In this document: one piece after another, positions 1 to 64,000 of the stretch
Position numbering within the stretch: position 1 is the first letter of the stretch
Layout of the letters: each line of letters begins with the position of its first letter
Assembly (NCBI RefSeq): GCF_002102355.1
Contig: NZ_LQPT01000081.1
Location: forward strand, 62,001-126,000
Origin: Mycobacterium sherrisii
Lineage (GTDB): Bacteria; Actinomycetota; Actinomycetes; Mycobacteriales; Mycobacteriaceae
DNA length: 64,000 bases
Direction: 5' to 3'
Position numbers and translations under genes: made by a program
Notes under the pieces: model-generated
What the model saw: only the letters and a program-made list of their open reading frames with translations
Told to the model about the DNA's origin: nothing
The model's database searches: none

Positions 1-518
1 TAGGTCGAGGCCCCCACCGGCGTCGGCGCGCGCGTCGGGGTGACGACCAGATCCAACCGCATGGATCGCCCCTGCTGATCCTTGCCCACCAGGCTGACGC
101 GATACGTATACGGCAACAATTCGCCGTCGCCGTCACGACAGGTCGTCCACGACGCGGTCCCGGCGCTACTGCGGTAGCTGAGGTCGAGATATCCTGCGGC
201 CATTGTCATTTTGCGCCACGCACCCGGCTGCATGTTCGCGGGAGGCATGTCGTAATCGGTGAACGTCCCGTAGTCGCCGGAATCCAGATCGAACAACGCC
301 ATCGTGTAGAAGTCGGCGACGACGGTGCCCCCGGGCTGGTTCTTGTTGAAGATGGTCAGGAAGGCGAGCGACCGGTCGCTCTGGACGGCTTGCAATTGCC
401 CGGCGATGAACCAGGTATCCGACTCCTGGTCGGGATGCTCACCCTCGGCGGCGGGGAAATCCAGCTGGCTGTCCCCGGGCACCAAGTGAAACGGGTAACT
501 GCGCCAATCGTTTCTCAT
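1..518 (-). CDS. Lipocalin-like (CrtC/AttH-type) protein, C-terminus cut by window edge
   Basis: The reading frame begins at an ATG at 518 and is open to the window start, so only about the first 172 residues are visible. The translation begins MRNDWRSYPFHLVPGDSQLD and contains blocks such as DTWFIAGQLQA and GDYGTFTDYDMPP. These are typical of the lipocalin-like domain of the hydroxyneurosporene synthase (CrtC)/AttH family, whose mycobacterial members are uncharacterised. No signal peptide is visible. It diverges from the aldehyde dehydrogenase at 618, sharing a 99-bp promoter region with a CTA-N3-TAG dyad. The family call is from recognised blocks only. The function is unknown; a role on a hydrophobic substrate is an inference. 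Confidence 0.6.
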   Translation of the reverse strand, partial: MRNDWRSYPFHLVPGDSQLDFPAAEGEHPDQESDTWFIAGQLQAVQSDRSLAFLTIFNKNQPGGTVVADFYTMALFDLDSGDYGTFTDYDMPPANMQPGAWRKMTMAAGYLDLSYRSSAGTASWTTCRDGDGELLPYTYRVSLVGKDQQGRSMRLDLVVTPTRAPTPVGAST

Positions 519-554
519 GTCGGCTTCCTTGCCACGGCGCCATCATGCTTTTTT

Positions 555-567
555 CGCTATGTTAGCG
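555..567. promoter_or_regulatory. CTA-N3-TAG dyad, site 1 of 5
   Basis: The sequence CGCTATGTTAGCG is a perfect inverted repeat with 5-bp arms and a 3-bp centre. It lies between the divergent lipocalin-like gene and the aldehyde dehydrogenase gene. It contains TATGTT, which could also serve as a -10 hexamer for the plus-strand gene. The same core recurs at 10392, 12925 and 32759, with an imperfect copy at 6442. Confidence 0.5.
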
Positions 568-617
568 TCAACAGCGTTACGGTCACGGCCTCAATTCCTC
601 CGTAAGGAAGTGCCCCG

Positions 618-2102
618 ATGCCAGACAATTCCGACCATCGGACCTACAACGAAGTTTTCATCGGGGGGCACTGGCGCAAGCCCGCAAACCCACAACAGCT
701 GTCCGTGATCTCGCCGCACTCCGAGGAGCCGGTCGGCCACGTCCAGGTCGCCGGACCACAGGACGTCGAGGCGGCCGTCGCCGCGGCGCGGCACGCCTTC
801 GACCACGGGCCGTGGCCCCGCATGGCGCATGCCGATCGAATGGCCAAAGTCGAACAGTTGGCCGCGATCTACGGCGGCCACCTCGAGGAGATGGCCGACC
901 TCATCACCGAGGAAATGGGCTCGCCCCGCAGTTTCAGCCGATTGGGTCAAACGGCGGCGGCGGCGACAATCATTCACCTCAACCTGGCGGACGCCCGCAA
1001 GTTCCCCTGGACCGAACGTCGCCAGGGCGTGCTGGGCGAAGTGCACCTGCGCAGGGCGCCGGTCGGCGTGGTCGGGGCGATCGTGCCGTGGAACGTTCCG
1101 CAGTTCTTGATCATGCCCAAGCTGATCCCCGCGTTGATCGCCGGCTGCCCGGTCATCATCAAACCGGCGCCCGAAACTCCTTTGGACGCTTTGTGGTTGG
1201 CGGAGATGATCGAGCAGCTCGACCTGCCCGAAGGCGTGGTGTCGGTGCTGCCGGGCGGACCCGAGATCGGCGAGGCGCTGGTACGCCATCCCGGCGTGGA
1301 CAAGATCGCCTTCACCGGTTCCAGCGCGGTAGGACGCCGCATCGCCATGCTGTGCGGGGAGCAGCTCAAACGGGTGAGCCTGGAGTTGGGCGGCAAGTCC
1401 GCGGCGATCATCCTCGACGACGCCGACATCGACAAGACCGTTGCCGGGCTGAAGTCGGCCGGGCTGATGAATAACGGTCAGGCATGCGTGGCCCAGACCC
1501 GGATCCTGGTCAGCGACAAGCGTCATGACGACGTCGTCGACGCGCTGGCCGGCATGATGTCGTCGCTGACTGTCGGCGACCCGGCCGACGAAGCCACCGA
1601 TGTCGGGCCGCTGGTGGCACAGCGACAGCAGCGACGGGTTCAGGATTACATCAGGTCCGGTCAGAGCGAGGGCGCCCGCGTCGTGGTCGGCGGCCTCAAT
1701 ACCGCTCAAGACAGTCCGACCGATCGCGGTTGGTATGTGCGGCCAACGCTTTTCGCCGATGCCACCAACGACATGCGCATCGCCCGGGAGGAGATTTTCG
1801 GGCCGGTACTGACGGTGCTGCGCTATCGCGACGAAGCCGACGCGATCCGGATTGCCAACGACACCGACTACGGTCTGGCCGGATCGGTGTGGACCTCCGA
1901 CATCGCCCACGGCCTGGAGGTGGCGGCGGGCGTGCGCACCGGTACCTACGGCATCAACATGTATACCCTGGACATCGGCGCCCCGTTCGGCGGCTTCAAG
2001 CAATCCGGCCTCGGCCGCGAATTCGGCCCGGAAGGCCTCGAGGAGTACGTCGAGCTTCAGACCCTAGTGTGCCGGGGGCAACTGCCGCCGCTAGCCGATT
2101 GA
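618..2102 (+). CDS. Aldehyde dehydrogenase family protein
   Basis: This 494-residue protein has the full NAD(P)-dependent aldehyde dehydrogenase fold and would oxidise an aldehyde to a carboxylate. The catalytic glutamate is in the LELGGKS block (E256) and the nucleophile is C290 in NNGQACVA. The EIFGPVL and GGFKQSGLGRE blocks of the C-terminal half are also present. The length matches the family norm of 480-500. The ATG is preceded by TAAGGAAG at about 8 nt. It stands alone on the plus strand behind a CTA-N3-TAG dyad. In this setting it may oxidise an aldehyde made by a P450 or alcohol dehydrogenase of the cluster, which is an inference. Confidence 0.9.
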   Translation: MPDNSDHRTYNEVFIGGHWRKPANPQQLSVISPHSEEPVGHVQVAGPQDVEAAVAAARHAFDHGPWPRMAHADRMAKVEQLAAIYGGHLEEMADLITEEMGSPRSFSRLGQTAAAATIIHLNLADARKFPWTERRQGVLGEVHLRRAPVGVVGAIVPWNVPQFLIMPKLIPALIAGCPVIIKPAPETPLDALWLAEMIEQLDLPEGVVSVLPGGPEIGEALVRHPGVDKIAFTGSSAVGRRIAMLCGEQLKRVSLELGGKSAAIILDDADIDKTVAGLKSAGLMNNGQACVAQTRILVSDKRHDDVVDALAGMMSSLTVGDPADEATDVGPLVAQRQQRRVQDYIRSGQSEGARVVVGGLNTAQDSPTDRGWYVRPTLFADATNDMRIAREEIFGPVLTVLRYRDEADAIRIANDTDYGLAGSVWTSDIAHGLEVAAGVRTGTYGINMYTLDIGAPFGGFKQSGLGREFGPEGLEEYVELQTLVCRGQLPPLAD

Positions 2103-2249
2103 GTTGCGCCAGCACGGGTCACGGCCGAGGCGCGCGAGCTGCCGTGCCTGTACCCCTCGCATGGGCTGCACCGCTGCCAGTTGCCCTCGGCCGAGGCAAC
2201 CGCCTCGCCGAAGTGCCGACACACCCTCAGATGCAGTTCTGCTGCGCCG

Positions 2250-2696
2250 TCAACCGCTTTCCGGCACCTGCAACGTGAGCTCGACCGGGCAACACAGGAC
2301 GCCATGCTGGTTGGTCACTTCGATCGTGATGTCGACGAGACAGCGCGGCGGGTCGACGGACGTGTCACGACGCTTGGCCACAGCACGGCCCCGCCCGATC
2401 ATCGTGTCGCCGGCATAGATGGAGCCGGCGAGCCGCAGCGAGCGGCGCACCACGCGGCTGCGCGGCCCGGCCCAGTCGGTGGCGACTCGGTCAGCGAACC
2501 CGGCGAGATGCATCGTGTTAACGTAAATCGTTGAGTTGCCTTGCTTTTGGGCGTACTCCGGATCGAAGTGACCGGGAAAATAGTCCCACGTCGCTCCGGC
2601 GTTCTCCACCACCCGCTGGTAGCTGATCTCGTCGACGACTTCGGGTAGCGCCGCGGGAACGGTGATCTCGTTCCAATTCAATTCCGCGGCCGTCAT
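2250..2696 (-). CDS. MaoC-like hotdog (de)hydratase subunit
   Basis: This 148-residue protein starts at an ATG that overlaps the stop of the upstream gene (ATGA). The block WDYFPGHFDPEYA resembles the hydratase-2 motif of MaoC enoyl-CoA hydratases, keeping the His and Asp. The following NTMHLAGFADR block also fits the single hotdog fold. MaoC half-proteins work as heterodimers in mycobacterial sterol catabolism, and the overlapped partner encoded at 2693-3271 is the other half. The pair likely hydrates an unsaturated acyl-CoA. A longer in-frame extension upstream is rejected because it only shadows the neighbour. Confidence 0.75.
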   Translation of the reverse strand: MTAAELNWNEITVPAALPEVVDEISYQRVVENAGATWDYFPGHFDPEYAQKQGNSTIYVNTMHLAGFADRVATDWAGPRSRVVRRSLRLAGSIYAGDTMIGRGRAVAKRRDTSVDPPRCLVDITIEVTNQHGVLCCPVELTLQVPESG

Positions 2697-3271
2697 GCCG
2701 GCGCCGCCGGGGTGAAGCGGAACAACGTATTTCGCGATCGGGCGACGACGGCACCGTCCTGGCGGCGATACGTCTCCAGCGTCTCGATGAAATGTCCGAC
2801 GCCCAACCGGGTCTGCTTTTCCGGTGACACCGACACCAATTCCTCGACGACGGTGAGAGTATCGCCTTCGACGATGGGTTCCAGGAACTCGACGTCGTTG
2901 GCGGCGTTGATGAACGTGGTGCCCGGCAACGGTACTCGCAGGATCAGCGACGCGGCGGGCGGCCGGCCGCCGGGCTGCCACGGCGGCGGGATCAGCCATC
3001 CCATCAACAGCGCCGGCGGCGCCAGCAAACCACCCCACTGTCGGCGGGCGAACTCGGTGTCCCAATAGGAGCGATTGCCGTCGTGAATCATCGCAGCGAA
3101 CAGCTGGATCCGCGCACCGCTGACCGGTGTTGCCGCGGTGCGCGCTTCGCTGACCGCGCCGACCATCTGCAGCGCGTCCTCGTACGTGCCGAACGCTAAT
3201 TGATAGCTGAGGTCGGGATCCACGTATCGGTGCCGCTCACATGACGAGTGGGTGCCGGCTCGGCACCGCAT
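2693..3271 (-). CDS. MaoC-like N-terminal-domain (FAS1-type dehydratase) subunit
   Basis: This protein of about 192 residues has the FAS1/MaoC N-terminal dehydratase layout: a SYQLAFGTYEDALQ region, a QWGGLLAPPALLMGWLIPPP block, then GDTLTVVEELVSVSPEKQTRLG and a carboxy-terminal FRFTPA. Its stop overlaps the start of the second MaoC gene by 4 nt, supporting a heterodimeric hydratase. The start is uncertain. The ATG at 3271 gives a 35-nt overlap with the gene upstream, while a GTG at 3223 would leave a 13-nt gap and give 176 residues. Neither has a strong ribosome-binding site. Confidence 0.75.
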   Translation of the reverse strand: MRCRAGTHSSCERHRYVDPDLSYQLAFGTYEDALQMVGAVSEARTAATPVSGARIQLFAAMIHDGNRSYWDTEFARRQWGGLLAPPALLMGWLIPPPWQPGGRPPAASLILRVPLPGTTFINAANDVEFLEPIVEGDTLTVVEELVSVSPEKQTRLGVGHFIETLETYRRQDGAVVARSRNTLFRFTPAAPA

Positions 3272-3662
3272 CCCAAGTGAGGTTGCGGGAAGTGAAGTAC
3301 CAGCCGCCGCGCTCGTAGATCAGTTCGTCGCGGTAGGTCCCGGTCGCCCGCAGCGAGGCGTCGCCGTATGACGAAGCGAAAAGCAGTGCGACACAGCGTT
3401 GTACCGCGTTGACGCCGTCGATGGCGATCTCGTGGTCGACGGTCACCAACCGTTGTCCGTCGCCGCCGTCGAAACCCAGCCGTAGGTCGGTGAACACTTC
3501 GCCGTCCCGGACGAAGTTGGCGCCGGAATGGCGGAATGTACCGATCCAGCGGTCCCGGTCTCCCTCGGCATAGGCGCGATTGTGTCGAGCATTCAGGTTC
3601 AGGATCGCGTCGCGGCCGGTCGCGGCGTTGAGGAACTGTTCTTGTTGGTAGGTCAGTGTCAT
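3237..3662 (-). CDS. SnoaL/NTF2-like protein
   Basis: This 141-residue protein has the small alpha+beta barrel signature of the SnoaL-like/NTF2 family: an N-terminal helix with ARHNRAYAEGDRDRWIGTF, then RDGEVFTDL, then a C-terminal strand series ending YRDELIYERGGWYFTSRNL. Related proteins act as ketosteroid-isomerase-like enzymes or as small subunits of ring-hydroxylating dioxygenases, so the exact role cannot be fixed. It is the first gene of the MaoC pair block and lies 62 nt downstream of the ligase stop on the same strand, which suggests one transcript with the ligase and Rieske genes. Confidence 0.7.
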   Translation of the reverse strand: MTLTYQQEQFLNAATGRDAILNLNARHNRAYAEGDRDRWIGTFRHSGANFVRDGEVFTDLRLGFDGGDGQRLVTVDHEIAIDGVNAVQRCVALLFASSYGDASLRATGTYRDELIYERGGWYFTSRNLTWDAVPSRHPLVM

Positions 3663-3724
3663 CTCTTGCTCGCCAGCCTCTCCCCGAGATGAAAACGAAA
3701 TGAACGACGAACTTTCAAACTAAC

Positions 3725-5290
3725 TTATCTCCTGACCGGGTAGCCATACGTTTCTCGATCCCAGACTTCACCAGTTAACCCCTTGGCCCGCAACAAATCT
3801 TTACGAATCCGTCCGAGAATGTTCTTCGGAAGTTCATTGACCTGCTCAACGTAGCGGGGCACGCAGAAGTACGGCATGCGGGCGGCGCAGAAGTCCAGCA
3901 ACTCGACGCAATCCAGGGTCCCGCCCGGGCGCGGCACCACGACCAGCAGGATGTCGTCCTCGCCCAGTTCACTGGCCACTCCGATCACGGCGGCCTCGGC
4001 AACGGCGGGATGGTCCAGCACGGTGCGTTCGACTTCGACCGAGGAGACGTTCTCCCCGCGCCGGCGCAGCGAATCTTTGATGCGGTCCAGGTAGGTCAGG
4101 TTCTGTTGGGCGTCCAGGCGTCCCAGATCGCCGGTGCGAAACCATTCCGGATGCGGCTGCAGTCGCCCGTCCGCGCCGACGTACCCCTCGCTCATCACGT
4201 GCGGATGCCTGGGTCGGCAAGCGATCTCGCCCACGCTGCCGGCAGGCAGCGGGTTGCCCTCGTCGTCGACAATGCGCACGTCGAAGTCCGGATTCGGCCG
4301 TCCCGACGTTCCCGGGACGCCGTCGTCCGAGACGCCCTGCACCGCGATCGGGAACGCCTCGGTCATGCCATACATCGTGACAATCCGGCAGCCGTAGCGC
4401 TTTTCGATGACGTGATAAGAGCCCGCGTCTATCGGTGCGGCGGAGATGAATCGCAGCGGTAATCGCGCGTCCCGCGGATCGGCGGGCAGGTTCTGCAGCA
4501 TCGACACCATCGCGCCCGCGCCGGCAAACCCGACGGCCCCGTGGGCGCGGACGTCATCCCACACTTCGGCCGGATGAAAGGACTGCGCCAGCACCGTGGT
4601 TGCCCCGAGCAACATCGGGACCAGCACGCTGGGGGCCGCGCTCAGGTGGAACAGCGGCATCGCCGTCCACAGCGCCTCCCCCGGACGCAGCCGCCAGGCC
4701 GCCGCCACGGTCGCAGCGACCGAGAACAGGTAATTCCACGTGGTGGCAACGGCCTTCGACGGGCCGGTGGTACCCGAGGTGTAGAACAGCGCGCCCACCT
4801 CGTCGGGGGCGGCGGGGTCGTCGGCGCCGGACCGGCCGGCGTCGCGCTCGAGGGTGTCGCGCAACGAATCGTCGCGCACCACAACCTGGGTCGCGGAGTC
4901 GAGGCGCGCCGCGACCTCATCGACGCGGCGCAGTAGCCCGGTGTCGGTCACGATGACCTTGGCCCGCGCGAGCCGCAGGGTGTGCAGCAAAAAATCGCCC
5001 TTGTTGGCGGCGTTGACCGCCGCGCTGACGGCGCCGATCCGGGCGGCGCCCAGCCAGAAGTAAACCCATTCCGGACAGGTGGCGGTGAACAGCGCCACGC
5101 CGTCACCGCGCCCCACCCCCAGCGAGGCGAGCAGACGGGCCGCCGCGCAGCTGCGCTGCCGCATCTGCTCGAAGGTCACGGCGATTCCGCCGATCGACAT
5201 CATCACCCGGTCCGGATGCTGGGCCGCCCGCTGGTCCAGGACTGCCGGAACGGTGAACCGGTCGACGCCGAAGGCGGAGGGCCCCGGCAT
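3725..5290 (-). CDS. AMP-dependent acyl-CoA synthetase (FadD-like)
   Basis: This 521-residue adenylate-forming ligase would activate a carboxylic acid to its CoA thioester using ATP. The P-loop TSGTTGPSKA is at residues 171-180. The core motif YGMTEAFPI, the hinge RTGDLGRLD, the RRRGENVSSVEVE block and the C-terminal lysine region LGRIRKDLL are all present. The ATG overlaps the stop of the Rieske gene by one base (TGATG), so the two are translationally coupled. A longer in-frame extension upstream shadows the Rieske gene and is rejected. The substrate is not predictable, but the coupling to a KshA-like oxygenase points to a hydrophobic ring or side-chain acid. Confidence 0.88.
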   Translation of the reverse strand: MPGPSAFGVDRFTVPAVLDQRAAQHPDRVMMSIGGIAVTFEQMRQRSCAAARLLASLGVGRGDGVALFTATCPEWVYFWLGAARIGAVSAAVNAANKGDFLLHTLRLARAKVIVTDTGLLRRVDEVAARLDSATQVVVRDDSLRDTLERDAGRSGADDPAAPDEVGALFYTSGTTGPSKAVATTWNYLFSVAATVAAAWRLRPGEALWTAMPLFHLSAAPSVLVPMLLGATTVLAQSFHPAEVWDDVRAHGAVGFAGAGAMVSMLQNLPADPRDARLPLRFISAAPIDAGSYHVIEKRYGCRIVTMYGMTEAFPIAVQGVSDDGVPGTSGRPNPDFDVRIVDDEGNPLPAGSVGEIACRPRHPHVMSEGYVGADGRLQPHPEWFRTGDLGRLDAQQNLTYLDRIKDSLRRRGENVSSVEVERTVLDHPAVAEAAVIGVASELGEDDILLVVVPRPGGTLDCVELLDFCAARMPYFCVPRYVEQVNELPKNILGRIRKDLLRAKGLTGEVWDRETYGYPVRR

Positions 5291-6399
5291 CAGGCTTTCG
5301 CGGCCGCCGGGTCGGGTGCACCGTCGGCGGTGTACCCAAAGTCGTTGGCGGACGGCTCGGCGCCGGGGTAAAAGCGATGCGCCCACCGTCGCAGGGCCGC
5401 GTAGTCGTGCGCCTCTTCGGGAGCCAGGTTCGGTTTCTCCAAGTACTTCATGTTTTCCCAGGTGAAGAAGTCCTGCTTGATGACTTCTTGCTGCAGCGCC
5501 AAAAACCGGGCGGCGCGTCCGGTCGGCACGTCGCCAGTGTCGCCGGGCTCGCGGACCGAGGCCTGCGTATAGAAGTAGTCGGTGTAGTCCTCGTCGACCG
5601 GTGTCTGCCCGGTGACCTGAACGGTGGCCACCAGTTCGCTGGGAAAGCGAACCACTCCGAGCCCCAGCGAGTAGTTGTCGTAGATGATCTTGGCGTCCAC
5701 CGGGCCGTTCGGCGTCAGCCACGTCTTGGCCCGACCGCCGCCGAAATGGGCGTTGACGCTGGCGTGCAGGTGGTAACCCGACACCTCGAACGACGCCGTG
5801 GTGGCCGGATTGGCGGCCTTGTGCACGTATTGGACGTGGTAGGGGTCGGCGGCGTTTTCGATGATCATCTGGGGATGCACCTTGACCCGGTTGAGCATCT
5901 GGGTGTGCGGATGCAGCGGGTAGTACTCGTTGGTCTCCAGCTCGGGCAGCACCGGCGGCTGCCAGTACGGGGCGCGGCCGTGCCGTTCATGCCAGACCAG
6001 GACGAAGCCGTACCACTCGGTGGTCGGGTAGGTGCGGATGCGAACGTTGTTCTTGCAACCGATCTTGCTGTACGGGATCAACGCGTTGCTGCCGTCGCCG
6101 CGCCACTGCCACCCATGCCAGGGGCAGACGATGTTTTCGTCCTCGACCGTCCCGCCGACCCCCAGGTTTGCACCGAGATGCTGACAGTACGCGTCCAGCA
6201 CGTTGACCTTGCCCGACGCCGTGCGGAACAACACCAACTCTTCGCCGAAGTAGTGCAGGCGTTTGACGTCGCCGGGCCGCACGTCGTCGGCGAAGGCGAC
6301 GATGAACCACCCGGTCGGGAACCGATAGGTGGACAGCGCAATGCCCGACGGTCCGAACTCGCGTTCCGACGGGTCCGGCTCCGAGATCGTGTACGCCAC
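5290..6399 (-). CDS. Rieske 2Fe-2S oxygenase, KshA-like
   Basis: This 369-residue protein is a Rieske non-haem iron oxygenase. The Rieske ligands are C72-x-H74 (YCQHLG) and C92-x2-H95 (CPWHGW). The mononuclear iron site follows in the block ENAADPYHVQYVH, which gives the D-x2-H-x4-H pattern. Size and order match the terminal oxygenase KshA of 3-ketosteroid 9-alpha-hydroxylase. I chose the GTG at 6399 because GGAG lies 5 nt upstream at 6405-6408; a GTG at 6417 lacks such a site. Its electron donor could be a reductase outside the window. It diverges from the P450 at 6502. Confidence 0.88.
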   Translation of the reverse strand: MAYTISEPDPSEREFGPSGIALSTYRFPTGWFIVAFADDVRPGDVKRLHYFGEELVLFRTASGKVNVLDAYCQHLGANLGVGGTVEDENIVCPWHGWQWRGDGSNALIPYSKIGCKNNVRIRTYPTTEWYGFVLVWHERHGRAPYWQPPVLPELETNEYYPLHPHTQMLNRVKVHPQMIIENAADPYHVQYVHKAANPATTASFEVSGYHLHASVNAHFGGGRAKTWLTPNGPVDAKIIYDNYSLGLGVVRFPSELVATVQVTGQTPVDEDYTDYFYTQASVREPGDTGDVPTGRAARFLALQQEVIKQDFFTWENMKYLEKPNLAPEEAHDYAALRRWAHRFYPGAEPSANDFGYTADGAPDPAAAKA

Positions 6400-6441
6400 G
6401 AGAACTCCATTTCTCACGCGGCCGACTAGGGTCTATTTTTA

Positions 6442-6450
6442 CTATTTTAA
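6442..6450. promoter_or_regulatory. CTA-N3-TAG-like dyad, imperfect, site 2 of 5
   Basis: CTATTTTAA lies in the 102-bp divergent region between the Rieske oxygenase and P450 genes and matches the CTA-N3-TAG core except for its last base. The region is strikingly AT-rich for this genome. It could simply be a promoter -10 (TATTTT), and it is listed because of its similarity to the other four sites. Confidence 0.3.
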
Positions 6451-6501
6451 GCATTGAACGTCAACGCGGCGCCGCGCGGCGCCCGGACAGGGGGGTGATG
6501 C

Positions 6502-7737
6502 ATGACGGCAGCTGCAGTGGATCTGTCCGACTTCGCCCTGTGGCGAAACGGCTTCCCCGACGACGTGTTCGCCGAATTGCGCTCGGCCAGGCCGCTTTTC
6601 CGGCACGACCTGACCCCCGGTGTGGCCGAGACCGTGCACCGGGATTTCTGGGTGGCGACCAAGCACCGGCACGCCGTGCGGCTGCACCGCGACACCGAGT
6701 CGTTCACCGCCGCCGACGGCCCGCTCATCGGGCCGGTCGCCATGTTCTCGGCGTCCCCGACGATCATCACGTTGGACCCGCCGGAGCTCAACAAGCGCCG
6801 CAAGCTGATCTCGAACGCCTTCAACCCGCGTGCGATCGCCAAGCTGGAAGACGGCATCCGGGCGCGGGCGGCGCGAATGATCGACAACCTGTTGTCCCGG
6901 GGCGGCGGTGACTGGATCAACGACGTGGCCGACGCGCTGCCGATGACGGTCATCGGCGACATCATCGGCATTCCGGACGAGGACCGGCCGCGAATATTCG
7001 ACATCTTCGACCGCATCCTCAAGGCGGCGCCCGACTCACGCCCGGGCGAACGAGTGGAACTCGACTTGTTTGCCTCGGTTTTCGGTTATGCGATGGAGCT
7101 CACCGCCGAAAAGCGTCGCAATCCCACCGACGACATCTGGAGCACCCTGGCCACCGCGGAGATCACCGGTGATGACGGCCAGCAGTTCCGGCTGCCCGCC
7201 AACGAACTCGAGTTCTTTTTCTTCGTGCTGGCCTTCGCCGGCAGCGACACCACCAAGAACGCACTGGCGATCGGGCTGCAGGCGTTCGTCGCCAATCCCG
7301 AACAGATGCAACGGTATCGCGACCGGGAAGCGCTGCGGCCCAGCGCTGTCGAGGAGGTACTGCGATGGGCATCGCCGGTCGCTTATTGGACGCGCACCGC
7401 GAAGGTGGACGTGGACATAGACGGCCAGCAGATCAGGCGGGGCGAACGGGTGGTGTCGATGCTGCGTTCGGCCAACCGCGACGAGGAGGTCTTCGCCTCC
7501 CCGTTCACCTTTGACATTGGGCGCCAACCCAATCCGCATGTCGCCTTCGGTGGTGGCGGGCCACACCACTGTCTGGGTGCGATGCTGGCCCGCGCGGAAT
7601 TGCGTGCGGTGCTCGACGAGTTGTTGTTGCGCTGCGACCGAATCGAGATCGGGCCCGCCCGAGTGTCGCACCCGAATTTGACCACCAACATGTCGATTTA
7701 CGACGAGATGGCGATATCGGTCACGCCGCGCCGCTGA
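6502..7737 (+). CDS. Cytochrome P450
   Basis: This 411-residue soluble bacterial P450 has the oxygen-activating I-helix block AFAGSDTT (residues 244-251), the ExxR pair E285/R288 and the haem-binding block FGGGGPHHCLG with ligand C357. It would hydroxylate a hydrophobic substrate. The PHVAFGGGG... segment resembles steroid side-chain P450s of the CYP125 type, but I cannot assign a subfamily. An AG-rich site (AGGGGGG) precedes the ATG. It converges with a ferredoxin gene that ends one base after its stop; that ferredoxin is a plausible redox partner. It diverges from the KshA-like gene. Confidence 0.9.
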   Translation: MTAAAVDLSDFALWRNGFPDDVFAELRSARPLFRHDLTPGVAETVHRDFWVATKHRHAVRLHRDTESFTAADGPLIGPVAMFSASPTIITLDPPELNKRRKLISNAFNPRAIAKLEDGIRARAARMIDNLLSRGGGDWINDVADALPMTVIGDIIGIPDEDRPRIFDIFDRILKAAPDSRPGERVELDLFASVFGYAMELTAEKRRNPTDDIWSTLATAEITGDDGQQFRLPANELEFFFFVLAFAGSDTTKNALAIGLQAFVANPEQMQRYRDREALRPSAVEEVLRWASPVAYWTRTAKVDVDIDGQQIRRGERVVSMLRSANRDEEVFASPFTFDIGRQPNPHVAFGGGGPHHCLGAMLARAELRAVLDELLLRCDRIEIGPARVSHPNLTTNMSIYDEMAISVTPRR

Positions 7738-7738
7738 C

Positions 7739-7930
7739 TTAGTCCTGCAACCGCAAGGCGGCCTTCGGACATTGATCCACCGCGGCGCGAACGTCGATCT
7801 CCAGCCGCGCCGGCACCGGGCCGGCCGCGATCTGCACCACGTCCATTTCGCCCAGCTCGAACACCTCCGGGGCCAGCGATTCGCAAAACCCGTTGGCCTC
7901 ACACAGGGTTTCGTCGACGATTACACGCAT
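7739..7930 (-). CDS. [3Fe-4S] ferredoxin, P450-type
   Basis: This 63-residue protein has the spacing of actinobacterial 3Fe-4S ferredoxins that feed P450s: C9-x5-C15 in CEANGFC and C54 in QCPKAAL, with the usual APEVFEL segment between. The canonical second cysteine of 4Fe-4S ferredoxins is absent, as expected for the 3Fe-4S type. GGAGG precedes the ATG at about 6 nt. It is cotranscribed with the CoA-transferase upstream (10-nt gap) and converges with the P450. Confidence 0.9.
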   Translation of the reverse strand: MRVIVDETLCEANGFCESLAPEVFELGEMDVVQIAAGPVPARLEIDVRAAVDQCPKAALRLQD

Positions 7931-7940
7931 CAGCTGCCTC

Positions 7941-10340
7941 CTAAAGGCCTTTGGGACGGGTTCCGATCACCCCGCCGGTGGCGAGGGCTGAAAGTTCTTC
8001 GTCGGTCATCCCGCACCACCCGCGCAGCACCTCCGTATTGTGCTCACCCAGCAGCGGAGGTGGCCGTAGCAGCCAACGATCTTGGCCGGACAACGCCGCG
8101 AACGGCGGGCATGGGTACAGCGCCGACCCGATGCTCGGATGCTGCAACTCTTCGAAGAAGCCCCGAGCGCGCAGCTGGGGATTCTCGGTGACCAGCGAGG
8201 GCGAGACGACGGGCGCGGCGGGCACGCCGGCGCCCGCCAGCCGCTCCACCGTCGATGCCAGCGGCTGCGCGGCGAACCACTCGTGCAGGCGCGCATCGAT
8301 CTCGTCGGCCCGCGCACGCCGACCCTCGAACGAAGCCAGATCCTGGTCACACCAGGCCGGCCGACCCAGCACCTCGACCAGGGCACGCCACTGCGCGTCG
8401 TCGCGCACCGTGACCGCGATCCAGTCGTCGGTCTGCGGCGCGCCGGCGCACCGGTACAGGTTTTGCAGCACCCCGCCGTGGCCGCGGTTGCCGCGGCGGC
8501 TCAACGTCCGACCGAACACCTCGGCCTCGATGGCCTGAATTGCGGTGGCATTCAACACCGTTTCTAGCATCGGCAGCTCGACCTGCTGACCGGTGCCGGT
8601 GCGTTCGGCATAGTTGAGTGCGGCCAGCACGGCGAAGGCGGCGTGCACGCCGGCCAGCGGATCGCAGGCGCCGCGCGGGGTCACCGGCGGGGCGTCCGGA
8701 GGCCCGGTCACCCAGGCCAGGCCGGCGAGTTGCTCCATGGTGGGGGCAAAGCCGACTCGTTCGCGCCACGGGCCGTCCAGTCCGAACGCGGGCATCCGCG
8801 CGACCACCAATTTGGGGTTGAGTTCGAGCAGCACGTCCGCCGTCAGGCCGAACTGCTCCATCACCCGCGGCGAGAAGTTCTCGATCACCACGTCGGCGCC
8901 GGCGGCCAACCGCTTGAACAGACGGCGACCTTCGTCGGAGCCCAAATCCAAAGTGACCGAACGCTTGTTGGTGTTCATGGCGTGGAACACCCAGCCGTAC
9001 TCCCACCAGTCGTCCACGTCTTTGCGCATCCCGCCCGAGTAGCGGATGCCGTCGGGGCGCTGAATCGACTCGACCTTGATCACCTCGGCGCCGAATGCCG
9101 CCAGCAGATGGGTCGCCGCCGGGCCCGCCCAAAACGCGGTCAAATCGACGATCCGCACGCCCTCCAACGGACGGGTTCGGGATGCCGCGCACTGCCCGGT
9201 TCCGGGTGCATCCCAGGGTGATTCGTCGTTGTCCGCGCCGGGGGCGGCGGTGTCGCCGATCGGCGCGGGCGCGCACACCGACATCAGCCACGGCGGGCGG
9301 GGCTGATGAAAGCCGGCCGGGTTCTGCAGAAAGACTGCGCGCTGGACGGCGTACTCCGTTTCACGGATCGTGGCGCCGTTGCCCAGCGCGGCGATCGGCA
9401 GCCGGAACAGCTGGCCGAGCTCGACGATCTCGGCGACGGTCCGTTGCGCGAGCCACGGTCCGATGTGCTCCCGGATCAGGTCGCGGTAGGCCCAGCGACC
9501 GATCTGAAAACGTAGTTGCTCAATCTCTTCCAGTTCGGGGCACTCGACCATGGCCAAAAAATCGAGCCATTGCTGCCCGGTGACCATGGTGATCCCGACG
9601 TAGCCGTCCTTGGTTGGCTCGATCGACGGGACTTCGGTGGTGCGGCCGACCGGGGGCACGCGCAACAGTTGCGAATGTAGCCATTCGCTGCTCTGCATCA
9701 GCGTCATCGCCTCGAGCATCGACAGGTCGAGATGTTCGCCGGGGCCGCCGTTCTCGACGCGCCGGCGCACGGCCAGCGCCCCGAACGCGGCGAACACGCC
9801 GCCCATGTACTCCCCCAGGTCACCGCCGATCGCGATCGGAGGCCCGGCGGGATCGCCACGGAAGCCGGGCGAACCCGCCCAGGCCTGCAGGGTGAATTCG
9901 CTCGCGGCACGGTCGGCATAGGGACCGGTCCAGCCGAAGTCGGAGATGGTGACGACGATCGTCCGGGGCGAGTCGGCCAGCAGCTGCTTGGGGTCGATGC
10001 CCAGCTCGGCGGCGCACGCCGGACCGGCGGTGAAAATGATCACGTCGGCGCCGGCCAGCTCGGCGCGCCATCGCGTGCTGCCGGGCGTGCGAGTGATGCT
10101 GCGCTTGCCGGCGTTGAGGTAGCTGTAAAACGGCGACGGCTCACCGTCGGCCACCGGCGTGCACGTCGCGGTGTATCGTCGCAGCCAATCTCCCTGCGGC
10201 GGTTCGATTTTGCGGACGTGCGCGCCGGCGTCGGTCAGCAACTTGCCGGCATAGCTGCCCGCAACCCGGTTGCTGATCTCGACGACGCGCAGGCCACACA
10301 GCGGCGTTGCACGGTTATCGGGCCCCTGGGTCAATTGCAT
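7941..10340 (-). CDS. Tandem-fused type III CoA-transferase (CaiB/BaiF)
   Basis: The protein has 799 residues, about twice the usual 380-420, and consists of two complete type III CoA-transferase domains. The first runs from about residue 12 to 350, with the probable catalytic aspartate D174 (IGGDLGEYMGG). The second runs from about 390 (RPLEGVRIVDLT) to the end, with D560 (RGACDPLAG). Type III enzymes normally form interlocked dimers, so the fusion probably builds a single-chain pseudo-dimer. The predicted reaction is transfer of CoA between acids, an alternative to ATP-dependent activation. It diverges from the GntR regulator across an AT-rich region with dyads. Confidence 0.88.
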   Translation of the reverse strand: MQLTQGPDNRATPLCGLRVVEISNRVAGSYAGKLLTDAGAHVRKIEPPQGDWLRRYTATCTPVADGEPSPFYSYLNAGKRSITRTPGSTRWRAELAGADVIIFTAGPACAAELGIDPKQLLADSPRTIVVTISDFGWTGPYADRAASEFTLQAWAGSPGFRGDPAGPPIAIGGDLGEYMGGVFAAFGALAVRRRVENGGPGEHLDLSMLEAMTLMQSSEWLHSQLLRVPPVGRTTEVPSIEPTKDGYVGITMVTGQQWLDFLAMVECPELEEIEQLRFQIGRWAYRDLIREHIGPWLAQRTVAEIVELGQLFRLPIAALGNGATIRETEYAVQRAVFLQNPAGFHQPRPPWLMSVCAPAPIGDTAAPGADNDESPWDAPGTGQCAASRTRPLEGVRIVDLTAFWAGPAATHLLAAFGAEVIKVESIQRPDGIRYSGGMRKDVDDWWEYGWVFHAMNTNKRSVTLDLGSDEGRRLFKRLAAGADVVIENFSPRVMEQFGLTADVLLELNPKLVVARMPAFGLDGPWRERVGFAPTMEQLAGLAWVTGPPDAPPVTPRGACDPLAGVHAAFAVLAALNYAERTGTGQQVELPMLETVLNATAIQAIEAEVFGRTLSRRGNRGHGGVLQNLYRCAGAPQTDDWIAVTVRDDAQWRALVEVLGRPAWCDQDLASFEGRRARADEIDARLHEWFAAQPLASTVERLAGAGVPAAPVVSPSLVTENPQLRARGFFEELQHPSIGSALYPCPPFAALSGQDRWLLRPPPLLGEHNTEVLRGWCGMTDEELSALATGGVIGTRPKGL

Positions 10341-10373
10341 CCGCCCCTTCCGACCGACACCGCGATCAGAGAT

Positions 10374-10402
10374 GCTATTTATACCATCACTGCTAAAATA
10401 GC
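10374..10402. promoter_or_regulatory. Divergent operator region with CTA-N3-TAG dyad, site 3 of 5
   Basis: GCTAAAATAGC at 10392-10402 is a perfect 4-3-4 inverted repeat. A second half-element, GCTATTT at 10374-10380, pairs with AAATAGC at 10396-10402 as a wider inverted repeat. The block lies between the divergent CoA-transferase and GntR genes, where an autoregulatory operator is expected. Confidence 0.5.
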
Positions 10403-10465
10403 TAAGCCAGCTGAGTGCGCGGGCCCGGATCGCGTCGCTCTTCCCGCTGCTCCTGCGAGGATTGG

Positions 10466-11299
10466 ATGACCGCCCTGGGAATTGGTCCCGACGCCCGTCG
10501 CCGATTGTCGGCGCCGAGGATCGCCGAAATCGTAGCCGACGAATTGCGCCGCCAGATCATTGACGGCGAACTCGCCGACGGTGATCTGTTACCACGCCAG
10601 GAAGTGCTGGTCGAGCAGTTCAACGTCAGCCTCGTCTCGCTGCGTGAAGCGCTGCGCATCTTGGAGACCGAGGGGCTGGTCTCGGTGCGGCGGGGGAATC
10701 GCGGCGGCGCCGTCGTGCATGCGCCGGCGAAGACCAGTGCCGCCTACATGCTCGGCCTGCTGTTGCAAAGCGAATCCGTGCAGGTCGCCGATTTGGGTAT
10801 GGCGTTGCAGGAACTCGAGCCGGCCTGCGCCGCGCTGGCCGCGCAGCGTCCCGACCGGGCCGATACCCTGGTGCCGCAACTCAAGGGAGTCAACGACGCC
10901 ATGGCCGAACATCTCGACGACGGCCGGCTGTTCACCGAAATCGGGCGCCAGTTCCACGATCTCATCGTCCAGGGCTGCGGCAACCACACCATCATCGCGG
11001 TGGTCGGCAGCCTGGAGACGTTGTGGACCAGCCATGAACGCCAGTGGGCCGACGAGAGCGCGGCACGGGGCACCTATCCTTCGCTGACCCAGCGACGCGC
11101 GGTGCTCAACACCCATATCAAGCTCACTGAGATGATCGCCGAGGGCGACGTCGATCGGGCCCGCCGCATCGCGGGCCGTCACCTGGCCGACACCCAAACC
11201 TATGTGTTGTCCGGCCGTCCCCAGCAACGGATTTACGCACTTTCACCGCAGTCTCTTTCACGTCCGGGAACGCGCCCGGCGGCTATCCGGCAGTCCTGA
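10466..11299 (+). CDS. GntR-family (FadR/FCD subfamily) transcriptional regulator
   Basis: This 277-residue regulator has an N-terminal winged helix (about residues 14-85, with RIAEIVADELRRQIIDGEL, then LLPRQEVLVEQFNVSLVSLREALRIL and VRRGNRGGAVV). An all-helical FCD-type effector domain follows, with GRQFHDLIVQGCGN and a late TEMIAEGDVDRARRIAGRHL block. FCD proteins sense small organic acids or acyl-CoAs. I chose the ATG at 10466, which follows GAGG at 10457-10460. Its own promoter region holds a CTA-N3-TAG dyad found near four other promoters of the cluster, so it is my best candidate for the local regulator. This link is inferred. Confidence 0.88.
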   Translation: MTALGIGPDARRRLSAPRIAEIVADELRRQIIDGELADGDLLPRQEVLVEQFNVSLVSLREALRILETEGLVSVRRGNRGGAVVHAPAKTSAAYMLGLLLQSESVQVADLGMALQELEPACAALAAQRPDRADTLVPQLKGVNDAMAEHLDDGRLFTEIGRQFHDLIVQGCGNHTIIAVVGSLETLWTSHERQWADESAARGTYPSLTQRRAVLNTHIKLTEMIAEGDVDRARRIAGRHLADTQTYVLSGRPQQRIYALSPQSLSRPGTRPAAIRQS

Positions 11300-11315
11300 G
11301 GAATCCACGCACGCC

Positions 11316-12035
11316 ATGCGAACCGCGTTGGTCACCGGGGGCAGCGGCGGCATCGGCAAAGGATGCGGCCGCAAGCTTGCCGAGCTGGGCTACGACGTCG
11401 TGCTGGCGGCACGGCGCCCGGCGCCGCTGCGCGCGGCCGCCGCGGAGATCGGGGCCCGCCACCTGGTGGCCGACGCGTCGGCTCCGGATGAATTTGCCGC
11501 TGCGGTAAGCACTTTGAATACCATCGACCTGGTAGTCCACGCTGCCGGCGCACTGGGCGGAACCTATGCGCGCAAGCAGACTTTCCAGCAATGGCGAACC
11601 ATCCTCTCGGCCAACCTGGATTCCTGTTTCGTGGTGACCGCGGCCGTGCTGCCCCGGATGCGCCCCGGCTCGCGTCTGGTGTTCATCTCATCGTCGGCGG
11701 CGCACGAACCGATGCCGGCCCGTACCGCCTACTCGGCATCGAAGGCAGGCATGAACGCCTTCGCTCGGGCCTTGGCGCTCGAGGTCGACCGGGACGGCAT
11801 CGCGGTGCACATCGTCACGCCCGGACCGGTCGAAACCGAGATGCTGCAAGACGTTCCGTTCGAGATGTACGCGATCCAGGTGTCCGACGTCGCCGAGACG
11901 GTGGCGTGGCTGGACACCGTCGACCCGTCGGTCGACCTGCCGGAGATCCGGCTCTCCGCGGTGCAGCGGGGTCCATACGCCCGGCCGCCGGTGGTCCCTA
12001 CCGAGGCCCGTCGCCGGCGCCAGAAAACGCCTTGA
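11316..12035 (+). CDS. Short-chain dehydrogenase/reductase
   Basis: This 239-residue protein is a classical SDR. The cofactor motif TGGSGGIGKG lies at residues 7-16, the NAG-like block is HAAGALGG, and the catalytic block includes SSS followed by YSASK. It would interconvert an alcohol and a ketone with NAD(P). It starts 16 nt after the GntR stop and is probably cotranscribed with it. The C-terminus carries a basic tail (ARRRRQKTP). Its last 38 bases overlap the 3' end of the convergent LLM gene. Confidence 0.85.
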   Translation: MRTALVTGGSGGIGKGCGRKLAELGYDVVLAARRPAPLRAAAAEIGARHLVADASAPDEFAAAVSTLNTIDLVVHAAGALGGTYARKQTFQQWRTILSANLDSCFVVTAAVLPRMRPGSRLVFISSSAAHEPMPARTAYSASKAGMNAFARALALEVDRDGIAVHIVTPGPVETEMLQDVPFEMYAIQVSDVAETVAWLDTVDPSVDLPEIRLSAVQRGPYARPPVVPTEARRRRQKTP

Positions 12036-12870
12036 TCACCGTTTCGCCGAACTCGTGCAGGGAATCGGGCGGCGCGAAGTCGGCGAACCAGACGTAGCAC
12101 CGCTCGACTCGCTGGGCCACCAGACCCGCGAAGTATTCCCTGAGCTCGTCGGCGTCGCCGCACACCAGCCCCGACCCCAGGACGCCGAACCGTCGGGTGC
12201 TGACCTCGCGCACCGCCCGGGGGTCGGCGCCGGAGCGCACGAACCCGATCATCTGCTGCACCGAGATCCGTGCGTCGCCCGCCGCGGCGGCCAGCCTTGG
12301 CAACCGGTCCAGATGGTCGGCCTGCAAGTTCCACCAATCCGCATGGGCGCGAACGAGTTCCATCATCCGCGGTCCGCTGCCGCCCAGCACCAGCGGGATT
12401 GGGTGGGTGCGCCTCGGCGACTGCACGACGGTGTCAGTGGGGGTTCCGTCGCCCCAGTACTGCTCGATCAAGGCTAGGTGCCGGCCGAGTTGCCGGACGC
12501 GGGCCAACCCATCCTGCCGGCCCACCTGGAATTTGGTGAACTCGGCGGGCCAGGACCCCGACCCCAGTCCCAAATCGAAGCGGCCCCCCGACGCGTCCGA
12601 AAGCGTGACGGCCTGCTTGGCGAGCACGGCGGGATGTCGAAAGGCGTCGCACAGCACCAGGTGACCGATCCGCAACCGTTCCGTCTTGGCCGCCACCCAG
12701 GTGGCGACGGACATTGCCTCCCAAATGCTTTCGTCGGGCAACCCGGGCGCCTCGAGGTGGTCGATGAACGCGATGCCGTCGAAGCCGCTGGCCTCGGCGT
12801 GGCGGGCCCGGTCCGTGATGTCGCCGATCGACAACCGCACCTGCGGCAGGAACAGGTACCACTCGACCAT
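11998..12870 (-). CDS. LLM-class F420-dependent oxidoreductase
   Basis: This 290-residue luciferase-like monooxygenase fold protein would use coenzyme F420 or a flavin for hydride transfer. Supporting blocks are AEASGFDGIAFIDHL near the N-terminus, LRIGHLVLCDAFRHPAVLAKQAVTL, GGRFDLGLGSGSWPAEF and PIPLVLGGSGPRMMEL. The ATG at 12870 is preceded by AAGGGTGAG; a GTG at 12900 is possible but lacks a site. It overlaps the SDR gene tail-to-tail by 38 nt and diverges from the acyl-CoA dehydrogenase operon. Confidence 0.82.
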   Translation of the reverse strand: MVEWYLFLPQVRLSIGDITDRARHAEASGFDGIAFIDHLEAPGLPDESIWEAMSVATWVAAKTERLRIGHLVLCDAFRHPAVLAKQAVTLSDASGGRFDLGLGSGSWPAEFTKFQVGRQDGLARVRQLGRHLALIEQYWGDGTPTDTVVQSPRRTHPIPLVLGGSGPRMMELVRAHADWWNLQADHLDRLPRLAAAAGDARISVQQMIGFVRSGADPRAVREVSTRRFGVLGSGLVCGDADELREYFAGLVAQRVERCYVWFADFAPPDSLHEFGETVIKAFSGAGDGPR

Positions 12871-12924
12871 CCGCTCACCCTTGTTCGTCCCGATTGCCAC
12901 GGCCCGGCTAGTTTACTATCTTTA

Positions 12925-12933
12925 CTATGTTAG
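12925..12933. promoter_or_regulatory. CTA-N3-TAG dyad, site 4 of 5
   Basis: CTATGTTAG here is identical to the core at 556-566. It sits only 7 nt before the start codon of the first acyl-CoA dehydrogenase, within a direct repeat of TTTACTAT (12912-12919 and 12921-12928). TATGTT could be a -10 element, which would make the operon transcript nearly leaderless. Confidence 0.45.
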
Positions 12934-12940
12934 GAGTGTT

Positions 12941-14005
12941 ATGGATGTCGGGTTGACTTCCGATCAGCTGTCGCTGCGCGACACCGTGCGTGACATCCTG
13001 CGCACCGAAAGCCCCCCTGACGCGGCGAGGCAGGCGCTGACGGATCCGGAGCGCTGGCGCGCATTGTGGAAGACCGTAGTCGACCTCGGCTGGACGGAAT
13101 TGGCCACACCCGGCACCGGTGACCACGGCCCCGTCGAGCTGGCCGTGGTGCTCGAGGAATGCGGCGCGGCGCTGGCCCCCATACCGTTGCTCAGCAGCGT
13201 CGGACTGGCGGCGGGTGCTTTGCATGCGGCCGGGCTCGATTCGGTACTCACCGATATCGCCGACGGCGCCGTCGCCACTCTGGCCGTGCATACCAAGGGA
13301 TCTCGGCTCGCCGGGGCGCCGCTGACGTTGCGGCACGGGCGGGTCCGCGGCCGCGCGGTGGCGGTGCCCAACGTGTCCCGGGCCGAGCTGATCGTCGCGC
13401 TGGCCAAGTCCATCGACGGGTATGTCGCCGTCGTCGTGCGCGGTGGTGACGGTGTCACCGTCATTCCCGGCGAGTCCACCAACCCGGCCCACCCGGTGGC
13501 CGATATCGAGGTCGACGCCGCACCCTTGGCCTTTGCACCGGTCAACCTCGAATCGGCGTTGACGGCACCGCTGGTGGCGGCGGCCGCGGATCTGGTCGGT
13601 GTGGCCGGCGCCGTGCTGCGGCGCTCGGTCGACCACGCGAAGACGCGCCGCCAGTTCGGCACACCGATCGGGGCGTTCCAGGGCGTCAAACACGCGCTGG
13701 CGGACAACTACGTCGCCGTGGAGCGTGCCCGCAGCCTCACTTACGCGGCTGCCGGCCGCCTCGCCGACCCGGACACCGCGCCGGGTGACGACTGGATCGC
13801 GGCGGCGATGGCCAAGGCGGCGGCCGGTGACGCGGCCGTCGGGTGTGCCCGCACCGCGATCCAGGTGCACGGCGCGCTCGGACAAACCTGGGAGCATGAC
13901 GCCCACCTCTATATGCGACACGCCTGGCAGGGGTCGGCCCTGTTGGGCGACAGCCGGGCGCTGTATCACGAGGTTGGCTGCCGGTTCGCTGGAGGCGCCG
14001 CATGA
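12941..14005 (+). CDS. Acyl-CoA dehydrogenase subunit (first of four)
   Basis: This 354-residue protein belongs to the short acyl-CoA dehydrogenase subunits that form alpha2beta2 complexes with a partner FadE in mycobacterial steroid catabolism. It has DHAKTRRQFGTPIGAFQGVKH and a late VHGALGQTWEHDAHLYMRH block. It lacks the SEPEAGSD flavin-contact motif that the next gene carries, as expected for a heteromer. AGGAG at 12932-12936 precedes the ATG by only 4 nt. The stop overlaps the next start (ATGA). It would take part in alpha,beta-desaturation of an acyl-CoA. Confidence 0.87.
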   Translation: MDVGLTSDQLSLRDTVRDILRTESPPDAARQALTDPERWRALWKTVVDLGWTELATPGTGDHGPVELAVVLEECGAALAPIPLLSSVGLAAGALHAAGLDSVLTDIADGAVATLAVHTKGSRLAGAPLTLRHGRVRGRAVAVPNVSRAELIVALAKSIDGYVAVVVRGGDGVTVIPGESTNPAHPVADIEVDAAPLAFAPVNLESALTAPLVAAAADLVGVAGAVLRRSVDHAKTRRQFGTPIGAFQGVKHALADNYVAVERARSLTYAAAGRLADPDTAPGDDWIAAAMAKAAAGDAAVGCARTAIQVHGALGQTWEHDAHLYMRHAWQGSALLGDSRALYHEVGCRFAGGAA

Positions 14006-15129
14006 CCAGCACCGCGTCGCGGTCCGGCGCGGTCGCCGAATTCTCCGCTTGGCTGACCGCGTTTCTGCCGCATGACTATTACGAGAATTACCGGCGCTAC
14101 CGGTGGGACATCCCGTTGCGTCGCGACTATCAACGGGCCGCGTTCGAGGGCGGCTGGCTGCAGCCGACCTGGCCGCGCGACCACGGCGGGCGATCGCTGG
14201 GCCTGCGCGATGCGATGGAGATTCGCATCGAGGGGGCGCTCAGATCGGCACCCAAGCTGCCCAACATTCAGGGGCCCGGCGTCGCGGCACCCGGCATCCG
14301 GCAGTTCGGTACGCCCGCTCAGGTTCAGCGGCTGCTGGTGCCCTTGCTGCGTGGTGACGAATGGTGGGCACTGGGCATGTCCGAGCCGGAAGCCGGATCG
14401 GATTTCGCCGGCCTGCGCACCCGGGCCGAGCGACACGGCGATGTCTACCGCGTGAACGGCCACAAGATCTGGACCACGCAGGCGCACGAGTCGCGCTGGT
14501 GCACGCTGTACGCACGAACCGATCCGGATGCCCCGAAACACCGGGGCATCTCGTGCCTGATTCTCGATCTGCACTCCCCCGGCGTGCGCATCGAAACCAT
14601 ACGGATGTCGTCGATCTCCGACGAGACGTTCTGTGAGGTCTTCCTCGACGACGTCGAGATCCCGGTGCAGAATCTGCTCGGCCCGGAGAACGGCGGCTGG
14701 AACGTGGCGCTGGCGTCGCTGCACCATGAACGTCAGATGATCTGGATCATGAACTGGGTCGAGATCAAGCGTGGACTCGGCGCGGTACGTGACGCCAATC
14801 CCGAGGCCGTGGCTGGCCAGGACCTGTGCGTCGAACTCGGATCCCTGCTCGCCGATGCGGAGGCGCTGCGTGCCACCGGGTATCGCGCACTGGACAACGA
14901 ACTGGCCGGCCGGCCCAGTCCCGAAGCCGACATCATGAAGCTGCTCGGATCGCTGACCCTGCAACGTGTTTGGGAATTGGCTGCTGCCGCACAGGGGCCC
15001 CGGTCGACCGTCGACGCGGACCTGTTGTTCGAACGTCAGGACGCGTTGGCCGCCACCATCTACGGCGGAACGTCGGAGGTGCAGCGCAACATCATCGCCG
15101 AGCGACTGCTCGGGCTGCCGAAGGGATGA
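14002..15129 (+). CDS. Acyl-CoA dehydrogenase subunit (second of four)
   Basis: This 375-residue FadE-type subunit has the middle-domain motif MSEPEAGSDFAG at residues 126-136 and the C-terminal block YGGTSEVQRN from about 354. These flavin-contact motifs complement those of the preceding gene. It overlaps both neighbours by 4 nt (ATGA), which suggests coupled translation and a 1:1 complex with the 12941 product. The predicted activity is desaturation of an acyl-CoA with electrons passed to ETF. Confidence 0.88.
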   Translation: MTSTASRSGAVAEFSAWLTAFLPHDYYENYRRYRWDIPLRRDYQRAAFEGGWLQPTWPRDHGGRSLGLRDAMEIRIEGALRSAPKLPNIQGPGVAAPGIRQFGTPAQVQRLLVPLLRGDEWWALGMSEPEAGSDFAGLRTRAERHGDVYRVNGHKIWTTQAHESRWCTLYARTDPDAPKHRGISCLILDLHSPGVRIETIRMSSISDETFCEVFLDDVEIPVQNLLGPENGGWNVALASLHHERQMIWIMNWVEIKRGLGAVRDANPEAVAGQDLCVELGSLLADAEALRATGYRALDNELAGRPSPEADIMKLLGSLTLQRVWELAAAAQGPRSTVDADLLFERQDALAATIYGGTSEVQRNIIAERLLGLPKG

Positions 15130-16280
15130 CGATGGATTACGACCTCGGCGACGACGCCGTCGAACTGCGACACCGGCTGCGGAGGCTGATCGCCACCCAT
15201 GTGCCCCCCGATTTTCTCGGTGCCTGCACCGAGGACCCGCAAGACCTGGCCACCACCGAAACGTTCTGCAAGCTGCTGGCCGCCGAGGGGCTGCTGGCAC
15301 TGGCCTGGCCGAAAGAGCATGGCGGCGGCGGCGGGTCGGTCTGGCAGCAGACGGTGCTGCGCGAGGAGATGTGGGCCCAGCACGAGCCGCGCGGCCCGCA
15401 ATACATGGGGATCAACTGGGTCGGCCCGGCGTTGATGCGGTACGGCACCGCCGAGCAAAAGGCCAAGCACCTGGCCGCCATTGCCTCGGGTGATGTGATT
15501 TGGTGTCAAGGCTTTTCGGAGCCGGAGGCGGGGACCGACCTGGTGTCGCTGCGCACCCGGGCGGTGCCGGACGGGGACGGTTGGCGCATCACCGGGCAGA
15601 AGGTGTGGACGTCGTACGCCCAGATGGCGTCGTGGTGCGTGCTCGCGGCGTGCACCGATCCCGACGCGCCAAAGCACAAGCGGCTCACCCTCTTTCTGAT
15701 CCCGATGGACCGGCCCGGCTTCACGGTGCGGCAGATTCCGTCCATGCTGGGGCCGCATCATCTCAACGAGATGTTCCTCGACGAGGTGCGGGCCTTCCCC
15801 GGTGACGTCCTCGGCGAGCCGGGCGACGGCTGGCGCGTCATGCGGGAAGCGCTCGCGTTCGAACGCGTCGGCATTGCCCGGTACGCGCGCTGCGAGTCCC
15901 TGCTGCATCGCTTGCGCAACGAGCTCGGCGACGGCTGGGACCGGCTGCCCGAATCGCTTCGGGCGCGCTGGGTCCGGGCCCTGGTCGACCTGCGGGTGGC
16001 GCGGCTGCTGGCCTATCGCGCCGTGTCGTTGCAGGACGATCCGGCCGCGGGCGCTGCGGCCAGCGCCGCGCGGATCGCCACCACCACCTGTGATCAGCAG
16101 GTCGCCGAGTTGCTGTTCGACGCGCTCGGGCCGACCGCGCTGGACAGTGGCACCACGGCCGCCCTGCATGGCGCGATCGAAGACCATTGGCGCTACGCAC
16201 AGGCGGCCACCGTGGCGTCGGGCACCATCGAGGTGCAACGCATGCTGGTGGCCCGGGACGCGCTGGGAGAGCACCGGTGA
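15126..16280 (+). CDS. Acyl-CoA dehydrogenase subunit (third of four)
   Basis: This 384-residue FadE-type subunit has FSEPEAGTD at residues 130-138 and a SGTIEVQRML C-terminal block. It resembles the second gene in layout and probably pairs with the fourth. Its ATG overlaps the previous stop and its own stop overlaps the next GTG. The start at 15126 (Met-Thr-Met-Asp) was preferred over longer in-frame extensions, which lie within the upstream gene. Confidence 0.87.
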   Translation: MTMDYDLGDDAVELRHRLRRLIATHVPPDFLGACTEDPQDLATTETFCKLLAAEGLLALAWPKEHGGGGGSVWQQTVLREEMWAQHEPRGPQYMGINWVGPALMRYGTAEQKAKHLAAIASGDVIWCQGFSEPEAGTDLVSLRTRAVPDGDGWRITGQKVWTSYAQMASWCVLAACTDPDAPKHKRLTLFLIPMDRPGFTVRQIPSMLGPHHLNEMFLDEVRAFPGDVLGEPGDGWRVMREALAFERVGIARYARCESLLHRLRNELGDGWDRLPESLRARWVRALVDLRVARLLAYRAVSLQDDPAAGAAASAARIATTTCDQQVAELLFDALGPTALDSGTTAALHGAIEDHWRYAQAATVASGTIEVQRMLVARDALGEHR

Positions 16281-17212
16281 AAACCGCACTGCCACAAGAT
16301 GTCAGCGACTTCGCGGCGGTGGCCGCCAAGCGTTTCGATCGGCTCGGCGGGCCGCAGGCCGCGCTGCGCGCCGAGACCGACGACAGCGTCCGCGACGCCG
16401 CCCGTGCTGCGCTACGCGAGCTGGGCGCGTTCGACCTCGATGTGCGGTCCGGTCCCGACGATCTGCTGGCCGCGGCGGTGCTGTGCCAGGCCGCCGGCGC
16501 GAACGTGCTGCCCTACCCGCTGGTCGAGGAGCTGCTGGCCATCGACGGCGCCCGGCTGGCGCTGGTCGATCCCGGCGCGCCGCGCGTCGATCACGGCGAT
16601 CTTGCCGGTGACTGGATCGCCGCCGACCTGGACGGCAACCGGTATCGGCTGCACAGGGCGTCGCGGACACCCGCCAAATTGGGGCCGTTCCTGGTGCCGG
16701 CCACGTTGAGCGCATCCGATGGGACGGTGCCGGGTGCCGACGTTAATCTTCATCTCGTGCTGGGATCATGGCGGATTCTGGGAGCGGTGCAGCGTTCGCT
16801 GCGCATCGTCACCGATCACGTCCAGGCCCGCATCCAATTCGGTAAGCCGTTGGCGGACTTCCAGGCCGTGCGCTTTGCCGTGGCGGATGCCTCGGTCGCG
16901 GTGCGCGGACTGCACGAACTCGCCAAGTACACCAGTTGCCGGCCGCAATCCCTGCCGCTGCGGGTGCATACCGCGGATGCGCTGGTCCTGCGGTTCAAGG
17001 CCGCCGACACCGCAAGGCAGGTGCTGCGCACGTCGCATCAGTTGCTGGGCGCGCTCGGTTTCTGCGACGAGTCCGACGTGAGCGTGCTGGATCGCCATAC
17101 CCAGCCGTTGATCCGGTTGCCGCTGGGCGCGGAGGCGCTGGGACTGCGACTGATCGCCGACGTGCGCGACGGTTCCCTGGAAACCCTGTTCAGCGAGCGG
17201 GTATCCGCGTGA
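16277..17212 (+). CDS. Acyl-CoA dehydrogenase-like short subunit (fourth of four)
   Basis: This 311-residue protein is shorter than the family norm of about 350-400. The recognisable part is the C-terminal helical domain with RIVTDHVQARIQFGKPLADFQAVRF, followed by LRTSHQLLGALGFCDESDVS, where the usual WEHD block is not kept. It is probably a non-catalytic or half-site partner of the third subunit in an alpha2beta2 complex. The GTG start is embedded in the upstream stop (GTGA), and the stop overlaps the next GTG. Confidence 0.8.
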   Translation: MKTALPQDVSDFAAVAAKRFDRLGGPQAALRAETDDSVRDAARAALRELGAFDLDVRSGPDDLLAAAVLCQAAGANVLPYPLVEELLAIDGARLALVDPGAPRVDHGDLAGDWIAADLDGNRYRLHRASRTPAKLGPFLVPATLSASDGTVPGADVNLHLVLGSWRILGAVQRSLRIVTDHVQARIQFGKPLADFQAVRFAVADASVAVRGLHELAKYTSCRPQSLPLRVHTADALVLRFKAADTARQVLRTSHQLLGALGFCDESDVSVLDRHTQPLIRLPLGAEALGLRLIADVRDGSLETLFSERVSA

Positions 17213-18717
17213 GTCGCACCGAGCCCCTGGCGTCGCAGGTCGCCAACCCGCTTCAAGACGGCATTCCGTTCGCAACCAAACTGCAGCAACTTGCCGAGGA
17301 GCAGGCCGACACGGCCGCCGTCACGGTCGTCGCGCTCGATGGGACCGCCCAGACGCTGACCTTCGGCGAACTCGACGCCCGCGCCAATCAGTGGGGACGG
17401 GCGCTGGCCGACCGCGGCACGGAGGTGGGTTCGCTTGTCGCCCTTGCCATCCCCAACTCCTTGCACCTGGTGTTGGCGACGTTGGGGTGCTGGAAAGTCG
17501 GTGCGGTGCCGATCCCGATGCACTGGGATCTGCCCGAGTGGGAGCGCGACCGGGTGCGCGGCGTGATCAACCCCGCCGTGGTCGTCGACGAAGCCAGCCG
17601 CTGGGAGCTGGACGCGCGCGCGGCCGCCGAATCCGACGGCGCGCTACCGGTCGCCGTGTCTCCCACCGCGAATGGTATTTGCAGTAGCGGGTCGACCGGC
17701 GTGCCCAAAGTGATTCTCAATCTCGCCCCGTCACTATGGATCCCGCAGCACGGCGAACCTTTCCTGGCGAATTGGACACCGGTGGCCAAGCCGCAGACCA
17801 TCCTGGTGCCCGCGCCGATGTATCACACCAACGGCTTCGCCACCTTCCTGATGCTGCTCAGTGGTGATCATCTGGTGATACTCGAAAAGTTCGACGCCGC
17901 ACTGTTTGTCGACACCGTAGAGCGGTTCCGGATCACGAACTTCACCGCCACGCCGACGATGCTGGCCCGCATCGCGGCCCTGCCCGACATCCGTCAGCGC
18001 GATCTGTCCAGCGTCGTATTCATCCTGCAGGGCGCCGCGGTGATGCCACCGTCGCTGCTGCACACCTGGTTCGAATTGCTCAGCCCCGAACAGATCGTGA
18101 CGGCGTACGGCATGACCGAGAACCTCGGCCTCACCGCGCTGCGCGGTGACGAGTGGCTGGCTCATCCCGGCAGCGTCGGTCGCGGTTTCCGCGATACCGA
18201 GATCAAGATCCTCGACGCCGACAAGAACGAGTTGGGCCCCGGCGAGGACGGTGACGTCTATCTGCGCTCGATGATGAGTGCCGGCTATCGGTACCTGGGC
18301 GGCGCACCGCCGTTGCCGTCGACCGAGGACGGCTTCCGTTCCGCCGGCGACATCGGCCATCTCGACGAGGACGGCTTTCTCTACATCGTCGACCGCCGCG
18401 TCGACATGATCGTGACCGGCGGCGCCAATGTCTTTCCGGCGGAGGTGGAATCCGCTCTGGCCGACCACCCGGGGATCGCCGATGTGGTGGTCATCGGCCT
18501 GGCCGACGAGCGATGGGGACGACGCGTGCACGCCGTCGTGCAACCCGCCCGGCGCGACGGCGAAGCGCCGCCGACCGAGCAACAGGTGATCGAGTACGCC
18601 AAGACTCGGCTGGCGCCCTACAAGGCGCCCAAGACCGTCGAGTTCGTCGACGCGATCCCCCGCACCGCGGCAACCAAGGTCAATCGGTCGGCCCTGATCG
18701 CGGCTCGCGGCGGGTAA
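17209..18717 (+). CDS. AMP-dependent acyl-CoA synthetase (FadD-like)
   Basis: This 502-residue adenylate-forming ligase closes the five-gene operon. The P-loop SSGSTGVPK is at residues 159-167, followed by YGMTENLG, RSAGDIGHLDEDG, GGANVFPAEVE and a C-terminal TAATKVNR region with the expected catalytic lysine. The GTG start overlaps the stop of the fourth dehydrogenase. It would supply the CoA thioester that the preceding dehydrogenases oxidise. The substrate is unknown. Confidence 0.88.
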   Translation: MSRTEPLASQVANPLQDGIPFATKLQQLAEEQADTAAVTVVALDGTAQTLTFGELDARANQWGRALADRGTEVGSLVALAIPNSLHLVLATLGCWKVGAVPIPMHWDLPEWERDRVRGVINPAVVVDEASRWELDARAAAESDGALPVAVSPTANGICSSGSTGVPKVILNLAPSLWIPQHGEPFLANWTPVAKPQTILVPAPMYHTNGFATFLMLLSGDHLVILEKFDAALFVDTVERFRITNFTATPTMLARIAALPDIRQRDLSSVVFILQGAAVMPPSLLHTWFELLSPEQIVTAYGMTENLGLTALRGDEWLAHPGSVGRGFRDTEIKILDADKNELGPGEDGDVYLRSMMSAGYRYLGGAPPLPSTEDGFRSAGDIGHLDEDGFLYIVDRRVDMIVTGGANVFPAEVESALADHPGIADVVVIGLADERWGRRVHAVVQPARRDGEAPPTEQQVIEYAKTRLAPYKAPKTVEFVDAIPRTAATKVNRSALIAARGG

Positions 18718-18902
18718 CCGCCGCCGCTTCGACGTCCGGCCCGAACCGCCGCTCCCCAGCGAAGCGATACCCCGTACCCGTACAGTCTGGGCAGACGTTT
18801 CACCGTGCGCGGTGCAGCAAACGGCTGGATCGACTGCTTGGTAGCACCTTTGACATCTCGTCATGTCGAGGGGCCGCCTCGCGCGTTGCGCTCCTCGCGC
18901 AT

Positions 18903-18915
18903 ACCCCCCGGGGGT
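18903..18915. promoter_or_regulatory. Copper-type (CsoR/RicR-like) operator
   Basis: ACCCCC-C-GGGGGT is a perfect 6-1-6 inverted repeat preceded by T, so it reads TACCC...GGGTG. C-run/G-run dyads of this form are the known targets of CsoR and RicR copper sensors. It lies 17 nt upstream of an LpqS-like gene, a known RicR-regulon member in M. tuberculosis. A possible -10 (TAGCAT, 18918-18923) follows directly, so the dyad would cover the spacer. No CsoR or RicR gene is in the window. Confidence 0.65.
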
Positions 18916-18932
18916 GCTAGCATCGAGTCGTT

Positions 18933-19352
18933 ATGCGCCCGATCACTGCCCGCACGAACAAGTGGCTGCGCTACGCGACCGCGGTCGCGGCCCTTTTCTG
19001 GGCGCTGGGCGCCGCCGCCGGGTGTCACCTGCCGCACCTGGCAATGCCACTTTTGCATGCGCCGACCATGTCGGCAGCCGCGGCACACCATGCCGTCAGC
19101 GCGGCGGTCCAGCATCCCCCCATCGGCGGCCAGCAGTGCTCGCCGATGGATCTGGACTGCCAACACGTGGCGCAGTCATGCACGACAACCGATTTGGTAG
19201 CCCTTGCCGTTGCGGTCACGCTCATGGCGTTAGCCGCATCGTTGGCTTGGCCGGTGGTGTCGACACCCCGCGGCCCGCCGCGACGGGCCGGCTTCGTTCC
19301 ACCTCGGCCGGGTCGGCTCATTTTGACCCGCCACTGCATCGCCCGAATCTGA
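18933..19352 (+). CDS. lpqS: LpqS-like copper-inducible lipoprotein
   Basis: This 139-residue exported protein has a basic start, a hydrophobic stretch and a lipobox-like AAGC ending at C31. His/Met-rich sequence follows (CHLPHLAMPLLH). A second hydrophobic segment spans about 87-108, and the C-terminus LILTRHCIARI resembles my recollection of the end of M. tuberculosis LpqS. In M. tuberculosis lpqS belongs to the copper-responsive RicR regulon. No ribosome-binding site is visible and the possible -10 is very close, so the message may be leaderless. The symbol is given by similarity and operator context. Confidence 0.65.
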   Translation: MRPITARTNKWLRYATAVAALFWALGAAAGCHLPHLAMPLLHAPTMSAAAAHHAVSAAVQHPPIGGQQCSPMDLDCQHVAQSCTTTDLVALAVAVTLMALAASLAWPVVSTPRGPPRRAGFVPPRPGRLILTRHCIARI

Positions 19353-19531
19353 CCGGCCACCGCCGGGCCGCAGCGTTCACCGCCTGCGCCTGGCATCGGT
19401 GCCCACGTCCGCTGCCGCGCGCCCGCGCGGGAGATTCAGAAACGAGCATGTCAGATGAACGTTGTCGTATCCGAATATCGCAATACGTTGCCTGCCAACG
19501 TCTTTAACAATCCAACAATGGCGTCGCGGTC

Positions 19532-20641
19532 ATGAGCGCGCTAAGACCGCACGCGCTGGTGATCGGAGCCGGGGTCAGCGGCCTTACCACGGCGTTGACG
19601 CTGGCCCGTGACGGTTGGCGAGTCACCGTCGCCGCCGATCAGTTCGACCGCGACACGGTGTCGACGGTCGCAGGTGCGGTGTGGGAGTGGCCCCCGTCGG
19701 TGTGCGGCCGCCACCACGGCCACACCGTCCTGGCTCGCTCGGCCGGGTGGGCCAGGGATTCCTACCCACGCTTTGCCCGGCTGGCCGCCGACCCCCGCAC
19801 GGGTGTGAGCCTGCGACCCGCGATCTTCTACTTCCCGCGGCCGGTAGCGGAGGATCCTGCCGAGTCGGCAAAAATGGCCGAGGTCGAACAGTTCGTCCCC
19901 GGGTTCGTTCACGACGCTGAACTCATCGACGCCCACGGCATCAATCCCGGCGCCGGCATGGTCGACGCGTACTCATACCTGGCACCGACGATCGACACCG
20001 ATCAGTACCTGGCCTGGTTGTACCGCCAGGCCGTGACGGCCGGCGTGAACCTGACCAGTCGCCGCATCCGCGGATCGCTTGCCGACCAAGAAAACGAGTT
20101 ACGCACCGAGTACGCCGCCGACCTGATCGTCAACTGTTCCGGGCTGGGTGCGCGCGAGCTGGCGGGCGACTCGACGATGGAGCCGCACCGGGGCGCGCTG
20201 TTGCGAATGATCAACGACGGCAACGCGATGGCGCGGGTGACGGCCGTGCATGCCGTCGCGAACGACACCAGCACGGACAACCAGGACATGGTGTTCATCG
20301 TGCCCCGCGGCGCCGATCGGCTGTTGATAGGCGGCCTGGTCGAGCCGGACCAATACGACACCCGACTCGACCTGGGCAACTATCCGCCGCTGCGCGACAT
20401 GCTCGAGCGCTGCGCCGAATTCCTGCCCATTCTCCGGGGAGCCCAGCTCGACCCGCACGACCCGGTCCGGGTCGGACTGCGACCGTTCCGCGACGGCGGG
20501 GTGCGGTTACAAGTCCAGCCCGGCACCCGGATCGTGCACAACTACGGCCATGGCGGTGCCGGTGTCACCTTGTCCTGGGGCTGCGCCCTCGAGGTGGCCG
20601 AGTTGGCCAACGTGCTGCTAGCCGGCCAAGGCGTCGCCTGA
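19532..20641 (+). CDS. D-amino-acid-oxidase-like FAD oxidoreductase
   Basis: This 369-residue protein has an N-terminal FAD-binding motif (VIGAGVSGLTTALTL, residues 10-24) and the C-terminal DAO signature NYGHGGAGVTLSWGCALEVAE. The mid-region NCSGLGARELAGD and the VGLRPFRDGGVRL block also fit. D-amino-acid oxidases deaminate D-amino acids to keto acids with release of peroxide. M. tuberculosis has a homologue (Rv1905c, aao). It lies 179 nt after the LpqS-like gene and may be independently transcribed. Confidence 0.85.
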   Translation: MSALRPHALVIGAGVSGLTTALTLARDGWRVTVAADQFDRDTVSTVAGAVWEWPPSVCGRHHGHTVLARSAGWARDSYPRFARLAADPRTGVSLRPAIFYFPRPVAEDPAESAKMAEVEQFVPGFVHDAELIDAHGINPGAGMVDAYSYLAPTIDTDQYLAWLYRQAVTAGVNLTSRRIRGSLADQENELRTEYAADLIVNCSGLGARELAGDSTMEPHRGALLRMINDGNAMARVTAVHAVANDTSTDNQDMVFIVPRGADRLLIGGLVEPDQYDTRLDLGNYPPLRDMLERCAEFLPILRGAQLDPHDPVRVGLRPFRDGGVRLQVQPGTRIVHNYGHGGAGVTLSWGCALEVAELANVLLAGQGVA

Positions 20642-20720
20642 AAAAGGTTGGCGCGCAGTACAACCGGAACTTCATGTTTTCCTCGACCCAAACGACCTGA
20701 AAGTAGCAAGGACTCAAATC

Positions 20721-21461
20721 ATGATGATGATGGCAATGCCCGCGCCCCAGTGGGTGACAGTCGTGGCCTGGATAGTAACCATCCTCGGTGGGATGGTTGC
20801 CGGCGTCATGCTCGCCGATATCTATCTGGGCGGTTATCGGCAACCGCTGAAGGCGATGGAGGCGGTCTGGCCGGTGACGGCGATCTACGCCGGTCCGGCC
20901 GCCTGGTGGGCCTACTACCGGTGGGGCCGGCCAGCCACCCTCCGCTGGCAAGAACACCACGGCCGGGCGCCCCAAATGGGCCGCGCCGCAACGGCTGCCG
21001 CGCAGACCCTGCCCGGTGGGGCGGTCTCATTCGTCGGCCACATGATCGCCATGCCGCTGGTGATGTGGACGGGATGGACGATCGGCGGTCAGGGGGTCTG
21101 GCCGATGATGCTGCTGATCGCGGCCTTTGCCCTACCGCTGCTGTCCGCCTTTGAGTATCACGCCCTCACATCGGCCGGGCAGATCGAGTCGGCGGGCCGC
21201 CGTTGGTGTGTGGCGTCGCGCATTTCGATTCTCGCGATTGCCGCATTCGACGTGGGCATGGGCGCCTCCATGCTGGTGGTGGCATTCGTGCTGCGGTATG
21301 CCCCCGACTCCATGGCGTTCTGGTTGGTCATGTGGGCCGGCATGTGGCTGGGTTTTGCGACCGCTTACCCGATGGTGCGGTGGCTGCTCCCGAAAGACAC
21401 CACCGACTCCGCGGCGCCGGCGGCCGGCGCCGCGCGTCCGCAGGTGCAAACGGCCCGGTAA
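20721..21461 (+). CDS. DUF4396 membrane protein
   Basis: This 246-residue integral membrane protein begins with four methionines and MPAPQW. It shows about six hydrophobic segments, including VTVVAWIVTILGGMVAGVM near the N-terminus and ISILAIAAFDVGMGASMLVVA late. The SFVGHMIAMP segment carries a His/Met pair and is recognisable from DUF4396 proteins, which often lie beside copper-resistance genes. The function is not established. AAGGA lies about 8 nt upstream of the chosen ATG. Its position behind LpqS suggests metal-related physiology, which is inferred. Confidence 0.7.
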   Translation: MMMMAMPAPQWVTVVAWIVTILGGMVAGVMLADIYLGGYRQPLKAMEAVWPVTAIYAGPAAWWAYYRWGRPATLRWQEHHGRAPQMGRAATAAAQTLPGGAVSFVGHMIAMPLVMWTGWTIGGQGVWPMMLLIAAFALPLLSAFEYHALTSAGQIESAGRRWCVASRISILAIAAFDVGMGASMLVVAFVLRYAPDSMAFWLVMWAGMWLGFATAYPMVRWLLPKDTTDSAAPAAGAARPQVQTAR

Positions 21462-21487
21462 CCGAGGCAGCGAACGGCCCGGCTCGC

Positions 21488-21506
21488 GCGGTAACCTCAT
21501 TCTCAA
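21488..21506. promoter_or_regulatory. Partial copy of the GGTAAC-N-TCATT operator
   Basis: GCGGTAACCTCATTCTCAA matches the perfect dyad at 22595-22613 at 14 of 19 positions, keeping GGTAAC and TCATT. It lies 34 nt upstream of the TetR-hotdog start, where an autoregulatory site would be expected. Confidence 0.4.
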
Positions 21507-21540
21507 GCGCACCTGCGCGACGGAAGGGGACCTATCGCCC

Positions 21541-22569
21541 ATGACCGCCCCGAGTGATGGAGCCGAAGTCACGCGCGGCGACCGCTTCATCAAGACGGCC
21601 GTGGAGATCCTGCGCGAGACGGGCCGCACGGACTTCACCGTGCAGGAGGTCGTCGCCCGGTCCAAGACCTCGCTGCGGGCCTTTTACCAGCATTTCAGCA
21701 CCAAGGACGAGCTGTTGCTGGCGCTGTTCGACCGGACCATCGCCCAGTCGGTGGCGACCTGGCGGGCCGAGACCGAGGGGCTGGACAGCACCGCCGCGCT
21801 CAAGCTGCTGATCGACCGCGTCAGTCAACAACCCGAGTCCAGCACCCAGGACAGCCTGAACCGGGCGCTGGGCCTCTACAACCACCACCTGGCGGAGACG
21901 CGTCCGCGCGAATACGCCCGGGTGTTGTCCCCGCTGCATCGCTTGATCCGCGACATCGTCGGGCAAGGCATCACCGAGGGGGTGTTCAATCCCGCGCTCG
22001 ACGTCGAGTCCTCGGCGGCGATCGCCATGCAGACGATGGTGGGGGCACAGCGATTGCATTGGCTGGGCGCCGAATTGAACGGAACGCCGGTGGACGCCGG
22101 GCAACTGTATGAGTTCCTCACCCGCGCGCTGGGGATCCGGGACGCCGACGACGAGACCGCCCCGCCCTCGCTGGCCGCGCTGTTCGGCGCCATCGGTCTG
22201 CGAACCGGTTCTCGCGACGGCGAATTCGCGATGACACTGCCCGTGAGTCCGCATGTGGTGAACACCTCCGGCGCACTGCAAGGCGGGCTGATCGCCACGC
22301 TGGTCGACGTCGCGGGCGGGCAGTTCGGGCTGGATTATCTGCCGCCCGGCACCACCATGACGACGGCCGACCTGTTCGTCCGGTACCTGCGCCCGATCCG
22401 GCAGGGTTCGGCCGTGGCCGTCCCGCGGATGTTGCGGGCCGGCCGACGGTCGATGGTCATGCAGATCGACATCTATGCCGACGGCGACGACAAGGTCGCC
22501 GCAACTGCGACAGTCAATTTCGCCATCATCAACGGCGCGACGCCGAAGGGAATGCGCGACGGCGGCTAG
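21541..22569 (+). CDS. TetR regulator fused to a hotdog (PaaI-like thioesterase) domain
   Basis: This 342-residue protein has two parts. Residues about 13-200 are a TetR regulator, with the helix-turn-helix in FTVQEVVARSKTSLRAFYQHF and a helical ligand domain. Residues about 228-335 are a hotdog fold of the PaaI thioesterase type, with VNTSGALQGGLIATLVDVAGG and then DLFVRYLRPIRQGS. A typical TetR protein ends near 200 residues. The hotdog domain may bind or hydrolyse an acyl-CoA, making this a thioester-sensing repressor. That is inference. A perfect dyad lies just downstream and a partial copy just upstream. Confidence 0.85.
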   Translation: MTAPSDGAEVTRGDRFIKTAVEILRETGRTDFTVQEVVARSKTSLRAFYQHFSTKDELLLALFDRTIAQSVATWRAETEGLDSTAALKLLIDRVSQQPESSTQDSLNRALGLYNHHLAETRPREYARVLSPLHRLIRDIVGQGITEGVFNPALDVESSAAIAMQTMVGAQRLHWLGAELNGTPVDAGQLYEFLTRALGIRDADDETAPPSLAALFGAIGLRTGSRDGEFAMTLPVSPHVVNTSGALQGGLIATLVDVAGGQFGLDYLPPGTTMTTADLFVRYLRPIRQGSAVAVPRMLRAGRRSMVMQIDIYADGDDKVAATATVNFAIINGATPKGMRDGG

Positions 22570-22594
22570 CCCCGGTACGGGGTATTGCGCAGCA

Positions 22595-22613
22595 GTGGTA
22601 ACGTCATTACCAC
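22595..22613. promoter_or_regulatory. Perfect dyad GTGGTAA-N5-TTACCAC
   Basis: GTGGTAACGTCATTACCAC is a perfect inverted repeat with 7-bp arms and a 5-bp centre, a common size for TetR operators. It lies between the TetR-hotdog gene and the amidohydrolase gene, 33 nt before the amidohydrolase start and probably within its promoter. Confidence 0.6.
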
Positions 22614-22645
22614 GTATCGAGAATTCAGTCTGCAAGGAGATCGCC

Positions 22646-23863
22646 ATGCCGTCTCGCGAGCTTCCGTTTCCGGTGTTCGACGCCGACAACCACATGTACG
22701 AACCGCAGGAGGCGCTGACCAAGTTCCTGCCCGAAAACCGAAAGCATGTCATCGATTACGTGCAGGTGCGCGGCCGCACCAAGATCGTGGTCCGCGGCCA
22801 CATCAGCGACTACATCCCCAACCCGACGTTCGAGGTGGTGGCGCGTCCGGGCGCCCAGGAGGACTACTTCCGCAACGGCTCGCAGGGCAAGAGCTACCGC
22901 GAGATCCTCGGCGAGCCGATGAAGGCTATCCCGGCCTTCCGCGAACCGGGCGCGCGCCTCGAGGTGATGGACGACCTCGGTATCGATTACGCGCTGATGT
23001 TCCCGACGCTGGCCAGCTTGGTCGAGGAACGCATGAAGGACGACCCGGAGATGACCCACGACGTCATCCACGCGCTCAACCAGTGGATGTACGAACAGTG
23101 GTCGTTCAACTACCAAGACCGCATCTTCGCCACCCCGGTTATCACCCTGCCGATCGTCGACCGCGCGCTCGAAGAGCTGCAGTGGTGCCTGGAGCGCGGC
23201 GCCCGCACGGTGCTGGTCCGCCCCGCCCCGGTGCCCGGCTACCGCGGCAGCCGCTCGTTCGGACTGGAAGAGTTCGACCCGTTCTGGCAGGCCTGTGTGG
23301 CCGCCGAGATCCCGGTCTCGATGCACGCCTCCGACAGCGGCTACTCCGAGCTGCTCAACATCTGGGAGCCCGGCGACGAGTTCCTGCCGTTCAAGCCGAC
23401 CGCCTTCCGCAGCCTGGCCATGGGGCACCGGCCGGTCGAGGACGCCTTCGGCGCGTTGATCTGTCACGGCGCGCTGACCCGCAACCCCGATCTGCGGATC
23501 CTGTCGATCGAGAACGGCGCCGACTGGGTACCGCACTTGTTCAAGGGGCTCAAGGGCGTCTACAAGAAAATGCCGCAGTCCTTCGCCGAGGATCCGATCG
23601 AGACATTCAAGCGGTGCGTCTATGTCAGCCCGTTCTGGGAAGATCGGTTCACCGAGATCGTCAACATGGTCGGCACCGACCGGGTCGTCTTCGGATCCGA
23701 CTGGCCGCATCCCGAGGGTCTGAAGGACCCGATCAGCTTCGTCGACGAGTTGACCGACTTCAGCGACGAGGACAAGGCCAAGATCATGGGCGGCAACCTG
23801 ATGAAGCTCATGAAGGTGTCTGAGCCGGTTTCGAAGCCGGCCAAAAAGCCCGTCTCCGCCTGA
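22646..23863 (+). CDS. Amidohydrolase family 2 protein
   Basis: This 405-residue TIM-barrel metal-dependent hydrolase or decarboxylase has the N-terminal ligand region D12-x-D14-x-H16 (FDADNHMYEP), the block SMHASDSGYSEL and the late VFGSDWPHPEG with the metal-binding aspartate. It is a close paralogue of the 54341-55543 product in order and length. AAGGAGA at 22634-22640 precedes the ATG by 5 nt. The lysine-rich C-terminus (SKPAKKPVSA) is an unusual tail. The reaction is not predictable beyond hydrolysis or non-oxidative decarboxylation. Confidence 0.82.
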   Translation: MPSRELPFPVFDADNHMYEPQEALTKFLPENRKHVIDYVQVRGRTKIVVRGHISDYIPNPTFEVVARPGAQEDYFRNGSQGKSYREILGEPMKAIPAFREPGARLEVMDDLGIDYALMFPTLASLVEERMKDDPEMTHDVIHALNQWMYEQWSFNYQDRIFATPVITLPIVDRALEELQWCLERGARTVLVRPAPVPGYRGSRSFGLEEFDPFWQACVAAEIPVSMHASDSGYSELLNIWEPGDEFLPFKPTAFRSLAMGHRPVEDAFGALICHGALTRNPDLRILSIENGADWVPHLFKGLKGVYKKMPQSFAEDPIETFKRCVYVSPFWEDRFTEIVNMVGTDRVVFGSDWPHPEGLKDPISFVDELTDFSDEDKAKIMGGNLMKLMKVSEPVSKPAKKPVSA

Positions 23864-23953
23864 CTCGGGTATAGACGGGGCGTTCGGCGGTGCTATAGAA
23901 AAGAAGCTCCCCTCCGAAAAGGCCCCGCCGACGCGGCCGGTTAGGAGCAGACG

Positions 23954-24433
23954 ATGAACCCGGCTGCGGCCGCATCATCAGTGACCAGGGTGACGCTGAG
24001 CGCCCGACTGGTGTCCGAACTCGGCGACCCGCACAGCACGTTGCGGGCGGTGACCCAGCGCAGTGACGGGGTGGTGATCGTCCGGGCGGGCGGCGAGGTC
24101 GACGGCGCCAACGAGCACACCTGGCGGCGGCTGGTCGAGGAGGCTGCCGCGGTCGCGACGCCACCGGGACCGTTCGTCGTCGACCTCAACGGCCTCGATT
24201 TCGTGGGATGCGGCGCGTTCGCCGTCCTGGCGGCCGAGTCGGAGCGCTGCCGGGCGCGCGGCGTCGCGGTGCGGCTGGTGAGCTGCGATCCCAGCGTCGC
24301 CCGGGTGATTCAAGCGTGCAATCTGGGCGGCGTATTGCCGCTACATCCGACCGTGGAAACCGCGCTGGCCACGGCCGGGCGCGGCGATAGGCCCGAGCCG
24401 GGCCGCCCGGCCGCGCCCCCGTTGCCAAACTGA
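23954..24433 (+). CDS. rsfA: STAS-domain anti-anti-sigma factor, RsfA-like
   Basis: This 159-residue protein has a single STAS domain (about 30-140) with VDLNGLDFVGCGAFAVLA in place of the usual serine-containing DLSG...SSG motif. Cys86 occupies the region where SpoIIAA-type proteins carry the phosphorylated serine, and Cys99, Cys111 and Cys122 follow. M. tuberculosis RsfA (Rv1365c) is an unphosphorylated, redox-responsive antagonist of the SigF anti-sigma factor and shares this Cys feature. Its neighbour here is an Rv1364c-like protein, as in M. tuberculosis. A Pro-rich tail extends beyond the domain. Confidence 0.78.
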   Translation: MNPAAAASSVTRVTLSARLVSELGDPHSTLRAVTQRSDGVVIVRAGGEVDGANEHTWRRLVEEAAAVATPPGPFVVDLNGLDFVGCGAFAVLAAESERCRARGVAVRLVSCDPSVARVIQACNLGGVLPLHPTVETALATAGRGDRPEPGRPAAPPLPN

Positions 24434-24502
24434 TGCACTGACCCCTTCGACCCGTTGCTAATCTAATTACTTGCGTGTGTCCAATAGGCCGCGCTTTGCT
24501 AG

Positions 24503-26524
<2,022 letters not shown>

Positions 26525-26527
26525 CGT

Positions 26528-27769
26528 TCAGCGGGTCTTGCCGTGCCGCACCTGGTTGAACGGCACGCCGCGGTCGGCGGCGTATTCGCGCGGAAAGCCC
26601 AGCACCCGTTCACCGATCACGTTGCGCGCCATTTCCGTGGTGCCGCCCCCGATGGCGACGGTCTGCCTGGCCAGATAACGCAGGCCGGTCTGCAGCCCCT
26701 CGCCGATCTCGCCGACCACACCGGCTGCACCGGCGACGGCCGTCGCGATGTCGATCTCGGTCGTCACGGTCTCGGAGTGGAACAGCCGGATGAGCGTCCC
26801 GGCGGCGGGCGGTAGCGTCGCGTCTCGCACACTGCGGTAGACGTGGTCGATCAGCTGATCGGCCACCGCCCGGTGCACCAATGCCCGGCCCGCCATCTCT
26901 TGTGCGCGTTCGCTGTCCGCCTGACCGGTCGCGTTCAACAGCGCCACGTAGTCGACGGGAGTCGCGTTGCCGCCCTCATTGCCGCTGCCACTGGCGAACT
27001 CCGAACCCTGCCCCACCGCCCGGCGTTCGTGATACAGCTGACGCGACGCGACCGCCCAGCCGCCGTTGACATCCCCGACGACGGCGTCATCACCGACGTC
27101 CACGCCGTCGAGGAACTCCTCGCAGAATTCGGTCGACCCGCTGAGCATCGTGATGTGGCGCAACGTGATTCCCGGGTGGTTGATGGGGACCAGGAACATC
27201 GTCAGGCCCTCGTGCTTGGGCACATCCCAATCGGTGCGCGCCAAGCACAGGCCGTAGTCGGCGGCGAAGGCGCTGGTGCTCCAGGTCTTGGCGCCGTTGA
27301 TCACCCAGCGGTCGCCGCGGCGTTCGGCACGGGTGATCACCCCGGCCAGATCCGACCCGCCGCTGGGTTCGCTCAACAGCTGCACCAGTACCTCTTCGCC
27401 GCGCAGCGCCGCGCCGATGTGTTGCTTCTTCTGCTCTTCGCTGCCGGTGTCGAGCAACGTGGCGCAGCAGATGGTAAAGGTCGGGATGTTGAGGATCAGC
27501 GGCATCTCGTAGCGCAACGATTCCTCGTCGAACGCCTTCTGATACGCATAATCCAGGCCCAGGCCACCGTATTCGCGGGGAAAGCAGATCCCGGCGAATC
27601 CGCCTTCGTACAACCGCTTTTGCAGCTCGCGGGCCCGCTTCCACGCGTCCGCATCGTCCCGGGGTGCAGGCGGCGGAGAGTCGGGGTCGATCGGCGGCAT
27701 GTTGTCGGCCAACCAGGCCCGGGCGCGGGCGGCGAATGCGGCGACGGATTCCGGCGGTTGACCCGTCAT
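26528..27769 (-). CDS. Acyl-CoA dehydrogenase, large-type subunit
   Basis: This 413-residue FadE-type protein has the motif LLSEPSGGSDLAG at residues 131-143 and the C-terminal GGGTTEMARNVIGERVLGFPRE block. Its ATG overlaps the stop of the upstream dehydrogenase (ATGA), so the two form a heteromeric pair. A Gly/Ser/Asn-rich insertion (GQGSEFASGSGNEGG) sits mid-protein. Longer upstream in-frame sequence shadows the partner and was rejected. It converges with the Rv1364c-like gene after only 3 nt. Confidence 0.87.
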   Translation of the reverse strand: MTGQPPESVAAFAARARAWLADNMPPIDPDSPPPAPRDDADAWKRARELQKRLYEGGFAGICFPREYGGLGLDYAYQKAFDEESLRYEMPLILNIPTFTICCATLLDTGSEEQKKQHIGAALRGEEVLVQLLSEPSGGSDLAGVITRAERRGDRWVINGAKTWSTSAFAADYGLCLARTDWDVPKHEGLTMFLVPINHPGITLRHITMLSGSTEFCEEFLDGVDVGDDAVVGDVNGGWAVASRQLYHERRAVGQGSEFASGSGNEGGNATPVDYVALLNATGQADSERAQEMAGRALVHRAVADQLIDHVYRSVRDATLPPAAGTLIRLFHSETVTTEIDIATAVAGAAGVVGEIGEGLQTGLRYLARQTVAIGGGTTEMARNVIGERVLGFPREYAADRGVPFNQVRHGKTR

Positions 27770-28938
27770 TTCGCGTACCGCCCGGCGTTCTCGGCCGCGT
27801 ACACCCGCAGGTTGTGTTCCTCCGGGGTGCCGAACAGGGACCGGTACAAGGTGACTCGGCGCAGATACAGGTGCAGGTCGTGCTCCCAGGTGACACCGAT
27901 ACCGCCGTGCATCTGCACGCAGCACTGCACGATGCGCCCGGCCATCTCCCCGACGTAGGACTTGGCGATGCTGGCCGACAAGCCCGCCCCCGGCGCGCGG
28001 GCAGCGACGTCGGCGACCGCGGCGGCCGTGGTGGCACGGCAAGCCTCCAGCCACAGTTTCATGTCGGCGAAGTTGTGCTTGAGCGCTTGATACGACGCCA
28101 GCGGGCGACCGAACGTGTGCCGGTCCAGCGCCCACTGCACGGTGAAGTCGAACACCGTCTGCAGCACGCCAACCACCTCGGCGCATTGCAACACCTGTGC
28201 GATCTGACTCTGCCGGTCGATCAACGCGGCCGTCTCGGCGGCGCTGCCGACGGCGGCCGACGCGTCCACGACGACCCCGTCAAAGCGCACCCGCGCGTAC
28301 TGCTTGACCAGATCGACCGACTGCTGGGGCTCTACCCGAACGCCCGCCGCGTCCGTCGGTACCAGGAACTGGCGAACCTCGTCACCGCATCGCGCCACCA
28401 CCAGCAGCAGGGCACTCTGAGCGCCGGCTTCGACGCGGTCCTTGACGCCGTCCAGCTGGTAGCCACCGGCGGCCCCGCGGGCCTCGAAGTCGGCCCGGGT
28501 GGCGGTCACCGTGGGCTGCAGCGGCGCCCAGCCGCGCCCGGGTTCGCAGACCGCCCAGGATGCCACCACTGCTCCGGAGATCAACGACTCGATCGCGGCC
28601 GCATGTGCTTGGGCGTCAGCGCATTCGGCCAGCGCGGTGAGCACAACGCTGACCGGGTAGAGCGGCCCGGGCGCCACGGTCTTGCCGAGTTGTTCGGCCA
28701 CCATGGCCAAATCCGTGACGCCGTTGCCCGAGACGCTGCCGCCGCCCAGCTCCTCCGGAACGAGCAACGCCGTCCAGCCGAGTTGGGCGGCGCGCCGCCA
28801 CCAGGTCGGATCGAAGGAACGCCCCGCCGCGTGCAGTTCCCGGACGCGGGCCAGCGGCGCTTCCTTCTGCAGGAAGGCCGCGGTGGTCGAGGCGAACAGC
28901 GCGAGTTCTGGCGAATCGGCCGCGGTCAGGGTCACCAC
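27766..28938 (-). CDS. Acyl-CoA dehydrogenase, partner subunit
   Basis: This 390-residue partner has WALDRHTFGRPLASYQALKH and the conserved HGGIGVTWEHDLHLYLRR block. The N-terminal domain includes WTALLVPEELGG. The GTG start codes GTG-GTG-ACC. It pairs with the 26528 gene through a 4-nt overlap and would oxidise an acyl-CoA. A weak TACTGTA-like element lies upstream at 28959-28977 but is too divergent to call. Confidence 0.87.
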   Translation of the reverse strand: MVTLTAADSPELALFASTTAAFLQKEAPLARVRELHAAGRSFDPTWWRRAAQLGWTALLVPEELGGGSVSGNGVTDLAMVAEQLGKTVAPGPLYPVSVVLTALAECADAQAHAAAIESLISGAVVASWAVCEPGRGWAPLQPTVTATRADFEARGAAGGYQLDGVKDRVEAGAQSALLLVVARCGDEVRQFLVPTDAAGVRVEPQQSVDLVKQYARVRFDGVVVDASAAVGSAAETAALIDRQSQIAQVLQCAEVVGVLQTVFDFTVQWALDRHTFGRPLASYQALKHNFADMKLWLEACRATTAAAVADVAARAPGAGLSASIAKSYVGEMAGRIVQCCVQMHGGIGVTWEHDLHLYLRRVTLYRSLFGTPEEHNLRVYAAENAGRYAK

Positions 28939-29003
28939 CCGATGCTAGCAACGGTCGATACCGTAAGTACTACCGGAGTTAGGTCGGTAACGCGGTCGAA
29001 CCG

Positions 29004-29969
29004 TTACATCGCGAACACGCGGCGCACCGACTGCGCGTGCAGGGCCCGGTTTTCTTGCGACACAGCCCAATCCGGCACCACCGCGTCGAAGCCGTTGAAT
29101 GTCGCTGCGATGACGTGCAATTCGGTGTGAACGAAAGCATGCAACAGCCGGTTGGCGTAGTCGATCGCCTCGTCGCGGCACGGATCGATCTCGGAGCAAC
29201 TGATGAAGGTCGGTGGCAGCCCCTCCAGGTTCGCCCGGTGGGCCGGCACGTGCTGACCGCTGGCGCTGTCGTTGCCCAGGTAGTGCCCCCACGCGCGGCT
29301 CACCGCGGGACCGTTGAGTCCGGGGGTGCGCTGGAACTCGCGTCGCGACGGCGTGGTGTCGCTGTCGAGCATCGGCTGATGCAGGATCTGCATCAGGATC
29401 GGCGGGCCCTCGTTGTCGAACATGCGCTGAGCCAGGCCCGCGACGAGGGCGGCACCGGCGTCTCGACCCATCACCGCGATTCGGCTCGGATCCAGTTCGA
29501 GCTCGACGCTATTGCGGATGGCGTAGTAGAAGCCCGCTTCGACGTCGTCGAGCGCCGCCGGGCACGGGTGTTCGGGCGCCAACCGGTAGTCCACCGACAC
29601 CACCAGGCAGGCGCCGTCGCGGGCCAGCTCCACACACTGCGCATGATCGGTGTCCAGGTTGCCGGTGACGAAGCCGCCGCCGTGGGCGTACAGCAGCAAC
29701 GGCGCCCCGGCGTCACCGTCGATGCGACCCCGATACAAACGGAGGTTCAGCTGACGGTTGCCGGGCCCGGCGATCGACCGCGATTCGATGGTGACGCCCG
29801 CGGTATCGGCTGCGGCGGCACGCTCGGCCGCCAACCGGTCGGCGTGTTCGCGCTCGGCGGGCAATGTCTCCGCGCGGAATTCGACGACGCCGAGCTCGCT
29901 CGCGGCGTCGCGCAGCACCGGGTCGATGCGGTTGATCCCTTGTGGACGGGTCAGATCCGTTTGTGTCAT
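29004..29969 (-). CDS. HSL-family alpha/beta hydrolase without catalytic Ser and His
   Basis: This 321-residue protein keeps the hormone-sensitive-lipase fold: HGGGF at 96-100, the VSVDYRLAPEHPCPAAL block, and the acid-residue block SCSEIDPCRDEA. The nucleophile elbow reads VMGRDAG, with Asp170 where G-D-S-A-G requires serine. The late histidine position reads TFNGFDAV, with Asn292 where HGF is usual. With two of three triad residues replaced, esterase activity is unlikely, and it may be a binding protein or a diverged enzyme. It lies between dehydrogenase and amidohydrolase blocks on the minus strand. Confidence 0.8.
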   Translation of the reverse strand: MTQTDLTRPQGINRIDPVLRDAASELGVVEFRAETLPAEREHADRLAAERAAAADTAGVTIESRSIAGPGNRQLNLRLYRGRIDGDAGAPLLLYAHGGGFVTGNLDTDHAQCVELARDGACLVVSVDYRLAPEHPCPAALDDVEAGFYYAIRNSVELELDPSRIAVMGRDAGAALVAGLAQRMFDNEGPPILMQILHQPMLDSDTTPSRREFQRTPGLNGPAVSRAWGHYLGNDSASGQHVPAHRANLEGLPPTFISCSEIDPCRDEAIDYANRLLHAFVHTELHVIAATFNGFDAVVPDWAVSQENRALHAQSVRRVFAM

Positions 29970-30058
29970 ACCCTCTCAGCTTCCGGGGTTGGGTCGGGCG
30001 CGTCATCCGGTCCCGGCGGATCCCGCCGGAGACCTTTTCCAAGGTAAACCCGGGCGAC

Positions 30059-31243
30059 TCAGCTCTCGCCGGCGCCGGCTGCCGACCGCTCACCGGGCAG
30101 CGCCGTGACGGTCGCCGGGAGGCCGTACAGGGCCGTTGCGTTGCCGCGCATGATCCGCTCCCGCTGGTCGGCGGGGAACCTGTTGATCGCGTAGGCCGGC
30201 GAGTCATAGCTCCAGTGCGGGTAGTCCGTCGAGAACATGAGGTTGTCACCCAGGTCCATCATCTGCAGATATTCGCGGAACTCTACGGTGTCGACGTCTT
30301 CTAGGGGTTGCGTGGTGAAGCGGACGTGCTCGCGCACGTACTCCGACGGACGGCGCCGCACCTGCGGCAAGTCGCCCCGGCGGGCCTGCCAGATCCGATC
30401 CATCCGCGACATCACCGGCATGGTCCAGGTGAATCCGCCCTCCACGAAGACCACCCGCAGATCGGGATGCCGATCGAAGGCGCCGTCGAACACCAGGCTC
30501 ATCAGGTGCGAGACATACAGCAACGGCCAGGACGCAAAGAAGTCATGCCAGTGCGCCGGGTTGCCGACCGGATAGAGCGGCACCAACTCGAAGGGCGTCT
30601 GCCCCATCAGATGGGTGGCCACCGGGAGCCCGTGGCGGGATGCGGCTGCGTAGAGCGGGTCGAAATGTGGGTGGCCGAACGGGATTCCGCGCGTTTGCGG
30701 TGTCATCAGCACCTGGGCCAGGTAGGGATGTCCCGCCCAGCGCTCCACCTCGCGCGCCGCCAGCTCCGGCGTCTGCGCGCTGACGCTGATCGATCCGCGC
30801 CAGCGGCCGTGCTTGTTGTGCTTGTCCAGCCATACATCGGCCAGCCAGTCGTTGTAGGTCGACTTCAGCACGTGTTCGGCGTCGGGCAGCTGCGCGTCAC
30901 ACATCGGCTCCAGCGTCGCGATGCTCACGCCCGCGTCGAGCAGCAGTTGCTTGGCGGCATAGTCCGGGTCGGTGCCGGCGAGTCCACCGCCGGGCGGGGC
31001 GGCATCCAGGCGCAGCGACATGGTCTTGTAGGAATCCGGCGTGTCATAGAAGTGTGGCACCGGCGTGACGGCGTTGCCGGTCGGCCAGATCTTGTCCACC
31101 CAGTCCGGCGGCGCGTAGGACTTGAGCACGTCGGCCGAGACGGGCATCGGATGGACGTCGGTGTCGACGATGCTGACCGCGACCTGGTCGTCCTGAGCGG
31201 CCGCGGTATCGGCGGTGGTATCGATGCGGGCCACGCTGGTCAT
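30059..31243 (-). CDS. Amidohydrolase family 2 protein (active-type of a tandem pair)
   Basis: This 394-residue TIM-barrel protein has ligand residues D27-x-D29-x-H31 (VDTDVHPMP), VATHLMGQTPFEL mid-protein and the late FSTDYPHWSYDSP with the metal-binding aspartate. The ATG overlaps the upstream gene's stop. Members of this family include decarboxylases and hydrolases. The preceding gene is a paralogue lacking these ligands, so a hetero-oligomer is possible. Confidence 0.82.
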   Translation of the reverse strand: MTSVARIDTTADTAAAQDDQVAVSIVDTDVHPMPVSADVLKSYAPPDWVDKIWPTGNAVTPVPHFYDTPDSYKTMSLRLDAAPPGGGLAGTDPDYAAKQLLLDAGVSIATLEPMCDAQLPDAEHVLKSTYNDWLADVWLDKHNKHGRWRGSISVSAQTPELAAREVERWAGHPYLAQVLMTPQTRGIPFGHPHFDPLYAAASRHGLPVATHLMGQTPFELVPLYPVGNPAHWHDFFASWPLLYVSHLMSLVFDGAFDRHPDLRVVFVEGGFTWTMPVMSRMDRIWQARRGDLPQVRRRPSEYVREHVRFTTQPLEDVDTVEFREYLQMMDLGDNLMFSTDYPHWSYDSPAYAINRFPADQRERIMRGNATALYGLPATVTALPGERSAAGAGES

Positions 31244-32301
31244 CCGACACGCTCCTCGAGTCCGTACAGCTCGCTGGCGTTTCGCCACAAGACCTGTGCA
31301 CGCTGGTCGGCGTCGAGACCCTGGGCCATCGCCTCGGGCGAGGACGTCGACCAATGCGGGTAGCTCGACCCGTACATCACCAGGGCAGTCTTGCCGCTGA
31401 ACTCCATCCAGCGCTGAGCCGAGGCCGCGTCGACCGGGCCGTCGAAGGCCGACGAGCAGAACCGGACATGGCCGGGCAGGTACTCGCTGGGATACCGGTC
31501 GACCCAGGGCGTCTGGTCGCGCATGGACAACCAGAACGTGTCCAGCCGCCACATCAACGGCGTGAGGATGTCATAGCCGCCGTCGGCGAACACGAACTTC
31601 AGGTCGGGCAGCCGGCCGAACACGCCCTCGATGATCAGCGTGGCCAGATGCACGAAGTAATTGAGCGGCATGAACGCCGCGTACCCGGGGTAGGTGTGGG
31701 CGTGCCCGGCGAAGGTGGGCGGATGGTCGACGCCGTTGCCGCCGTTGATGTGCACCGCCACCGGCAGCCCGTGAGCGGCCGCCGCCTCCCAGATCGGCTC
31801 GAACATCGGCTTGCCGTAGGGCTCGCGTGACTGCATCGGGACGCCGACCTGCACCAGTTTGGGATGCCCGGCCAGCCGCTCGATCTCGGCTACCGCGCCC
31901 CTGGGATCTTCGGGGTTGACGCGAATGGTGCCGAGAAACCGGTCCGCGTACCGGTCGGTGGTGTCGGGCTCGAGCCAGCGGTCCAGCAGCCAGTCGTTGA
32001 CCGCGGCACAGATGCGGCTGTTGAGCAGGTAGTCGGCGATGTTGCCGCGAGTCAGCGGGTTGAGGATGGCGAAGCTGATGCCCAGCTCGTCGAACAGGTG
32101 GCCGCCGACCGTCTCCGGGTCGGAGCCGGGGTAAGCCGGGCCGTACAGGTCTTGCCGATAATCGCCTCCCGGCGCCTGGTACCACTGCTGCTCCACGTCG
32201 GGGATCGCCCGCAGTCGATGCGCGGCCGGCAAGTAGCGCCGGATCTCGGCGTTGTAACGGAAATGCGGTTGCACGTTGGCATCGATGACGGGTTCGTTCA
32301 T
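31240..32301 (-). CDS. Amidohydrolase-like protein with altered metal site
   Basis: This 353-residue protein aligns with the adjacent amidohydrolase from its N-terminus (VIDANVQPHF against VDTDVHPMP) to its end (YGSSYPHWSTSSPEA against STDYPHWSYDSPAY). The D-x-D-x-H ligand set is changed to D7-x-N9-x-Q11, and the late metal aspartate is changed to serine (GSSYPHW). The fold seems intact, so a non-catalytic partner or a metal-independent function is likely. Its start overlaps the stop of the Rieske ferredoxin gene and its stop overlaps the next start. Confidence 0.78.
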   Translation of the reverse strand: MNEPVIDANVQPHFRYNAEIRRYLPAAHRLRAIPDVEQQWYQAPGGDYRQDLYGPAYPGSDPETVGGHLFDELGISFAILNPLTRGNIADYLLNSRICAAVNDWLLDRWLEPDTTDRYADRFLGTIRVNPEDPRGAVAEIERLAGHPKLVQVGVPMQSREPYGKPMFEPIWEAAAAHGLPVAVHINGGNGVDHPPTFAGHAHTYPGYAAFMPLNYFVHLATLIIEGVFGRLPDLKFVFADGGYDILTPLMWRLDTFWLSMRDQTPWVDRYPSEYLPGHVRFCSSAFDGPVDAASAQRWMEFSGKTALVMYGSSYPHWSTSSPEAMAQGLDADQRAQVLWRNASELYGLEERVG

Positions 32302-32657
32302 GCGGTCAGGTACACCTCCCCGTCGCTGACGTCGACGCGGTAGGTGCGCACGCGGCGCTGCGGGTCCGCGACGTTGCGACCGGTCGTGATGTCGAATTCC
32401 CAATTATGCCAAGGGCATCGGACGATTTGACCGTCGCGCACCCGACGCACACCGCCGGGAGAGTCCGGCGACGGTTCGGTGGTACCGCCGAGCAGGCCCA
32501 GACACAGCGGAGCACCCTCGTGCGAGCAGTAATTTACGATCGCGTACAGCTCGCCGCGCAGGTTGTACACGCCGACGCCGAACTTACCGACGTCGACCAG
32601 TTTCATCGCGCCGGGCGGAAGCTCGTCGAGAGCGCACACGAAACGCCGCTGAGGCAC
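32298..32657 (-). CDS. Rieske-type [2Fe-2S] ferredoxin
   Basis: This 119-residue protein is a stand-alone Rieske domain. The ligands are C-x-H in NYCSHEG and C-x2-H in RCPWHNWEFD, separated by a longer-than-usual loop rich in Pro and Gly. It would carry electrons to an oxygenase. The start is a GTG at 32657 without a clear binding site, and a second in-frame GTG six codons later is possible. It is the first gene of an operon with two amidohydrolases and diverges from a P450. Confidence 0.82.
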   Translation of the reverse strand: MPQRRFVCALDELPPGAMKLVDVGKFGVGVYNLRGELYAIVNYCSHEGAPLCLGLLGGTTEPSPDSPGGVRRVRDGQIVRCPWHNWEFDITTGRNVADPQRRVRTYRVDVSDGEVYLTA

Positions 32658-32748
32658 CAGGGCATCACCGCCTCGCCGACATATCCGGGACCTGTCCGGT
32701 CAATACTGAGCCTCTTACGGTAACCACCACAAGCCATTGGGCTTCGTT

Positions 32749-32768
32749 GCTATCTATACTATGATAGC
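32749..32768. promoter_or_regulatory. GCTATC-N8-GATAGC dyad containing CTA-N3-TAG, site 5 of 5
   Basis: The 20-bp block is a 6-8-6 perfect inverted repeat, and its right half (32759-32767) reads CTATGATAG. It lies between the divergent Rieske ferredoxin and P450 genes. TATGAT (32760-32765) is also a good -10 hexamer for the P450 gene, 64 nt from its start. Confidence 0.5.
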
Positions 32769-32829
32769 GATATTCCGCAGGAGCTGGCCTGCGTCAAAGG
32801 GTCAACGGGTTGCCCCAGGAGGAGCGCCG

Positions 32830-34065
32830 ATGCCGATACGCAGCGACCGGACCGATGTACCGGCCCCGCCGGTCACACTCGATTTCACGGGGGAAACCAG
32901 CCCGTACCCGTTCTTCGAATACATGCGGCGCACCGACCCGGTCTGGCACGGAGCGCTCGGCGATCACTCGCAGATGCCGGAGGAGCTGCGGCCGAACGAC
33001 GAGTGGGCGCTGTTCGGTTATGACGAGGTATTCCAGGCTTTCCGCGACGACCGGATCTTCACTTCGGCCGGCTACGACAAGACGATCGGGTTGGTCATGG
33101 GCCACACCATCTTGGCGATGGGCGGCAAGGAACATCACGACCACCGCAGCCTGGTGGCCAAGGCATTTCGGGCCACGGCGCTGGAACGCTGGGAGCCCGC
33201 CGTCATCGGGCCGGTGTGCGATCAGCTGATCAACGAAATCAAGGACGACGGTCAGGCCGACTTGGTCAAGGCGTTGACGTTCGAGTTCCCGACCCGGATC
33301 ATCTCGGTGCTGCTCGGTTTGCCGCCGGAGGATCTCGACATGTTCCGGCGGCTGTCGCTCGACCTCATCTCGATCCCCACCGACATCGTCGCGGGGCTCA
33401 ATGCCGCCGCGGATTTGCACGGGTACTTCCTGCAGCAGGTCGAGCAGCGGCGCCGCAAGCGCACCGACGACATCATCGGCGATCTGGTGGCCGCCGAGAT
33501 CGACGGCGAGAAGCTCGGCGATGACGCCATCATCGCGTTCCTACGGTTGCTGTTGCCCGCCGGCCTGGAGACGACTTACCGCTCGTCGGGAAACCTGTTG
33601 TACCTCTTGCTGACTCACCCCGACCAGCTGGAGATGGTCCGGCAAGACCGCGCGTTGATCCCCGCCGCCATCGAAGAGGGCCTGCGGGTGGAGACGCCGC
33701 TGACCATGGTGATGCGCACCACCACTGAGGAAGTCGAACTCGGCGGCAAGGTGATCCCCGCCGACGCCCAGATCGACATGTGCATCGGGTCGGCCAACCG
33801 CGACGAAAGTCGTTGGCCCGACTCGAATCGCTTCGACATCCACCGGCCGCGCAACACCCACATCGCATTCGCCGGCGGCATCCACATGTGCCTTGGCATG
33901 CATCTGGCCCGGCTGGAAACCCGGGTGATGCTCAACAGCCTGCTCGACCGCGTAAAAAACCTGGAGCTGGTGGCCGACGACGGCACCGGCGAGGAGTCTC
34001 GCATCATCGGGCTCACGTTCCGCTCGCCCAACAAGCTTCCCGTCACCTTCAGCCCGGCCGCATGA
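32830..34065 (+). CDS. Cytochrome P450
   Basis: This 411-residue P450 has the I-helix block PAGLETTYRSSG (243-254), ExxR at E283/R286 and haem ligand C354 in FAGGIHMCLG. It shares long identical blocks with the P450 at 45888 (for example LLLPAGLETTYRSSG and YLLLTHP), so the two are paralogues within this window. AGGAGGAG lies just before the ATG. Its stop overlaps the start of an alcohol dehydrogenase (ATGA), suggesting hydroxylation followed by oxidation of the alcohol. Confidence 0.9.
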   Translation: MPIRSDRTDVPAPPVTLDFTGETSPYPFFEYMRRTDPVWHGALGDHSQMPEELRPNDEWALFGYDEVFQAFRDDRIFTSAGYDKTIGLVMGHTILAMGGKEHHDHRSLVAKAFRATALERWEPAVIGPVCDQLINEIKDDGQADLVKALTFEFPTRIISVLLGLPPEDLDMFRRLSLDLISIPTDIVAGLNAAADLHGYFLQQVEQRRRKRTDDIIGDLVAAEIDGEKLGDDAIIAFLRLLLPAGLETTYRSSGNLLYLLLTHPDQLEMVRQDRALIPAAIEEGLRVETPLTMVMRTTTEEVELGGKVIPADAQIDMCIGSANRDESRWPDSNRFDIHRPRNTHIAFAGGIHMCLGMHLARLETRVMLNSLLDRVKNLELVADDGTGEESRIIGLTFRSPNKLPVTFSPAA

Positions 34066-35219
34066 GAAGCCGGGGGGCCATCCTGCACGATGTCGGCGGG
34101 CCCTGGGCCGTCGAGGAATTCGAGCTGGACGCACCGAAGGCCGGCGAGGTGCTGGTGGAGATGGCCGCCGCGGGAATGTGCCATTCCGACGACCACATCC
34201 TCTCCGGCGACATGTCCGCGCCCAACGAGACCCTGCGCGCGCTGGGGCTGCCCACCATGTTCCCGATGATCGGCGGCCACGAGGGTTCCGGCGTGGTGCG
34301 CGAAGTAGGCGACGGTGTAACGGAATTCGCTCCCGGCGACCATGTCGTGACGTCGTTCGTTGCGGTGTGTGGACAGTGTCGCTGGTGCGCGAGCGGTCAG
34401 GAATACATCTGCGACATGGGTGCCGGCGTGCTGACGCCCGGCATGCCGACCGACGGCACCTACCGGCATCACACCGCCGACGGCAAACCCCTGGGCCATT
34501 TAGCCAAGGTGGGCGCGTTCGCCAATCACACGGTGGTGTCGACGGATTCACTGGTGAAGATCGAGCCACACCTTCCGTTGGCGCCCAGCGCGCTGCTTTC
34601 CTGCGCCATACCCACGGGTTTCGGCTCGGTGGCCAACAGGTCCAACATGCGACCGGGCGACACCGTCGTGGTGGTAGGTGTCGGCGGCATCGGCACGGGC
34701 GCGATCCAGGCCGCCCGCATCGGCGGCGCCGCCTACATCGTGGCGGTGGATCCGGTGGATTTCAAACAGAAGTCGGCCCTGCAGTTCGGTGCCACTCACA
34801 CCGCCGCGAGCGCCGTCGAGGCGCTGGACATGGTGCGCGACCTGACCTACGGGGTGATGGCCGACGCCGTCGTGGTGTCGCCGTCGCTGATCACCGCCGC
34901 GGACGTGCGCGACGCCGTCCGGCTCACCCGCAAGGGCGGGACCTGCGTGCTCACCGGCATGACCTCGCAGTTGACCGACTCGGTCAAGATTGATTTGCAG
35001 GACTTCATCCTGTCGAACAAATCGCTCGCCGGCACCGTATTCGGCTCGTGCAACCCGAAGTCCGACATCTTCCGGCTGGCCCGGCTGTACCACACTGGTC
35101 AGCTGCTGCTCGACGAGATGATCACCCGGCGTTACCGTCTCGACGACATCAACGAGGCGTACGACGATCTGCGCAACGGCAAAATCGTCCGGGGCATCAT
35201 CGACTTCGGGATCGCCTGA
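34062..35219 (+). CDS. Zinc-dependent (NDMA-type) alcohol dehydrogenase
   Basis: This 385-residue medium-chain dehydrogenase has the catalytic zinc region C40 (GMCHSDDH), H73-E74 (GGHEGSG) and C181 (LLSCAIPTG). The structural zinc site is C103, C106, C109 and C117, and the Rossmann motif GVGGIG is at 206-211. Length and blocks match the NDMA-dependent group, which holds its nicotinamide cofactor tightly and occurs in mycobacteria. It is translationally coupled to the P450 upstream and would oxidise the hydroxylated product to an aldehyde. Confidence 0.88.
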   Translation: MRSRGAILHDVGGPWAVEEFELDAPKAGEVLVEMAAAGMCHSDDHILSGDMSAPNETLRALGLPTMFPMIGGHEGSGVVREVGDGVTEFAPGDHVVTSFVAVCGQCRWCASGQEYICDMGAGVLTPGMPTDGTYRHHTADGKPLGHLAKVGAFANHTVVSTDSLVKIEPHLPLAPSALLSCAIPTGFGSVANRSNMRPGDTVVVVGVGGIGTGAIQAARIGGAAYIVAVDPVDFKQKSALQFGATHTAASAVEALDMVRDLTYGVMADAVVVSPSLITAADVRDAVRLTRKGGTCVLTGMTSQLTDSVKIDLQDFILSNKSLAGTVFGSCNPKSDIFRLARLYHTGQLLLDEMITRRYRLDDINEAYDDLRNGKIVRGIIDFGIA

Positions 35220-35417
35220 CTAGCCGACCCTTGCCAGGGTGCCATCCCACAGCGCGCGGGCGAGGCCGGGATCGGCGGCCAACCGGCTGGGCTTGGCGAT
35301 GGTGCGTTTGACGTGATGCTCGCCGGGGACCCGATCACCGCCGCGGCTGAGGCGGCGCGCCGCGGCCGCGCCGATACCGTCACTGGCGCCGGTGATGACA
35401 ATCGTCCTGCACGTCAT
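35220..35417 (-). pseudogene. Short-chain dehydrogenase remnant with internal deletion
   Basis: This 65-codon open frame begins with an intact SDR N-terminus (TIVITGASDGIGAAAARRL) and after a few residues runs into a C-terminal SDR tail (GEHHVKRTIAKPSRLAAD, then LARALWDGTL). The whole catalytic core (NAG, Ser, YxxxK) is missing. The frame is preserved across the join, so the deletion removed a multiple of three bases. An SDR is normally about 250-300 residues. It is not expected to function. Confidence 0.75.
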
Positions 35418-35473
35418 TGCGTAGCCATTGGGTAGTCCTGTACCGCGAGGGTAACGAGCGGGAGGTAGCCGGG

Positions 35474-36709
35474 TCAGATCAGCGAGTAGCGCACCGGCAG
35501 GTGTTTGAGGCCGCCGACGAACGTGGTCGCGACCAACTCCGGATCACCGGTCAGCTCAATCGATTTGAGCCGGGGCAACAGCTCGGAGAAGAAGCTGTTG
35601 ACCTCCATTCGGGCCAGGGCCGCGCCCATGCAGAAGTGCACTCCGTAGCCGAAGGCCAGGTGCTTGTTGGGGTCACGGCCGACGTCGAAACAGAACGGGT
35701 TGGCAAAGACGTCCTCGTCGCGGTTGGCCGAAACATAGGACAGCAGAACGGAATCCCCCGCCGCGATCGGCACCCCCCGCACGCTGGTGTCCTGGTTGGC
35801 GGTCCGCATGAACTCCTTGACCGGGGTGACCCAGCGGATCATCTCCTCGGTGGCCAACGGCATCAGGTCGGGATTGTCACGCAGGCGCCTATGTTGGTCG
35901 GGGTTCTCGATGAGTGCCCGCAGGCCACCGGAAATCGTCGCGCTGGTGGTGTCGTGCCCCGCGGTAGCCACGATCAGGTAGTACGACACGGTGTCGATAT
36001 CCGACAGCGGTTCACCGTCTACGCGAGCGTTGGCAATCGCCGAGGCGAGATCCTCGGTCGGGTGCGCGCGGCGCGCCTCGGTGACGCCGTTGAAGTAACC
36101 GAACATGTCCAGCAGCGCAGGGATCTGATCCTCGTTCGTGGTGCCGCGCTTGAATTCGGAGTCGTCACTGCCGAACAGTTCCTGGGTGAGTTTGAGCATG
36201 CGGGGAAAGTCGGCTTCCGGGATGCCCAGCAACGACATGATCACGTACAGCGGGTAATTCACCGCCACCTGTTGCACGAAGTCGCATTCGGGGCCGACCG
36301 CCAGCATCTTGTCGACGTAGCTCTTGGCGAGCTCGTCGACACGCACTTGCAAGGCGCGCATCGCCTTCGGGCGAAACCAGTCCGCACCGATGGCGCGCAC
36401 CACCCGATGTTGCGGGTCGTCCAGGTGGATCAGCGTACGAACACCGGCGGCAGCCTGCAGCTCGTCGCCCTCGGCGGTGGTGAGCACCGGGCGGGGCCAG
36501 TTGGTGAAGAGCATGTTCTGCCGCTCGATGTCCATGATGTCGGCGTGTTTGGTGATCGCCCAGAACGGCTGGTAGCCCGGCACCTCGACCCAGGACACCG
36601 GCGCGGCGGCGCGCAGATGAGTCAGCGCGGCGTGTAACCGGGTCTCGTCGGTGTAGGCCAACGGGTCGGCCAGCACTCGACCGGCGTCATCCATCGTCGT
36701 CGTGCTCAC
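35474..36709 (-). CDS. Cytochrome P450
   Basis: This 411-residue P450 has I-helix TAGHDTTSAT (249-258), ExxR at E289/R292 and haem ligand C360 in FGYGVHFCMG. Its sequence is clearly different from the two paralogous P450s at 32830 and 45888. The GTG start has AAGGAG 8 nt upstream. It diverges from the carboxyltransferase gene over a 231-nt region holding a TACTGTA-type element at 36832. The downstream SDR remnant suggests it once had a dehydrogenase partner. Confidence 0.9.
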   Translation of the reverse strand: MSTTTMDDAGRVLADPLAYTDETRLHAALTHLRAAAPVSWVEVPGYQPFWAITKHADIMDIERQNMLFTNWPRPVLTTAEGDELQAAAGVRTLIHLDDPQHRVVRAIGADWFRPKAMRALQVRVDELAKSYVDKMLAVGPECDFVQQVAVNYPLYVIMSLLGIPEADFPRMLKLTQELFGSDDSEFKRGTTNEDQIPALLDMFGYFNGVTEARRAHPTEDLASAIANARVDGEPLSDIDTVSYYLIVATAGHDTTSATISGGLRALIENPDQHRRLRDNPDLMPLATEEMIRWVTPVKEFMRTANQDTSVRGVPIAAGDSVLLSYVSANRDEDVFANPFCFDVGRDPNKHLAFGYGVHFCMGAALARMEVNSFFSELLPRLKSIELTGDPELVATTFVGGLKHLPVRYSLI

Positions 36710-36831
36710 TGGCGAAACTCCTTCCCGGCATCGTCACCTCGTTCAGACAGCGCCGCGACACCGTCGGGTGGCCCAAATGACCGTCGGCGACCTCGCCGCA
36801 CATCTCGGTCATCACCTCGCCCCGCGACCCA

Positions 36832-36850
36832 TGCGGGTAACTTTACAGTA
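36832..36850. promoter_or_regulatory. TACTGTA-N9-G(T/C)A element, site 1 of 6
   Basis: On the minus strand this reads TACTGTAAAGTTACCCGCA, matching the element at 61831 at 14 of 19 positions. It lies in the divergent region between a P450 gene and the carboxyltransferase gene. It is the only copy whose right end reads GCA instead of GTA. Confidence 0.5.
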
Positions 36851-36940
36851 AGCAATCCAGTATGTGACCCTGCACATCGCGCGGCGATCGCAAGCGCATC
36901 GGTGGCGCGCCCGCTGGCATCCGTGAGGTAGGACTGACGC

Positions 36941-38437
36941 ATGACGAAAGCCCAGGATTGGGACGGGACGCTCGACGACCTCGAACGTCGCCGTCAGCAC
37001 GCGTGGGGAATGGGCGGGCCCGAGCGGCTCGACAAGCACCGGGCCAAGGGCAAGCTCGACGCGCGCGCCCGCATCGAGCACCTGCTCGACCCCGGCACCT
37101 TTCGCGAAATCGGCACCCTGGTGGGCGGCGACGTCGCGGCCGACGCGCTGATCGTCGGGTCCGGGTCGATCAATGGTTCCCCGGTGATGCTGGGCGCCGA
37201 GGACTTCACCACCATGGCCGGCAGCATCGGCCCCGGCGGCAACTCCAAGCGCTACCGGATCGCCGAGCTGGCGCTGCGCGACAAAATTCCGCTGGTGATG
37301 CTGCTCGAGGGCGCGGGGTTTCGGCCGACCGGCGGGCATTACGGACGCACCCCCACCGACCTGCTCGCCCAGGCGCAGTGCTCGGGCCGGGTACCGACGG
37401 TTGCCGCGGTGCTCGGCCCGTCGGCCGGGCACGGTGCGCTGGTGGCCCCGGTGTGCGACTTTCGCATCATGAGCCGACAGGGCGCGATCTTCACCGCCGG
37501 CCCGCCCGTCGTCAAAGAGTCCACCGGAGAAGAGATTTCGAAGGAGGATCTCGGCGGCCCCGACGTCGCGCTGCCCAGCGGAGTAATCCACAACGTGGCC
37601 GAGGACGACGAGGCCGTCCTTGCCGACATCCGGCGCTACCTGTCCTACTTTCCGCCCAGCGCCTGGTCGTACCCGCCGGCGCTGCCCGCGGACCAGGACA
37701 GTCGACCGCGGCCTACGCCGGAACTGCTCGACATCGTCTCGCGCGACAACCGCCGTGTCTACGACATGCGCGCGGTGCTCGACGTGGTCTTCGATCGCCC
37801 CGATTGGTTCGAGGTGCAGCCACGGCTGGGCACCGCGATCATCTGCGCCTTGGCCCATCTCGGTGGCCATCCCGTCGCGGTCGTCGCCAATCAGCCACAG
37901 GTGCTTGCCGGTTCGATCGACGCCGCGGCGGCGGACAAGGCCGCGCATTTCATCATGGTGGCGGACTCCTTCCACCTGCCGATCGTCTTTCTCGCCGACA
38001 ATCCCGGCATGCTGCCGGGCAGCCGGTCCGAACGCAGCGGCGTCCTGCGGGCCGGTGCGCGGATGTTCGCCGCCCAGACGGCGGCGACCACGTTGAAGCT
38101 GCACGTGACGCTGCGTAAGGCGTACGGGTTCGGCTCAATGGTGATGTCGCTGTTGGGTTTCGACCACCAGGTAGCGACGTTCGCCTATCCGGGAGCGACG
38201 ATGGGGGCGATGAGCGCCGCCGCGTTGAGCCGGGCGTCGCACGCCGGGGAGGATCTGGCCGAGAAACTGCGCAACGCCGAGTTGCAGGCGTCCTACCGGT
38301 CGGCCGAAGGTATGGGATTCGACGAGCTCATCGATCCCCGCGAGACGCGGGATGCGTTGCTGGCGGCCCTGCTGCGCGGGTTGTCCAGCCGTCAGGCCGC
38401 CGCCGCGCCGGTGACGCGCACCGTGATCATGCCCTGA
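36941..38437 (+). CDS. Acyl-CoA carboxylase carboxyltransferase (AccD-like)
   Basis: This 498-residue protein has both halves of the biotin-dependent carboxyltransferase crotonase fold. The N-half contains KGKLDARARIEHLLDPGTF and the GGHYGRTPTDLLAQAQCSGRVPTVAAVLG region. The C-half contains FLADNPGMLPG, RKAYGFGSMVM and GATMGAMSAAAL. It would transfer carboxylate from biotin to an acyl-CoA. No biotin carboxylase or carrier protein is in the window, so it must borrow one. GAGGTAGGA precedes the ATG. Confidence 0.87.
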   Translation: MTKAQDWDGTLDDLERRRQHAWGMGGPERLDKHRAKGKLDARARIEHLLDPGTFREIGTLVGGDVAADALIVGSGSINGSPVMLGAEDFTTMAGSIGPGGNSKRYRIAELALRDKIPLVMLLEGAGFRPTGGHYGRTPTDLLAQAQCSGRVPTVAAVLGPSAGHGALVAPVCDFRIMSRQGAIFTAGPPVVKESTGEEISKEDLGGPDVALPSGVIHNVAEDDEAVLADIRRYLSYFPPSAWSYPPALPADQDSRPRPTPELLDIVSRDNRRVYDMRAVLDVVFDRPDWFEVQPRLGTAIICALAHLGGHPVAVVANQPQVLAGSIDAAAADKAAHFIMVADSFHLPIVFLADNPGMLPGSRSERSGVLRAGARMFAAQTAATTLKLHVTLRKAYGFGSMVMSLLGFDHQVATFAYPGATMGAMSAAALSRASHAGEDLAEKLRNAELQASYRSAEGMGFDELIDPRETRDALLAALLRGLSSRQAAAAPVTRTVIMP

Positions 38438-38447
38438 CCCGGCCCCG

Positions 38448-39491
38448 TCAGGACCCGGCCCGATAGGCGGTGAGCACCGGCTCCAGCTCGTCGGGTGTCG
38501 CGCCGTGCATGATGACCGCGTCGGCCCCATAGCCGAACTCCGTGCGGATGCGGTCCGCGCACTGCCCGGCCGAGCCGGTGGCCGAGGGCGCCAGCCATTC
38601 GTCGGGGATCAGCGTCGCGATGTGTTCGATCTGCTCCGCGGTGGCCTTGTGATCGATGCCGCCCGCGATCGAGGTCACCACCGGGTCGGCCCGAAACCGT
38701 GCCAGCACGGCGGGATCCCAGTCGTTGGTGCGCACCAGCAGGTCCCCGTAGCCCTGCAAATAGGTGGCCAACCGGGCGACGGTCTTCTTCAGCCGCAACG
38801 CCTCGGGAAGGTGGTCACCGACCGTGGCCATGCACGACCACACCCGCACACTGTCCGGGTCGCGGCCGGCTCGCTCCGCGGCGGACTTCACGGTCTTGAC
38901 GCAGCGCTGCAACGTCTCCGGGGTGAAGTAGGTGTGCAGAATGACGTCGTCGAACTCGCGGCCGCCCAGCGCGAGTGTGTCGGCGCCAAAGGCGACCAGC
39001 GCCAGCCGAATGTCTTCGTGGAACGCGGGGTCCAGGAACAGGATCGGGTATTTACCCATCGGTCCGTCGTGGTTGACGATCATCTCGCCGTGCCAGAGCC
39101 GGCGCATGACGCGAGCCCAGTCCTCCATCTGCGCGGTCGTGACCGCGGGTATGCCGAACGCGCCGTAGATCGCCGCGATCCCGCGGCCGATGCCCAGGGT
39201 GAAGCGTCCGCCGGAAAGGCGGTGCATGGTGGTCGCCCACGACGCGGTGATCAGCGGATGGCGGGTGTTGTGATTGGTTGCGGCCGTGGCGATCTGCATC
39301 CTGTCGGTCACCGCGCAGGCCGCACCGGTCAGCGACGACGCTTCCTTGACGTTCCACCGTTCGGAGATGAAGGCGGTGCCGAAGCCGAGCTGTTCGCCAC
39401 GACGCGCCTCGTCCATCAGGGCCGCCGGGCCCTCGCCGCCGGCGCCGGCCAGCAGGTAGTAGCCTAGCTCGTCGAGCACCCGATCGGTCAA
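38448..39491 (-). CDS. LLM-class F420-dependent oxidoreductase
   Basis: This 347-residue luciferase-like protein has LGFGTAFISERW near the N-terminus, the ATAATNHNTRHPLITASWATTMHRL run and GGRFTLGIGRG, all typical of the F420-dependent branch. I chose a TTG start at 39491 because AAGGAG lies 7 nt upstream; a GTG at 39479 has no such site. It converges with the carboxyltransferase gene after 10 nt. The substrate is unknown. Confidence 0.83.
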   Translation of the reverse strand: MTDRVLDELGYYLLAGAGGEGPAALMDEARRGEQLGFGTAFISERWNVKEASSLTGAACAVTDRMQIATAATNHNTRHPLITASWATTMHRLSGGRFTLGIGRGIAAIYGAFGIPAVTTAQMEDWARVMRRLWHGEMIVNHDGPMGKYPILFLDPAFHEDIRLALVAFGADTLALGGREFDDVILHTYFTPETLQRCVKTVKSAAERAGRDPDSVRVWSCMATVGDHLPEALRLKKTVARLATYLQGYGDLLVRTNDWDPAVLARFRADPVVTSIAGGIDHKATAEQIEHIATLIPDEWLAPSATGSAGQCADRIRTEFGYGADAVIMHGATPDELEPVLTAYRAGS

Positions 39492-39540
39492 TTCCAAACT
39501 CCTTGGTGGTAGCCGAAATTCCGGGCTTCGGCGCCGTCCT

Positions 39541-39564
39541 TGGTCATCGCTGTGGTCATCGCTG
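39541..39564. repeat. Tandem duplication of a 12-bp unit
   Basis: TGGTCATCGCTG occurs twice head to tail. The second copy contains the stop codon of the minus-strand hydrolase. It is a small local duplication at a gene end with no evident function. Confidence 0.8.
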
Positions 39565-40704
39565 CGCCCCCGCCACCTCGCGCAGGAATCGCTCCGAGAC
39601 CTGCTGCACGCGCCGGGAGAAGATGTGGCCGACGTGACTGCCGTCGTACCAGTAGAGCTGGCCGCCCCAGCGCTGCTGTAGCGCTTCGACGGGTTCACGC
39701 ATCGCCATGCGGTCGTGCCAGGCCCCGACGATCAGGCGCCGTGCCGGCGGGGGTGCCGGGTCGACGGCCAGCGGATCGATCACCGACGTCAGCTGGGCGA
39801 CCACCGACGATGCCAGCAGCTCCCGGAATCCCTCGCGTGCCGAGCCCCAGCGCGACAGGTGCCGAGCGATCATGGCGTTCAATCCCAGAATCGGGGTGTA
39901 GAGGCCCACCGCGTCGATCTGCCGTTCCAAGTGCGAAACCAGTGCGGCCACCGGGGTGCCCATCGAAATCCCGGACACCACAACGGCACTGGCTTGCGGC
40001 TGCACCCAGCGCACCACGGCGCGTACTTCGGACACCGCCCGCATCATGCCGGCGACATTGCCGAGCGGATCCATGTCCGGGTACGCCGGCCAGTCGCGGC
40101 GACGGCAGCCGTGCCCGGGCTGCACCGGAAGGGCGACATTGAATCCCAGGCCGTGGTGGATGCGGCCGATGCGCGACAACAGCAGATCCTCGGTACCGCC
40201 CTGACCGGCGCCATGCACCCAGATCAGCCACGGCCGCGCGGCGCCGCGATGACGGCACAGGTGCACCACCGCCCGGCACGGGCCACTCAGCCCTTCGGCC
40301 GCCAGCGTCGACGGCAACTGCGGATCGTGTTCGAAGGTCATCCGCTCGTAGCTCAGCCTGCCGAGTCGGTGTTGTCGTATCGAAGTCTCTCGCAACGGTT
40401 TTGGCGCGGCGTGCGCACCGTCGATCCCGAGCCGAAAGAGTTCCTCGGCGGCCGGTGCGCAGGCGTGCAGGGGCCGGACATCGTCGGACAGATTTCCGCT
40501 CAGCAGCGAAAAGCCGCTGAGGACCAATTCGTCCAACAAGACCTCGCCGAACTAGCGCATCCCCCGCGGCGAGGCCGGCACCCAGCCGGTCGACTCGTTC
40601 AAACCCGACACCGTGCGCGGCAACACCAGGCCCAGTTCGCGGGCCACCTCCCTGGAGAGCTCGAAGGACCGCTTCGCCAGCGCGAATCCCGCCATGCCGC
40701 TCAT
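39556..40704 (-). pseudogene. Alpha/beta hydrolase interrupted by an in-frame TAG
   Basis: From an ATG at 40704 a frame of 50 codons reads MSGMAGFALAKRSFELSREV and on to PRGMR, then a TAG at 40552-40554. The same frame continues as FGEVLLDELVLSGFSLLSG and runs 332 codons to the stop at 39556. The long part holds WVHGAG, the nucleophile elbow SGISMGTP and a late GSHVGH. No good start codon with a binding site follows the TAG; only TTG codons near 40539 are available. The simplest reading is one gene of about 382 codons with a nonsense mutation (Tyr codon to TAG). Restart or readthrough cannot be excluded. Confidence 0.7.
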
Positions 40705-40804
40705 CCCGGACCGCTAACTCAACTTGAAGCCGGCGCATCCCGGCTGATCGGCCGCTTCCGCCATTTCGCTCCTTGCCGTCCCGGGGCGGTACCGCTGAAA
40801 TCTA

Positions 40805-40823
40805 TACTGTAACGACCTTAGTA
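40805..40823. promoter_or_regulatory. TACTGTA-N9-G(T/C)A element, site 2 of 6
   Basis: TACTGTAACGACCTTAGTA has the 9-1-9 layout of the perfect palindrome at 45811. The flanks extend it to ATACT-N11-AGTAT (40804-40824). It lies 28 nt before the start of the frameshifted Rieske gene. TATACT (40803-40808) could be a -10 element. Confidence 0.5.
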
Positions 40824-40851
40824 TGGGCGGAACTACTAGCGGAGGACAGCC

Positions 40852-41843
40852 GTGCGGGTCCCTTTCACCTGGAAAGTCACCGGGTGGTTCATGATCGGGT
40901 GGTCACCCGAGTTCCCCGTCGGCCAGGCCGGCCACTGCAGTATTTCGGCGAGGATCTCATCGCCTATCGCGACGAGTCCGGTCAGCTGCACGTAATGCAG
41001 GCGCATTGCAAGCACCTGGGCGCCCACATCGGACACGGCGGCAAGGTGATCGGCGACTGCGTCGAGTGCCCCTTCCACGGGTGGCGCTGGGGCCCGGACG
41101 GTACCAACCGCTACATCCCCTATCAGCCCGAACGGCCGAACCGGGTGCTACGGCTGCGGGTGTTTGAGGTTCACGAGCAGTACGACTGCGTGTTCATTTG
41201 GCACCACCCCGAAGGTAAGGAACCGCAGTGGGCGATGCCGGACATCTTTCGCAAGTTCCCGCAATTCGAGACCGATCCGGCGGCCTATTACCGGGCGTAC
41301 CCGGAGTTCTCCCGGCGCGCCGAACGAGAACCCGTGCATCCGCAGATGGTCGCGGAGAACGCACCCGACAGCGCCCACTTCGAATACGTTCACCACGCGG
41401 CCGTGACACCCCGGGTATTGGACTGGAAAATCGTCGACCACGAATGGCAGTTCACCGCCGGCTGGCCGAATGCGCGCAGCGATAACCCCGACGACCTCGC
41501 GCTGCGCTTCCACAGCCACCTGTTCGGCCTCGGCGGGGCGATCAGCGTGTTCGAGGGCGCACAGAACCATCGGCTGATCTTCACCTGCACGCCCGTCGAC
41601 GACGAATGTTCCGACCTCTTCTACTCCATCTGGTGGCCCCGCACCCCGGGCGACGCCGGCGACGTGCCGGAGGGCAAACTGCGCGACCTCATCGAAAGAC
41701 GGTTTCTGTCCACCGTGTTCGACGACCTACAGATCTGGCGCTATCAGAAGTACGTGGAAAATCCGGCGCTGTCCAAGACCGACGCGAAAGGCTATATGGC
41801 ACTGCGGAAATGGGCTACACAGTTCTACGACGTGCCGGCATGA
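40852..41843 (+). pseudogene. Rieske oxygenase (KshA-like) with a one-base frameshift near residue 26
   Basis: The start is a GTG at 40852 with GGAGGA 5 nt upstream. It opens VRVPFTWKVTGWFMIGWSPE then FPVGQA, which aligns with the N-terminus of the Rieske protein at 5290-6399. The frame then breaks at about 40928-40930, and the remainder continues in the next frame as RPLQYFGEDLIAYRDE. Adding one C (GCC-CGG instead of GCCGG) would restore a protein of about 330 residues. The downstream frame keeps CKHLG and CPFHGW Rieske ligands and ENAPDSAHFEYVHH for the mononuclear iron. A sequencing or assembly error is a real alternative. Confidence 0.8.
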
Positions 41844-42457
41844 CAAGCGGCCTCGCCGACCTTGTCGCGCCCACGCACACCGCGATCCTCACCCAGGAGT
41901 GCCCGGGCGCGGTGCTGGGGCCCGACGCCGGGCTGGCACTGCTCGCCGACGAGGCGCGCCGCGTGGCGCTGCCCAACATCGTGCGGCTCGTGCCCGCGGC
42001 GCGGGCGGCCGGGGCTCGCGTGGTGCACTGTTTGGCGCAGCGCCGCCCGGACGGCCTGGGGTCCAGCCACAACGCCAGGATCTTCGCCGGATCCGGCCGG
42101 GTGGACATCGCCCCGGGGACCCCCGGGGCGGCGCTACTCCCCGAATTGGGGCCGGAGCCAACCGATCTGGTGCTGACCCGGTGGCATGGCGTCGGACCGA
42201 TGGGCGGCACCGACCTCGACGCGGTCCTGCGCAACCTCGGGGTGACCACGATCGTCGCGGTCGGCGTGTCGCTGAACATCGCGATCCCCAACCTGGTCAT
42301 GGACGCCGTCAACGCCGCCTATCGCGTGGTGCTACCCAAAGACGCCGTCGCCGGCATACCCAGCGAGTACGGCGAGGCCGTCATCGCCAACACCCTGTCG
42401 CTGCTGGCGACCATCACCACCACCGACGAGCTGCTCGACGCATGGAAGGCCTCATGA
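41840..42457 (+). CDS. Isochorismatase-like (cysteine hydrolase fold) protein lacking the triad
   Basis: This 205-residue protein has the fold pattern of isochorismatase-like hydrolases (AILTQECPGAVLG, ARVVHCLAQRRPDG, VTTIVAVGVSLNIAIPNLVMDA). In the usual alignment the catalytic Asp is replaced in LTQE, the Lys by Arg114 in LTRWHG and the nucleophilic Cys by Ala148. Hydrolase activity of the usual type is therefore improbable. Its ATG overlaps the Rieske stop, so it should be coexpressed with that gene. The function is unknown. Confidence 0.7.
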   Translation: MTSGLADLVAPTHTAILTQECPGAVLGPDAGLALLADEARRVALPNIVRLVPAARAAGARVVHCLAQRRPDGLGSSHNARIFAGSGRVDIAPGTPGAALLPELGPEPTDLVLTRWHGVGPMGGTDLDAVLRNLGVTTIVAVGVSLNIAIPNLVMDAVNAAYRVVLPKDAVAGIPSEYGEAVIANTLSLLATITTTDELLDAWKAS

Positions 42458-42523
42458 TATGACCGACGGCGACGCCAGTAGGCCACTGGCCCGCCAGCTA
42501 CCACACCAACTGTGAGAGGTTTG

Positions 42524-44191
42524 ATGTCCGATACTGCAACACAATTCACGGTTCCCGCCGTTGCGAATGCCGTCGCGGCCGCAATCGGCGACCGCGAGTT
42601 CGTCATCCAGGGCGACCGGCGATTCAGCTACGCGCAGACCGTCGAACGATCCCACCGTCTGGCCGCCTATCTGCATTCGCGGGGTCTGGGCTGCCACACC
42701 GAGCGCTCCGCGCTTGCCGGGCACGAGACGGGTCAGGACCTGCTCGGCCTCTACGCCTACAACGGCAACGAATTCGTCGAATCGCTGCTCGGCGCCTTCG
42801 CTGCCCGGGTGGCCCCCTTCAACGTCAACTTCCGCTACGTCAAGAGCGAATTGCAGTATCTGCTGGCGGATTCGGGCGCCACCGCCCTGGTCTATCACGC
42901 CGCGTTCGCGCCGCGGGTGGCCGAGGTGCTGCCCGAGTTGCCGCGGTTGCGGGTGCTCATTCAGATCGCCGACGACTCGGGCAACGAGTTGATTCACGGG
43001 GCAGTCGATTACGAGAGCGTCATCGGGTCGACTCCGTCCGATCCGCCGCCGGTGCGGCATTCACCGGACGATCTGTACGTCCTGTACACCGGCGGCACCA
43101 CCGGCATGCCGAAGGGTGTGTTGTGGCGTCAGCACGACATCTTCATGACCTCCTTCGGCGGGCGCAACCTGATGACCGGCGAACCCGTCGACTCCGTCGA
43201 CGAGATCGTGGCGCGAGTGGCGGCCGGGCCCGGCACCAAGTTGATGATCTTGCCGCCGCTGATCCACGGGGCGGCACAGTGGAGTGTGATGACCGCCCTC
43301 ACCACCGGGCAGTCCGTCGTCTTCCCCACTGTCGTCGACCATTTGGACGCCGAAGACGTGGTGCGGACGATCGAGCGGGAACGGGTATCGGTGGTGACCG
43401 TGGTCGGAGACGCGATGGCCCGACCGTTGCTCGCCGCAATCGAGCGGGCCCGCACCGACGGCACCCCCGACGTCTCGTCGCTGGCCGTGATCGCCAACGG
43501 CGGCGCCCTGCTGACCCCCTTCGTCAAGGAACGGTTGATCGAAGCCCTGCCGAATCTCGTTGTCGTGGACGGCGTCGGATCGTCGGAGACGGGCGCGCAG
43601 ATGCATCACCTGTCCGCCTCCGGGGCGGTGTCCACCGGCACCTTCAACGCCGGCCCGGACACGTTCGTGGCGGCCGAGGACTTGTCGTCCATCCTGTCGC
43701 CGGGCCATGACGGGATCGGCTGGTTGGCACAGCGCGGCTACGTTCCGCTCGGCTACAAGGGCGACGCGGCCAAGACCGCCGCGACCTTCCCCGTCATCGA
43801 CGGTGTGCGCTACGCGATTCCGGGCGACCGGGCACGTCACCACGACAACGGCTACATCGAACTGCTGGGCCGCGATTCGGTGACGATCAACTCCGGCGGC
43901 GAGAAGATCTTTGTCGAGGAGCTCGAAACCGCGATAGCCTCGCACCCCGCGGTGGCCGACGTGGTGGTCACGGGGCGGCCGAGCGAGCGCTGGGGCCAGG
44001 AGGTCGTCGCGGTGGTCGCGCTCGCCGACGGTGCGCACGCCCAACCCGACGAACTGGTCGGCCACGCCGCAAAGTCGTTGGCGCGCTACAAGCTGCCCAA
44101 GGCAATCGTTTTCCGCCGCGCGATCGAACGCAGTCCGTCGGGCAAGGCCGACTACCGGTGGGCACGCGAGCAGGCCGTGAGCGAAGCGTGA
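42524..44191 (+). CDS. Acyl-CoA synthetase, FadD19-like
   Basis: This 555-residue ligase has YTGGTTGMPKGVLWRQ at 188-203; the WRQ extension is characteristic of the FadD17/FadD19 group that activates steroid side-chain acids. Later blocks are VVDGVGSSETG, IPGDRARHHDNG, NSGGEKIFVEELE and SPSGKADYRWA. I chose the ATG at 42524, preceded by AGAGG; a GTG at 42512 is possible. It lies 66 nt behind the isochorismatase-like gene in the same direction. Confidence 0.87.
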   Translation: MSDTATQFTVPAVANAVAAAIGDREFVIQGDRRFSYAQTVERSHRLAAYLHSRGLGCHTERSALAGHETGQDLLGLYAYNGNEFVESLLGAFAARVAPFNVNFRYVKSELQYLLADSGATALVYHAAFAPRVAEVLPELPRLRVLIQIADDSGNELIHGAVDYESVIGSTPSDPPPVRHSPDDLYVLYTGGTTGMPKGVLWRQHDIFMTSFGGRNLMTGEPVDSVDEIVARVAAGPGTKLMILPPLIHGAAQWSVMTALTTGQSVVFPTVVDHLDAEDVVRTIERERVSVVTVVGDAMARPLLAAIERARTDGTPDVSSLAVIANGGALLTPFVKERLIEALPNLVVVDGVGSSETGAQMHHLSASGAVSTGTFNAGPDTFVAAEDLSSILSPGHDGIGWLAQRGYVPLGYKGDAAKTAATFPVIDGVRYAIPGDRARHHDNGYIELLGRDSVTINSGGEKIFVEELETAIASHPAVADVVVTGRPSERWGQEVVAVVALADGAHAQPDELVGHAAKSLARYKLPKAIVFRRAIERSPSGKADYRWAREQAVSEA

Positions 44192-44630
44192 CCGGCAACG
44201 TCTTCACTACGTGGTCTTCCACCCCCGGGCCCGCAGGAGCAGCGACCGTCCGCCGGACGCGCGGGTGGCGACCGCCCCGCGACGCGAGCTGACGAACTAG
44301 GCGGTGACATCACGGCGAAACTGAGTTGACAGCGCTCGATTTCAGCCGGTGAGTGAGCAGCTTTCGGTGGCGGCTCTTACGATGACCGGTGAATCGAGAC
44401 CGGTTCCTGATAAACCCCTTTCGTGGTGGCACCGTCGCGGGACGCGTCGATCACGTCGATTACGTCGATTACGTCGATTAGAAGGGCGCTGGTGCGCGGA
44501 ATGGAGGAATTGTTGTTCCATACGACATCGCCGGCTTTACCACCCAGTCGAGTCCGAGTTGGAAGAACGCCGCAGCTGGATCCACAAAGGGCCGTCGTCC
44601 TGAGAGCGCACCCGTTGAGCCGCGGTCAAC
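44192..44630. other. 439-bp stretch without a supported gene
   Basis: Short open frames here have arginine-rich translations of the kind produced by out-of-frame high-GC DNA, and none has a recognisable domain. The stretch contains a 9-bp tandem repeat at 44445-44480 and a TTGACA at about 44324 without a matching -10. I see no RNA gene. Confidence 0.6.
44445..44480. repeat. Four tandem copies of a 9-bp unit
   Basis: The unit CGTCGATTA is repeated three times without change after a first copy reading CGTCGATCA. It lies in the gene-free stretch upstream of the dehalogenase-like gene. Its length is a multiple of three, but no protein is supported here. Confidence 0.85.
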
Positions 44631-45590
44631 ATGGCCGCTAACTCCCCATGCGAGGGTCGCAGACAGTCGAAATGTACTGTCACACAGCCAGACTCGCGTT
44701 GGTTCCGAGGGTTCGACGCTGGAATCTTCGATAACGACGGAACTTCCATCTACGCACGCTGGGGTGGCAACCCCGACGGCCATGCACTGCTACTGGTGCA
44801 CGGCTATCCCGAGACGCACCTAATGTGGCGCCACATCGCGCGGCGGCTCCAGGACCGCTACTTCATTGTCATGCCCGACTTGCGCGGCTATGGCGCCTCC
44901 GCCAAGCCGGTCGGGTTACCCGATCACAGCAACTACAGCAAGCGGACCATGGCCAACGACCTCGTCGCGGACATGGACCAACTCGGGCGAGACTCGTTCT
45001 ACCTTTGCGGGCACGACCGCGGCGCGCGCGTCGCGGCACGCCTGGCGCTAGATCACCCGCACCGTGTCCGGAAGCTGTCACTGTTGGACGTCGCGCCAAC
45101 GCTCGACATGTACGACGCCACCAGCAAAGATTTCGCGAAAGCCTACTTTCACTGGTTCCTGCTCATCCAGGCCACCCCGCTGCCTGAGGTTCTCATCGGA
45201 GGCAACCCGGCCGCCTACTTGGCCCTCGTGCTGCGACAATTCTCCGGCGGGAACGGCGACTTTCTGGAACGCGACGTGGTCGCCGAATACGATCGCGCTT
45301 TTTGCGTACCAGAAGCGCTGCACAGCACCGCCGAGGACTACCGGGCCAGCGCGGGCATCGACCTCGAACACGGCCAGCACAGTCGTGACTCCGGGCATCG
45401 AATCGGCTGCGACACACAGGTCCTGATCGCCGAAGACGGAGTGGTGCACCGCCTTTTCGATGCGCATGCCCTCTGGCAGGCCCAATGCGCCGCGACGGTC
45501 ACGGCGATGACGATGCCATCAGGACACTTCTTCCCTGAAGCGCTGCCCGACGAGACCACCGCCGCACTAGTGAACTTTTTTTCCGCCTGA
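44631..45590 (+). CDS. Alpha/beta hydrolase, haloacetate-dehalogenase/epoxide-hydrolase type
   Basis: This 319-residue protein has HGYPE at 58-62, the nucleophile block CGHDRGAR with Asp129, an active-site-like Trp175 in YFHWFLL and the late histidine H299 in SGHFFPEA. This pattern is typical of fluoroacetate dehalogenases, while epoxide hydrolases share the nucleophile. The start is uncertain; the first 20 residues look unlike the family and a later start is possible. It stands between a gene-free stretch and a P450 promoter, so it may be transcribed alone. Confidence 0.78.
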   Translation: MAANSPCEGRRQSKCTVTQPDSRWFRGFDAGIFDNDGTSIYARWGGNPDGHALLLVHGYPETHLMWRHIARRLQDRYFIVMPDLRGYGASAKPVGLPDHSNYSKRTMANDLVADMDQLGRDSFYLCGHDRGARVAARLALDHPHRVRKLSLLDVAPTLDMYDATSKDFAKAYFHWFLLIQATPLPEVLIGGNPAAYLALVLRQFSGGNGDFLERDVVAEYDRAFCVPEALHSTAEDYRASAGIDLEHGQHSRDSGHRIGCDTQVLIAEDGVVHRLFDAHALWQAQCAATVTAMTMPSGHFFPEALPDETTAALVNFFSA

Positions 45591-45810
45591 CCCCGGCGGG
45601 TCTGCGGCGCGGCACTAAGGGCTGCGTAGCCACGAACGCCGTGCCGCAAGCCGCTCGCGCCCGCGCGGATGCGGCGACCCCGCGCGGCGCGGGTCAGATA
45701 TTCAAAGCACTGACCGGGCTCGTCGTCGCGAGCACCTGCAACTTCTCGACAACCCACCCGGATGGGTGCCGCATCCGAGGCGGCTACGCCCGCGACAGGC
45801 CCATATTGTC

Positions 45811-45829
45811 TACTGTAATAATTACAGTA
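45811..45829. promoter_or_regulatory. Perfect 9-1-9 palindrome TACTGTAAT-A-ATTACAGTA, site 3 of 6
   Basis: TACTGTAATAATTACAGTA is a perfect inverted repeat around one central base. It lies 59 nt upstream of the P450 start at 45888 in an AT-rich pocket. It is the most symmetrical of the six related elements and is a strong operator candidate for a homodimeric repressor. Confidence 0.7.
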
Positions 45830-45887
45830 CGATCTTGCGTAAGGCCTGCCCGTCCGCGCCGCGATGGAAGAGAGTGCTGGAGATCCA

Positions 45888-47087
45888 GTGACGACCGACG
45901 TTCACACCCCCGGCGACCGCACCGTCGATCTGCGTGACCCCTACCCGTACTTCGCCTACCGGCGTCGCCGGTCCGGTGTGTTCCGCGGAACGGTCATGGA
46001 CTACACCAAGACACCCGAGTCGCTGCGCCCCGAGAACGAGTACTCTGCGGTGTCGTTCCACGCCGTCAACACCGTCTTTCGCGACGGCCGGGTGTTCAGC
46101 TCCAAACCGTACGACAAGACCATCGGCCTGTTCATCGGTCCGACCATCCTGGCGATGGAGGGCAAGACACACCGCGACCACCGCAACCTGGTATCGGCGG
46201 CGTTCAAGTCCAAGGCACTGGCCCAGTGGGAGCCGACCATCGTCCGCCCGGTCTGCAACGCACTGATCGACGAATTCATCGAGACCGGCCACGCGGACCT
46301 GATCCGCAACTTCACGTTCGAATTCCCCACCCGCGTCATCGCCCGGCTGTTGGGGCTGCCCGGCCAAGATCTGCCGGTGTTCCGCAAGCGGGCCGTGCAA
46401 CTGATCAGCTACCACATCGACTACGAGACGGCTCTCGAAGCGTCGGCGGCGCTGAAGGATTACTTCATCGAACAGATCGAGCGACGCAAGTCCAGGCCCA
46501 CGCAGGACATCATCGGCGATCTGGTCACCGCCGAGATCGACGGCGAAAGGCTCAGCGACGAGGCCATCTATTCGTTCTTGCGGCTGCTGCTGCCCGCCGG
46601 GCTGGAAACCACCTACCGGTCCTCGGGCAACCTGCTCTACCTGTTGCTCACCCATCCCGAGCAGTTCGCCGCGGTGCAAGCCGACCACGGGCTGATCGGC
46701 CAGGCGATCGAGGAAGGCCTGCGCTTCGAGACGCCGCTGACCACCGTGCAACGGTTCACCACCGAAGACGTCGAGCTGGAAGGCGTGACGATCCCGGCAC
46801 GCTCGGTGGTCGGCGTGTGCATCGGATCGGCCAACCGTGACGAAAAGCGCTGGGAGCGGGCGGAAGAATTCGACATCTTCCGCAAGGCCGTTCCGCACAT
46901 CTCCTTCGCGGCCGGCGAGCACACCTGCCTGGGGCTGCACCTGGCGCGGCTGGAGACCCGCGTCGCGGTCGAATGCCTGCTGAGCCGGCTGACCAACTTC
47001 ACCCTGCTCACCGATGACGACCCGCATATTCACGGACAGCCCTTCCGTTCGCCGACGGCGCTTCCGGTGACGTTCGACGCCAAATAG
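45888..47087 (+). CDS. Cytochrome P450
   Basis: This 399-residue P450 has I-helix PAGLETTYRSSG (236-247), ExxR at E276/R279 and haem ligand C347 in FAAGEHTCLG. It is a paralogue of the P450 at 32830. I chose the GTG at 45888 because GGAG lies at 45879-45882; an ATG at 45864 in the same frame lacks a site. A type III CoA-transferase and a thiolase follow in the same direction, indicating a shared transcript. Confidence 0.9.
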   Translation: MTTDVHTPGDRTVDLRDPYPYFAYRRRRSGVFRGTVMDYTKTPESLRPENEYSAVSFHAVNTVFRDGRVFSSKPYDKTIGLFIGPTILAMEGKTHRDHRNLVSAAFKSKALAQWEPTIVRPVCNALIDEFIETGHADLIRNFTFEFPTRVIARLLGLPGQDLPVFRKRAVQLISYHIDYETALEASAALKDYFIEQIERRKSRPTQDIIGDLVTAEIDGERLSDEAIYSFLRLLLPAGLETTYRSSGNLLYLLLTHPEQFAAVQADHGLIGQAIEEGLRFETPLTTVQRFTTEDVELEGVTIPARSVVGVCIGSANRDEKRWERAEEFDIFRKAVPHISFAAGEHTCLGLHLARLETRVAVECLLSRLTNFTLLTDDDPHIHGQPFRSPTALPVTFDAK

Positions 47088-47100
47088 GAGTTGATGCCCA

Positions 47101-48330
47101 ATGGTCAAGGTAATGCAGGGTTTTCGCGTCCTCGAGGTTGCGCAGTTCACGTTCGTGCCTGCGGCGGGCGCGATCCTGGCAGATTGGGGCGCCGACGTCA
47201 TCAAGGTCGAACACCCGACACGCGGGGACACGCAGCGAGGATTCCTCAACATGGGCGGCATTCAGGTCGACCCGGACCGGCACCCGTTGATGGAGCACCC
47301 CAATCGGGGCAAGCGCAGCGTCGGGATCGACGTGTCCACGCCCGGCGGTCAGGAGGTCATCTACGAACTGGCCAAGACCTCGGACGTGTTCTTGACCAAC
47401 TACAAGCCCGCCCAGCGGCAAAAGAACAAATTCGACGTCGAGCACATCCGCGCGGTGAACCCGAACATCGTCTACGCCCGCGGTTCGGCCTATGGCGACA
47501 AGGGCCCCGAACGCGACGTCGGGGGCTACGACGGGACGGCGTTCTGGACTCGCAGCGGTATCGGGTATGCGCTGACCCCCGAGGAGCTGGGCGGCGCGCT
47601 GGGACAAGGCATTCCCGCGTTCGGCGATTCGATCGGCGGCATGTTCATCGCGGGCGGCATCTCGGCGGCACTGCTGCACCGGGAGCGCACCGGGGAGGCC
47701 GTCGAACTGGACGTGTCGCTGTTGAGTACCGCCTGGTGGGCGGCCGGGGCCAGCATGACCCAAGGCATGGAGACCGGGGAGGTCATGCGCACGCCGATGC
47801 CCGGGACCGCCACCGCCATGTCGGTGAATCCGTTCATGGGCAACTACGAGACGTCCGACGGCGGCACCATCAATCTGTGCATCATCAGCCCGACGGGCCT
47901 GATCCGGGACACCTTCGAACATCTCGGTATTCCCGAGGCCGCCGACGACCCGCGTTTCTCCGACGTCCTCCCGCTGATCCAAAACGCCGGCGCGGCCGCC
48001 GAACTCATCTCGAAAGCCGTCGCAGCCAAGCCGTTCGACTATTGGCGCGAGCACCTCAAAACGATGCAGGGCCAGTGGGCGCCGTTCCAGAGTCTGCTGG
48101 ACCTGGCCCATGACGAACAGGCCCTCGCCAACGACATGATCGCCGAAGTCGAGCTGGCCAGCGGGGGCAAACCGTTCAAGGTGGTGCGCGGCCCGGTGCA
48201 GTTCAACCATGAGCCGCTGCAAACTACCGGCGCGCCGCAAGCGTCCGAGCACACCGAGCTCGTGCTGATGGAGCTCGGCATGGACTGGGACCGGATCGAA
48301 GAGCTCAAGCAATCGGGGGCCATTGCGTGA
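47101..48330 (+). CDS. Type III CoA-transferase (CaiB/BaiF family)
   Basis: This 409-residue protein has the family opening VLEVAQFTFVPAAGAILADWGADVIKVE and the predicted catalytic aspartate D176 in AFGDSIGG. It would move CoA between carboxylic acids, or act as an acyl-CoA racemase, which has a related fold. It begins 13 nt after the P450 stop and ends in a GTGA overlap with the thiolase gene. Confidence 0.88.
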   Translation: MVKVMQGFRVLEVAQFTFVPAAGAILADWGADVIKVEHPTRGDTQRGFLNMGGIQVDPDRHPLMEHPNRGKRSVGIDVSTPGGQEVIYELAKTSDVFLTNYKPAQRQKNKFDVEHIRAVNPNIVYARGSAYGDKGPERDVGGYDGTAFWTRSGIGYALTPEELGGALGQGIPAFGDSIGGMFIAGGISAALLHRERTGEAVELDVSLLSTAWWAAGASMTQGMETGEVMRTPMPGTATAMSVNPFMGNYETSDGGTINLCIISPTGLIRDTFEHLGIPEAADDPRFSDVLPLIQNAGAAAELISKAVAAKPFDYWREHLKTMQGQWAPFQSLLDLAHDEQALANDMIAEVELASGGKPFKVVRGPVQFNHEPLQTTGAPQASEHTELVLMELGMDWDRIEELKQSGAIA

Positions 48331-49478
48331 CGAGCAACGACGTCGCCATCATCGGGGTTGGTCTGCATCCGTTCGGCCGCTTCGAGGGCAAGTCGGCGAT
48401 GCAGATGGGCGTCGACGCCATCCTGGCCGCGGTCGCCGACGCCGGCATCCAGTGGCGAGACGTCCAGTTCGCCACTGGCGGGAGTTGGACGGTGGCCAAT
48501 CCGGACGCGATCGTCGGCATGGTCGGCCTGACCGGGATCCCGTTCACCAACGTGTTCAATGCGTGCGCGACCGCGGCCAGTGCGGTCAAGGCTTGCGCCG
48601 ACGGAATTCGGTTGGGCGACTACGACATCGGCATCGCAATCGGCCTGGACAAGCATCCGCGCGGAGCATTCACCGAGGATCCGGCGCTGGTGGGCATGCC
48701 GCGCTGGTATGCGGAAAACGGCCAATACCTGACCACCCAGTTTTTCGGCATGAAAGCCAACCGCTACCTGCACGAGAACAACATCTCCCAGCAGACCCTC
48801 GCCAAGGTGGCCGCCAAGAACTTCCGCAATGGTGCGCTGAACCCGAATGCGTTCCGCCGCAAACCGATCTCCGAAGAGGACATCCTCAACTCGGCGATGC
48901 TCAATTACCCGCTGACGCAGTACATGTTCTGTGCGCCCGACGAAGGCGCCGCGACGGCGGTGATGTGCCGGGCCGACATCGCGCACCGCTACACCGCCAA
49001 ACCGGTCTATCTGCGGGCGGTGGAGGTCCGCACCCGCCGGTACGGTGCGTACGAGGTCAACACCACCTTCGCCCCGATCGAGGAAGACGTGGCACCAACG
49101 GTTTACGCCGCCCGCGCCGCGTTCGAGAAGGCCGGCGTGGCCCCCGGCGACGTGGGTGTGATCCAACTGCAGGACACCGACGCCGGCGCCGAGATCATCC
49201 ACCTGGCCGAGTGCGGCTTCTGCGCGCACGGCGACCAGGAGAAGTTGCTGGCCGACGGCGCCACCGAGATCAGCGGCTCGATGCCGGTCAACACCGACGG
49301 CGGGCTGATCGCCAACGGCGAGCCGATCGGCGCCTCCGGGTTGCGGCAGATTCACGAAATCGTGCGCCAGCTGCGCGGTGAAGCGGGCGAACGCCAGGTG
49401 CCTGGGAATCCAAAGGTGGGTTTCACTCAGTTGTACGGCGCCCCCGGCACCGCCGCGGCGACCATCTTGACGACCTGA
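48327..49478 (+). CDS. Thiolase-fold lipid-transfer protein (Ltp2-like)
   Basis: This 383-residue protein has the thiolase nucleophile region NVFNACATAASAV with Cys80 and the late GFTQLYGAPGTAA region. The QDTDAGAEIIHLAECGFC block fits the SCP2/Ltp branch. Ltp2-type proteins cleave steroid side chains by retro-aldol chemistry with a DUF35 partner. No DUF35 gene is visible here. The GTG start overlaps the CoA-transferase stop. Confidence 0.83.
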   Translation: MTSNDVAIIGVGLHPFGRFEGKSAMQMGVDAILAAVADAGIQWRDVQFATGGSWTVANPDAIVGMVGLTGIPFTNVFNACATAASAVKACADGIRLGDYDIGIAIGLDKHPRGAFTEDPALVGMPRWYAENGQYLTTQFFGMKANRYLHENNISQQTLAKVAAKNFRNGALNPNAFRRKPISEEDILNSAMLNYPLTQYMFCAPDEGAATAVMCRADIAHRYTAKPVYLRAVEVRTRRYGAYEVNTTFAPIEEDVAPTVYAARAAFEKAGVAPGDVGVIQLQDTDAGAEIIHLAECGFCAHGDQEKLLADGATEISGSMPVNTDGGLIANGEPIGASGLRQIHEIVRQLRGEAGERQVPGNPKVGFTQLYGAPGTAAATILTT

Positions 49479-49503
49479 CGGGACCAATCGATGGCGCTTT
49501 GAT

Positions 49504-49563
49504 GCCGAACGTGCAATCGTGGCGACGACACGCCGAAAACACCGCCAGCAGAGCACGTTCGGC
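49504..49563. terminator. 11-bp inverted repeat at a convergent junction
   Basis: GCCGAACGTGC at 49504-49514 and GCACGTTCGGC at 49553-49563 are perfect inverted copies separated by 38 nt. The structure lies between the convergent thiolase and dehydrogenase genes and has no U-tract. It may act as a bidirectional terminator of the non-canonical mycobacterial kind; the long loop makes this uncertain. Confidence 0.45.
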
Positions 49564-49577
49564 GCAGGGTTGAGGGG

Positions 49578-50771
49578 TCAGGAGACCTTCTGCTCCGGCG
49601 CCGAGTAGCTGGGCTTTCCCAGCCCGAGCATGTACTGGCCGATCATGTTGCGGAACACCTCGAGGGTCCCGCCGTAGATCCCCACCAGCGGCGCGAAGCG
49701 ATAGACGTATTCGGCGCTGCCGTCATCGGCGGCCCCGTCGGTGCCGAAGGGCAGGGCCGACGCGGCGCCGTGGATGTCCATCAGGTCCGGGGAGATGTCA
49801 CGCATCGTCTGGGCAATGGCGACGCGGCCGTAAATGTTCGGCGACGACAACGCCGCCTCCAGCCGAGCGACGCAACGACCCAGCCGATATGCCACCGATT
49901 CGTCGTCGATAAGCCTGCGCCCGTTGGGGTCCGGTCTCGTCACGGCCGCCACGGCGTTGTCGACCGCGGTGGCCATCGAACCCGCCTGGTGCATCATGAT
50001 CGAGGTGTCCTGCAAGCCGTCGGGTGCGGCCGCGACGGCGCCGTGCTCGGTGTTGAGCGGCTCACGCAGCACGGTCCAGCCCGCGTTCACCTCGCCGAGC
50101 CGATACTTGTCGTCGACGCGTACATCGCTGTAGTAGACGATGTTGGTCCGGTCGCCGTCCACGGTGCGGATGCCCTGGATCTCGACGCCCGGGGAATCCA
50201 GGGGCACTAGGAACATGGTCAGGCTCTTGTGCTTTGGCGCATCCGGGGCGGTGTTGGTGATCAGGAAGACGTACTGGCAGTTGTGCGCGCCGGTGGTGAA
50301 CATCTTCGAGCCGTTGATCACCCAACCATCACCGTCGCGCACGGCGCGGGTCTTGCAGGTGGCGATGTCGGAGCCGCCTTCGGGCTCGGTGTAGCCGAGG
50401 CACAGGCGAACCTCGCCGGTGAAGACCTTCGGCATCACCTCGGCCTGCAGCTCCGCCGAGCCGAACTTGGCCACCGACCGCGCCACCATGGCGGTCGTCC
50501 CCCAAGTCACCCACGGCACGTGGGCGCGACGCTTCTCGAGTTCCCAGATGCGCCGGCGCACCCGGCTGAATCCGCCGTCGGATTCCGGCTTCCATTCCAG
50601 CGCGAGATAACCGGCCGCACCAAGAGCCAAGTGCACGCCCTCGTCGAAATTGTCACCGGTCTCCCGGTCGCGGCGCCGCACCTCGTCGGTCACCTGGGTT
50701 TGCAAGAATTCGCGGGCTTCGTCGCGAAACGCCCTGTCCTCATCGGAGAGCTCCACCTGGGAGAAGTCCAT
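49578..50771 (-). CDS. Acyl-CoA dehydrogenase, large-type subunit
   Basis: This 397-residue FadE26-like subunit has GYTEPEGGSDIATC in the middle domain and YGGTLEVFRNMIGQYMLGLG near the C-terminus. It lies 13 nt downstream of a short dehydrogenase subunit, forming the fourth such pair in the window. It ends the long minus-strand operon. The predicted role is desaturation of an acyl-CoA. Confidence 0.87.
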   Translation of the reverse strand: MDFSQVELSDEDRAFRDEAREFLQTQVTDEVRRRDRETGDNFDEGVHLALGAAGYLALEWKPESDGGFSRVRRRIWELEKRRAHVPWVTWGTTAMVARSVAKFGSAELQAEVMPKVFTGEVRLCLGYTEPEGGSDIATCKTRAVRDGDGWVINGSKMFTTGAHNCQYVFLITNTAPDAPKHKSLTMFLVPLDSPGVEIQGIRTVDGDRTNIVYYSDVRVDDKYRLGEVNAGWTVLREPLNTEHGAVAAAPDGLQDTSIMMHQAGSMATAVDNAVAAVTRPDPNGRRLIDDESVAYRLGRCVARLEAALSSPNIYGRVAIAQTMRDISPDLMDIHGAASALPFGTDGAADDGSAEYVYRFAPLVGIYGGTLEVFRNMIGQYMLGLGKPSYSAPEQKVS

Positions 50772-50784
50772 GTTTGCTCCTGTC

Positions 50785-51843
50785 CTAGACGGCCGCTGCG
50801 GCGCTCTCGCGGGCCGTCACGATCTCGGCGACCCGCTTGGCCGTCGCACCCGGATCCCCCGCCGCCAGCGGCCACCCCCGGGCACGCACCAGGTATGCCG
50901 TCGCCGCCGCTTCGGCCGAAACGCCAAGTCCGCCTTGGATGTGCACGGCCATGGTGGCCGCCTTGGCCGCCTCCTCGGCCATGAACACGAACGCCGACGG
51001 CGCCAACTCGCCGCGTTCACCCGGTTCGTTGTCGAGAAACCAGGCCGCCCGCCGGGCCAGGTTGCGCCCGCCCTGCACGGTGATCGCCATGTTGGCCAGC
51101 GGATGCGAAATGGCCTGCAGCGTCGAGATCGGGACACCCAGTGTGTAACGGGTCTTGGCGAACTCGGCCGCGATCGTCATGGTCTCCTCCACCAGTCCCA
51201 CCAGGGCCGCCGCGGTCAGCAGTCGCCACTCATCCAGCGCGAGTTCGTAATTCGCCAGCGCTTCGGGCCCTTGCGCGATGACCGTGCGGGTGTCGGCGGT
51301 GCTCGGATCGACCCAGGCCATCGGCAACCGGCCCAGGTTGTCGACTTTGGCCGGGCGGGTCCCGAAGGTCAGCCGCACCACCTCGTCGCCGTCGCGGACG
51401 ACGATGTGGTCGGCGATCGATCCGGTCGGAATCAGCCGCGGGCCCGGCGCCGCGTCGAACCGCGCGTCGATGCCGGCGAGCTGCTCGCCGTCGGCGACAC
51501 CGGCGGTGTCGGCATCGAGTGCGCCCAGCCGGCCCAGCAGCCGTGCCGCGCACACGTGGTCGATCCACGGCACCGGCGCCAATGATCGCCCGATCTCCTC
51601 GGCGACCAACGTGAGATCGACCAGCGTCGCGCCGTCGCCGCCGGTGGACTCTGGCAACGCCATCGTGGTCGCGCCCATCGCGCACAACCGTTCCCACAGG
51701 TTCTTGTCGAACCCGGAAGGCTCTGCCGCGCGCACTGTTTCGATGGGGCAATGCGTCTTGAAGAACTGCTTGTAGGCGTTCTGCAGGTCCACATGGTCAT
51801 CGGACAGGCTGTAGTCCAACCTGCGAAGTTCGTAGCGGTCCAT
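50785..51843 (-). CDS. Acyl-CoA dehydrogenase, short partner subunit
   Basis: This 352-residue FadE27-like partner has KTRYTLGVPISTLQAISHPLAN. The usual GGxGxTWEHD block reads IQGGLGVSAEAAAT, keeping the Glu position but losing Trp, His and Asp. AGGAG lies upstream of the ATG at 51843. It lies 2 nt after the amidohydrolase stop and is translated with its large partner downstream. Confidence 0.83.
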   Translation of the reverse strand: MDRYELRRLDYSLSDDHVDLQNAYKQFFKTHCPIETVRAAEPSGFDKNLWERLCAMGATTMALPESTGGDGATLVDLTLVAEEIGRSLAPVPWIDHVCAARLLGRLGALDADTAGVADGEQLAGIDARFDAAPGPRLIPTGSIADHIVVRDGDEVVRLTFGTRPAKVDNLGRLPMAWVDPSTADTRTVIAQGPEALANYELALDEWRLLTAAALVGLVEETMTIAAEFAKTRYTLGVPISTLQAISHPLANMAITVQGGRNLARRAAWFLDNEPGERGELAPSAFVFMAEEAAKAATMAVHIQGGLGVSAEAAATAYLVRARGWPLAAGDPGATAKRVAEIVTARESAAAAV

Positions 51844-51845
51844 GG

Positions 51846-52676
51846 TCAGCGCTCCTGTCCGAAGAAGAATTCCTGTGCATTGTGGTAGAGGTAGTTGTCC
51901 AACACCTCGGGCGGCAGGTCGAGAGCGCGTGCCTCCGGCAGCACGCGATGCATCCGCAACACCGGCCAATCCGATGCATAGATGATTTTGTTCGGTCCGC
52001 GGGTGCGCATGTAGTGCAGCAGGCTCTCCGGTAACCGCTTGGGTGACCAGGCCGACGTCATCAGCCGCAGATTCGCGTATTTCAGCATCAGCCGGATCGC
52101 CACGTCCCACCACGGATCGGCGCCGTGGATCATGCACAGCTTCAGTTCCGGGAACCGGACGCACACACGGTCGAGGTGAATGGGATTTTGTACTTCGCCG
52201 GGGATCGGCGGGCCGGGAATTCCGGTGTTGACACACAAGGGCAGGCCCAGCTCCGCGCATTTGGCGTAGAGCGGGTAGTACACAGCGTCGCTGGGCGGAT
52301 ACTGCCCATCGCCCCAAAAGCTCGGCCCCACTACGGCGTAGGCGACGGGTAGGTCGGCGATGACGGCACTCAGCTCGCGCAGCGGCCCCACCGGGCGCAA
52401 CAAGTTGACTCCCCCCATCGCCAACGCGAACCGGTCCGGCCTGGCTTCGACGAACTTGCGGGCGGTGGTCGACGGGCTGGCCAGATTATCCATCAGGATC
52501 GCGCGGTGCACGCCGTGGGCGTCCATCTCCTCGAGCAGCTCCGACATATCGACCGGTGCGAACATCGACTGCGGGCCCTTGAAGTAATCGTCGCGAACCT
52601 TGAGCATCCACCCGGGCTGCGAGTCGGCCTCGCCGAAATGGACGTTGACCAAGCAGTCGATCGCCTTGTCGGTCAT
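51846..52676 (-). CDS. Amidohydrolase family 2 protein, short form
   Basis: This 276-residue protein is shorter than the other amidohydrolases in the window. It has AIDCLVNVHFGE at the N-terminus, LKLCMIHGADPWW in the middle and IIYASDWPVLRMHRVL at the end with the metal-type aspartate. The N-terminal D-x-H ligand motif is altered to a wider spacing. The ATG overlaps the ligase stop. An in-frame extension upstream shadows the ligase and was rejected. Confidence 0.78.
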   Translation of the reverse strand: MTDKAIDCLVNVHFGEADSQPGWMLKVRDDYFKGPQSMFAPVDMSELLEEMDAHGVHRAILMDNLASPSTTARKFVEARPDRFALAMGGVNLLRPVGPLRELSAVIADLPVAYAVVGPSFWGDGQYPPSDAVYYPLYAKCAELGLPLCVNTGIPGPPIPGEVQNPIHLDRVCVRFPELKLCMIHGADPWWDVAIRLMLKYANLRLMTSAWSPKRLPESLLHYMRTRGPNKIIYASDWPVLRMHRVLPEARALDLPPEVLDNYLYHNAQEFFFGQER

Positions 52677-54328
52677 CGGGGCCCCTCCGCCTCGGCGCCG
52701 GTCAGCACGGTTTCCGAAAGCTGTTCTGTCGCCGCCCGTTTGGCCCACCGATAGTCAGGCTTGCCGTTGCCGAGTCGCCGCACCCGGTCGACGAAGAGGA
52801 TCGCCTTGGGCGCTTTGAAGGGGGCCAGCCGCGACTTGCACAGCGCCGCAAGTTCCGCCTCCGCGACCGCGCGGGCGCCGGGAGCCGATGCGATCAGCGC
52901 CACGACTTCCTGGCCCCACCGGTCGCTGGGCCGTCCCACCACCAACGCGTCGGCGACACCCGGGTGGGCGCGCAGTACCTCTTCGACCTCTTCGACGAAA
53001 ACCTTTTCACCGCCGGTGTTCACCACCAGGGAGTCGCGGCCGTACAGGCGCAGGGTGCCGTCCTTCTCGATGCTGGCCCGATCGCCGGGGATCACCACCC
53101 GGGTGCCGCCGATTTCGGGGAAGGTTCGCTCGGTGGCATCGCGGTCGTCGAAATAGCCGAGCGGGATTCGCCCGCTCCTGGCCACCCAGCCGATCTCCGG
53201 GTCACCCGGTCGCAGGAACCTGGTGCGATCCGCCGACACCACCGCTCCACCGTCGCGCAGCGCGAACGTCTCGCTCTGCCGGCCGCGCTGGCTGTGCCCG
53301 AAACCCATGTTGCCGGATTCCGACGAGCCGTACCCGTCGATGATGGTGAGCTGCGGGATCTTTTCCATCAGCGCGGCCTTGAACTTCGGGTTCGTTGCGG
53401 CCCCGCCTGTCCCGATCGCGTTCAGGGAGGACAAATCGTAACTGCCTCGGTGCAACTCGGCGACCAGCGGGCCGGCGTAGGCATCGCCCACCATCGTCAT
53501 CATGCCCACTCGCTCACGCTCGGCGGTCTGCCAGACCGCGCGCGCATCCAGCTTGCCGCGGCCGTCGTACAGCACCACGGTCAACCCGTTCATGATCGCC
53601 GAGAAGGCGGTCCACAGGCCGGCGGCATGCATCAGCGGCGAGACCGCGAACCATGGCGGTCCGCCAGCGCGCACCTTGGCATGGATTTCGTCGACGCCGG
53701 CGTGGTCGGCGCCCACCATCGACGCGACATACATATCACTTTGCCGCCAAAGCACACCCTTGGGCCGGCCGGTGGTGCCGCCTGTGCACATCATGATCAG
53801 GTCGTCCGGCGAGCCGGGCGCGGGGTCACCGGAACCCCCTTGTGCTATCGCGTCGTTCAGCGGTACCGCACCCGGCAGTTCGGCGTCGTCTCCGCCGTCG
53901 TCGACCGAGATGAGCAACTCGATGCCCGCCGCCGACAGCACATCGGCACAGCGAGCGCCGAGTGAGCGGTGGTAGATGACACCGCGGGGCCGCACGTAGG
54001 AAAACAGTTCAGCGATCTCCAGCGGCGAATAGCCGTAGTTCACGTTGACCGGGACGACGCGGGCCTTCAGGCATGCGATCACGGCGTCCGGGTACAGGTC
54101 GTTGAACATCAGCAAGGCGACGCGGTCCTGGCCGCACTCCCAGCGATTCAGCGTGTGTCGCTCGTGCTGCACCCCGAAACCCCTGGCGCTGAGGAAGTTT
54201 GCCAATCGACTGGTTCGGCGCGCCGCCTCGGCGAAGGTGCTACGGCGCGACCCACACACGCTCATCACGCGGTCACCGATGACGTCGGCGATGGCGTCGA
54301 AAGCCGCGCCAACAGTCCATTCGCTCAC
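52673..54328 (-). CDS. Acyl-CoA synthetase, FadD17/19-like
   Basis: This 551-residue ligase has CTGGTTGRPKGVLWRQ from residue 181, IDGYGSSESGNMGFGH, VIPGDRASIEKDGTL and NTGGEKVFVEEVE, followed by GNGKPDYRWAKRA. The WRQ extension groups it with the FadD19-like ligase at 42524. The GTG start lies 12 nt after the amidohydrolase gene upstream. It would activate the acid that the dehydrogenases of this operon oxidise. Confidence 0.87.
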   Translation of the reverse strand: MSEWTVGAAFDAIADVIGDRVMSVCGSRRSTFAEAARRTSRLANFLSARGFGVQHERHTLNRWECGQDRVALLMFNDLYPDAVIACLKARVVPVNVNYGYSPLEIAELFSYVRPRGVIYHRSLGARCADVLSAAGIELLISVDDGGDDAELPGAVPLNDAIAQGGSGDPAPGSPDDLIMMCTGGTTGRPKGVLWRQSDMYVASMVGADHAGVDEIHAKVRAGGPPWFAVSPLMHAAGLWTAFSAIMNGLTVVLYDGRGKLDARAVWQTAERERVGMMTMVGDAYAGPLVAELHRGSYDLSSLNAIGTGGAATNPKFKAALMEKIPQLTIIDGYGSSESGNMGFGHSQRGRQSETFALRDGGAVVSADRTRFLRPGDPEIGWVARSGRIPLGYFDDRDATERTFPEIGGTRVVIPGDRASIEKDGTLRLYGRDSLVVNTGGEKVFVEEVEEVLRAHPGVADALVVGRPSDRWGQEVVALIASAPGARAVAEAELAALCKSRLAPFKAPKAILFVDRVRRLGNGKPDYRWAKRAATEQLSETVLTGAEAEGPR

Positions 54329-54340
54329 GGGTCGCGCCGC

Positions 54341-55543
54341 CTAGACCGCTACTGTCGTCTTCACGCCGAGAAGGTCTAACGCGTTGTCGCGCATAATTTT
54401 TCGGACCTCCGATGCGCTGAAGTCGCTGAGTTCATCGGCGAACGACACCGGCGACTCTAGCCCTTCGCCGTGCGGCCAGTCGGAGCCGAACAGGATCTTG
54501 TCCACGCCGATGACCTCGGCCAGCTCCGGCAGATCGTCCTCGTAGTAGGGAGCGATCCAGACGTTGTTGCGCAACTGCTCCACCGGATCCTCGGGGAACT
54601 CGCGCGGCTGGGTGTTGGCCGCCTTCTTCAGTCGCTTGATCAGCCGGTGGACGAAGTACGACCCGTTTTCGATGCTGACCGCCTTGAGTTTCGGGTGGCG
54701 GGTGAACACCCCGTGCACGATCATCGAGGCCATTGTGTCGTGGATGGCGCGGTCGTCGAGCAGCACGTTGTCGAGCGGGTCCTTGGCGCCGAACCCCTCG
54801 AATGTCGCCTTGTCGCCCCACGCCGCCGCGATGTGCAGATAACCGCTGTCGGACAGGTGGAATCCGACCGGGACGCCGGCCTCGGCCAGCCGCGCCCACA
54901 CCGGGTCGTGGCTTCGGTGCCCGAGCGAGCGTGGCTTGACCAGCCCGGGCACCGGCGCCGGCCGCACCAGCACCAGTTTGGCGCCACGGCCCAGCACGAA
55001 CTCGACCTCCTCGAGCGCCTTGTCGGGATCGGCGAGTGAGATGATGGGCGCGCCGATGATCCGGTGATCGGGCCGGTCGAAGCCCCAGTCCTCGTCGAGC
55101 CACAGGTTGAACGCGTGCACCGACGCCATCGTGGCCTCGATGTCGTTCTTGAGCGCCTCCTCAACTCCGCACGCGAACGTCGGCAGCATGAACACCGTCT
55201 CGATGTCCTGGGTGTCCATCACCGCGATGCGCGCTTCGCGGTTCTGATACTCCGGGTGTTCGCCCAGACGCTCGACCTTCATCAGCGACGCCGGATCGAC
55301 GCCCTCGGGGATCTCGCCCCGGAACAGCAGGTCCAGGCAGCCCGGCACGATGATCGGATCGAAGGTCGGGTTGGGAACAAAGTGGTTAACCCGGCCCCCG
55401 ATCACGGCCAGGGTGCGCTTGCCCTGTGTGACCATCTGCACACCCCGAGTCTTGAACGCCTTGTCCAGGTGACGGGTGAAAGCATCGAGCGGTTCGTAGT
55501 AATGGTTGTCGACGTCAATCGCGTGGCAGCCCAAGCTATTCAT
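54341..55543 (-). CDS. Amidohydrolase family 2 protein
   Basis: This 400-residue protein is a paralogue of the one at 22646. It has AIDVDNHYYEPLDAF, the RPAPVPG segment, VGFHLSDSGYLH and KILFGSDWPHGEG, so the expected metal ligands are kept. GGAAGGA precedes the ATG at 55543; a longer start at 55570 lacks support. It follows the enoyl-CoA hydratase gene by 19 nt in the same operon. Confidence 0.83.
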   Translation of the reverse strand: MNSLGCHAIDVDNHYYEPLDAFTRHLDKAFKTRGVQMVTQGKRTLAVIGGRVNHFVPNPTFDPIIVPGCLDLLFRGEIPEGVDPASLMKVERLGEHPEYQNREARIAVMDTQDIETVFMLPTFACGVEEALKNDIEATMASVHAFNLWLDEDWGFDRPDHRIIGAPIISLADPDKALEEVEFVLGRGAKLVLVRPAPVPGLVKPRSLGHRSHDPVWARLAEAGVPVGFHLSDSGYLHIAAAWGDKATFEGFGAKDPLDNVLLDDRAIHDTMASMIVHGVFTRHPKLKAVSIENGSYFVHRLIKRLKKAANTQPREFPEDPVEQLRNNVWIAPYYEDDLPELAEVIGVDKILFGSDWPHGEGLESPVSFADELSDFSASEVRKIMRDNALDLLGVKTTVAV

Positions 55544-55562
55544 GGTCGTCCTTCCCCAGGTG

Positions 55563-56420
55563 TTAGGCATCGTGCGAACTGAGCGGAGGGAACTGCGGGC
55601 GTCGTTTCTGAAGGAAACTGGTGATTCCCTCGATGACGTCCGGCCGTGACATCGCCTCCTGCACCAGGACTTCGGAGTGGCCGTTCGCCTGCGCGACGTC
55701 GCGCGTGGTGTCGGCGTACAGCTGGCGCTTGATCACCGCCATCGACGCGGGCGAACAATTGGCCGCCATGTTTTCGGCGTATTCCAGCGCGCGTTTCATC
55801 AGGTCGTCCGCCGCGACGACCTCCTTGACCAGACCCAGCTCGGCGGCCTCCTCGGCGAGAAAGGTGCGCGCGCTCAGCAGCAGGTCCAGCGCAATCCCCA
55901 TGCTGGTCAGCCGGGGGAGGATCCATGAGATGCCAAATTCGGCGATCAGCCCGCGGCGGGCGAAAACGGCGCCGAACTTGGCGCCGGCGGCGGCGAAGCG
56001 GACGTCGCACATCAGTGCCTGGGTCAACCCGATGCCCACGCACGAACCGTTGATCGCCGCGACGACCGGCTTGCGCAGCGTGGTCAGGAAGTGGGGCGGC
56101 CGGTCGCCGACCAGTTCGGCGAGGTTGGTCTGTCCGGCCTTGTCCAGGGAGTTGCCGACCTTGTCGGCGTCGCCCGGCCCGCCCAGGTAGGCGCCGGCGC
56201 AAAACCCCCGGCCCCGGCCGGTCAACACGATCACCCGGATCGCGGGATCGTTGTCGGCGCGGTCGATCGCGGCGTAGAACCCGGTGGCGATGTCGGGACC
56301 CCACGCGTTGAGACGTTCCGGGCGATTCAGGGTCACCACGGCGACACCGCTGTCCATGGCCTCGTAGAGCACCGCGTCGCCGGCCGGAAAGTCCTGGGAG
56401 GCACCATCGCTGCCGGGCAT
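55563..56420 (-). CDS. Enoyl-CoA hydratase/isomerase family protein
   Basis: This 285-residue crotonase-fold protein has TLNRPERLNAWGPD, GRGRGFCAGA for the oxyanion hole and AINGSCVGIGLTQALMCDVRFA. The ISWILPRL and LGLVKEVV blocks also fit. It probably hydrates or isomerises an unsaturated acyl-CoA. The start is either the ATG at 56420 or an in-frame GTG at 56432 that abuts GGAGG too closely. It is the first gene of the minus-strand operon and has a TACTGTA-type element upstream. Confidence 0.87.
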   Translation of the reverse strand: MPGSDGASQDFPAGDAVLYEAMDSGVAVVTLNRPERLNAWGPDIATGFYAAIDRADNDPAIRVIVLTGRGRGFCAGAYLGGPGDADKVGNSLDKAGQTNLAELVGDRPPHFLTTLRKPVVAAINGSCVGIGLTQALMCDVRFAAAGAKFGAVFARRGLIAEFGISWILPRLTSMGIALDLLLSARTFLAEEAAELGLVKEVVAADDLMKRALEYAENMAANCSPASMAVIKRQLYADTTRDVAQANGHSEVLVQEAMSRPDVIEGITSFLQKRRPQFPPLSSHDA

Positions 56421-56487
56421 CGTCCGCGGCACCTCCTCATGCTTTGACTACGGGTTTCGGTGGGGTTTCGGCCATGTGTGGTACCCA

Positions 56488-56506
56488 TACTGTATACCTA
56501 TCGGTA
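56488..56506. promoter_or_regulatory. TACTGTA-N9-G(T/C)A element, site 4 of 6
   Basis: TACTGTATACCTATCGGTA lies upstream of the enoyl-CoA hydratase operon. On the other strand it is almost identical to the element at 59186, sharing GATAGGTAT and ACAGTA with a one-base shift. Confidence 0.5.
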
Positions 56507-56666
56507 CTGCATTCCACAACCGTCCCGGCGGCTGCCCGAAGCCATGTCAGACAGGCAATTTCGCACCTCGTCGGGGGTACTGATCGCTGCCGCGCGGTTT
56601 GAGCGGCCCGCGTGGCGGGTTATCGGAGCCAAGGACGTGTACACCCCGCAGCGAAAGGGACCAGCC

Positions 56667-56903
56667 GTGAAGTCGACAGCCAAAGCCGCCGTGCGTCGGA
56701 TACGGCAGGCCCGTACGGCGCTCGTGCGAGTCGAGCTCACTTGGGCCGCGATTCAGTTTCTGGCCGCCGCTGCCCTGATCGGCGGCGTCGTGAGTGTGGC
56801 GCTGTGGGCCCGGCGGCGGCAACGCCATCAACGCCACACCGGGCAGCCCCAGCCGAATCCGGACGTCCAGGAAAAGGCGGCGGCGAATGGGCTGGCCAAC
56901 TGA
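56667..56903 (+). CDS. Small basic membrane protein, unknown function
   Basis: This 78-residue protein has a basic N-terminus (KSTAKAAVRRIRQARTALV), one transmembrane segment at about 32-54 (FLAAAALIGGVVSVALWA) and a basic, Gln/Pro-rich tail. The GTG start is preceded by AAAGGGA. A longer frame from 56460 has no binding site and an unlikely N-terminus. I do not recognise a family. It precedes a CsbD-like gene in the same direction. Confidence 0.6.
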   Translation: MKSTAKAAVRRIRQARTALVRVELTWAAIQFLAAAALIGGVVSVALWARRRQRHQRHTGQPQPNPDVQEKAAANGLAN

Positions 56904-57012
56904 TTGCTGCCGGTGAATGTGGCGAGCGCCACGTCCCGGCCGGGTTTCTGCCCCTCCGCCCATTGGGAAGAGGTAACCGGAGCCACCCGACAGGCAGGAG
57001 GAGGGAGCGCCG

Positions 57013-57231
57013 ATGGTTGACGTCATCAGGGGCGTCGTGGACGACGTGATCGGTAAGGCCAAAGAAGTCGTGGGCACGGTCGCGGGTCGTAATGATTGGA
57101 TCACCGAAGGTCAAGCGCGCCAAGACAAGGCAGAAGCGCTGCGCAGTGCCGGCAAGGCGCAGGCTCAGGCGCAGCGCGCGCGGGCCGAGGCGAAGGTGCA
57201 CGAGGCGCGCGAACGCGCCGAGCAGGATTAG
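57013..57231 (+). CDS. CsbD-like small stress protein (microaggregate-binding type)
   Basis: This 72-residue, highly charged protein begins MVDVIRGVVDDVIGKAKEVV and continues GRNDWITEGQARQDKAEA, the usual CsbD-family opening. Ala/Arg/Glu-rich heptads follow and suggest a coiled coil. CsbD proteins are general-stress-induced in other bacteria, and mycobacterial relatives are named microaggregate-binding proteins. GAGGAGGGAG precedes the ATG. Confidence 0.75.
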   Translation: MVDVIRGVVDDVIGKAKEVVGTVAGRNDWITEGQARQDKAEALRSAGKAQAQAQRARAEAKVHEARERAEQD

Positions 57232-57262
57232 CCTGATCCACAAGCTATTTCGGCACGATCCC

Positions 57263-58267
57263 TCAGGTGATGAGGCCGAGTCGGCGGTACGCCGCCGTCA
57301 TCTGGACTTTGGCCTCGGCCGGCAGTTCGGCTTGCGGAGGCCGCGAGTGTGGGTAGTCACCGATCGGCAGACCGAGTAGCGACGCCGCGTATTTGAAGGC
57401 ACCGGCCCAGTGGGTGAAGTAGTCCGATCGCGCCGGATAGCAGGTCCACCACGGACCGAGGTCGAGATCGAATTGATCCAGCCCGTTGTCGCGAGCGTAA
57501 TCCATGGCCTCGAGCAGTTTGTCTCCCAACACCAGATCCCAATAGTCGGAGAACAGCCGCCGCTGCGGAGTTTCGAAGAGGTAACCCGCGGTGCCCAGCT
57601 GTGCCGGGCACACGATCCCGTCGCGCAGCCAGCCCGCCCGGTACACCGTCTTGTCGCACTCCCAGACCAGCAGACCGGGCGCAAGTTCGTGGAGCATCCG
57701 GCTGCCCGCCGGCCGGAACGCCCCTTCTTTGGTGGCGCACACTGCGGGCACCTCGGCATAGATCCGGGCGCTCTCCGCCGGGGTCAGCACGTACCCCGAG
57801 GACGGCGAGTTAAACATGCCTAAAGCGATATCCGTATGCGCCGCAACGTATTTGAAGAACCGCAGCACACCGTCGCCGCCGTGGACCTCCATCATCGGTG
57901 TTTGGATGTAGGCGATGTCGGCGCCCGCCTCCTGGGCGTGGCGCGTCAACTCGACACAATCCTTCGCCGACATCGCCGCCGTGCACGCCTGCACCACAAC
58001 GTCGGGATTGATGGCACGCGATTCCTCGATCGCCACCTCCAGCAGGTCCTTGCGCTCGTCGATGGTCAACGACCAGAATTCGGCGATTCCGCTGGTGCAC
58101 CACAACATCGGATGCCCGAGGTCGCCGATGCAGTAACGCACCAGCGTCCGGTACGCGTCCCAGTCGATGTCGTCGCCATCGGTGCCACGAAACGGCGTGT
58201 ACAGGGAGTCCCCGATGCCGCGCAATGCTCCGCGCGCCCAGGTGCGCGCCTGCGCCGCTGTCGCCAC
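57263..58267 (-). CDS. Dihydrodipicolinate-synthase-family (DapA-like) aldolase
   Basis: This 334-residue TIM-barrel protein has the predicted Schiff-base lysine K180 in VCATKEGAF and the GNSP-like block MFNSPSSG, where the conserved tyrosine of DapA is replaced by Phe152. It is longer than DapA (about 300) and lacks a lysine-pathway context. It is probably an aldolase or hydratase-aldolase of a catabolic route. The GTG start has AAGGAG 6 nt upstream. It lies 34 nt after the SDR start-side neighbour on the same strand. Confidence 0.78.
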   Translation of the reverse strand: MATAAQARTWARGALRGIGDSLYTPFRGTDGDDIDWDAYRTLVRYCIGDLGHPMLWCTSGIAEFWSLTIDERKDLLEVAIEESRAINPDVVVQACTAAMSAKDCVELTRHAQEAGADIAYIQTPMMEVHGGDGVLRFFKYVAAHTDIALGMFNSPSSGYVLTPAESARIYAEVPAVCATKEGAFRPAGSRMLHELAPGLLVWECDKTVYRAGWLRDGIVCPAQLGTAGYLFETPQRRLFSDYWDLVLGDKLLEAMDYARDNGLDQFDLDLGPWWTCYPARSDYFTHWAGAFKYAASLLGLPIGDYPHSRPPQAELPAEAKVQMTAAYRRLGLIT

Positions 58268-58301
58268 AAGTCACTCCTTCTGTCGGCCAACCGATTTGAC
58301 G

Positions 58302-59099
58302 TCAGGTGAAGTCCGAACCACCGTCGACGTTGATATTGGCTCCGGTCATGTAGGAATTGCGGCGGGAGGCCAGGAATGCGACCACCGGGCCGATCTCTTC
58401 CGGTAGACCGGCACGCGGCAGGTGCGCCGGATGCCCGAAATACTTGTCGATCGCTTCCATCAGGCGATAGGGATCGCTGCCGTCGACGCCGACCGAGATC
58501 GCCCAACCCACCAGCGACTCCGACGCAATGCTGCCCGGCGACACCACGTTGACCAGGATTTCGTCCTTGGCGAGCGAGAGCGACAGGTTTTTCGAGACGC
58601 TGGTCAGCATCGACTTGGCCGCGGTGTAGGCGGGCAGCAGCACGCTTTGCCGCTGCGTCGAGTGCGCCGAGAAGTTGACGATCCGCGCCCAGGCGGCGTT
58701 GCGCAGCAACGGAAGCGCCGCGCGCACGCAGCGCACCATGCCGAGCACGCCGTCCTCCACGGCCTCGCGCCACTGATCGTCGGTGAGATCGGCAAAGGCG
58801 CCCGGCGCCCCCGGCCCGACGGTATTGATGAGCACGTTGAGTGCGCCGTCGAACCGGTCGGCGATATCGACGAAGAGCTGATCGACCGCCGCGGCATCAC
58901 CGACGTCCACGGCGAAACCCACGACGTCCGGGCTGCCCCGCTCGGCAAGCTCGGCCACGGCGGCGTCGAGAAACGCCGGTGTCCGGCCGACCAGCGCGAG
59001 CCGGGCACCGTCCTCGGCCAGACACCGGGCCGACGCCAAACCCATGCCACGACTACCACCGACGACAACCGCCGTTGCATCGGCCAGACCTAAGTCCAT
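58302..59099 (-). CDS. Short-chain dehydrogenase/reductase
   Basis: This 265-residue SDR has VVGGSRGMGLASARCL at the N-terminus, FSAHS for the catalytic serine region and AYTAAKSML for the Tyr-Lys pair. The C-terminus ends MTGANINVDGGSD. The middle NAG block reads INTVGPG, a variant seen in enoyl-reductase-like members. It heads a two-gene unit with the DapA-like gene and diverges from the TetR gene. Confidence 0.87.
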   Translation of the reverse strand: MDLGLADATAVVVGGSRGMGLASARCLAEDGARLALVGRTPAFLDAAVAELAERGSPDVVGFAVDVGDAAAVDQLFVDIADRFDGALNVLINTVGPGAPGAFADLTDDQWREAVEDGVLGMVRCVRAALPLLRNAAWARIVNFSAHSTQRQSVLLPAYTAAKSMLTSVSKNLSLSLAKDEILVNVVSPGSIASESLVGWAISVGVDGSDPYRLMEAIDKYFGHPAHLPRAGLPEEIGPVVAFLASRRNSYMTGANINVDGGSDFT

Positions 59100-59185
59100 G
59101 GCGAGATCCGCAGCCGTCTCGATGAGCTACCCGATGGCATGCGTCCGGTCACCTTTGCCCGTCCAGCCTCATATACCAAAAAGCC

Positions 59186-59204
59186 TACGATAGGTATTAC
59201 AGTA
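59186..59204. promoter_or_regulatory. TACTGTA-N9-G(T/C)A element, site 5 of 6
   Basis: On the minus strand this reads TACTGTAATACCTATCGTA. It lies between the divergent SDR and TetR genes, about 160 nt before the TetR start, as expected for autoregulation and control of the SDR unit. Confidence 0.55.
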
Positions 59205-59365
59205 GCAGAGGAAACTACGCACGAAAGCCCGGTTGACGGTCATATCCGAATGGCGACACGCCCACATATGTGCAGGTGGGAGCACCTACGCCGGTAGATT
59301 TGGTGCAGTCGGCGGCGCGGCCGTAGACCGTACGCACAGCATACAGTTTGATGGAGGTGCCCGTA

Positions 59366-60154
59366 GTGGCCAAGCAGGCAACCGCTGATAAGCGTCAGCG
59401 ACGCGAACGCGGATCCATCAACCCCGACGACATCATCAGCGGCGCATTCGAACTCGCGGAACAGGTTTCGATCGACAACCTGAGCATGCCGCTGCTCGGC
59501 AAACACCTCGGCGTCGGAGTGACGAGCATCTACTGGTATTTCCGTAAGAAGGACGACCTGCTCAACGCGATGACCGACCGCGCGCTGAGCAAGTACGTGT
59601 TCGCCACGCCGTACGTCCAAGCCAGCGATTGGCGCGAAACCCTGCGCAACCACGCGCGCTTGATGCGTAAGACGTTCATGGGCAACCCGATTCTGTGCGA
59701 TCTGATTTTGATTCGCGCGGCACTGAGCCCCAAGGCCGCCCGGCTGGGCGCCCAGGAGATGGAAAAGGCGATCGCCAATCTCGTCGAGGCCGGCCTGTCA
59801 CCGGAGGACGCGTTTGACACCTACTCCGCGGTATCCGTACACGTCCGTGGCTCAGTGGTTTTGCAACGGCTCTACGAGAAGAACCAGTCCTCGGATGCCG
59901 GTTCACGCGCCATCGAGGACGCCGTCTCGATCGACCCGGAGAAGACGCCGCTGCTGGCCCAGGTGAGCCGGATAGGGCACCGGATCGGGGCGCCCGACGA
60001 GACCAACTTCGAGTACGGCCTCACCTGCATCCTCGACCACGCCGCCCGGCTGATCGAAGAGGGGGCAAAGGTTAGGTCGGGGGCCAAATCGGGTTCCCGG
60101 CCGCGCAAGGCAACGAAATCGTCCCCCCGCTCCAAAGCGACCGCGGAACGCTAG
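59366..60154 (+). CDS. TetR-family transcriptional regulator
   Basis: This 262-residue regulator has its helix-turn-helix in MPLLGKHLGVGVTSIYWYF within about residues 25-75, an unusually basic N-terminus (KQATADKRQRRERGS) and a basic, Ser/Lys-rich C-terminal tail (SGSRPRKATKSSPRSK). The GTG at 59366 follows GGAGG at 59353-59357; earlier TTG and ATG codons lack a site. Its location beside one of six related elements makes it the best candidate for the factor binding them, which is inferred. Its ligand is unknown. Confidence 0.87.
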   Translation: MAKQATADKRQRRERGSINPDDIISGAFELAEQVSIDNLSMPLLGKHLGVGVTSIYWYFRKKDDLLNAMTDRALSKYVFATPYVQASDWRETLRNHARLMRKTFMGNPILCDLILIRAALSPKAARLGAQEMEKAIANLVEAGLSPEDAFDTYSAVSVHVRGSVVLQRLYEKNQSSDAGSRAIEDAVSIDPEKTPLLAQVSRIGHRIGAPDETNFEYGLTCILDHAARLIEEGAKVRSGAKSGSRPRKATKSSPRSKATAER

Positions 60155-60173
60155 CACGCCACAGAACCGGTTG

Positions 60174-61070
60174 TCAGCCTTCGGGTTCGGGTACGTGGAA
60201 GTGCTCGTCACGCAGCCGGAACGCCTCCTTGGTGCCGTGCCGGGCGCGCGTCTTGACGAAGTTGAACTCATCCGGCCCGAATTGCAGGTTGGTGCCGTAG
60301 GCGTGGAATAGATAGCTCGCGACTTCCTCGCCGTTGTAGGCCTGCGTCTGCTCGACGAGACGGAACGCCTCCTTGGCGATCACGACACCGTCGGCAGGCA
60401 TCTTGGCCGCCTTCTCGGCCCAATAGCGGGCACGCGCGGTCACGACGCCGGGATCGCAGGTCTCGGTGAAGATTCCGAGGTGCTCGATCTCGCCGGCCGC
60501 GATGACATCGCCGGTCAGCAGCAGCCGGCGGGCCAACACCGGCCCCAACCGGTGGAAGAACATGTGCAGGCTGCCGAGCGCCGGACCCAAAAAACGCGTC
60601 GCCGGCATCCCGATTTTGGTATCGCGGGCGATCACCGAGATGTCGGTCATCAGCGCCATCTCGAACCCGCCGCCCAGGGCATAGCCGCCGATCTCCCCCA
60701 CCGTGACCTTGGGAAAGCCCATGAAGTTGTGGTAGAAGCCAAATGACTTGCGGTCCACGGTGAGTCGCCTGCGCTGACTCGGCCGGCGCTGGGCGCTCGC
60801 CTCGGCCCCGTCGCGCTTGTCGCTCTTGTCCCCGTACCAGCCGTAGGCGTTGTTCATGTCGGCACCGGTGGAGAAGACGCCTTGGGCGCCGCGCAGCAAC
60901 ACCACCGTGATGTCGTCGTCGTCGGCCGCGTAATCCAGGCAGCGGCCGATGGCCTCCCGCATCGTCGCGTCATAAGAGTTGCGCCGCTTGGGATTGTTCA
61001 GCGTGATCGTGGCGATGCGCCGGGCGGAGTCGACCTCGAACAGCACCCGATCGTCGTGCGAGGCGGTCAT
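60174..61070 (-). CDS. Enoyl-CoA hydratase/isomerase family protein
   Basis: This 298-residue crotonase has TLNNPKRRNSYD, QGVFSTGADM for the oxyanion hole and EIGGYALGGGFEMALMTD. A charged insertion (YGDKSDKRDGAEASAQRRPSQ region) follows the first oxyanion block and makes it longer than the usual 260. The ATG overlaps the thioesterase stop. The reaction is probably hydration or isomerisation of an unusual acyl-CoA. Confidence 0.85.
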   Translation of the reverse strand: MTASHDDRVLFEVDSARRIATITLNNPKRRNSYDATMREAIGRCLDYAADDDDITVVLLRGAQGVFSTGADMNNAYGWYGDKSDKRDGAEASAQRRPSQRRRLTVDRKSFGFYHNFMGFPKVTVGEIGGYALGGGFEMALMTDISVIARDTKIGMPATRFLGPALGSLHMFFHRLGPVLARRLLLTGDVIAAGEIEHLGIFTETCDPGVVTARARYWAEKAAKMPADGVVIAKEAFRLVEQTQAYNGEEVASYLFHAYGTNLQFGPDEFNFVKTRARHGTKEAFRLRDEHFHVPEPEG

Positions 61071-61744
61071 CTCGCGGACTCCTTTCGCCGCCTGCCGAAT
61101 CGGTATCCGGTCAGCTTGTCCGGCTGTGACGCCAGGGTTTCGACGCTGCCGATGCACAGCACGTCGTCGGCGCGCAGCAGTCGCGCCGTCGATGCGATGC
61201 CACGCTCGACGTGCGACCGGGCGATGTCGAACCGCAGCTCGGTCAGCAATGGCGTCGGCCGCCGAAACGACACGTGCAGCGAGCGCGTCTTGCCCGACAG
61301 TCCCATCACGCAGCTGTGGTGCTGGATGACGCAATCGAAGAACACGGCGAGAAAGCCGCCGTGCACCAGTCCGGGCGGACCCTCGTAGACCAGCGGGAAG
61401 ACGACCCGGCCCGTCGCCCCCTCGGGGTCAAGGTGATCGAACTCGTACTCCGGAAAGGCCGGATTGTAGGCGCCGATGTCGGTGGCGTGATTGAGATAAA
61501 CACGGCGCGCATCGTCATCGACCGCACCGATGCGCGGCGTCTGGTCCGGCGGTGCCGCCTTTGTCAGCTCGTCTTCCCATTCCCCGAACTTGGCCAGCAT
61601 GGCGTCCACCGTCGGGTGCGGATGTTCCAGCGACACCAGCAGTGAACTCAACCGCCGCATCGCGGCGGCGGCCGCCACGGTCTGAGGCAGGGGCACCTCG
61701 CCGAACTTGGGGTCATCCGTGCGCGTCGGTGCACCTTCGGTCAT
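61067..61744 (-). CDS. Hotdog-fold (PaaI-like) thioesterase
   Basis: This 225-residue protein has a helical N-terminal part of about 110 residues and a C-terminal hotdog domain with GPPGLVHGGFLAVFFDCV and SLHVSFRRPTPLLTELRF. It would hydrolyse an acyl-CoA. It is translationally coupled to the crotonase downstream and diverges from another crotonase gene. Confidence 0.82.
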   Translation of the reverse strand: MTEGAPTRTDDPKFGEVPLPQTVAAAAAMRRLSSLLVSLEHPHPTVDAMLAKFGEWEDELTKAAPPDQTPRIGAVDDDARRVYLNHATDIGAYNPAFPEYEFDHLDPEGATGRVVFPLVYEGPPGLVHGGFLAVFFDCVIQHHSCVMGLSGKTRSLHVSFRRPTPLLTELRFDIARSHVERGIASTARLLRADDVLCIGSVETLASQPDKLTGYRFGRRRKESAR

Positions 61745-61830
61745 GCGACTCTCTTCCGCCCGGGTGCGACCCGGTTGTTCCGTCGGCAGCGTTTACTTGA
61801 TAACTTATACAGCGTATCAATCGTATTGCC

Positions 61831-61849
61831 TACTGTATGGGTAACCGTA
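61831..61849. promoter_or_regulatory. TACTGTA-N9-G(T/C)A element, site 6 of 6
   Basis: TACTGTATGGGTAACCGTA lies in the divergent region between the thioesterase and crotonase genes, 25 nt before the crotonase GTG. The surrounding DNA is AT-rich. Confidence 0.55.
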
Positions 61850-61874
61850 TCGCTGAGAAAGGCCGGATTCGACG

Positions 61875-62696
61875 GTGAGTCAGGACGCCGGTGCGGCCGA
61901 TGCCGAGGGTTCGGTGACAGCACGCCGCGACGGCGCGATTCTCCGACTCACGCTCGATCGCCCCCAGCGACGTAATTCGTTGACGCACTTGATGATCGAT
62001 ACGATGATCGGCGAATTGACGCGGGCCGCCGCCGACGATTCGTTGCGCGCGATACACCTCAGCGGAGCCGGTGGGGACTTTTGCGCGGGCGCCGACTGGG
62101 TGAGCACCAACAGCGGCACCGCGACGCGTCCGCGCACCGGCAACCTGGTGCGCAGCATTCCGCATGCCGCGCACCGGGTGATCGAGCTCGTGCACGGCAT
62201 CCAGCTTCCGGTCGTCTGCAGCGTGCGGGGCTGGGCGGTGGGCATGGGCTGCAATCTCGCGCTGGCCGCCGATTTCACCGTCGCCGCCACCGACGCGGTG
62301 TTCTGGGAGCCGTTCGTACAGCGCGGGTTCAGCCCGGATTCGGGTGCCACCTGGTTGCTTCCCCGGCTGATCGGGGTGGCCCGGGCCCGCCGGATGCTGT
62401 TGCTCGGGGAAAAGGTGCGCGGTGCGGACGCGGCCGACTGGGGGTTGATCCACCGCGCCGTCGACCCGGCCGACCTGGACGACGCCGCCGAGCAGCTGCT
62501 GGGCCGGCTGACCACCGGACCGACGGTGGCGATCGGGATGGCCAAGCAGGCGCTGAACTACGCCCAGCACGCCTCGCTGAGTGAGTCCCTGACGCAGGAG
62601 TTGTTCAACCTCGAGTTGTCCAGTCGGACACTCGATTTCAAGGAGGGCCTGGATGCCTTCCGGCAGCGACGCGATCCGGATTTCCGTGGTCGCTGA
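61875..62696 (+). CDS. Enoyl-CoA hydratase/isomerase family protein
   Basis: This 273-residue crotonase has TLDRPQRRNSLT, GGDFCAGADW and SVRGWAVGMGCNLALAADF, with WEPFVQRGFSPDSGATWLLPRL giving the second acidic region. The start is a GTG shortly after the TACTGTA element. It is the first of three consecutive crotonase genes on the plus strand. Confidence 0.87.
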   Translation: MSQDAGAADAEGSVTARRDGAILRLTLDRPQRRNSLTHLMIDTMIGELTRAAADDSLRAIHLSGAGGDFCAGADWVSTNSGTATRPRTGNLVRSIPHAAHRVIELVHGIQLPVVCSVRGWAVGMGCNLALAADFTVAATDAVFWEPFVQRGFSPDSGATWLLPRLIGVARARRMLLLGEKVRGADAADWGLIHRAVDPADLDDAAEQLLGRLTTGPTVAIGMAKQALNYAQHASLSESLTQELFNLELSSRTLDFKEGLDAFRQRRDPDFRGR

Positions 62697-62709
62697 CGAA
62701 GGGACGCGG

Positions 62710-63522
62710 ATGCCAGCGGACGCGTACGACACCATCACCTACGAACTCGACGGGCACACCGCCACCATCACCCTGAACCGGCCCGAGGCGCTGAACGCGC
62801 TGAGCCCGCACATGATCGCGGAGTTGCGGGCCGCCTACCAGGAGGCCGAGAACGACGACCAGGTTTGGCTGACGATCGTCACCGGTACCGGCCGCGCGTT
62901 CTGCACCGGCGCCGACGTCAAGGAGATTCCCGAGGACGGCAAGGTGATCTACGAGCGGCCGTACCTGTCGACCTACGACCAATGGGAGGCCCCGCAGGAG
63001 GGCACCCCACCGTTTCGCACCTCGGCCAAGCCGGTGCTGACCGCGGTGAACGGAATCTGTTGTGGCGCCGGCATGGATTGGGTCACGACGACGGACATCG
63101 TGATCGCATCGGAGCAGGCAACGTTCTTCGACCCGCACGTCAGCATCGGACTGGTCGCCGGCCGCGAACTGGTACGACTATCGCGGGTGCTGCCCCGCTC
63201 GGTCGCGCTGCGTATGGCCTTGATGGGCAAGCATGAACGGATGAGTGCCGCCCGCGCCTACGAGCTCGGATTGGTCAGCGAGGTGGTCGAACATGATCGG
63301 CTGATGGACCGGGCCCGACAGATCGCCGATGTTGTCAACTCCAATGCGCCCCTGGCCGTCCGGGGAACCCGCTTGGCAATTCTGAAGGGGCTGAACGTCC
63401 CGCTGCACGAGGCGGAGATCCTCGCCGAGACCTTCCGTGAGCGGGTGCTGCGCACCGAGGACGCGGCCGAAGGCCCCAAAGCCTTTGTGGAAAAACGCAA
63501 ACCGAATTGGCAGTGCCGGTGA
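62710..63522 (+). CDS. Enoyl-CoA hydratase/isomerase family protein
   Basis: This 270-residue crotonase has TLNRPEALNALS, GRAFCTGADVKEI and AVNGICCGAGMDWVTTTD. An insertion (PEDGKVIYERPYLSTYDQ) follows the first oxyanion block. The ATG lies 13 nt after the previous stop. Its stop overlaps the next GTG. Three crotonases in a row suggest successive steps or a hetero-oligomer. Confidence 0.87.
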   Translation: MPADAYDTITYELDGHTATITLNRPEALNALSPHMIAELRAAYQEAENDDQVWLTIVTGTGRAFCTGADVKEIPEDGKVIYERPYLSTYDQWEAPQEGTPPFRTSAKPVLTAVNGICCGAGMDWVTTTDIVIASEQATFFDPHVSIGLVAGRELVRLSRVLPRSVALRMALMGKHERMSAARAYELGLVSEVVEHDRLMDRARQIADVVNSNAPLAVRGTRLAILKGLNVPLHEAEILAETFRERVLRTEDAAEGPKAFVEKRKPNWQCR

Positions 63523-64000
63523 ATACGCCAGGGTTCGACACGATCCTGCTCGACGTGGACGGAGCCGACCACGTCGCCACCATCACACTGAATCGGCCCG
63601 AGCGCCTGAATGCGTTCGACCGCACCATGTGCACGGAGATGGCCGAGGCCTGGCGCATCGTCAAACTCGACGACGCGGTGCATGCCGTGGTGCTGCGCGC
63701 GGCCGGCGACCGAGCGTTCAGCTCCGGACTGGACATCAAGACGCCCTACGGTCAGCCAGATAACGTGTGGAACCACGAGGATCCCGGCGAGCTGCTCAGC
63801 CCCAAGTGGCAAAAGCTGTGGAAGCCGGTGGTGTGTGCGGTTCAGGGCATGTGCACCGCCGGCGCCTTCTACTTCGTCAACGAATCGGACGTGGTCATTT
63901 GCTCGACGGAGGCAACGTTTTTCGATTCACATGTGTCGGCCGGCCTGGTCTGCGCGCTGGAACCGATCGGCTTGATGCGCCGGGTCGGCTTGGGCGAGAC
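63519..64000 (+). CDS. Enoyl-CoA hydratase/isomerase family protein, truncated by window end
   Basis: The frame opens at a GTG overlapping the previous stop and gives about 160 residues before the window ends. It has TLNRPERLNAFD, GDRAFSSGLDIKTPYG and AVQGMCTAGAFYFVNESD, so it is a third crotonase of the same operon. The sequence resembles the preceding gene in its insertion after the oxyanion block. Confidence 0.82.
   Translation, partial: MNTPGFDTILLDVDGADHVATITLNRPERLNAFDRTMCTEMAEAWRIVKLDDAVHAVVLRAAGDRAFSSGLDIKTPYGQPDNVWNHEDPGELLSPKWQKLWKPVVCAVQGMCTAGAFYFVNESDVVICSTEATFFDSHVSAGLVCALEPIGLMRRVGLGE

What the first reader, a model, noticed from the sequence alone, without database searches (positions are those of the whole stretch)
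36832..61849. Six copies of a 19-bp TACTGTA-N9-G(T/C)A element define a candidate undescribed regulon
The elements at 36832, 40805, 45811, 56488, 59186 and 61831 all share an exact TACTGTA half, and five of six end in GTA. All six lie in promoter regions, mostly divergent ones, ahead of P450, carboxyltransferase, Rieske, CoA-transferase/thiolase, crotonase, ligase and dehydrogenase units. One lies between the TetR gene at 59366 and its divergent neighbour. The pattern does not match the KstR (TnnAACnnGTTnnA) or KstR2 (AnCAAGnnCTTGnT) consensus as I know them. I infer a TetR-controlled regulon covering the right half of the cluster.
Basis: partly seen in the sequence, partly recalled or inferred. 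Interest (0 to 1): 0.82.

Follow-up and report, generated by a model that had tools for sequence, protein, structure and literature searches.

The report
Conserved mycobacterial TetR catabolic regulon
A repressor gene and a matching 19-letter DNA switch, repeated in front of about eight groups of ring-breakdown genes, form a control circuit found in most sampled mycobacteria that seems not to have been described, although it is of a familiar kind.

Summary
All six elements are present; shuffled sequence gives none. In the 5.56-Mb genome the exact pattern occurs at 7 places: these six and one other promoter. The true motif is a 19-bp palindrome, TACTGTA-N5-TACAGTA.

The site ahead of the TetR gene is 99% conserved in relatives, the rest of that promoter 42%. 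Motif counts follow the TetR ortholog across 297 Mycobacterium genomes: 209 of 232 with it have three or more hits, against 2 of 65 with no or only a weak TetR match. Diverged species keep sites ahead of the same, rearranged genes. Of 8 remote TetR homologs (36-43% identity) 2 have a site close upstream, one a perfect palindrome.

Best reading: an autoregulated TetR-family repressor of up to 30 genes for breakdown of an unidentified alicyclic, terpenoid- or steroid-like compound. The kind is known; the regulon was not found in the open-access papers searched. Binding, inducer and substrate are untested.

The parts
28959..28977 (+). operator, TACCGTAAGTACTACCGGA, about 20 bp ahead of acyl-CoA dehydrogenase 27766-28938 (-)
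   Evidence: counterpart ahead of the ACAD ortholog in L192
32704..32722 (+). operator, TACTGAGCCTCTTACGGTA, between Rieske ferredoxin 32298-32657 (-) and P450 32737 (+)
   Evidence: counterpart in L192
   Evidence: same site in L115, L117, L118, near-same in L192
40805..40823 (+). operator, TACTGTAACGACCTTAGTA, between 39695-40738 (-) and the KshA-like Rieske oxygenase (+, likely start 40857)
45811..45829 (.). operator, perfect palindrome TACTGTAATAATTACAGTA, 34 bp ahead of the P450-CaiB-thiolase operon
56488..56506 (+). operator, TACTGTATACCTATCGGTA, 55 bp ahead of crotonase 55563-56432 (-)
   Evidence: site identity 1.00 vs 0.50 in the rest of the region, 20 relatives
59186..59204 (+). operator, TACGATAGGTATTACAGTA, between SDR 58302-59099 (-) and TetR 59348 (+)
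   Evidence: site identity 0.989 vs 0.417 in the rest of the promoter, 79 relatives
61831..61849 (+). operator, TACTGTATGGGTAACCGTA, 25 bp ahead of enoyl-CoA hydratase/isomerase 61875 (+)
   Evidence: site identity 0.988 vs 0.660, 67 relatives
59348..60154 (+). TetR-family regulator (TetR_N + TetR_C_1); first in-frame ATG at 59351; proposed regulator of all the sites
26528..28938 (-). two acyl-CoA dehydrogenase genes (unit behind operator 28959)
29004..32657 (-). Rieske ferredoxin, two amidohydrolase_2 proteins, alpha/beta hydrolase (divergent side of operator 32704; membership by adjacency)
32737..35219 (+). cytochrome P450 and NDMA-dependent alcohol dehydrogenase (behind operator 32704)
35474..36709 (-). 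cytochrome P450, closest solved relative P450terp (behind operator 36844)
36941..38437 (+). acyl-CoA carboxyltransferase (behind operator 36844)
38448..40738 (-). F420-dependent LLM oxidoreductase (TIGR03857) and a 347-aa protein without a family match (behind operator 40805)
40857..44191 (+). KshA_C Rieske oxygenase, isochorismatase-like hydrolase, acyl-CoA synthetase (behind operator 40805)
45864..49478 (+). P450, CaiB-type CoA-transferase, thiolase/lipid-transfer protein (behind operator 45811)
49578..56432 (-). crotonase, amidohydrolase_2, acyl-CoA synthetase, two acyl-CoA dehydrogenases (behind operator 56488)
57263..59099 (-). SDR dehydrogenase and DHDPS-type aldolase (behind operator 59186)
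60174..61334 (-). crotonase-family protein (divergent from operator 61831)
61875..63522 (+). two enoyl-CoA hydratase/isomerase genes (behind operator 61831)

Best explanation
The elements are operators of the TetR-family regulator encoded at 59348-60154. A TetR dimer binds the 19-bp inverted repeat TACTGTA-N5-TACAGTA in its own promoter and in at least seven other promoters of the surrounding catabolic cluster, plus a distant thiolase promoter (C102:9769). Shown here: the palindrome, its placement in promoters, its purifying selection, its co-occurrence with this TetR across the genus, and a near-invariant recognition helix in the TetR subfamily. Inferred from TetR-family precedent (KstR, KstR2, BkaR): it is a repressor, it is autoregulated, and it is released when a pathway intermediate, probably an acyl-CoA or a cyclic acid, fills the C-terminal pocket. 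The pathway, judged from P450s (one nearest to P450terp), a KshA-like Rieske oxygenase, CoA ligases, a CoA-transferase, a thiolase, acyl-CoA dehydrogenases, crotonases and a carboxyltransferase, is most likely the breakdown of an alicyclic, terpenoid- or steroid-like compound; the substrate is not identified.
For: Pattern in the window: 7 strand-matches, 0.00 expected. In the genome: 7 places, 6 in this cluster. A nine-site matrix ranks the eight window sites 1-8 (those eight helped to build it). Own genome has one TetR match at E<=1e-20 (8 of 45 first-look candidates were scored). 78 of 79 testable genome contigs relatives have a site within 350 bp upstream of the TetR start, 73 with the identical 19-mer; 54 of 56 further genome-search loci have one within 400 bp of a TetR end, both sides allowed. 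Footprint 0.989 vs 0.417, 0.988 vs 0.660 and 1.000 vs 0.500. Genus: TetR-ortholog genomes with >=3 pattern hits 209 of 232; genomes with no TetR hit 2 of 56; with only a weak TetR hit 0 of 9 (counts, computed). Motif in front of reordered orthologs in diverged genomes. A perfect palindrome 104 bp upstream of a 36%-identical TetR in another family, where it is the best 19-bp inverted repeat of its 400-bp upstream region, and a 2-mismatch site before a 42% one. VGVTSIYW(Y/H)FR near-invariant. Fold like tetracycline repressors.
Against: No binding or expression data. 23 of 232 TetR-ortholog genomes have fewer than 3 exact-pattern hits; of the four inspected, three hold looser sites (L192-L194) and one (G162, L164) has none within 3 mismatches in the 18.7 kb held. 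Among 25 diverged or remote TetR homologs tested, only 9 have a site <=3 mismatches within 400 bp upstream. Of the other 16, six (L158, L159, L181, L182, L187, L192) follow a same-strand cluster gene whose promoter has a site, but ten do not: L157, L160, L164, L166, L169-L173, L184. Of the 8 at 36-43% identity, 2 have it. L060 lacks the site upstream of TetR, as do L047 (short locus) and L148. TetR and cluster are partly co-inherited, and the statistics are not corrected for phylogeny. Two genomes without TetR (G075, G115) have 5 hits each, not inspected. Some other genomes (G245, G607, G102) carry a second TetR (51-52%) with nearly the same recognition helix, which could share the sites there.
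Confidence: 0.85

Rival explanations
1. The sites are operators of a different regulator encoded elsewhere in the genome or cluster, and the TetR is merely one of its targets.
For: No direct binding data. Other regulators lie in the window: GntR/FCD at 10415-11299 and a TetR_N domain within 21127-22569. The TetR promoter itself carries a site, while 16 of 25 diverged TetR homologs have none within 400 bp.
Against: Motif abundance follows this TetR. G026 keeps the TetR and, in the 20 kb held, only part of the cluster, with sites on the remaining genes (L192). The motif stands before two remote TetR homologs in other neighbourhoods (L168, L174). The recognition helix is nearly invariant. No palindrome site <=3 mismatches lies in the left 28 kb, where the other two regulators are.
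Confidence: 0.08
2. TACTGTA is a shared promoter element (TACTGT fits a loose TANNNT -10 hexamer), so the repeats are sigma-factor sites, not operators.
For: TACTGT fits TANNNT (recalled, not from a call); several sites lie about 20-55 bp ahead of a start (positions with ORFs).
Against: A -10 element would not be a 19-bp inverted repeat with both arms conserved, would not be confined to 7 places in 5.56 Mb, and would not become rare in genomes that lack the TetR. The sigma-70 scan, run on 55500-62500 only, found nothing above chance (1 found, 1.0 expected).
Confidence: 0.03
3. The sites belong to the known cholesterol regulators KstR or KstR2, or to a LexA-type SOS box.
For: The cluster has a KshA-like Rieske protein and CoA-type catabolic genes. 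E. coli LexA boxes also have CTGT and ACAG arms (recalled).
Against: 0 KstR and 0 KstR2 consensus sites in the window; both of those motifs are 14-bp palindromes (passages of PMC3068626). Here CTGT and ACAG are 7 bp apart, not the 8 of E. coli LexA (recalled). Targets are catabolic, not DNA-repair, genes.
Confidence: 0.02

Closest known systems
KstR2 regulon (Mycobacterium/Rhodococcus; PMC3068626, passages read)
   Same: TetR-type repressor encoded inside its own catabolic cluster; palindromic operators in divergent promoters including its own; CoA-linked catabolic genes; conserved among actinomycetes
   Different: 14-bp operator AnCAAGnnCTTGnT with three motif places per genome; here a 19-bp TACTGTA-N5-TACAGTA repeat with eight places in the cluster and at least one outside
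KstR regulon (cholesterol)
   Same: TetR-type control of a large catabolic gene set (recalled, and named in PMC3068626)
   Different: Operator consensus differs (none in the window)
Tetracycline repressors TetR(A)/(D)
   Same: TetR_N + TetR_C_1 domain pair; best sequence and fold matches in the PDB
   Different: 20-25% identity in the listed fold matches; targets here are catabolic enzymes; NCBIfam PRK13756 match 76.5 bits against a cut-off of 265
11 novel TetR motifs in mycobacteria (Balhana et al. 2015, PMC4482099, passages read)
   Same: Palindromes predicted between divergent TetR genes and their neighbours
   Different: The table passage seen lists regulators by M. tuberculosis locus names; motif logos are images and could not be read here. 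Whether the 59348 protein has an M. tuberculosis ortholog was not tested

Membership tests
TetR-family regulator | N-terminal TetR_N helix-turn-helix domain | tested here: met
   PF00440 46.8 bits, cut-off 24, residues 29-75
TetR-family regulator | all-helical fold with a C-terminal ligand/dimer domain | tested here: met
   PF02909 41.8 bits; AlphaFold2 pLDDT 80.5, pTM 0.70; the 50 Foldseek hits listed are Tet repressors or engineered variants, TMt 0.63-0.79
TetR-family regulator | palindromic operator in its own promoter | tested here: met
   59186-59204, conserved in 78 of 79 testable relatives; sequence evidence only
TetR-family regulator | binds the operator and is released by a ligand | not testable with these tools
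   needs purified protein
KstR regulon | TnnAACnnGTTnnA operators | tested here: not met
KstR2 regulon | AnCAAGnnCTTGnT operators | tested here: not met
   0 in the window; consensus confirmed in PMC3068626
Tetracycline-resistance TetR (PRK13756) | curated score cut-off | tested here: not met
   76.5 bits against 265

The most novel reading that the evidence does not exclude
This is a third large TetR catabolic regulon of mycobacteria beside KstR and KstR2, present in roughly three quarters of the sampled Mycobacterium genomes and with remote members in other families. Some of its operators are arrays of half-sites (TACNGTA) phased at 12 bp, read by more than one dimer, so that promoters in the pathway are graded in strength.
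Probability: 0.33. Interest if true: 0.68.

Novelty: new member of a known kind. Interest (0 to 1): 0.55.

Why it matters
A regulator with a near-invariant recognition helix, a defined operator and up to 30 target genes, kept in 232 of the 297 Mycobacterium genomes sampled, makes an uncharacterised catabolic pathway directly testable. The regulator can be used to find the inducer, and the inducer would point to the substrate. The operator can also be used to list the pathway's missing genes, such as the distant thiolase at C102:9769.

Tried and rejected
KstR and KstR2 sites: none in the window. LexA: arms alike but spacing and targets differ (spacing recalled). The lugdunin regulators (PMC11980582, passages read) turned up because TACTGTA/TACAGTA letters occur in its oligonucleotides, but the palindrome there is a different 26-bp one. 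The Balhana et al. table (PMC4482099, passages) uses M. tuberculosis locus names; its motif logos are not readable here. Reading the 36832 element as a separate site was rejected in favour of 36844, though its outer half-site sequence is also kept in L192.

The matrix scan's runner-up hits 12 bp away from real sites are largely self-overlap, because TACNGTA is nearly its own reverse complement. A separate test of a third half-site found >=4 of 6 matches in 27 of 128 flanks at offset 12; other offsets gave 0-6, except offset 17 with 12. Many of these rows are TetR promoters and not independent. In the own-genome sites alone it is 5 of 18 flanks at offset 12 (at 28959, 45811, 59186, 61831 and C102:9769) against 0-3 at the other offsets 8-36. 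The 36832 half-site reaches only 3 of 6 and is not among them. I treat this as suggestive only.

Genome-wide palindrome search with <=3 mismatches gave 25 places: 8 in the window, C102:9769, and 16 elsewhere; the backward-pattern control gave 104 per strand. So number alone proves nothing. Of the 16 others I checked gene placement for 9: 6 fall in called genes and 3 (L011, L012, L013) between genes (read from its coordinates; the script's own centre flag was wrong for L012 and L017 because those loci are cut short). The other 7 were not checked. L011 lies between ApbA and alanine-dehydrogenase genes and L013 ahead of an SDR; neither is claimed as a regulon member.

In one search, 20 of the fetched loci, picked because they held sites, plus the window were used; 14 of 64 sites were scored as coding, and a margin of 60 nt inside each called start was counted as non-coding. 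Several of the 14 are probably over-long ORF calls (for example L158:17401 lies ahead of a crotonase that starts near 17440), but I left them in the count. In one search relatives whose gene start could not be anchored were dropped (79, 67 and 20 of 80 kept). The sigma-70 scan gave nothing. Eight paper searches (listings seen) found no description of this motif or regulon in the open-access library; subscription papers, and papers naming the regulator only by a locus tag, are not covered.

I lowered the main confidence from 0.87 to 0.85, the novel-case odds from 0.35 to 0.33 and interest from 0.56 to 0.55, and raised the first rival from 0.07 to 0.08.
Full report
OBSERVATION. The pattern TACTGTA-N9-GYA occurs at exactly the six coordinates given; 100 dinucleotide-preserving shuffles gave none. 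Every TACTGTA of the window lies in one of these sites. In the whole genome (5,562,166 bases in 128 contigs; the window is C81:62001-126000) the pattern occurs at seven places, six here and one at C102:9769. The backward-pattern control has more matches (8+7 against 5+3), so it is concentration and placement that matter, not the total. The C102 site lies about 50 bp ahead of a thiolase gene (L007); in relative G234 the same site stands before a 96%-identical thiolase.

REGISTER AND EXTENT. 45811 is a perfect palindrome, which points to the true motif TACTGTA-N5-TACAGTA. A symmetric matrix from the eight plus C102 ranks these eight first in the window; the next score is 14.1 against 18.1 for the eighth site (not independent, since these sites built it). 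The placement script scores all eight as non-coding, with a 60-nt margin at gene starts; the plainer ORF caller had put 40805 and 56488 just inside over-long ORFs. No such site lies in the left 28 kb, which holds other catabolic genes, a GntR regulator and a TetR_N domain.

TARGETS. Around the sites are: two acyl-CoA dehydrogenases (28959); a Rieske ferredoxin, two amidohydrolases and a hydrolase on one side and a P450 with NDMA-dependent alcohol dehydrogenase on the other (32704); a P450 whose best solved relatives are P450terp, and a carboxyltransferase (36844); an F420-dependent oxidoreductase with a protein of unknown family, and a KshA_C Rieske oxygenase, isochorismatase-like hydrolase and CoA ligase (40805); P450-CaiB-thiolase (45811); crotonase, amidohydrolase, CoA ligase and acyl-CoA dehydrogenases (56488); SDR and DHDPS-type aldolase, and the TetR (59186); crotonases (61831). 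By adjacency this is up to 30 genes. It looks like oxidative, CoA-linked catabolism of a cyclic compound. The substrate class is inference.

REGULATOR. 59348-60154 encodes a TetR_N + TetR_C_1 protein and is the only match to itself in its genome at E<=1e-20 (8 of 45 candidates scored). The AlphaFold2 model has mean pLDDT 80.5 and pTM 0.70, and its 50 listed Foldseek matches are Tet repressors or engineered variants at 20-25% identity.

CONSERVATION. The 80 best relatives found in genome contigs are all titled Mycobacterium or Mycolicibacterium, M. triplex and M. scrofulaceum among the nearest. In 78 of the 79 whose TetR upstream region is held, a site lies within 350 bp of the TetR start; in 73 the 19-mer is identical. 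The exception is L060, M. lepraemurium; L070 ends at the contig edge. Of 56 further genome-search loci 54 have a site within 400 bp of a TetR end; L047 (short) and L148 do not. In gapped alignments of three promoters the site is the best-conserved or joint-best 19-bp window: 0.989 against 0.417 elsewhere (79 relatives), 0.988 against 0.660 (67) and 1.000 against 0.500 (20; the rest of the 80 could not be anchored).

CO-OCCURRENCE. Of 297 genus genomes, 241 have a TetR match at E<=1e-20; 9 of these are weak (E about 1e-43 to 1e-61) and 232 strong. With three or more pattern hits: 209 of 232 strong, 0 of 9 weak, 2 of 56 without (Fisher p 3e-42, not corrected for phylogeny). The two exceptions, G075 and G115, were not inspected. 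Of the 23 strong genomes with fewer than three hits, four were inspected: three hold looser sites and one, G162, has none in the 18.7 kb held. The cluster thiolase at E below 1e-225 is not listed for any of the 56 TetR-lacking genomes (the nine of them that are listed are at about 1e-194 to 1e-208, the paralog level), so TetR and cluster are partly co-inherited. G026 helps to separate them: in the 20 kb held (L192) it has the TetR with only the acyl-CoA dehydrogenases, one P450 and the carboxyltransferase of the window's right half, and each of these units has a site in front. The TetR there follows the carboxyltransferase on the same strand and has no site of its own within 3 mismatches.

BEYOND THE NEAREST RELATIVES. 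In 397 genomes of the order, 48 have a TetR match at E<=1e-30, in 8 of 85 genera. In genera g2 and g8 (62-68% identity) sites again precede orthologs of the same enzymes in a different order. Among 25 diverged or remote TetR homologs, 9 have a site within 400 bp upstream; six more follow a same-strand cluster gene whose promoter has one; ten have neither. Of the eight at 36-43% identity two have it: a perfect TACTGTAAGCCTTACAGTA 104 bp ahead of the G379 homolog, in another family, which is the best of all 19-bp inverted repeats in the 400 bp searched, and a two-mismatch site before the G373 homolog. The recognition segment VGVTSIYW(Y/H)FR is shared by 20 of the 21 sequences compared, and L184 has VGVTSIYWHVR.

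PLACEMENT. In 20 loci holding sites plus the window, 50 of 64 sites lie outside called genes or within 60 nt of a called start, where 13% of bases lie (gene calls are mechanical).

A POSSIBLE REFINEMENT. A third half-site at 12-bp spacing is over-represented (27 of 128 flanks at offset 12; other offsets 0-6, except offset 17 with 12), partly through redundant rows; 5 of 18 flanks in the window and C102 sites. This is a hypothesis.

LITERATURE. KstR2 is the closest precedent (PMC3068626, passages): a TetR repressor in its own cluster with palindromes in divergent promoters. Its 14-bp motif and the KstR one are absent here. Balhana et al. (PMC4482099, passages) predicted motifs for TetRs listed under M. 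tuberculosis names; their logos could not be read. Eight searches found no description of this motif or regulon in the open-access library.

VERDICT. A real, conserved operator set and, with high confidence, its cognate TetR. The kind is known; the regulon appears new; binding, direction of control, inducer and substrate are open.

Noticed in passing
L181, L182, L187 (G245, G607, G102): These diverged Mycobacterium genomes carry a second TetR (51-52% identical) in the same cluster beside the 45864-type P450, with nearly the same recognition helix; the window's genome showed only one.
   Followed up: partly
window 56507-57262: About 750 bp without a recognisable gene between operator 56488 and the aldolase gene; in L180 the site and the aldolase gene are adjacent, so this lineage may hold a remnant or insertion.
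   Followed up: no
L190:9312 and L191:9545 (G270, G007): A matching palindrome stands upstream of another P450 gene (34-35% identical to the 35474 one), on a different contig from the cluster; a possible further regulon member.
   Followed up: no
L007:1501-1519 (G000:C102:9769): The only exact-pattern site outside the cluster, ahead of a thiolase and divergent from a bicupin gene; site and thiolase, not the bicupin, are found at the same place in G234.
   Followed up: partly
L060 (M. lepraemurium): The site upstream of TetR is missing while two other cluster sites remain.
   Followed up: no
window 23954-26524: STAS protein and a SpoIIE/HATPase/PAS/STAS multidomain protein inside the catabolic region.
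   Followed up: no
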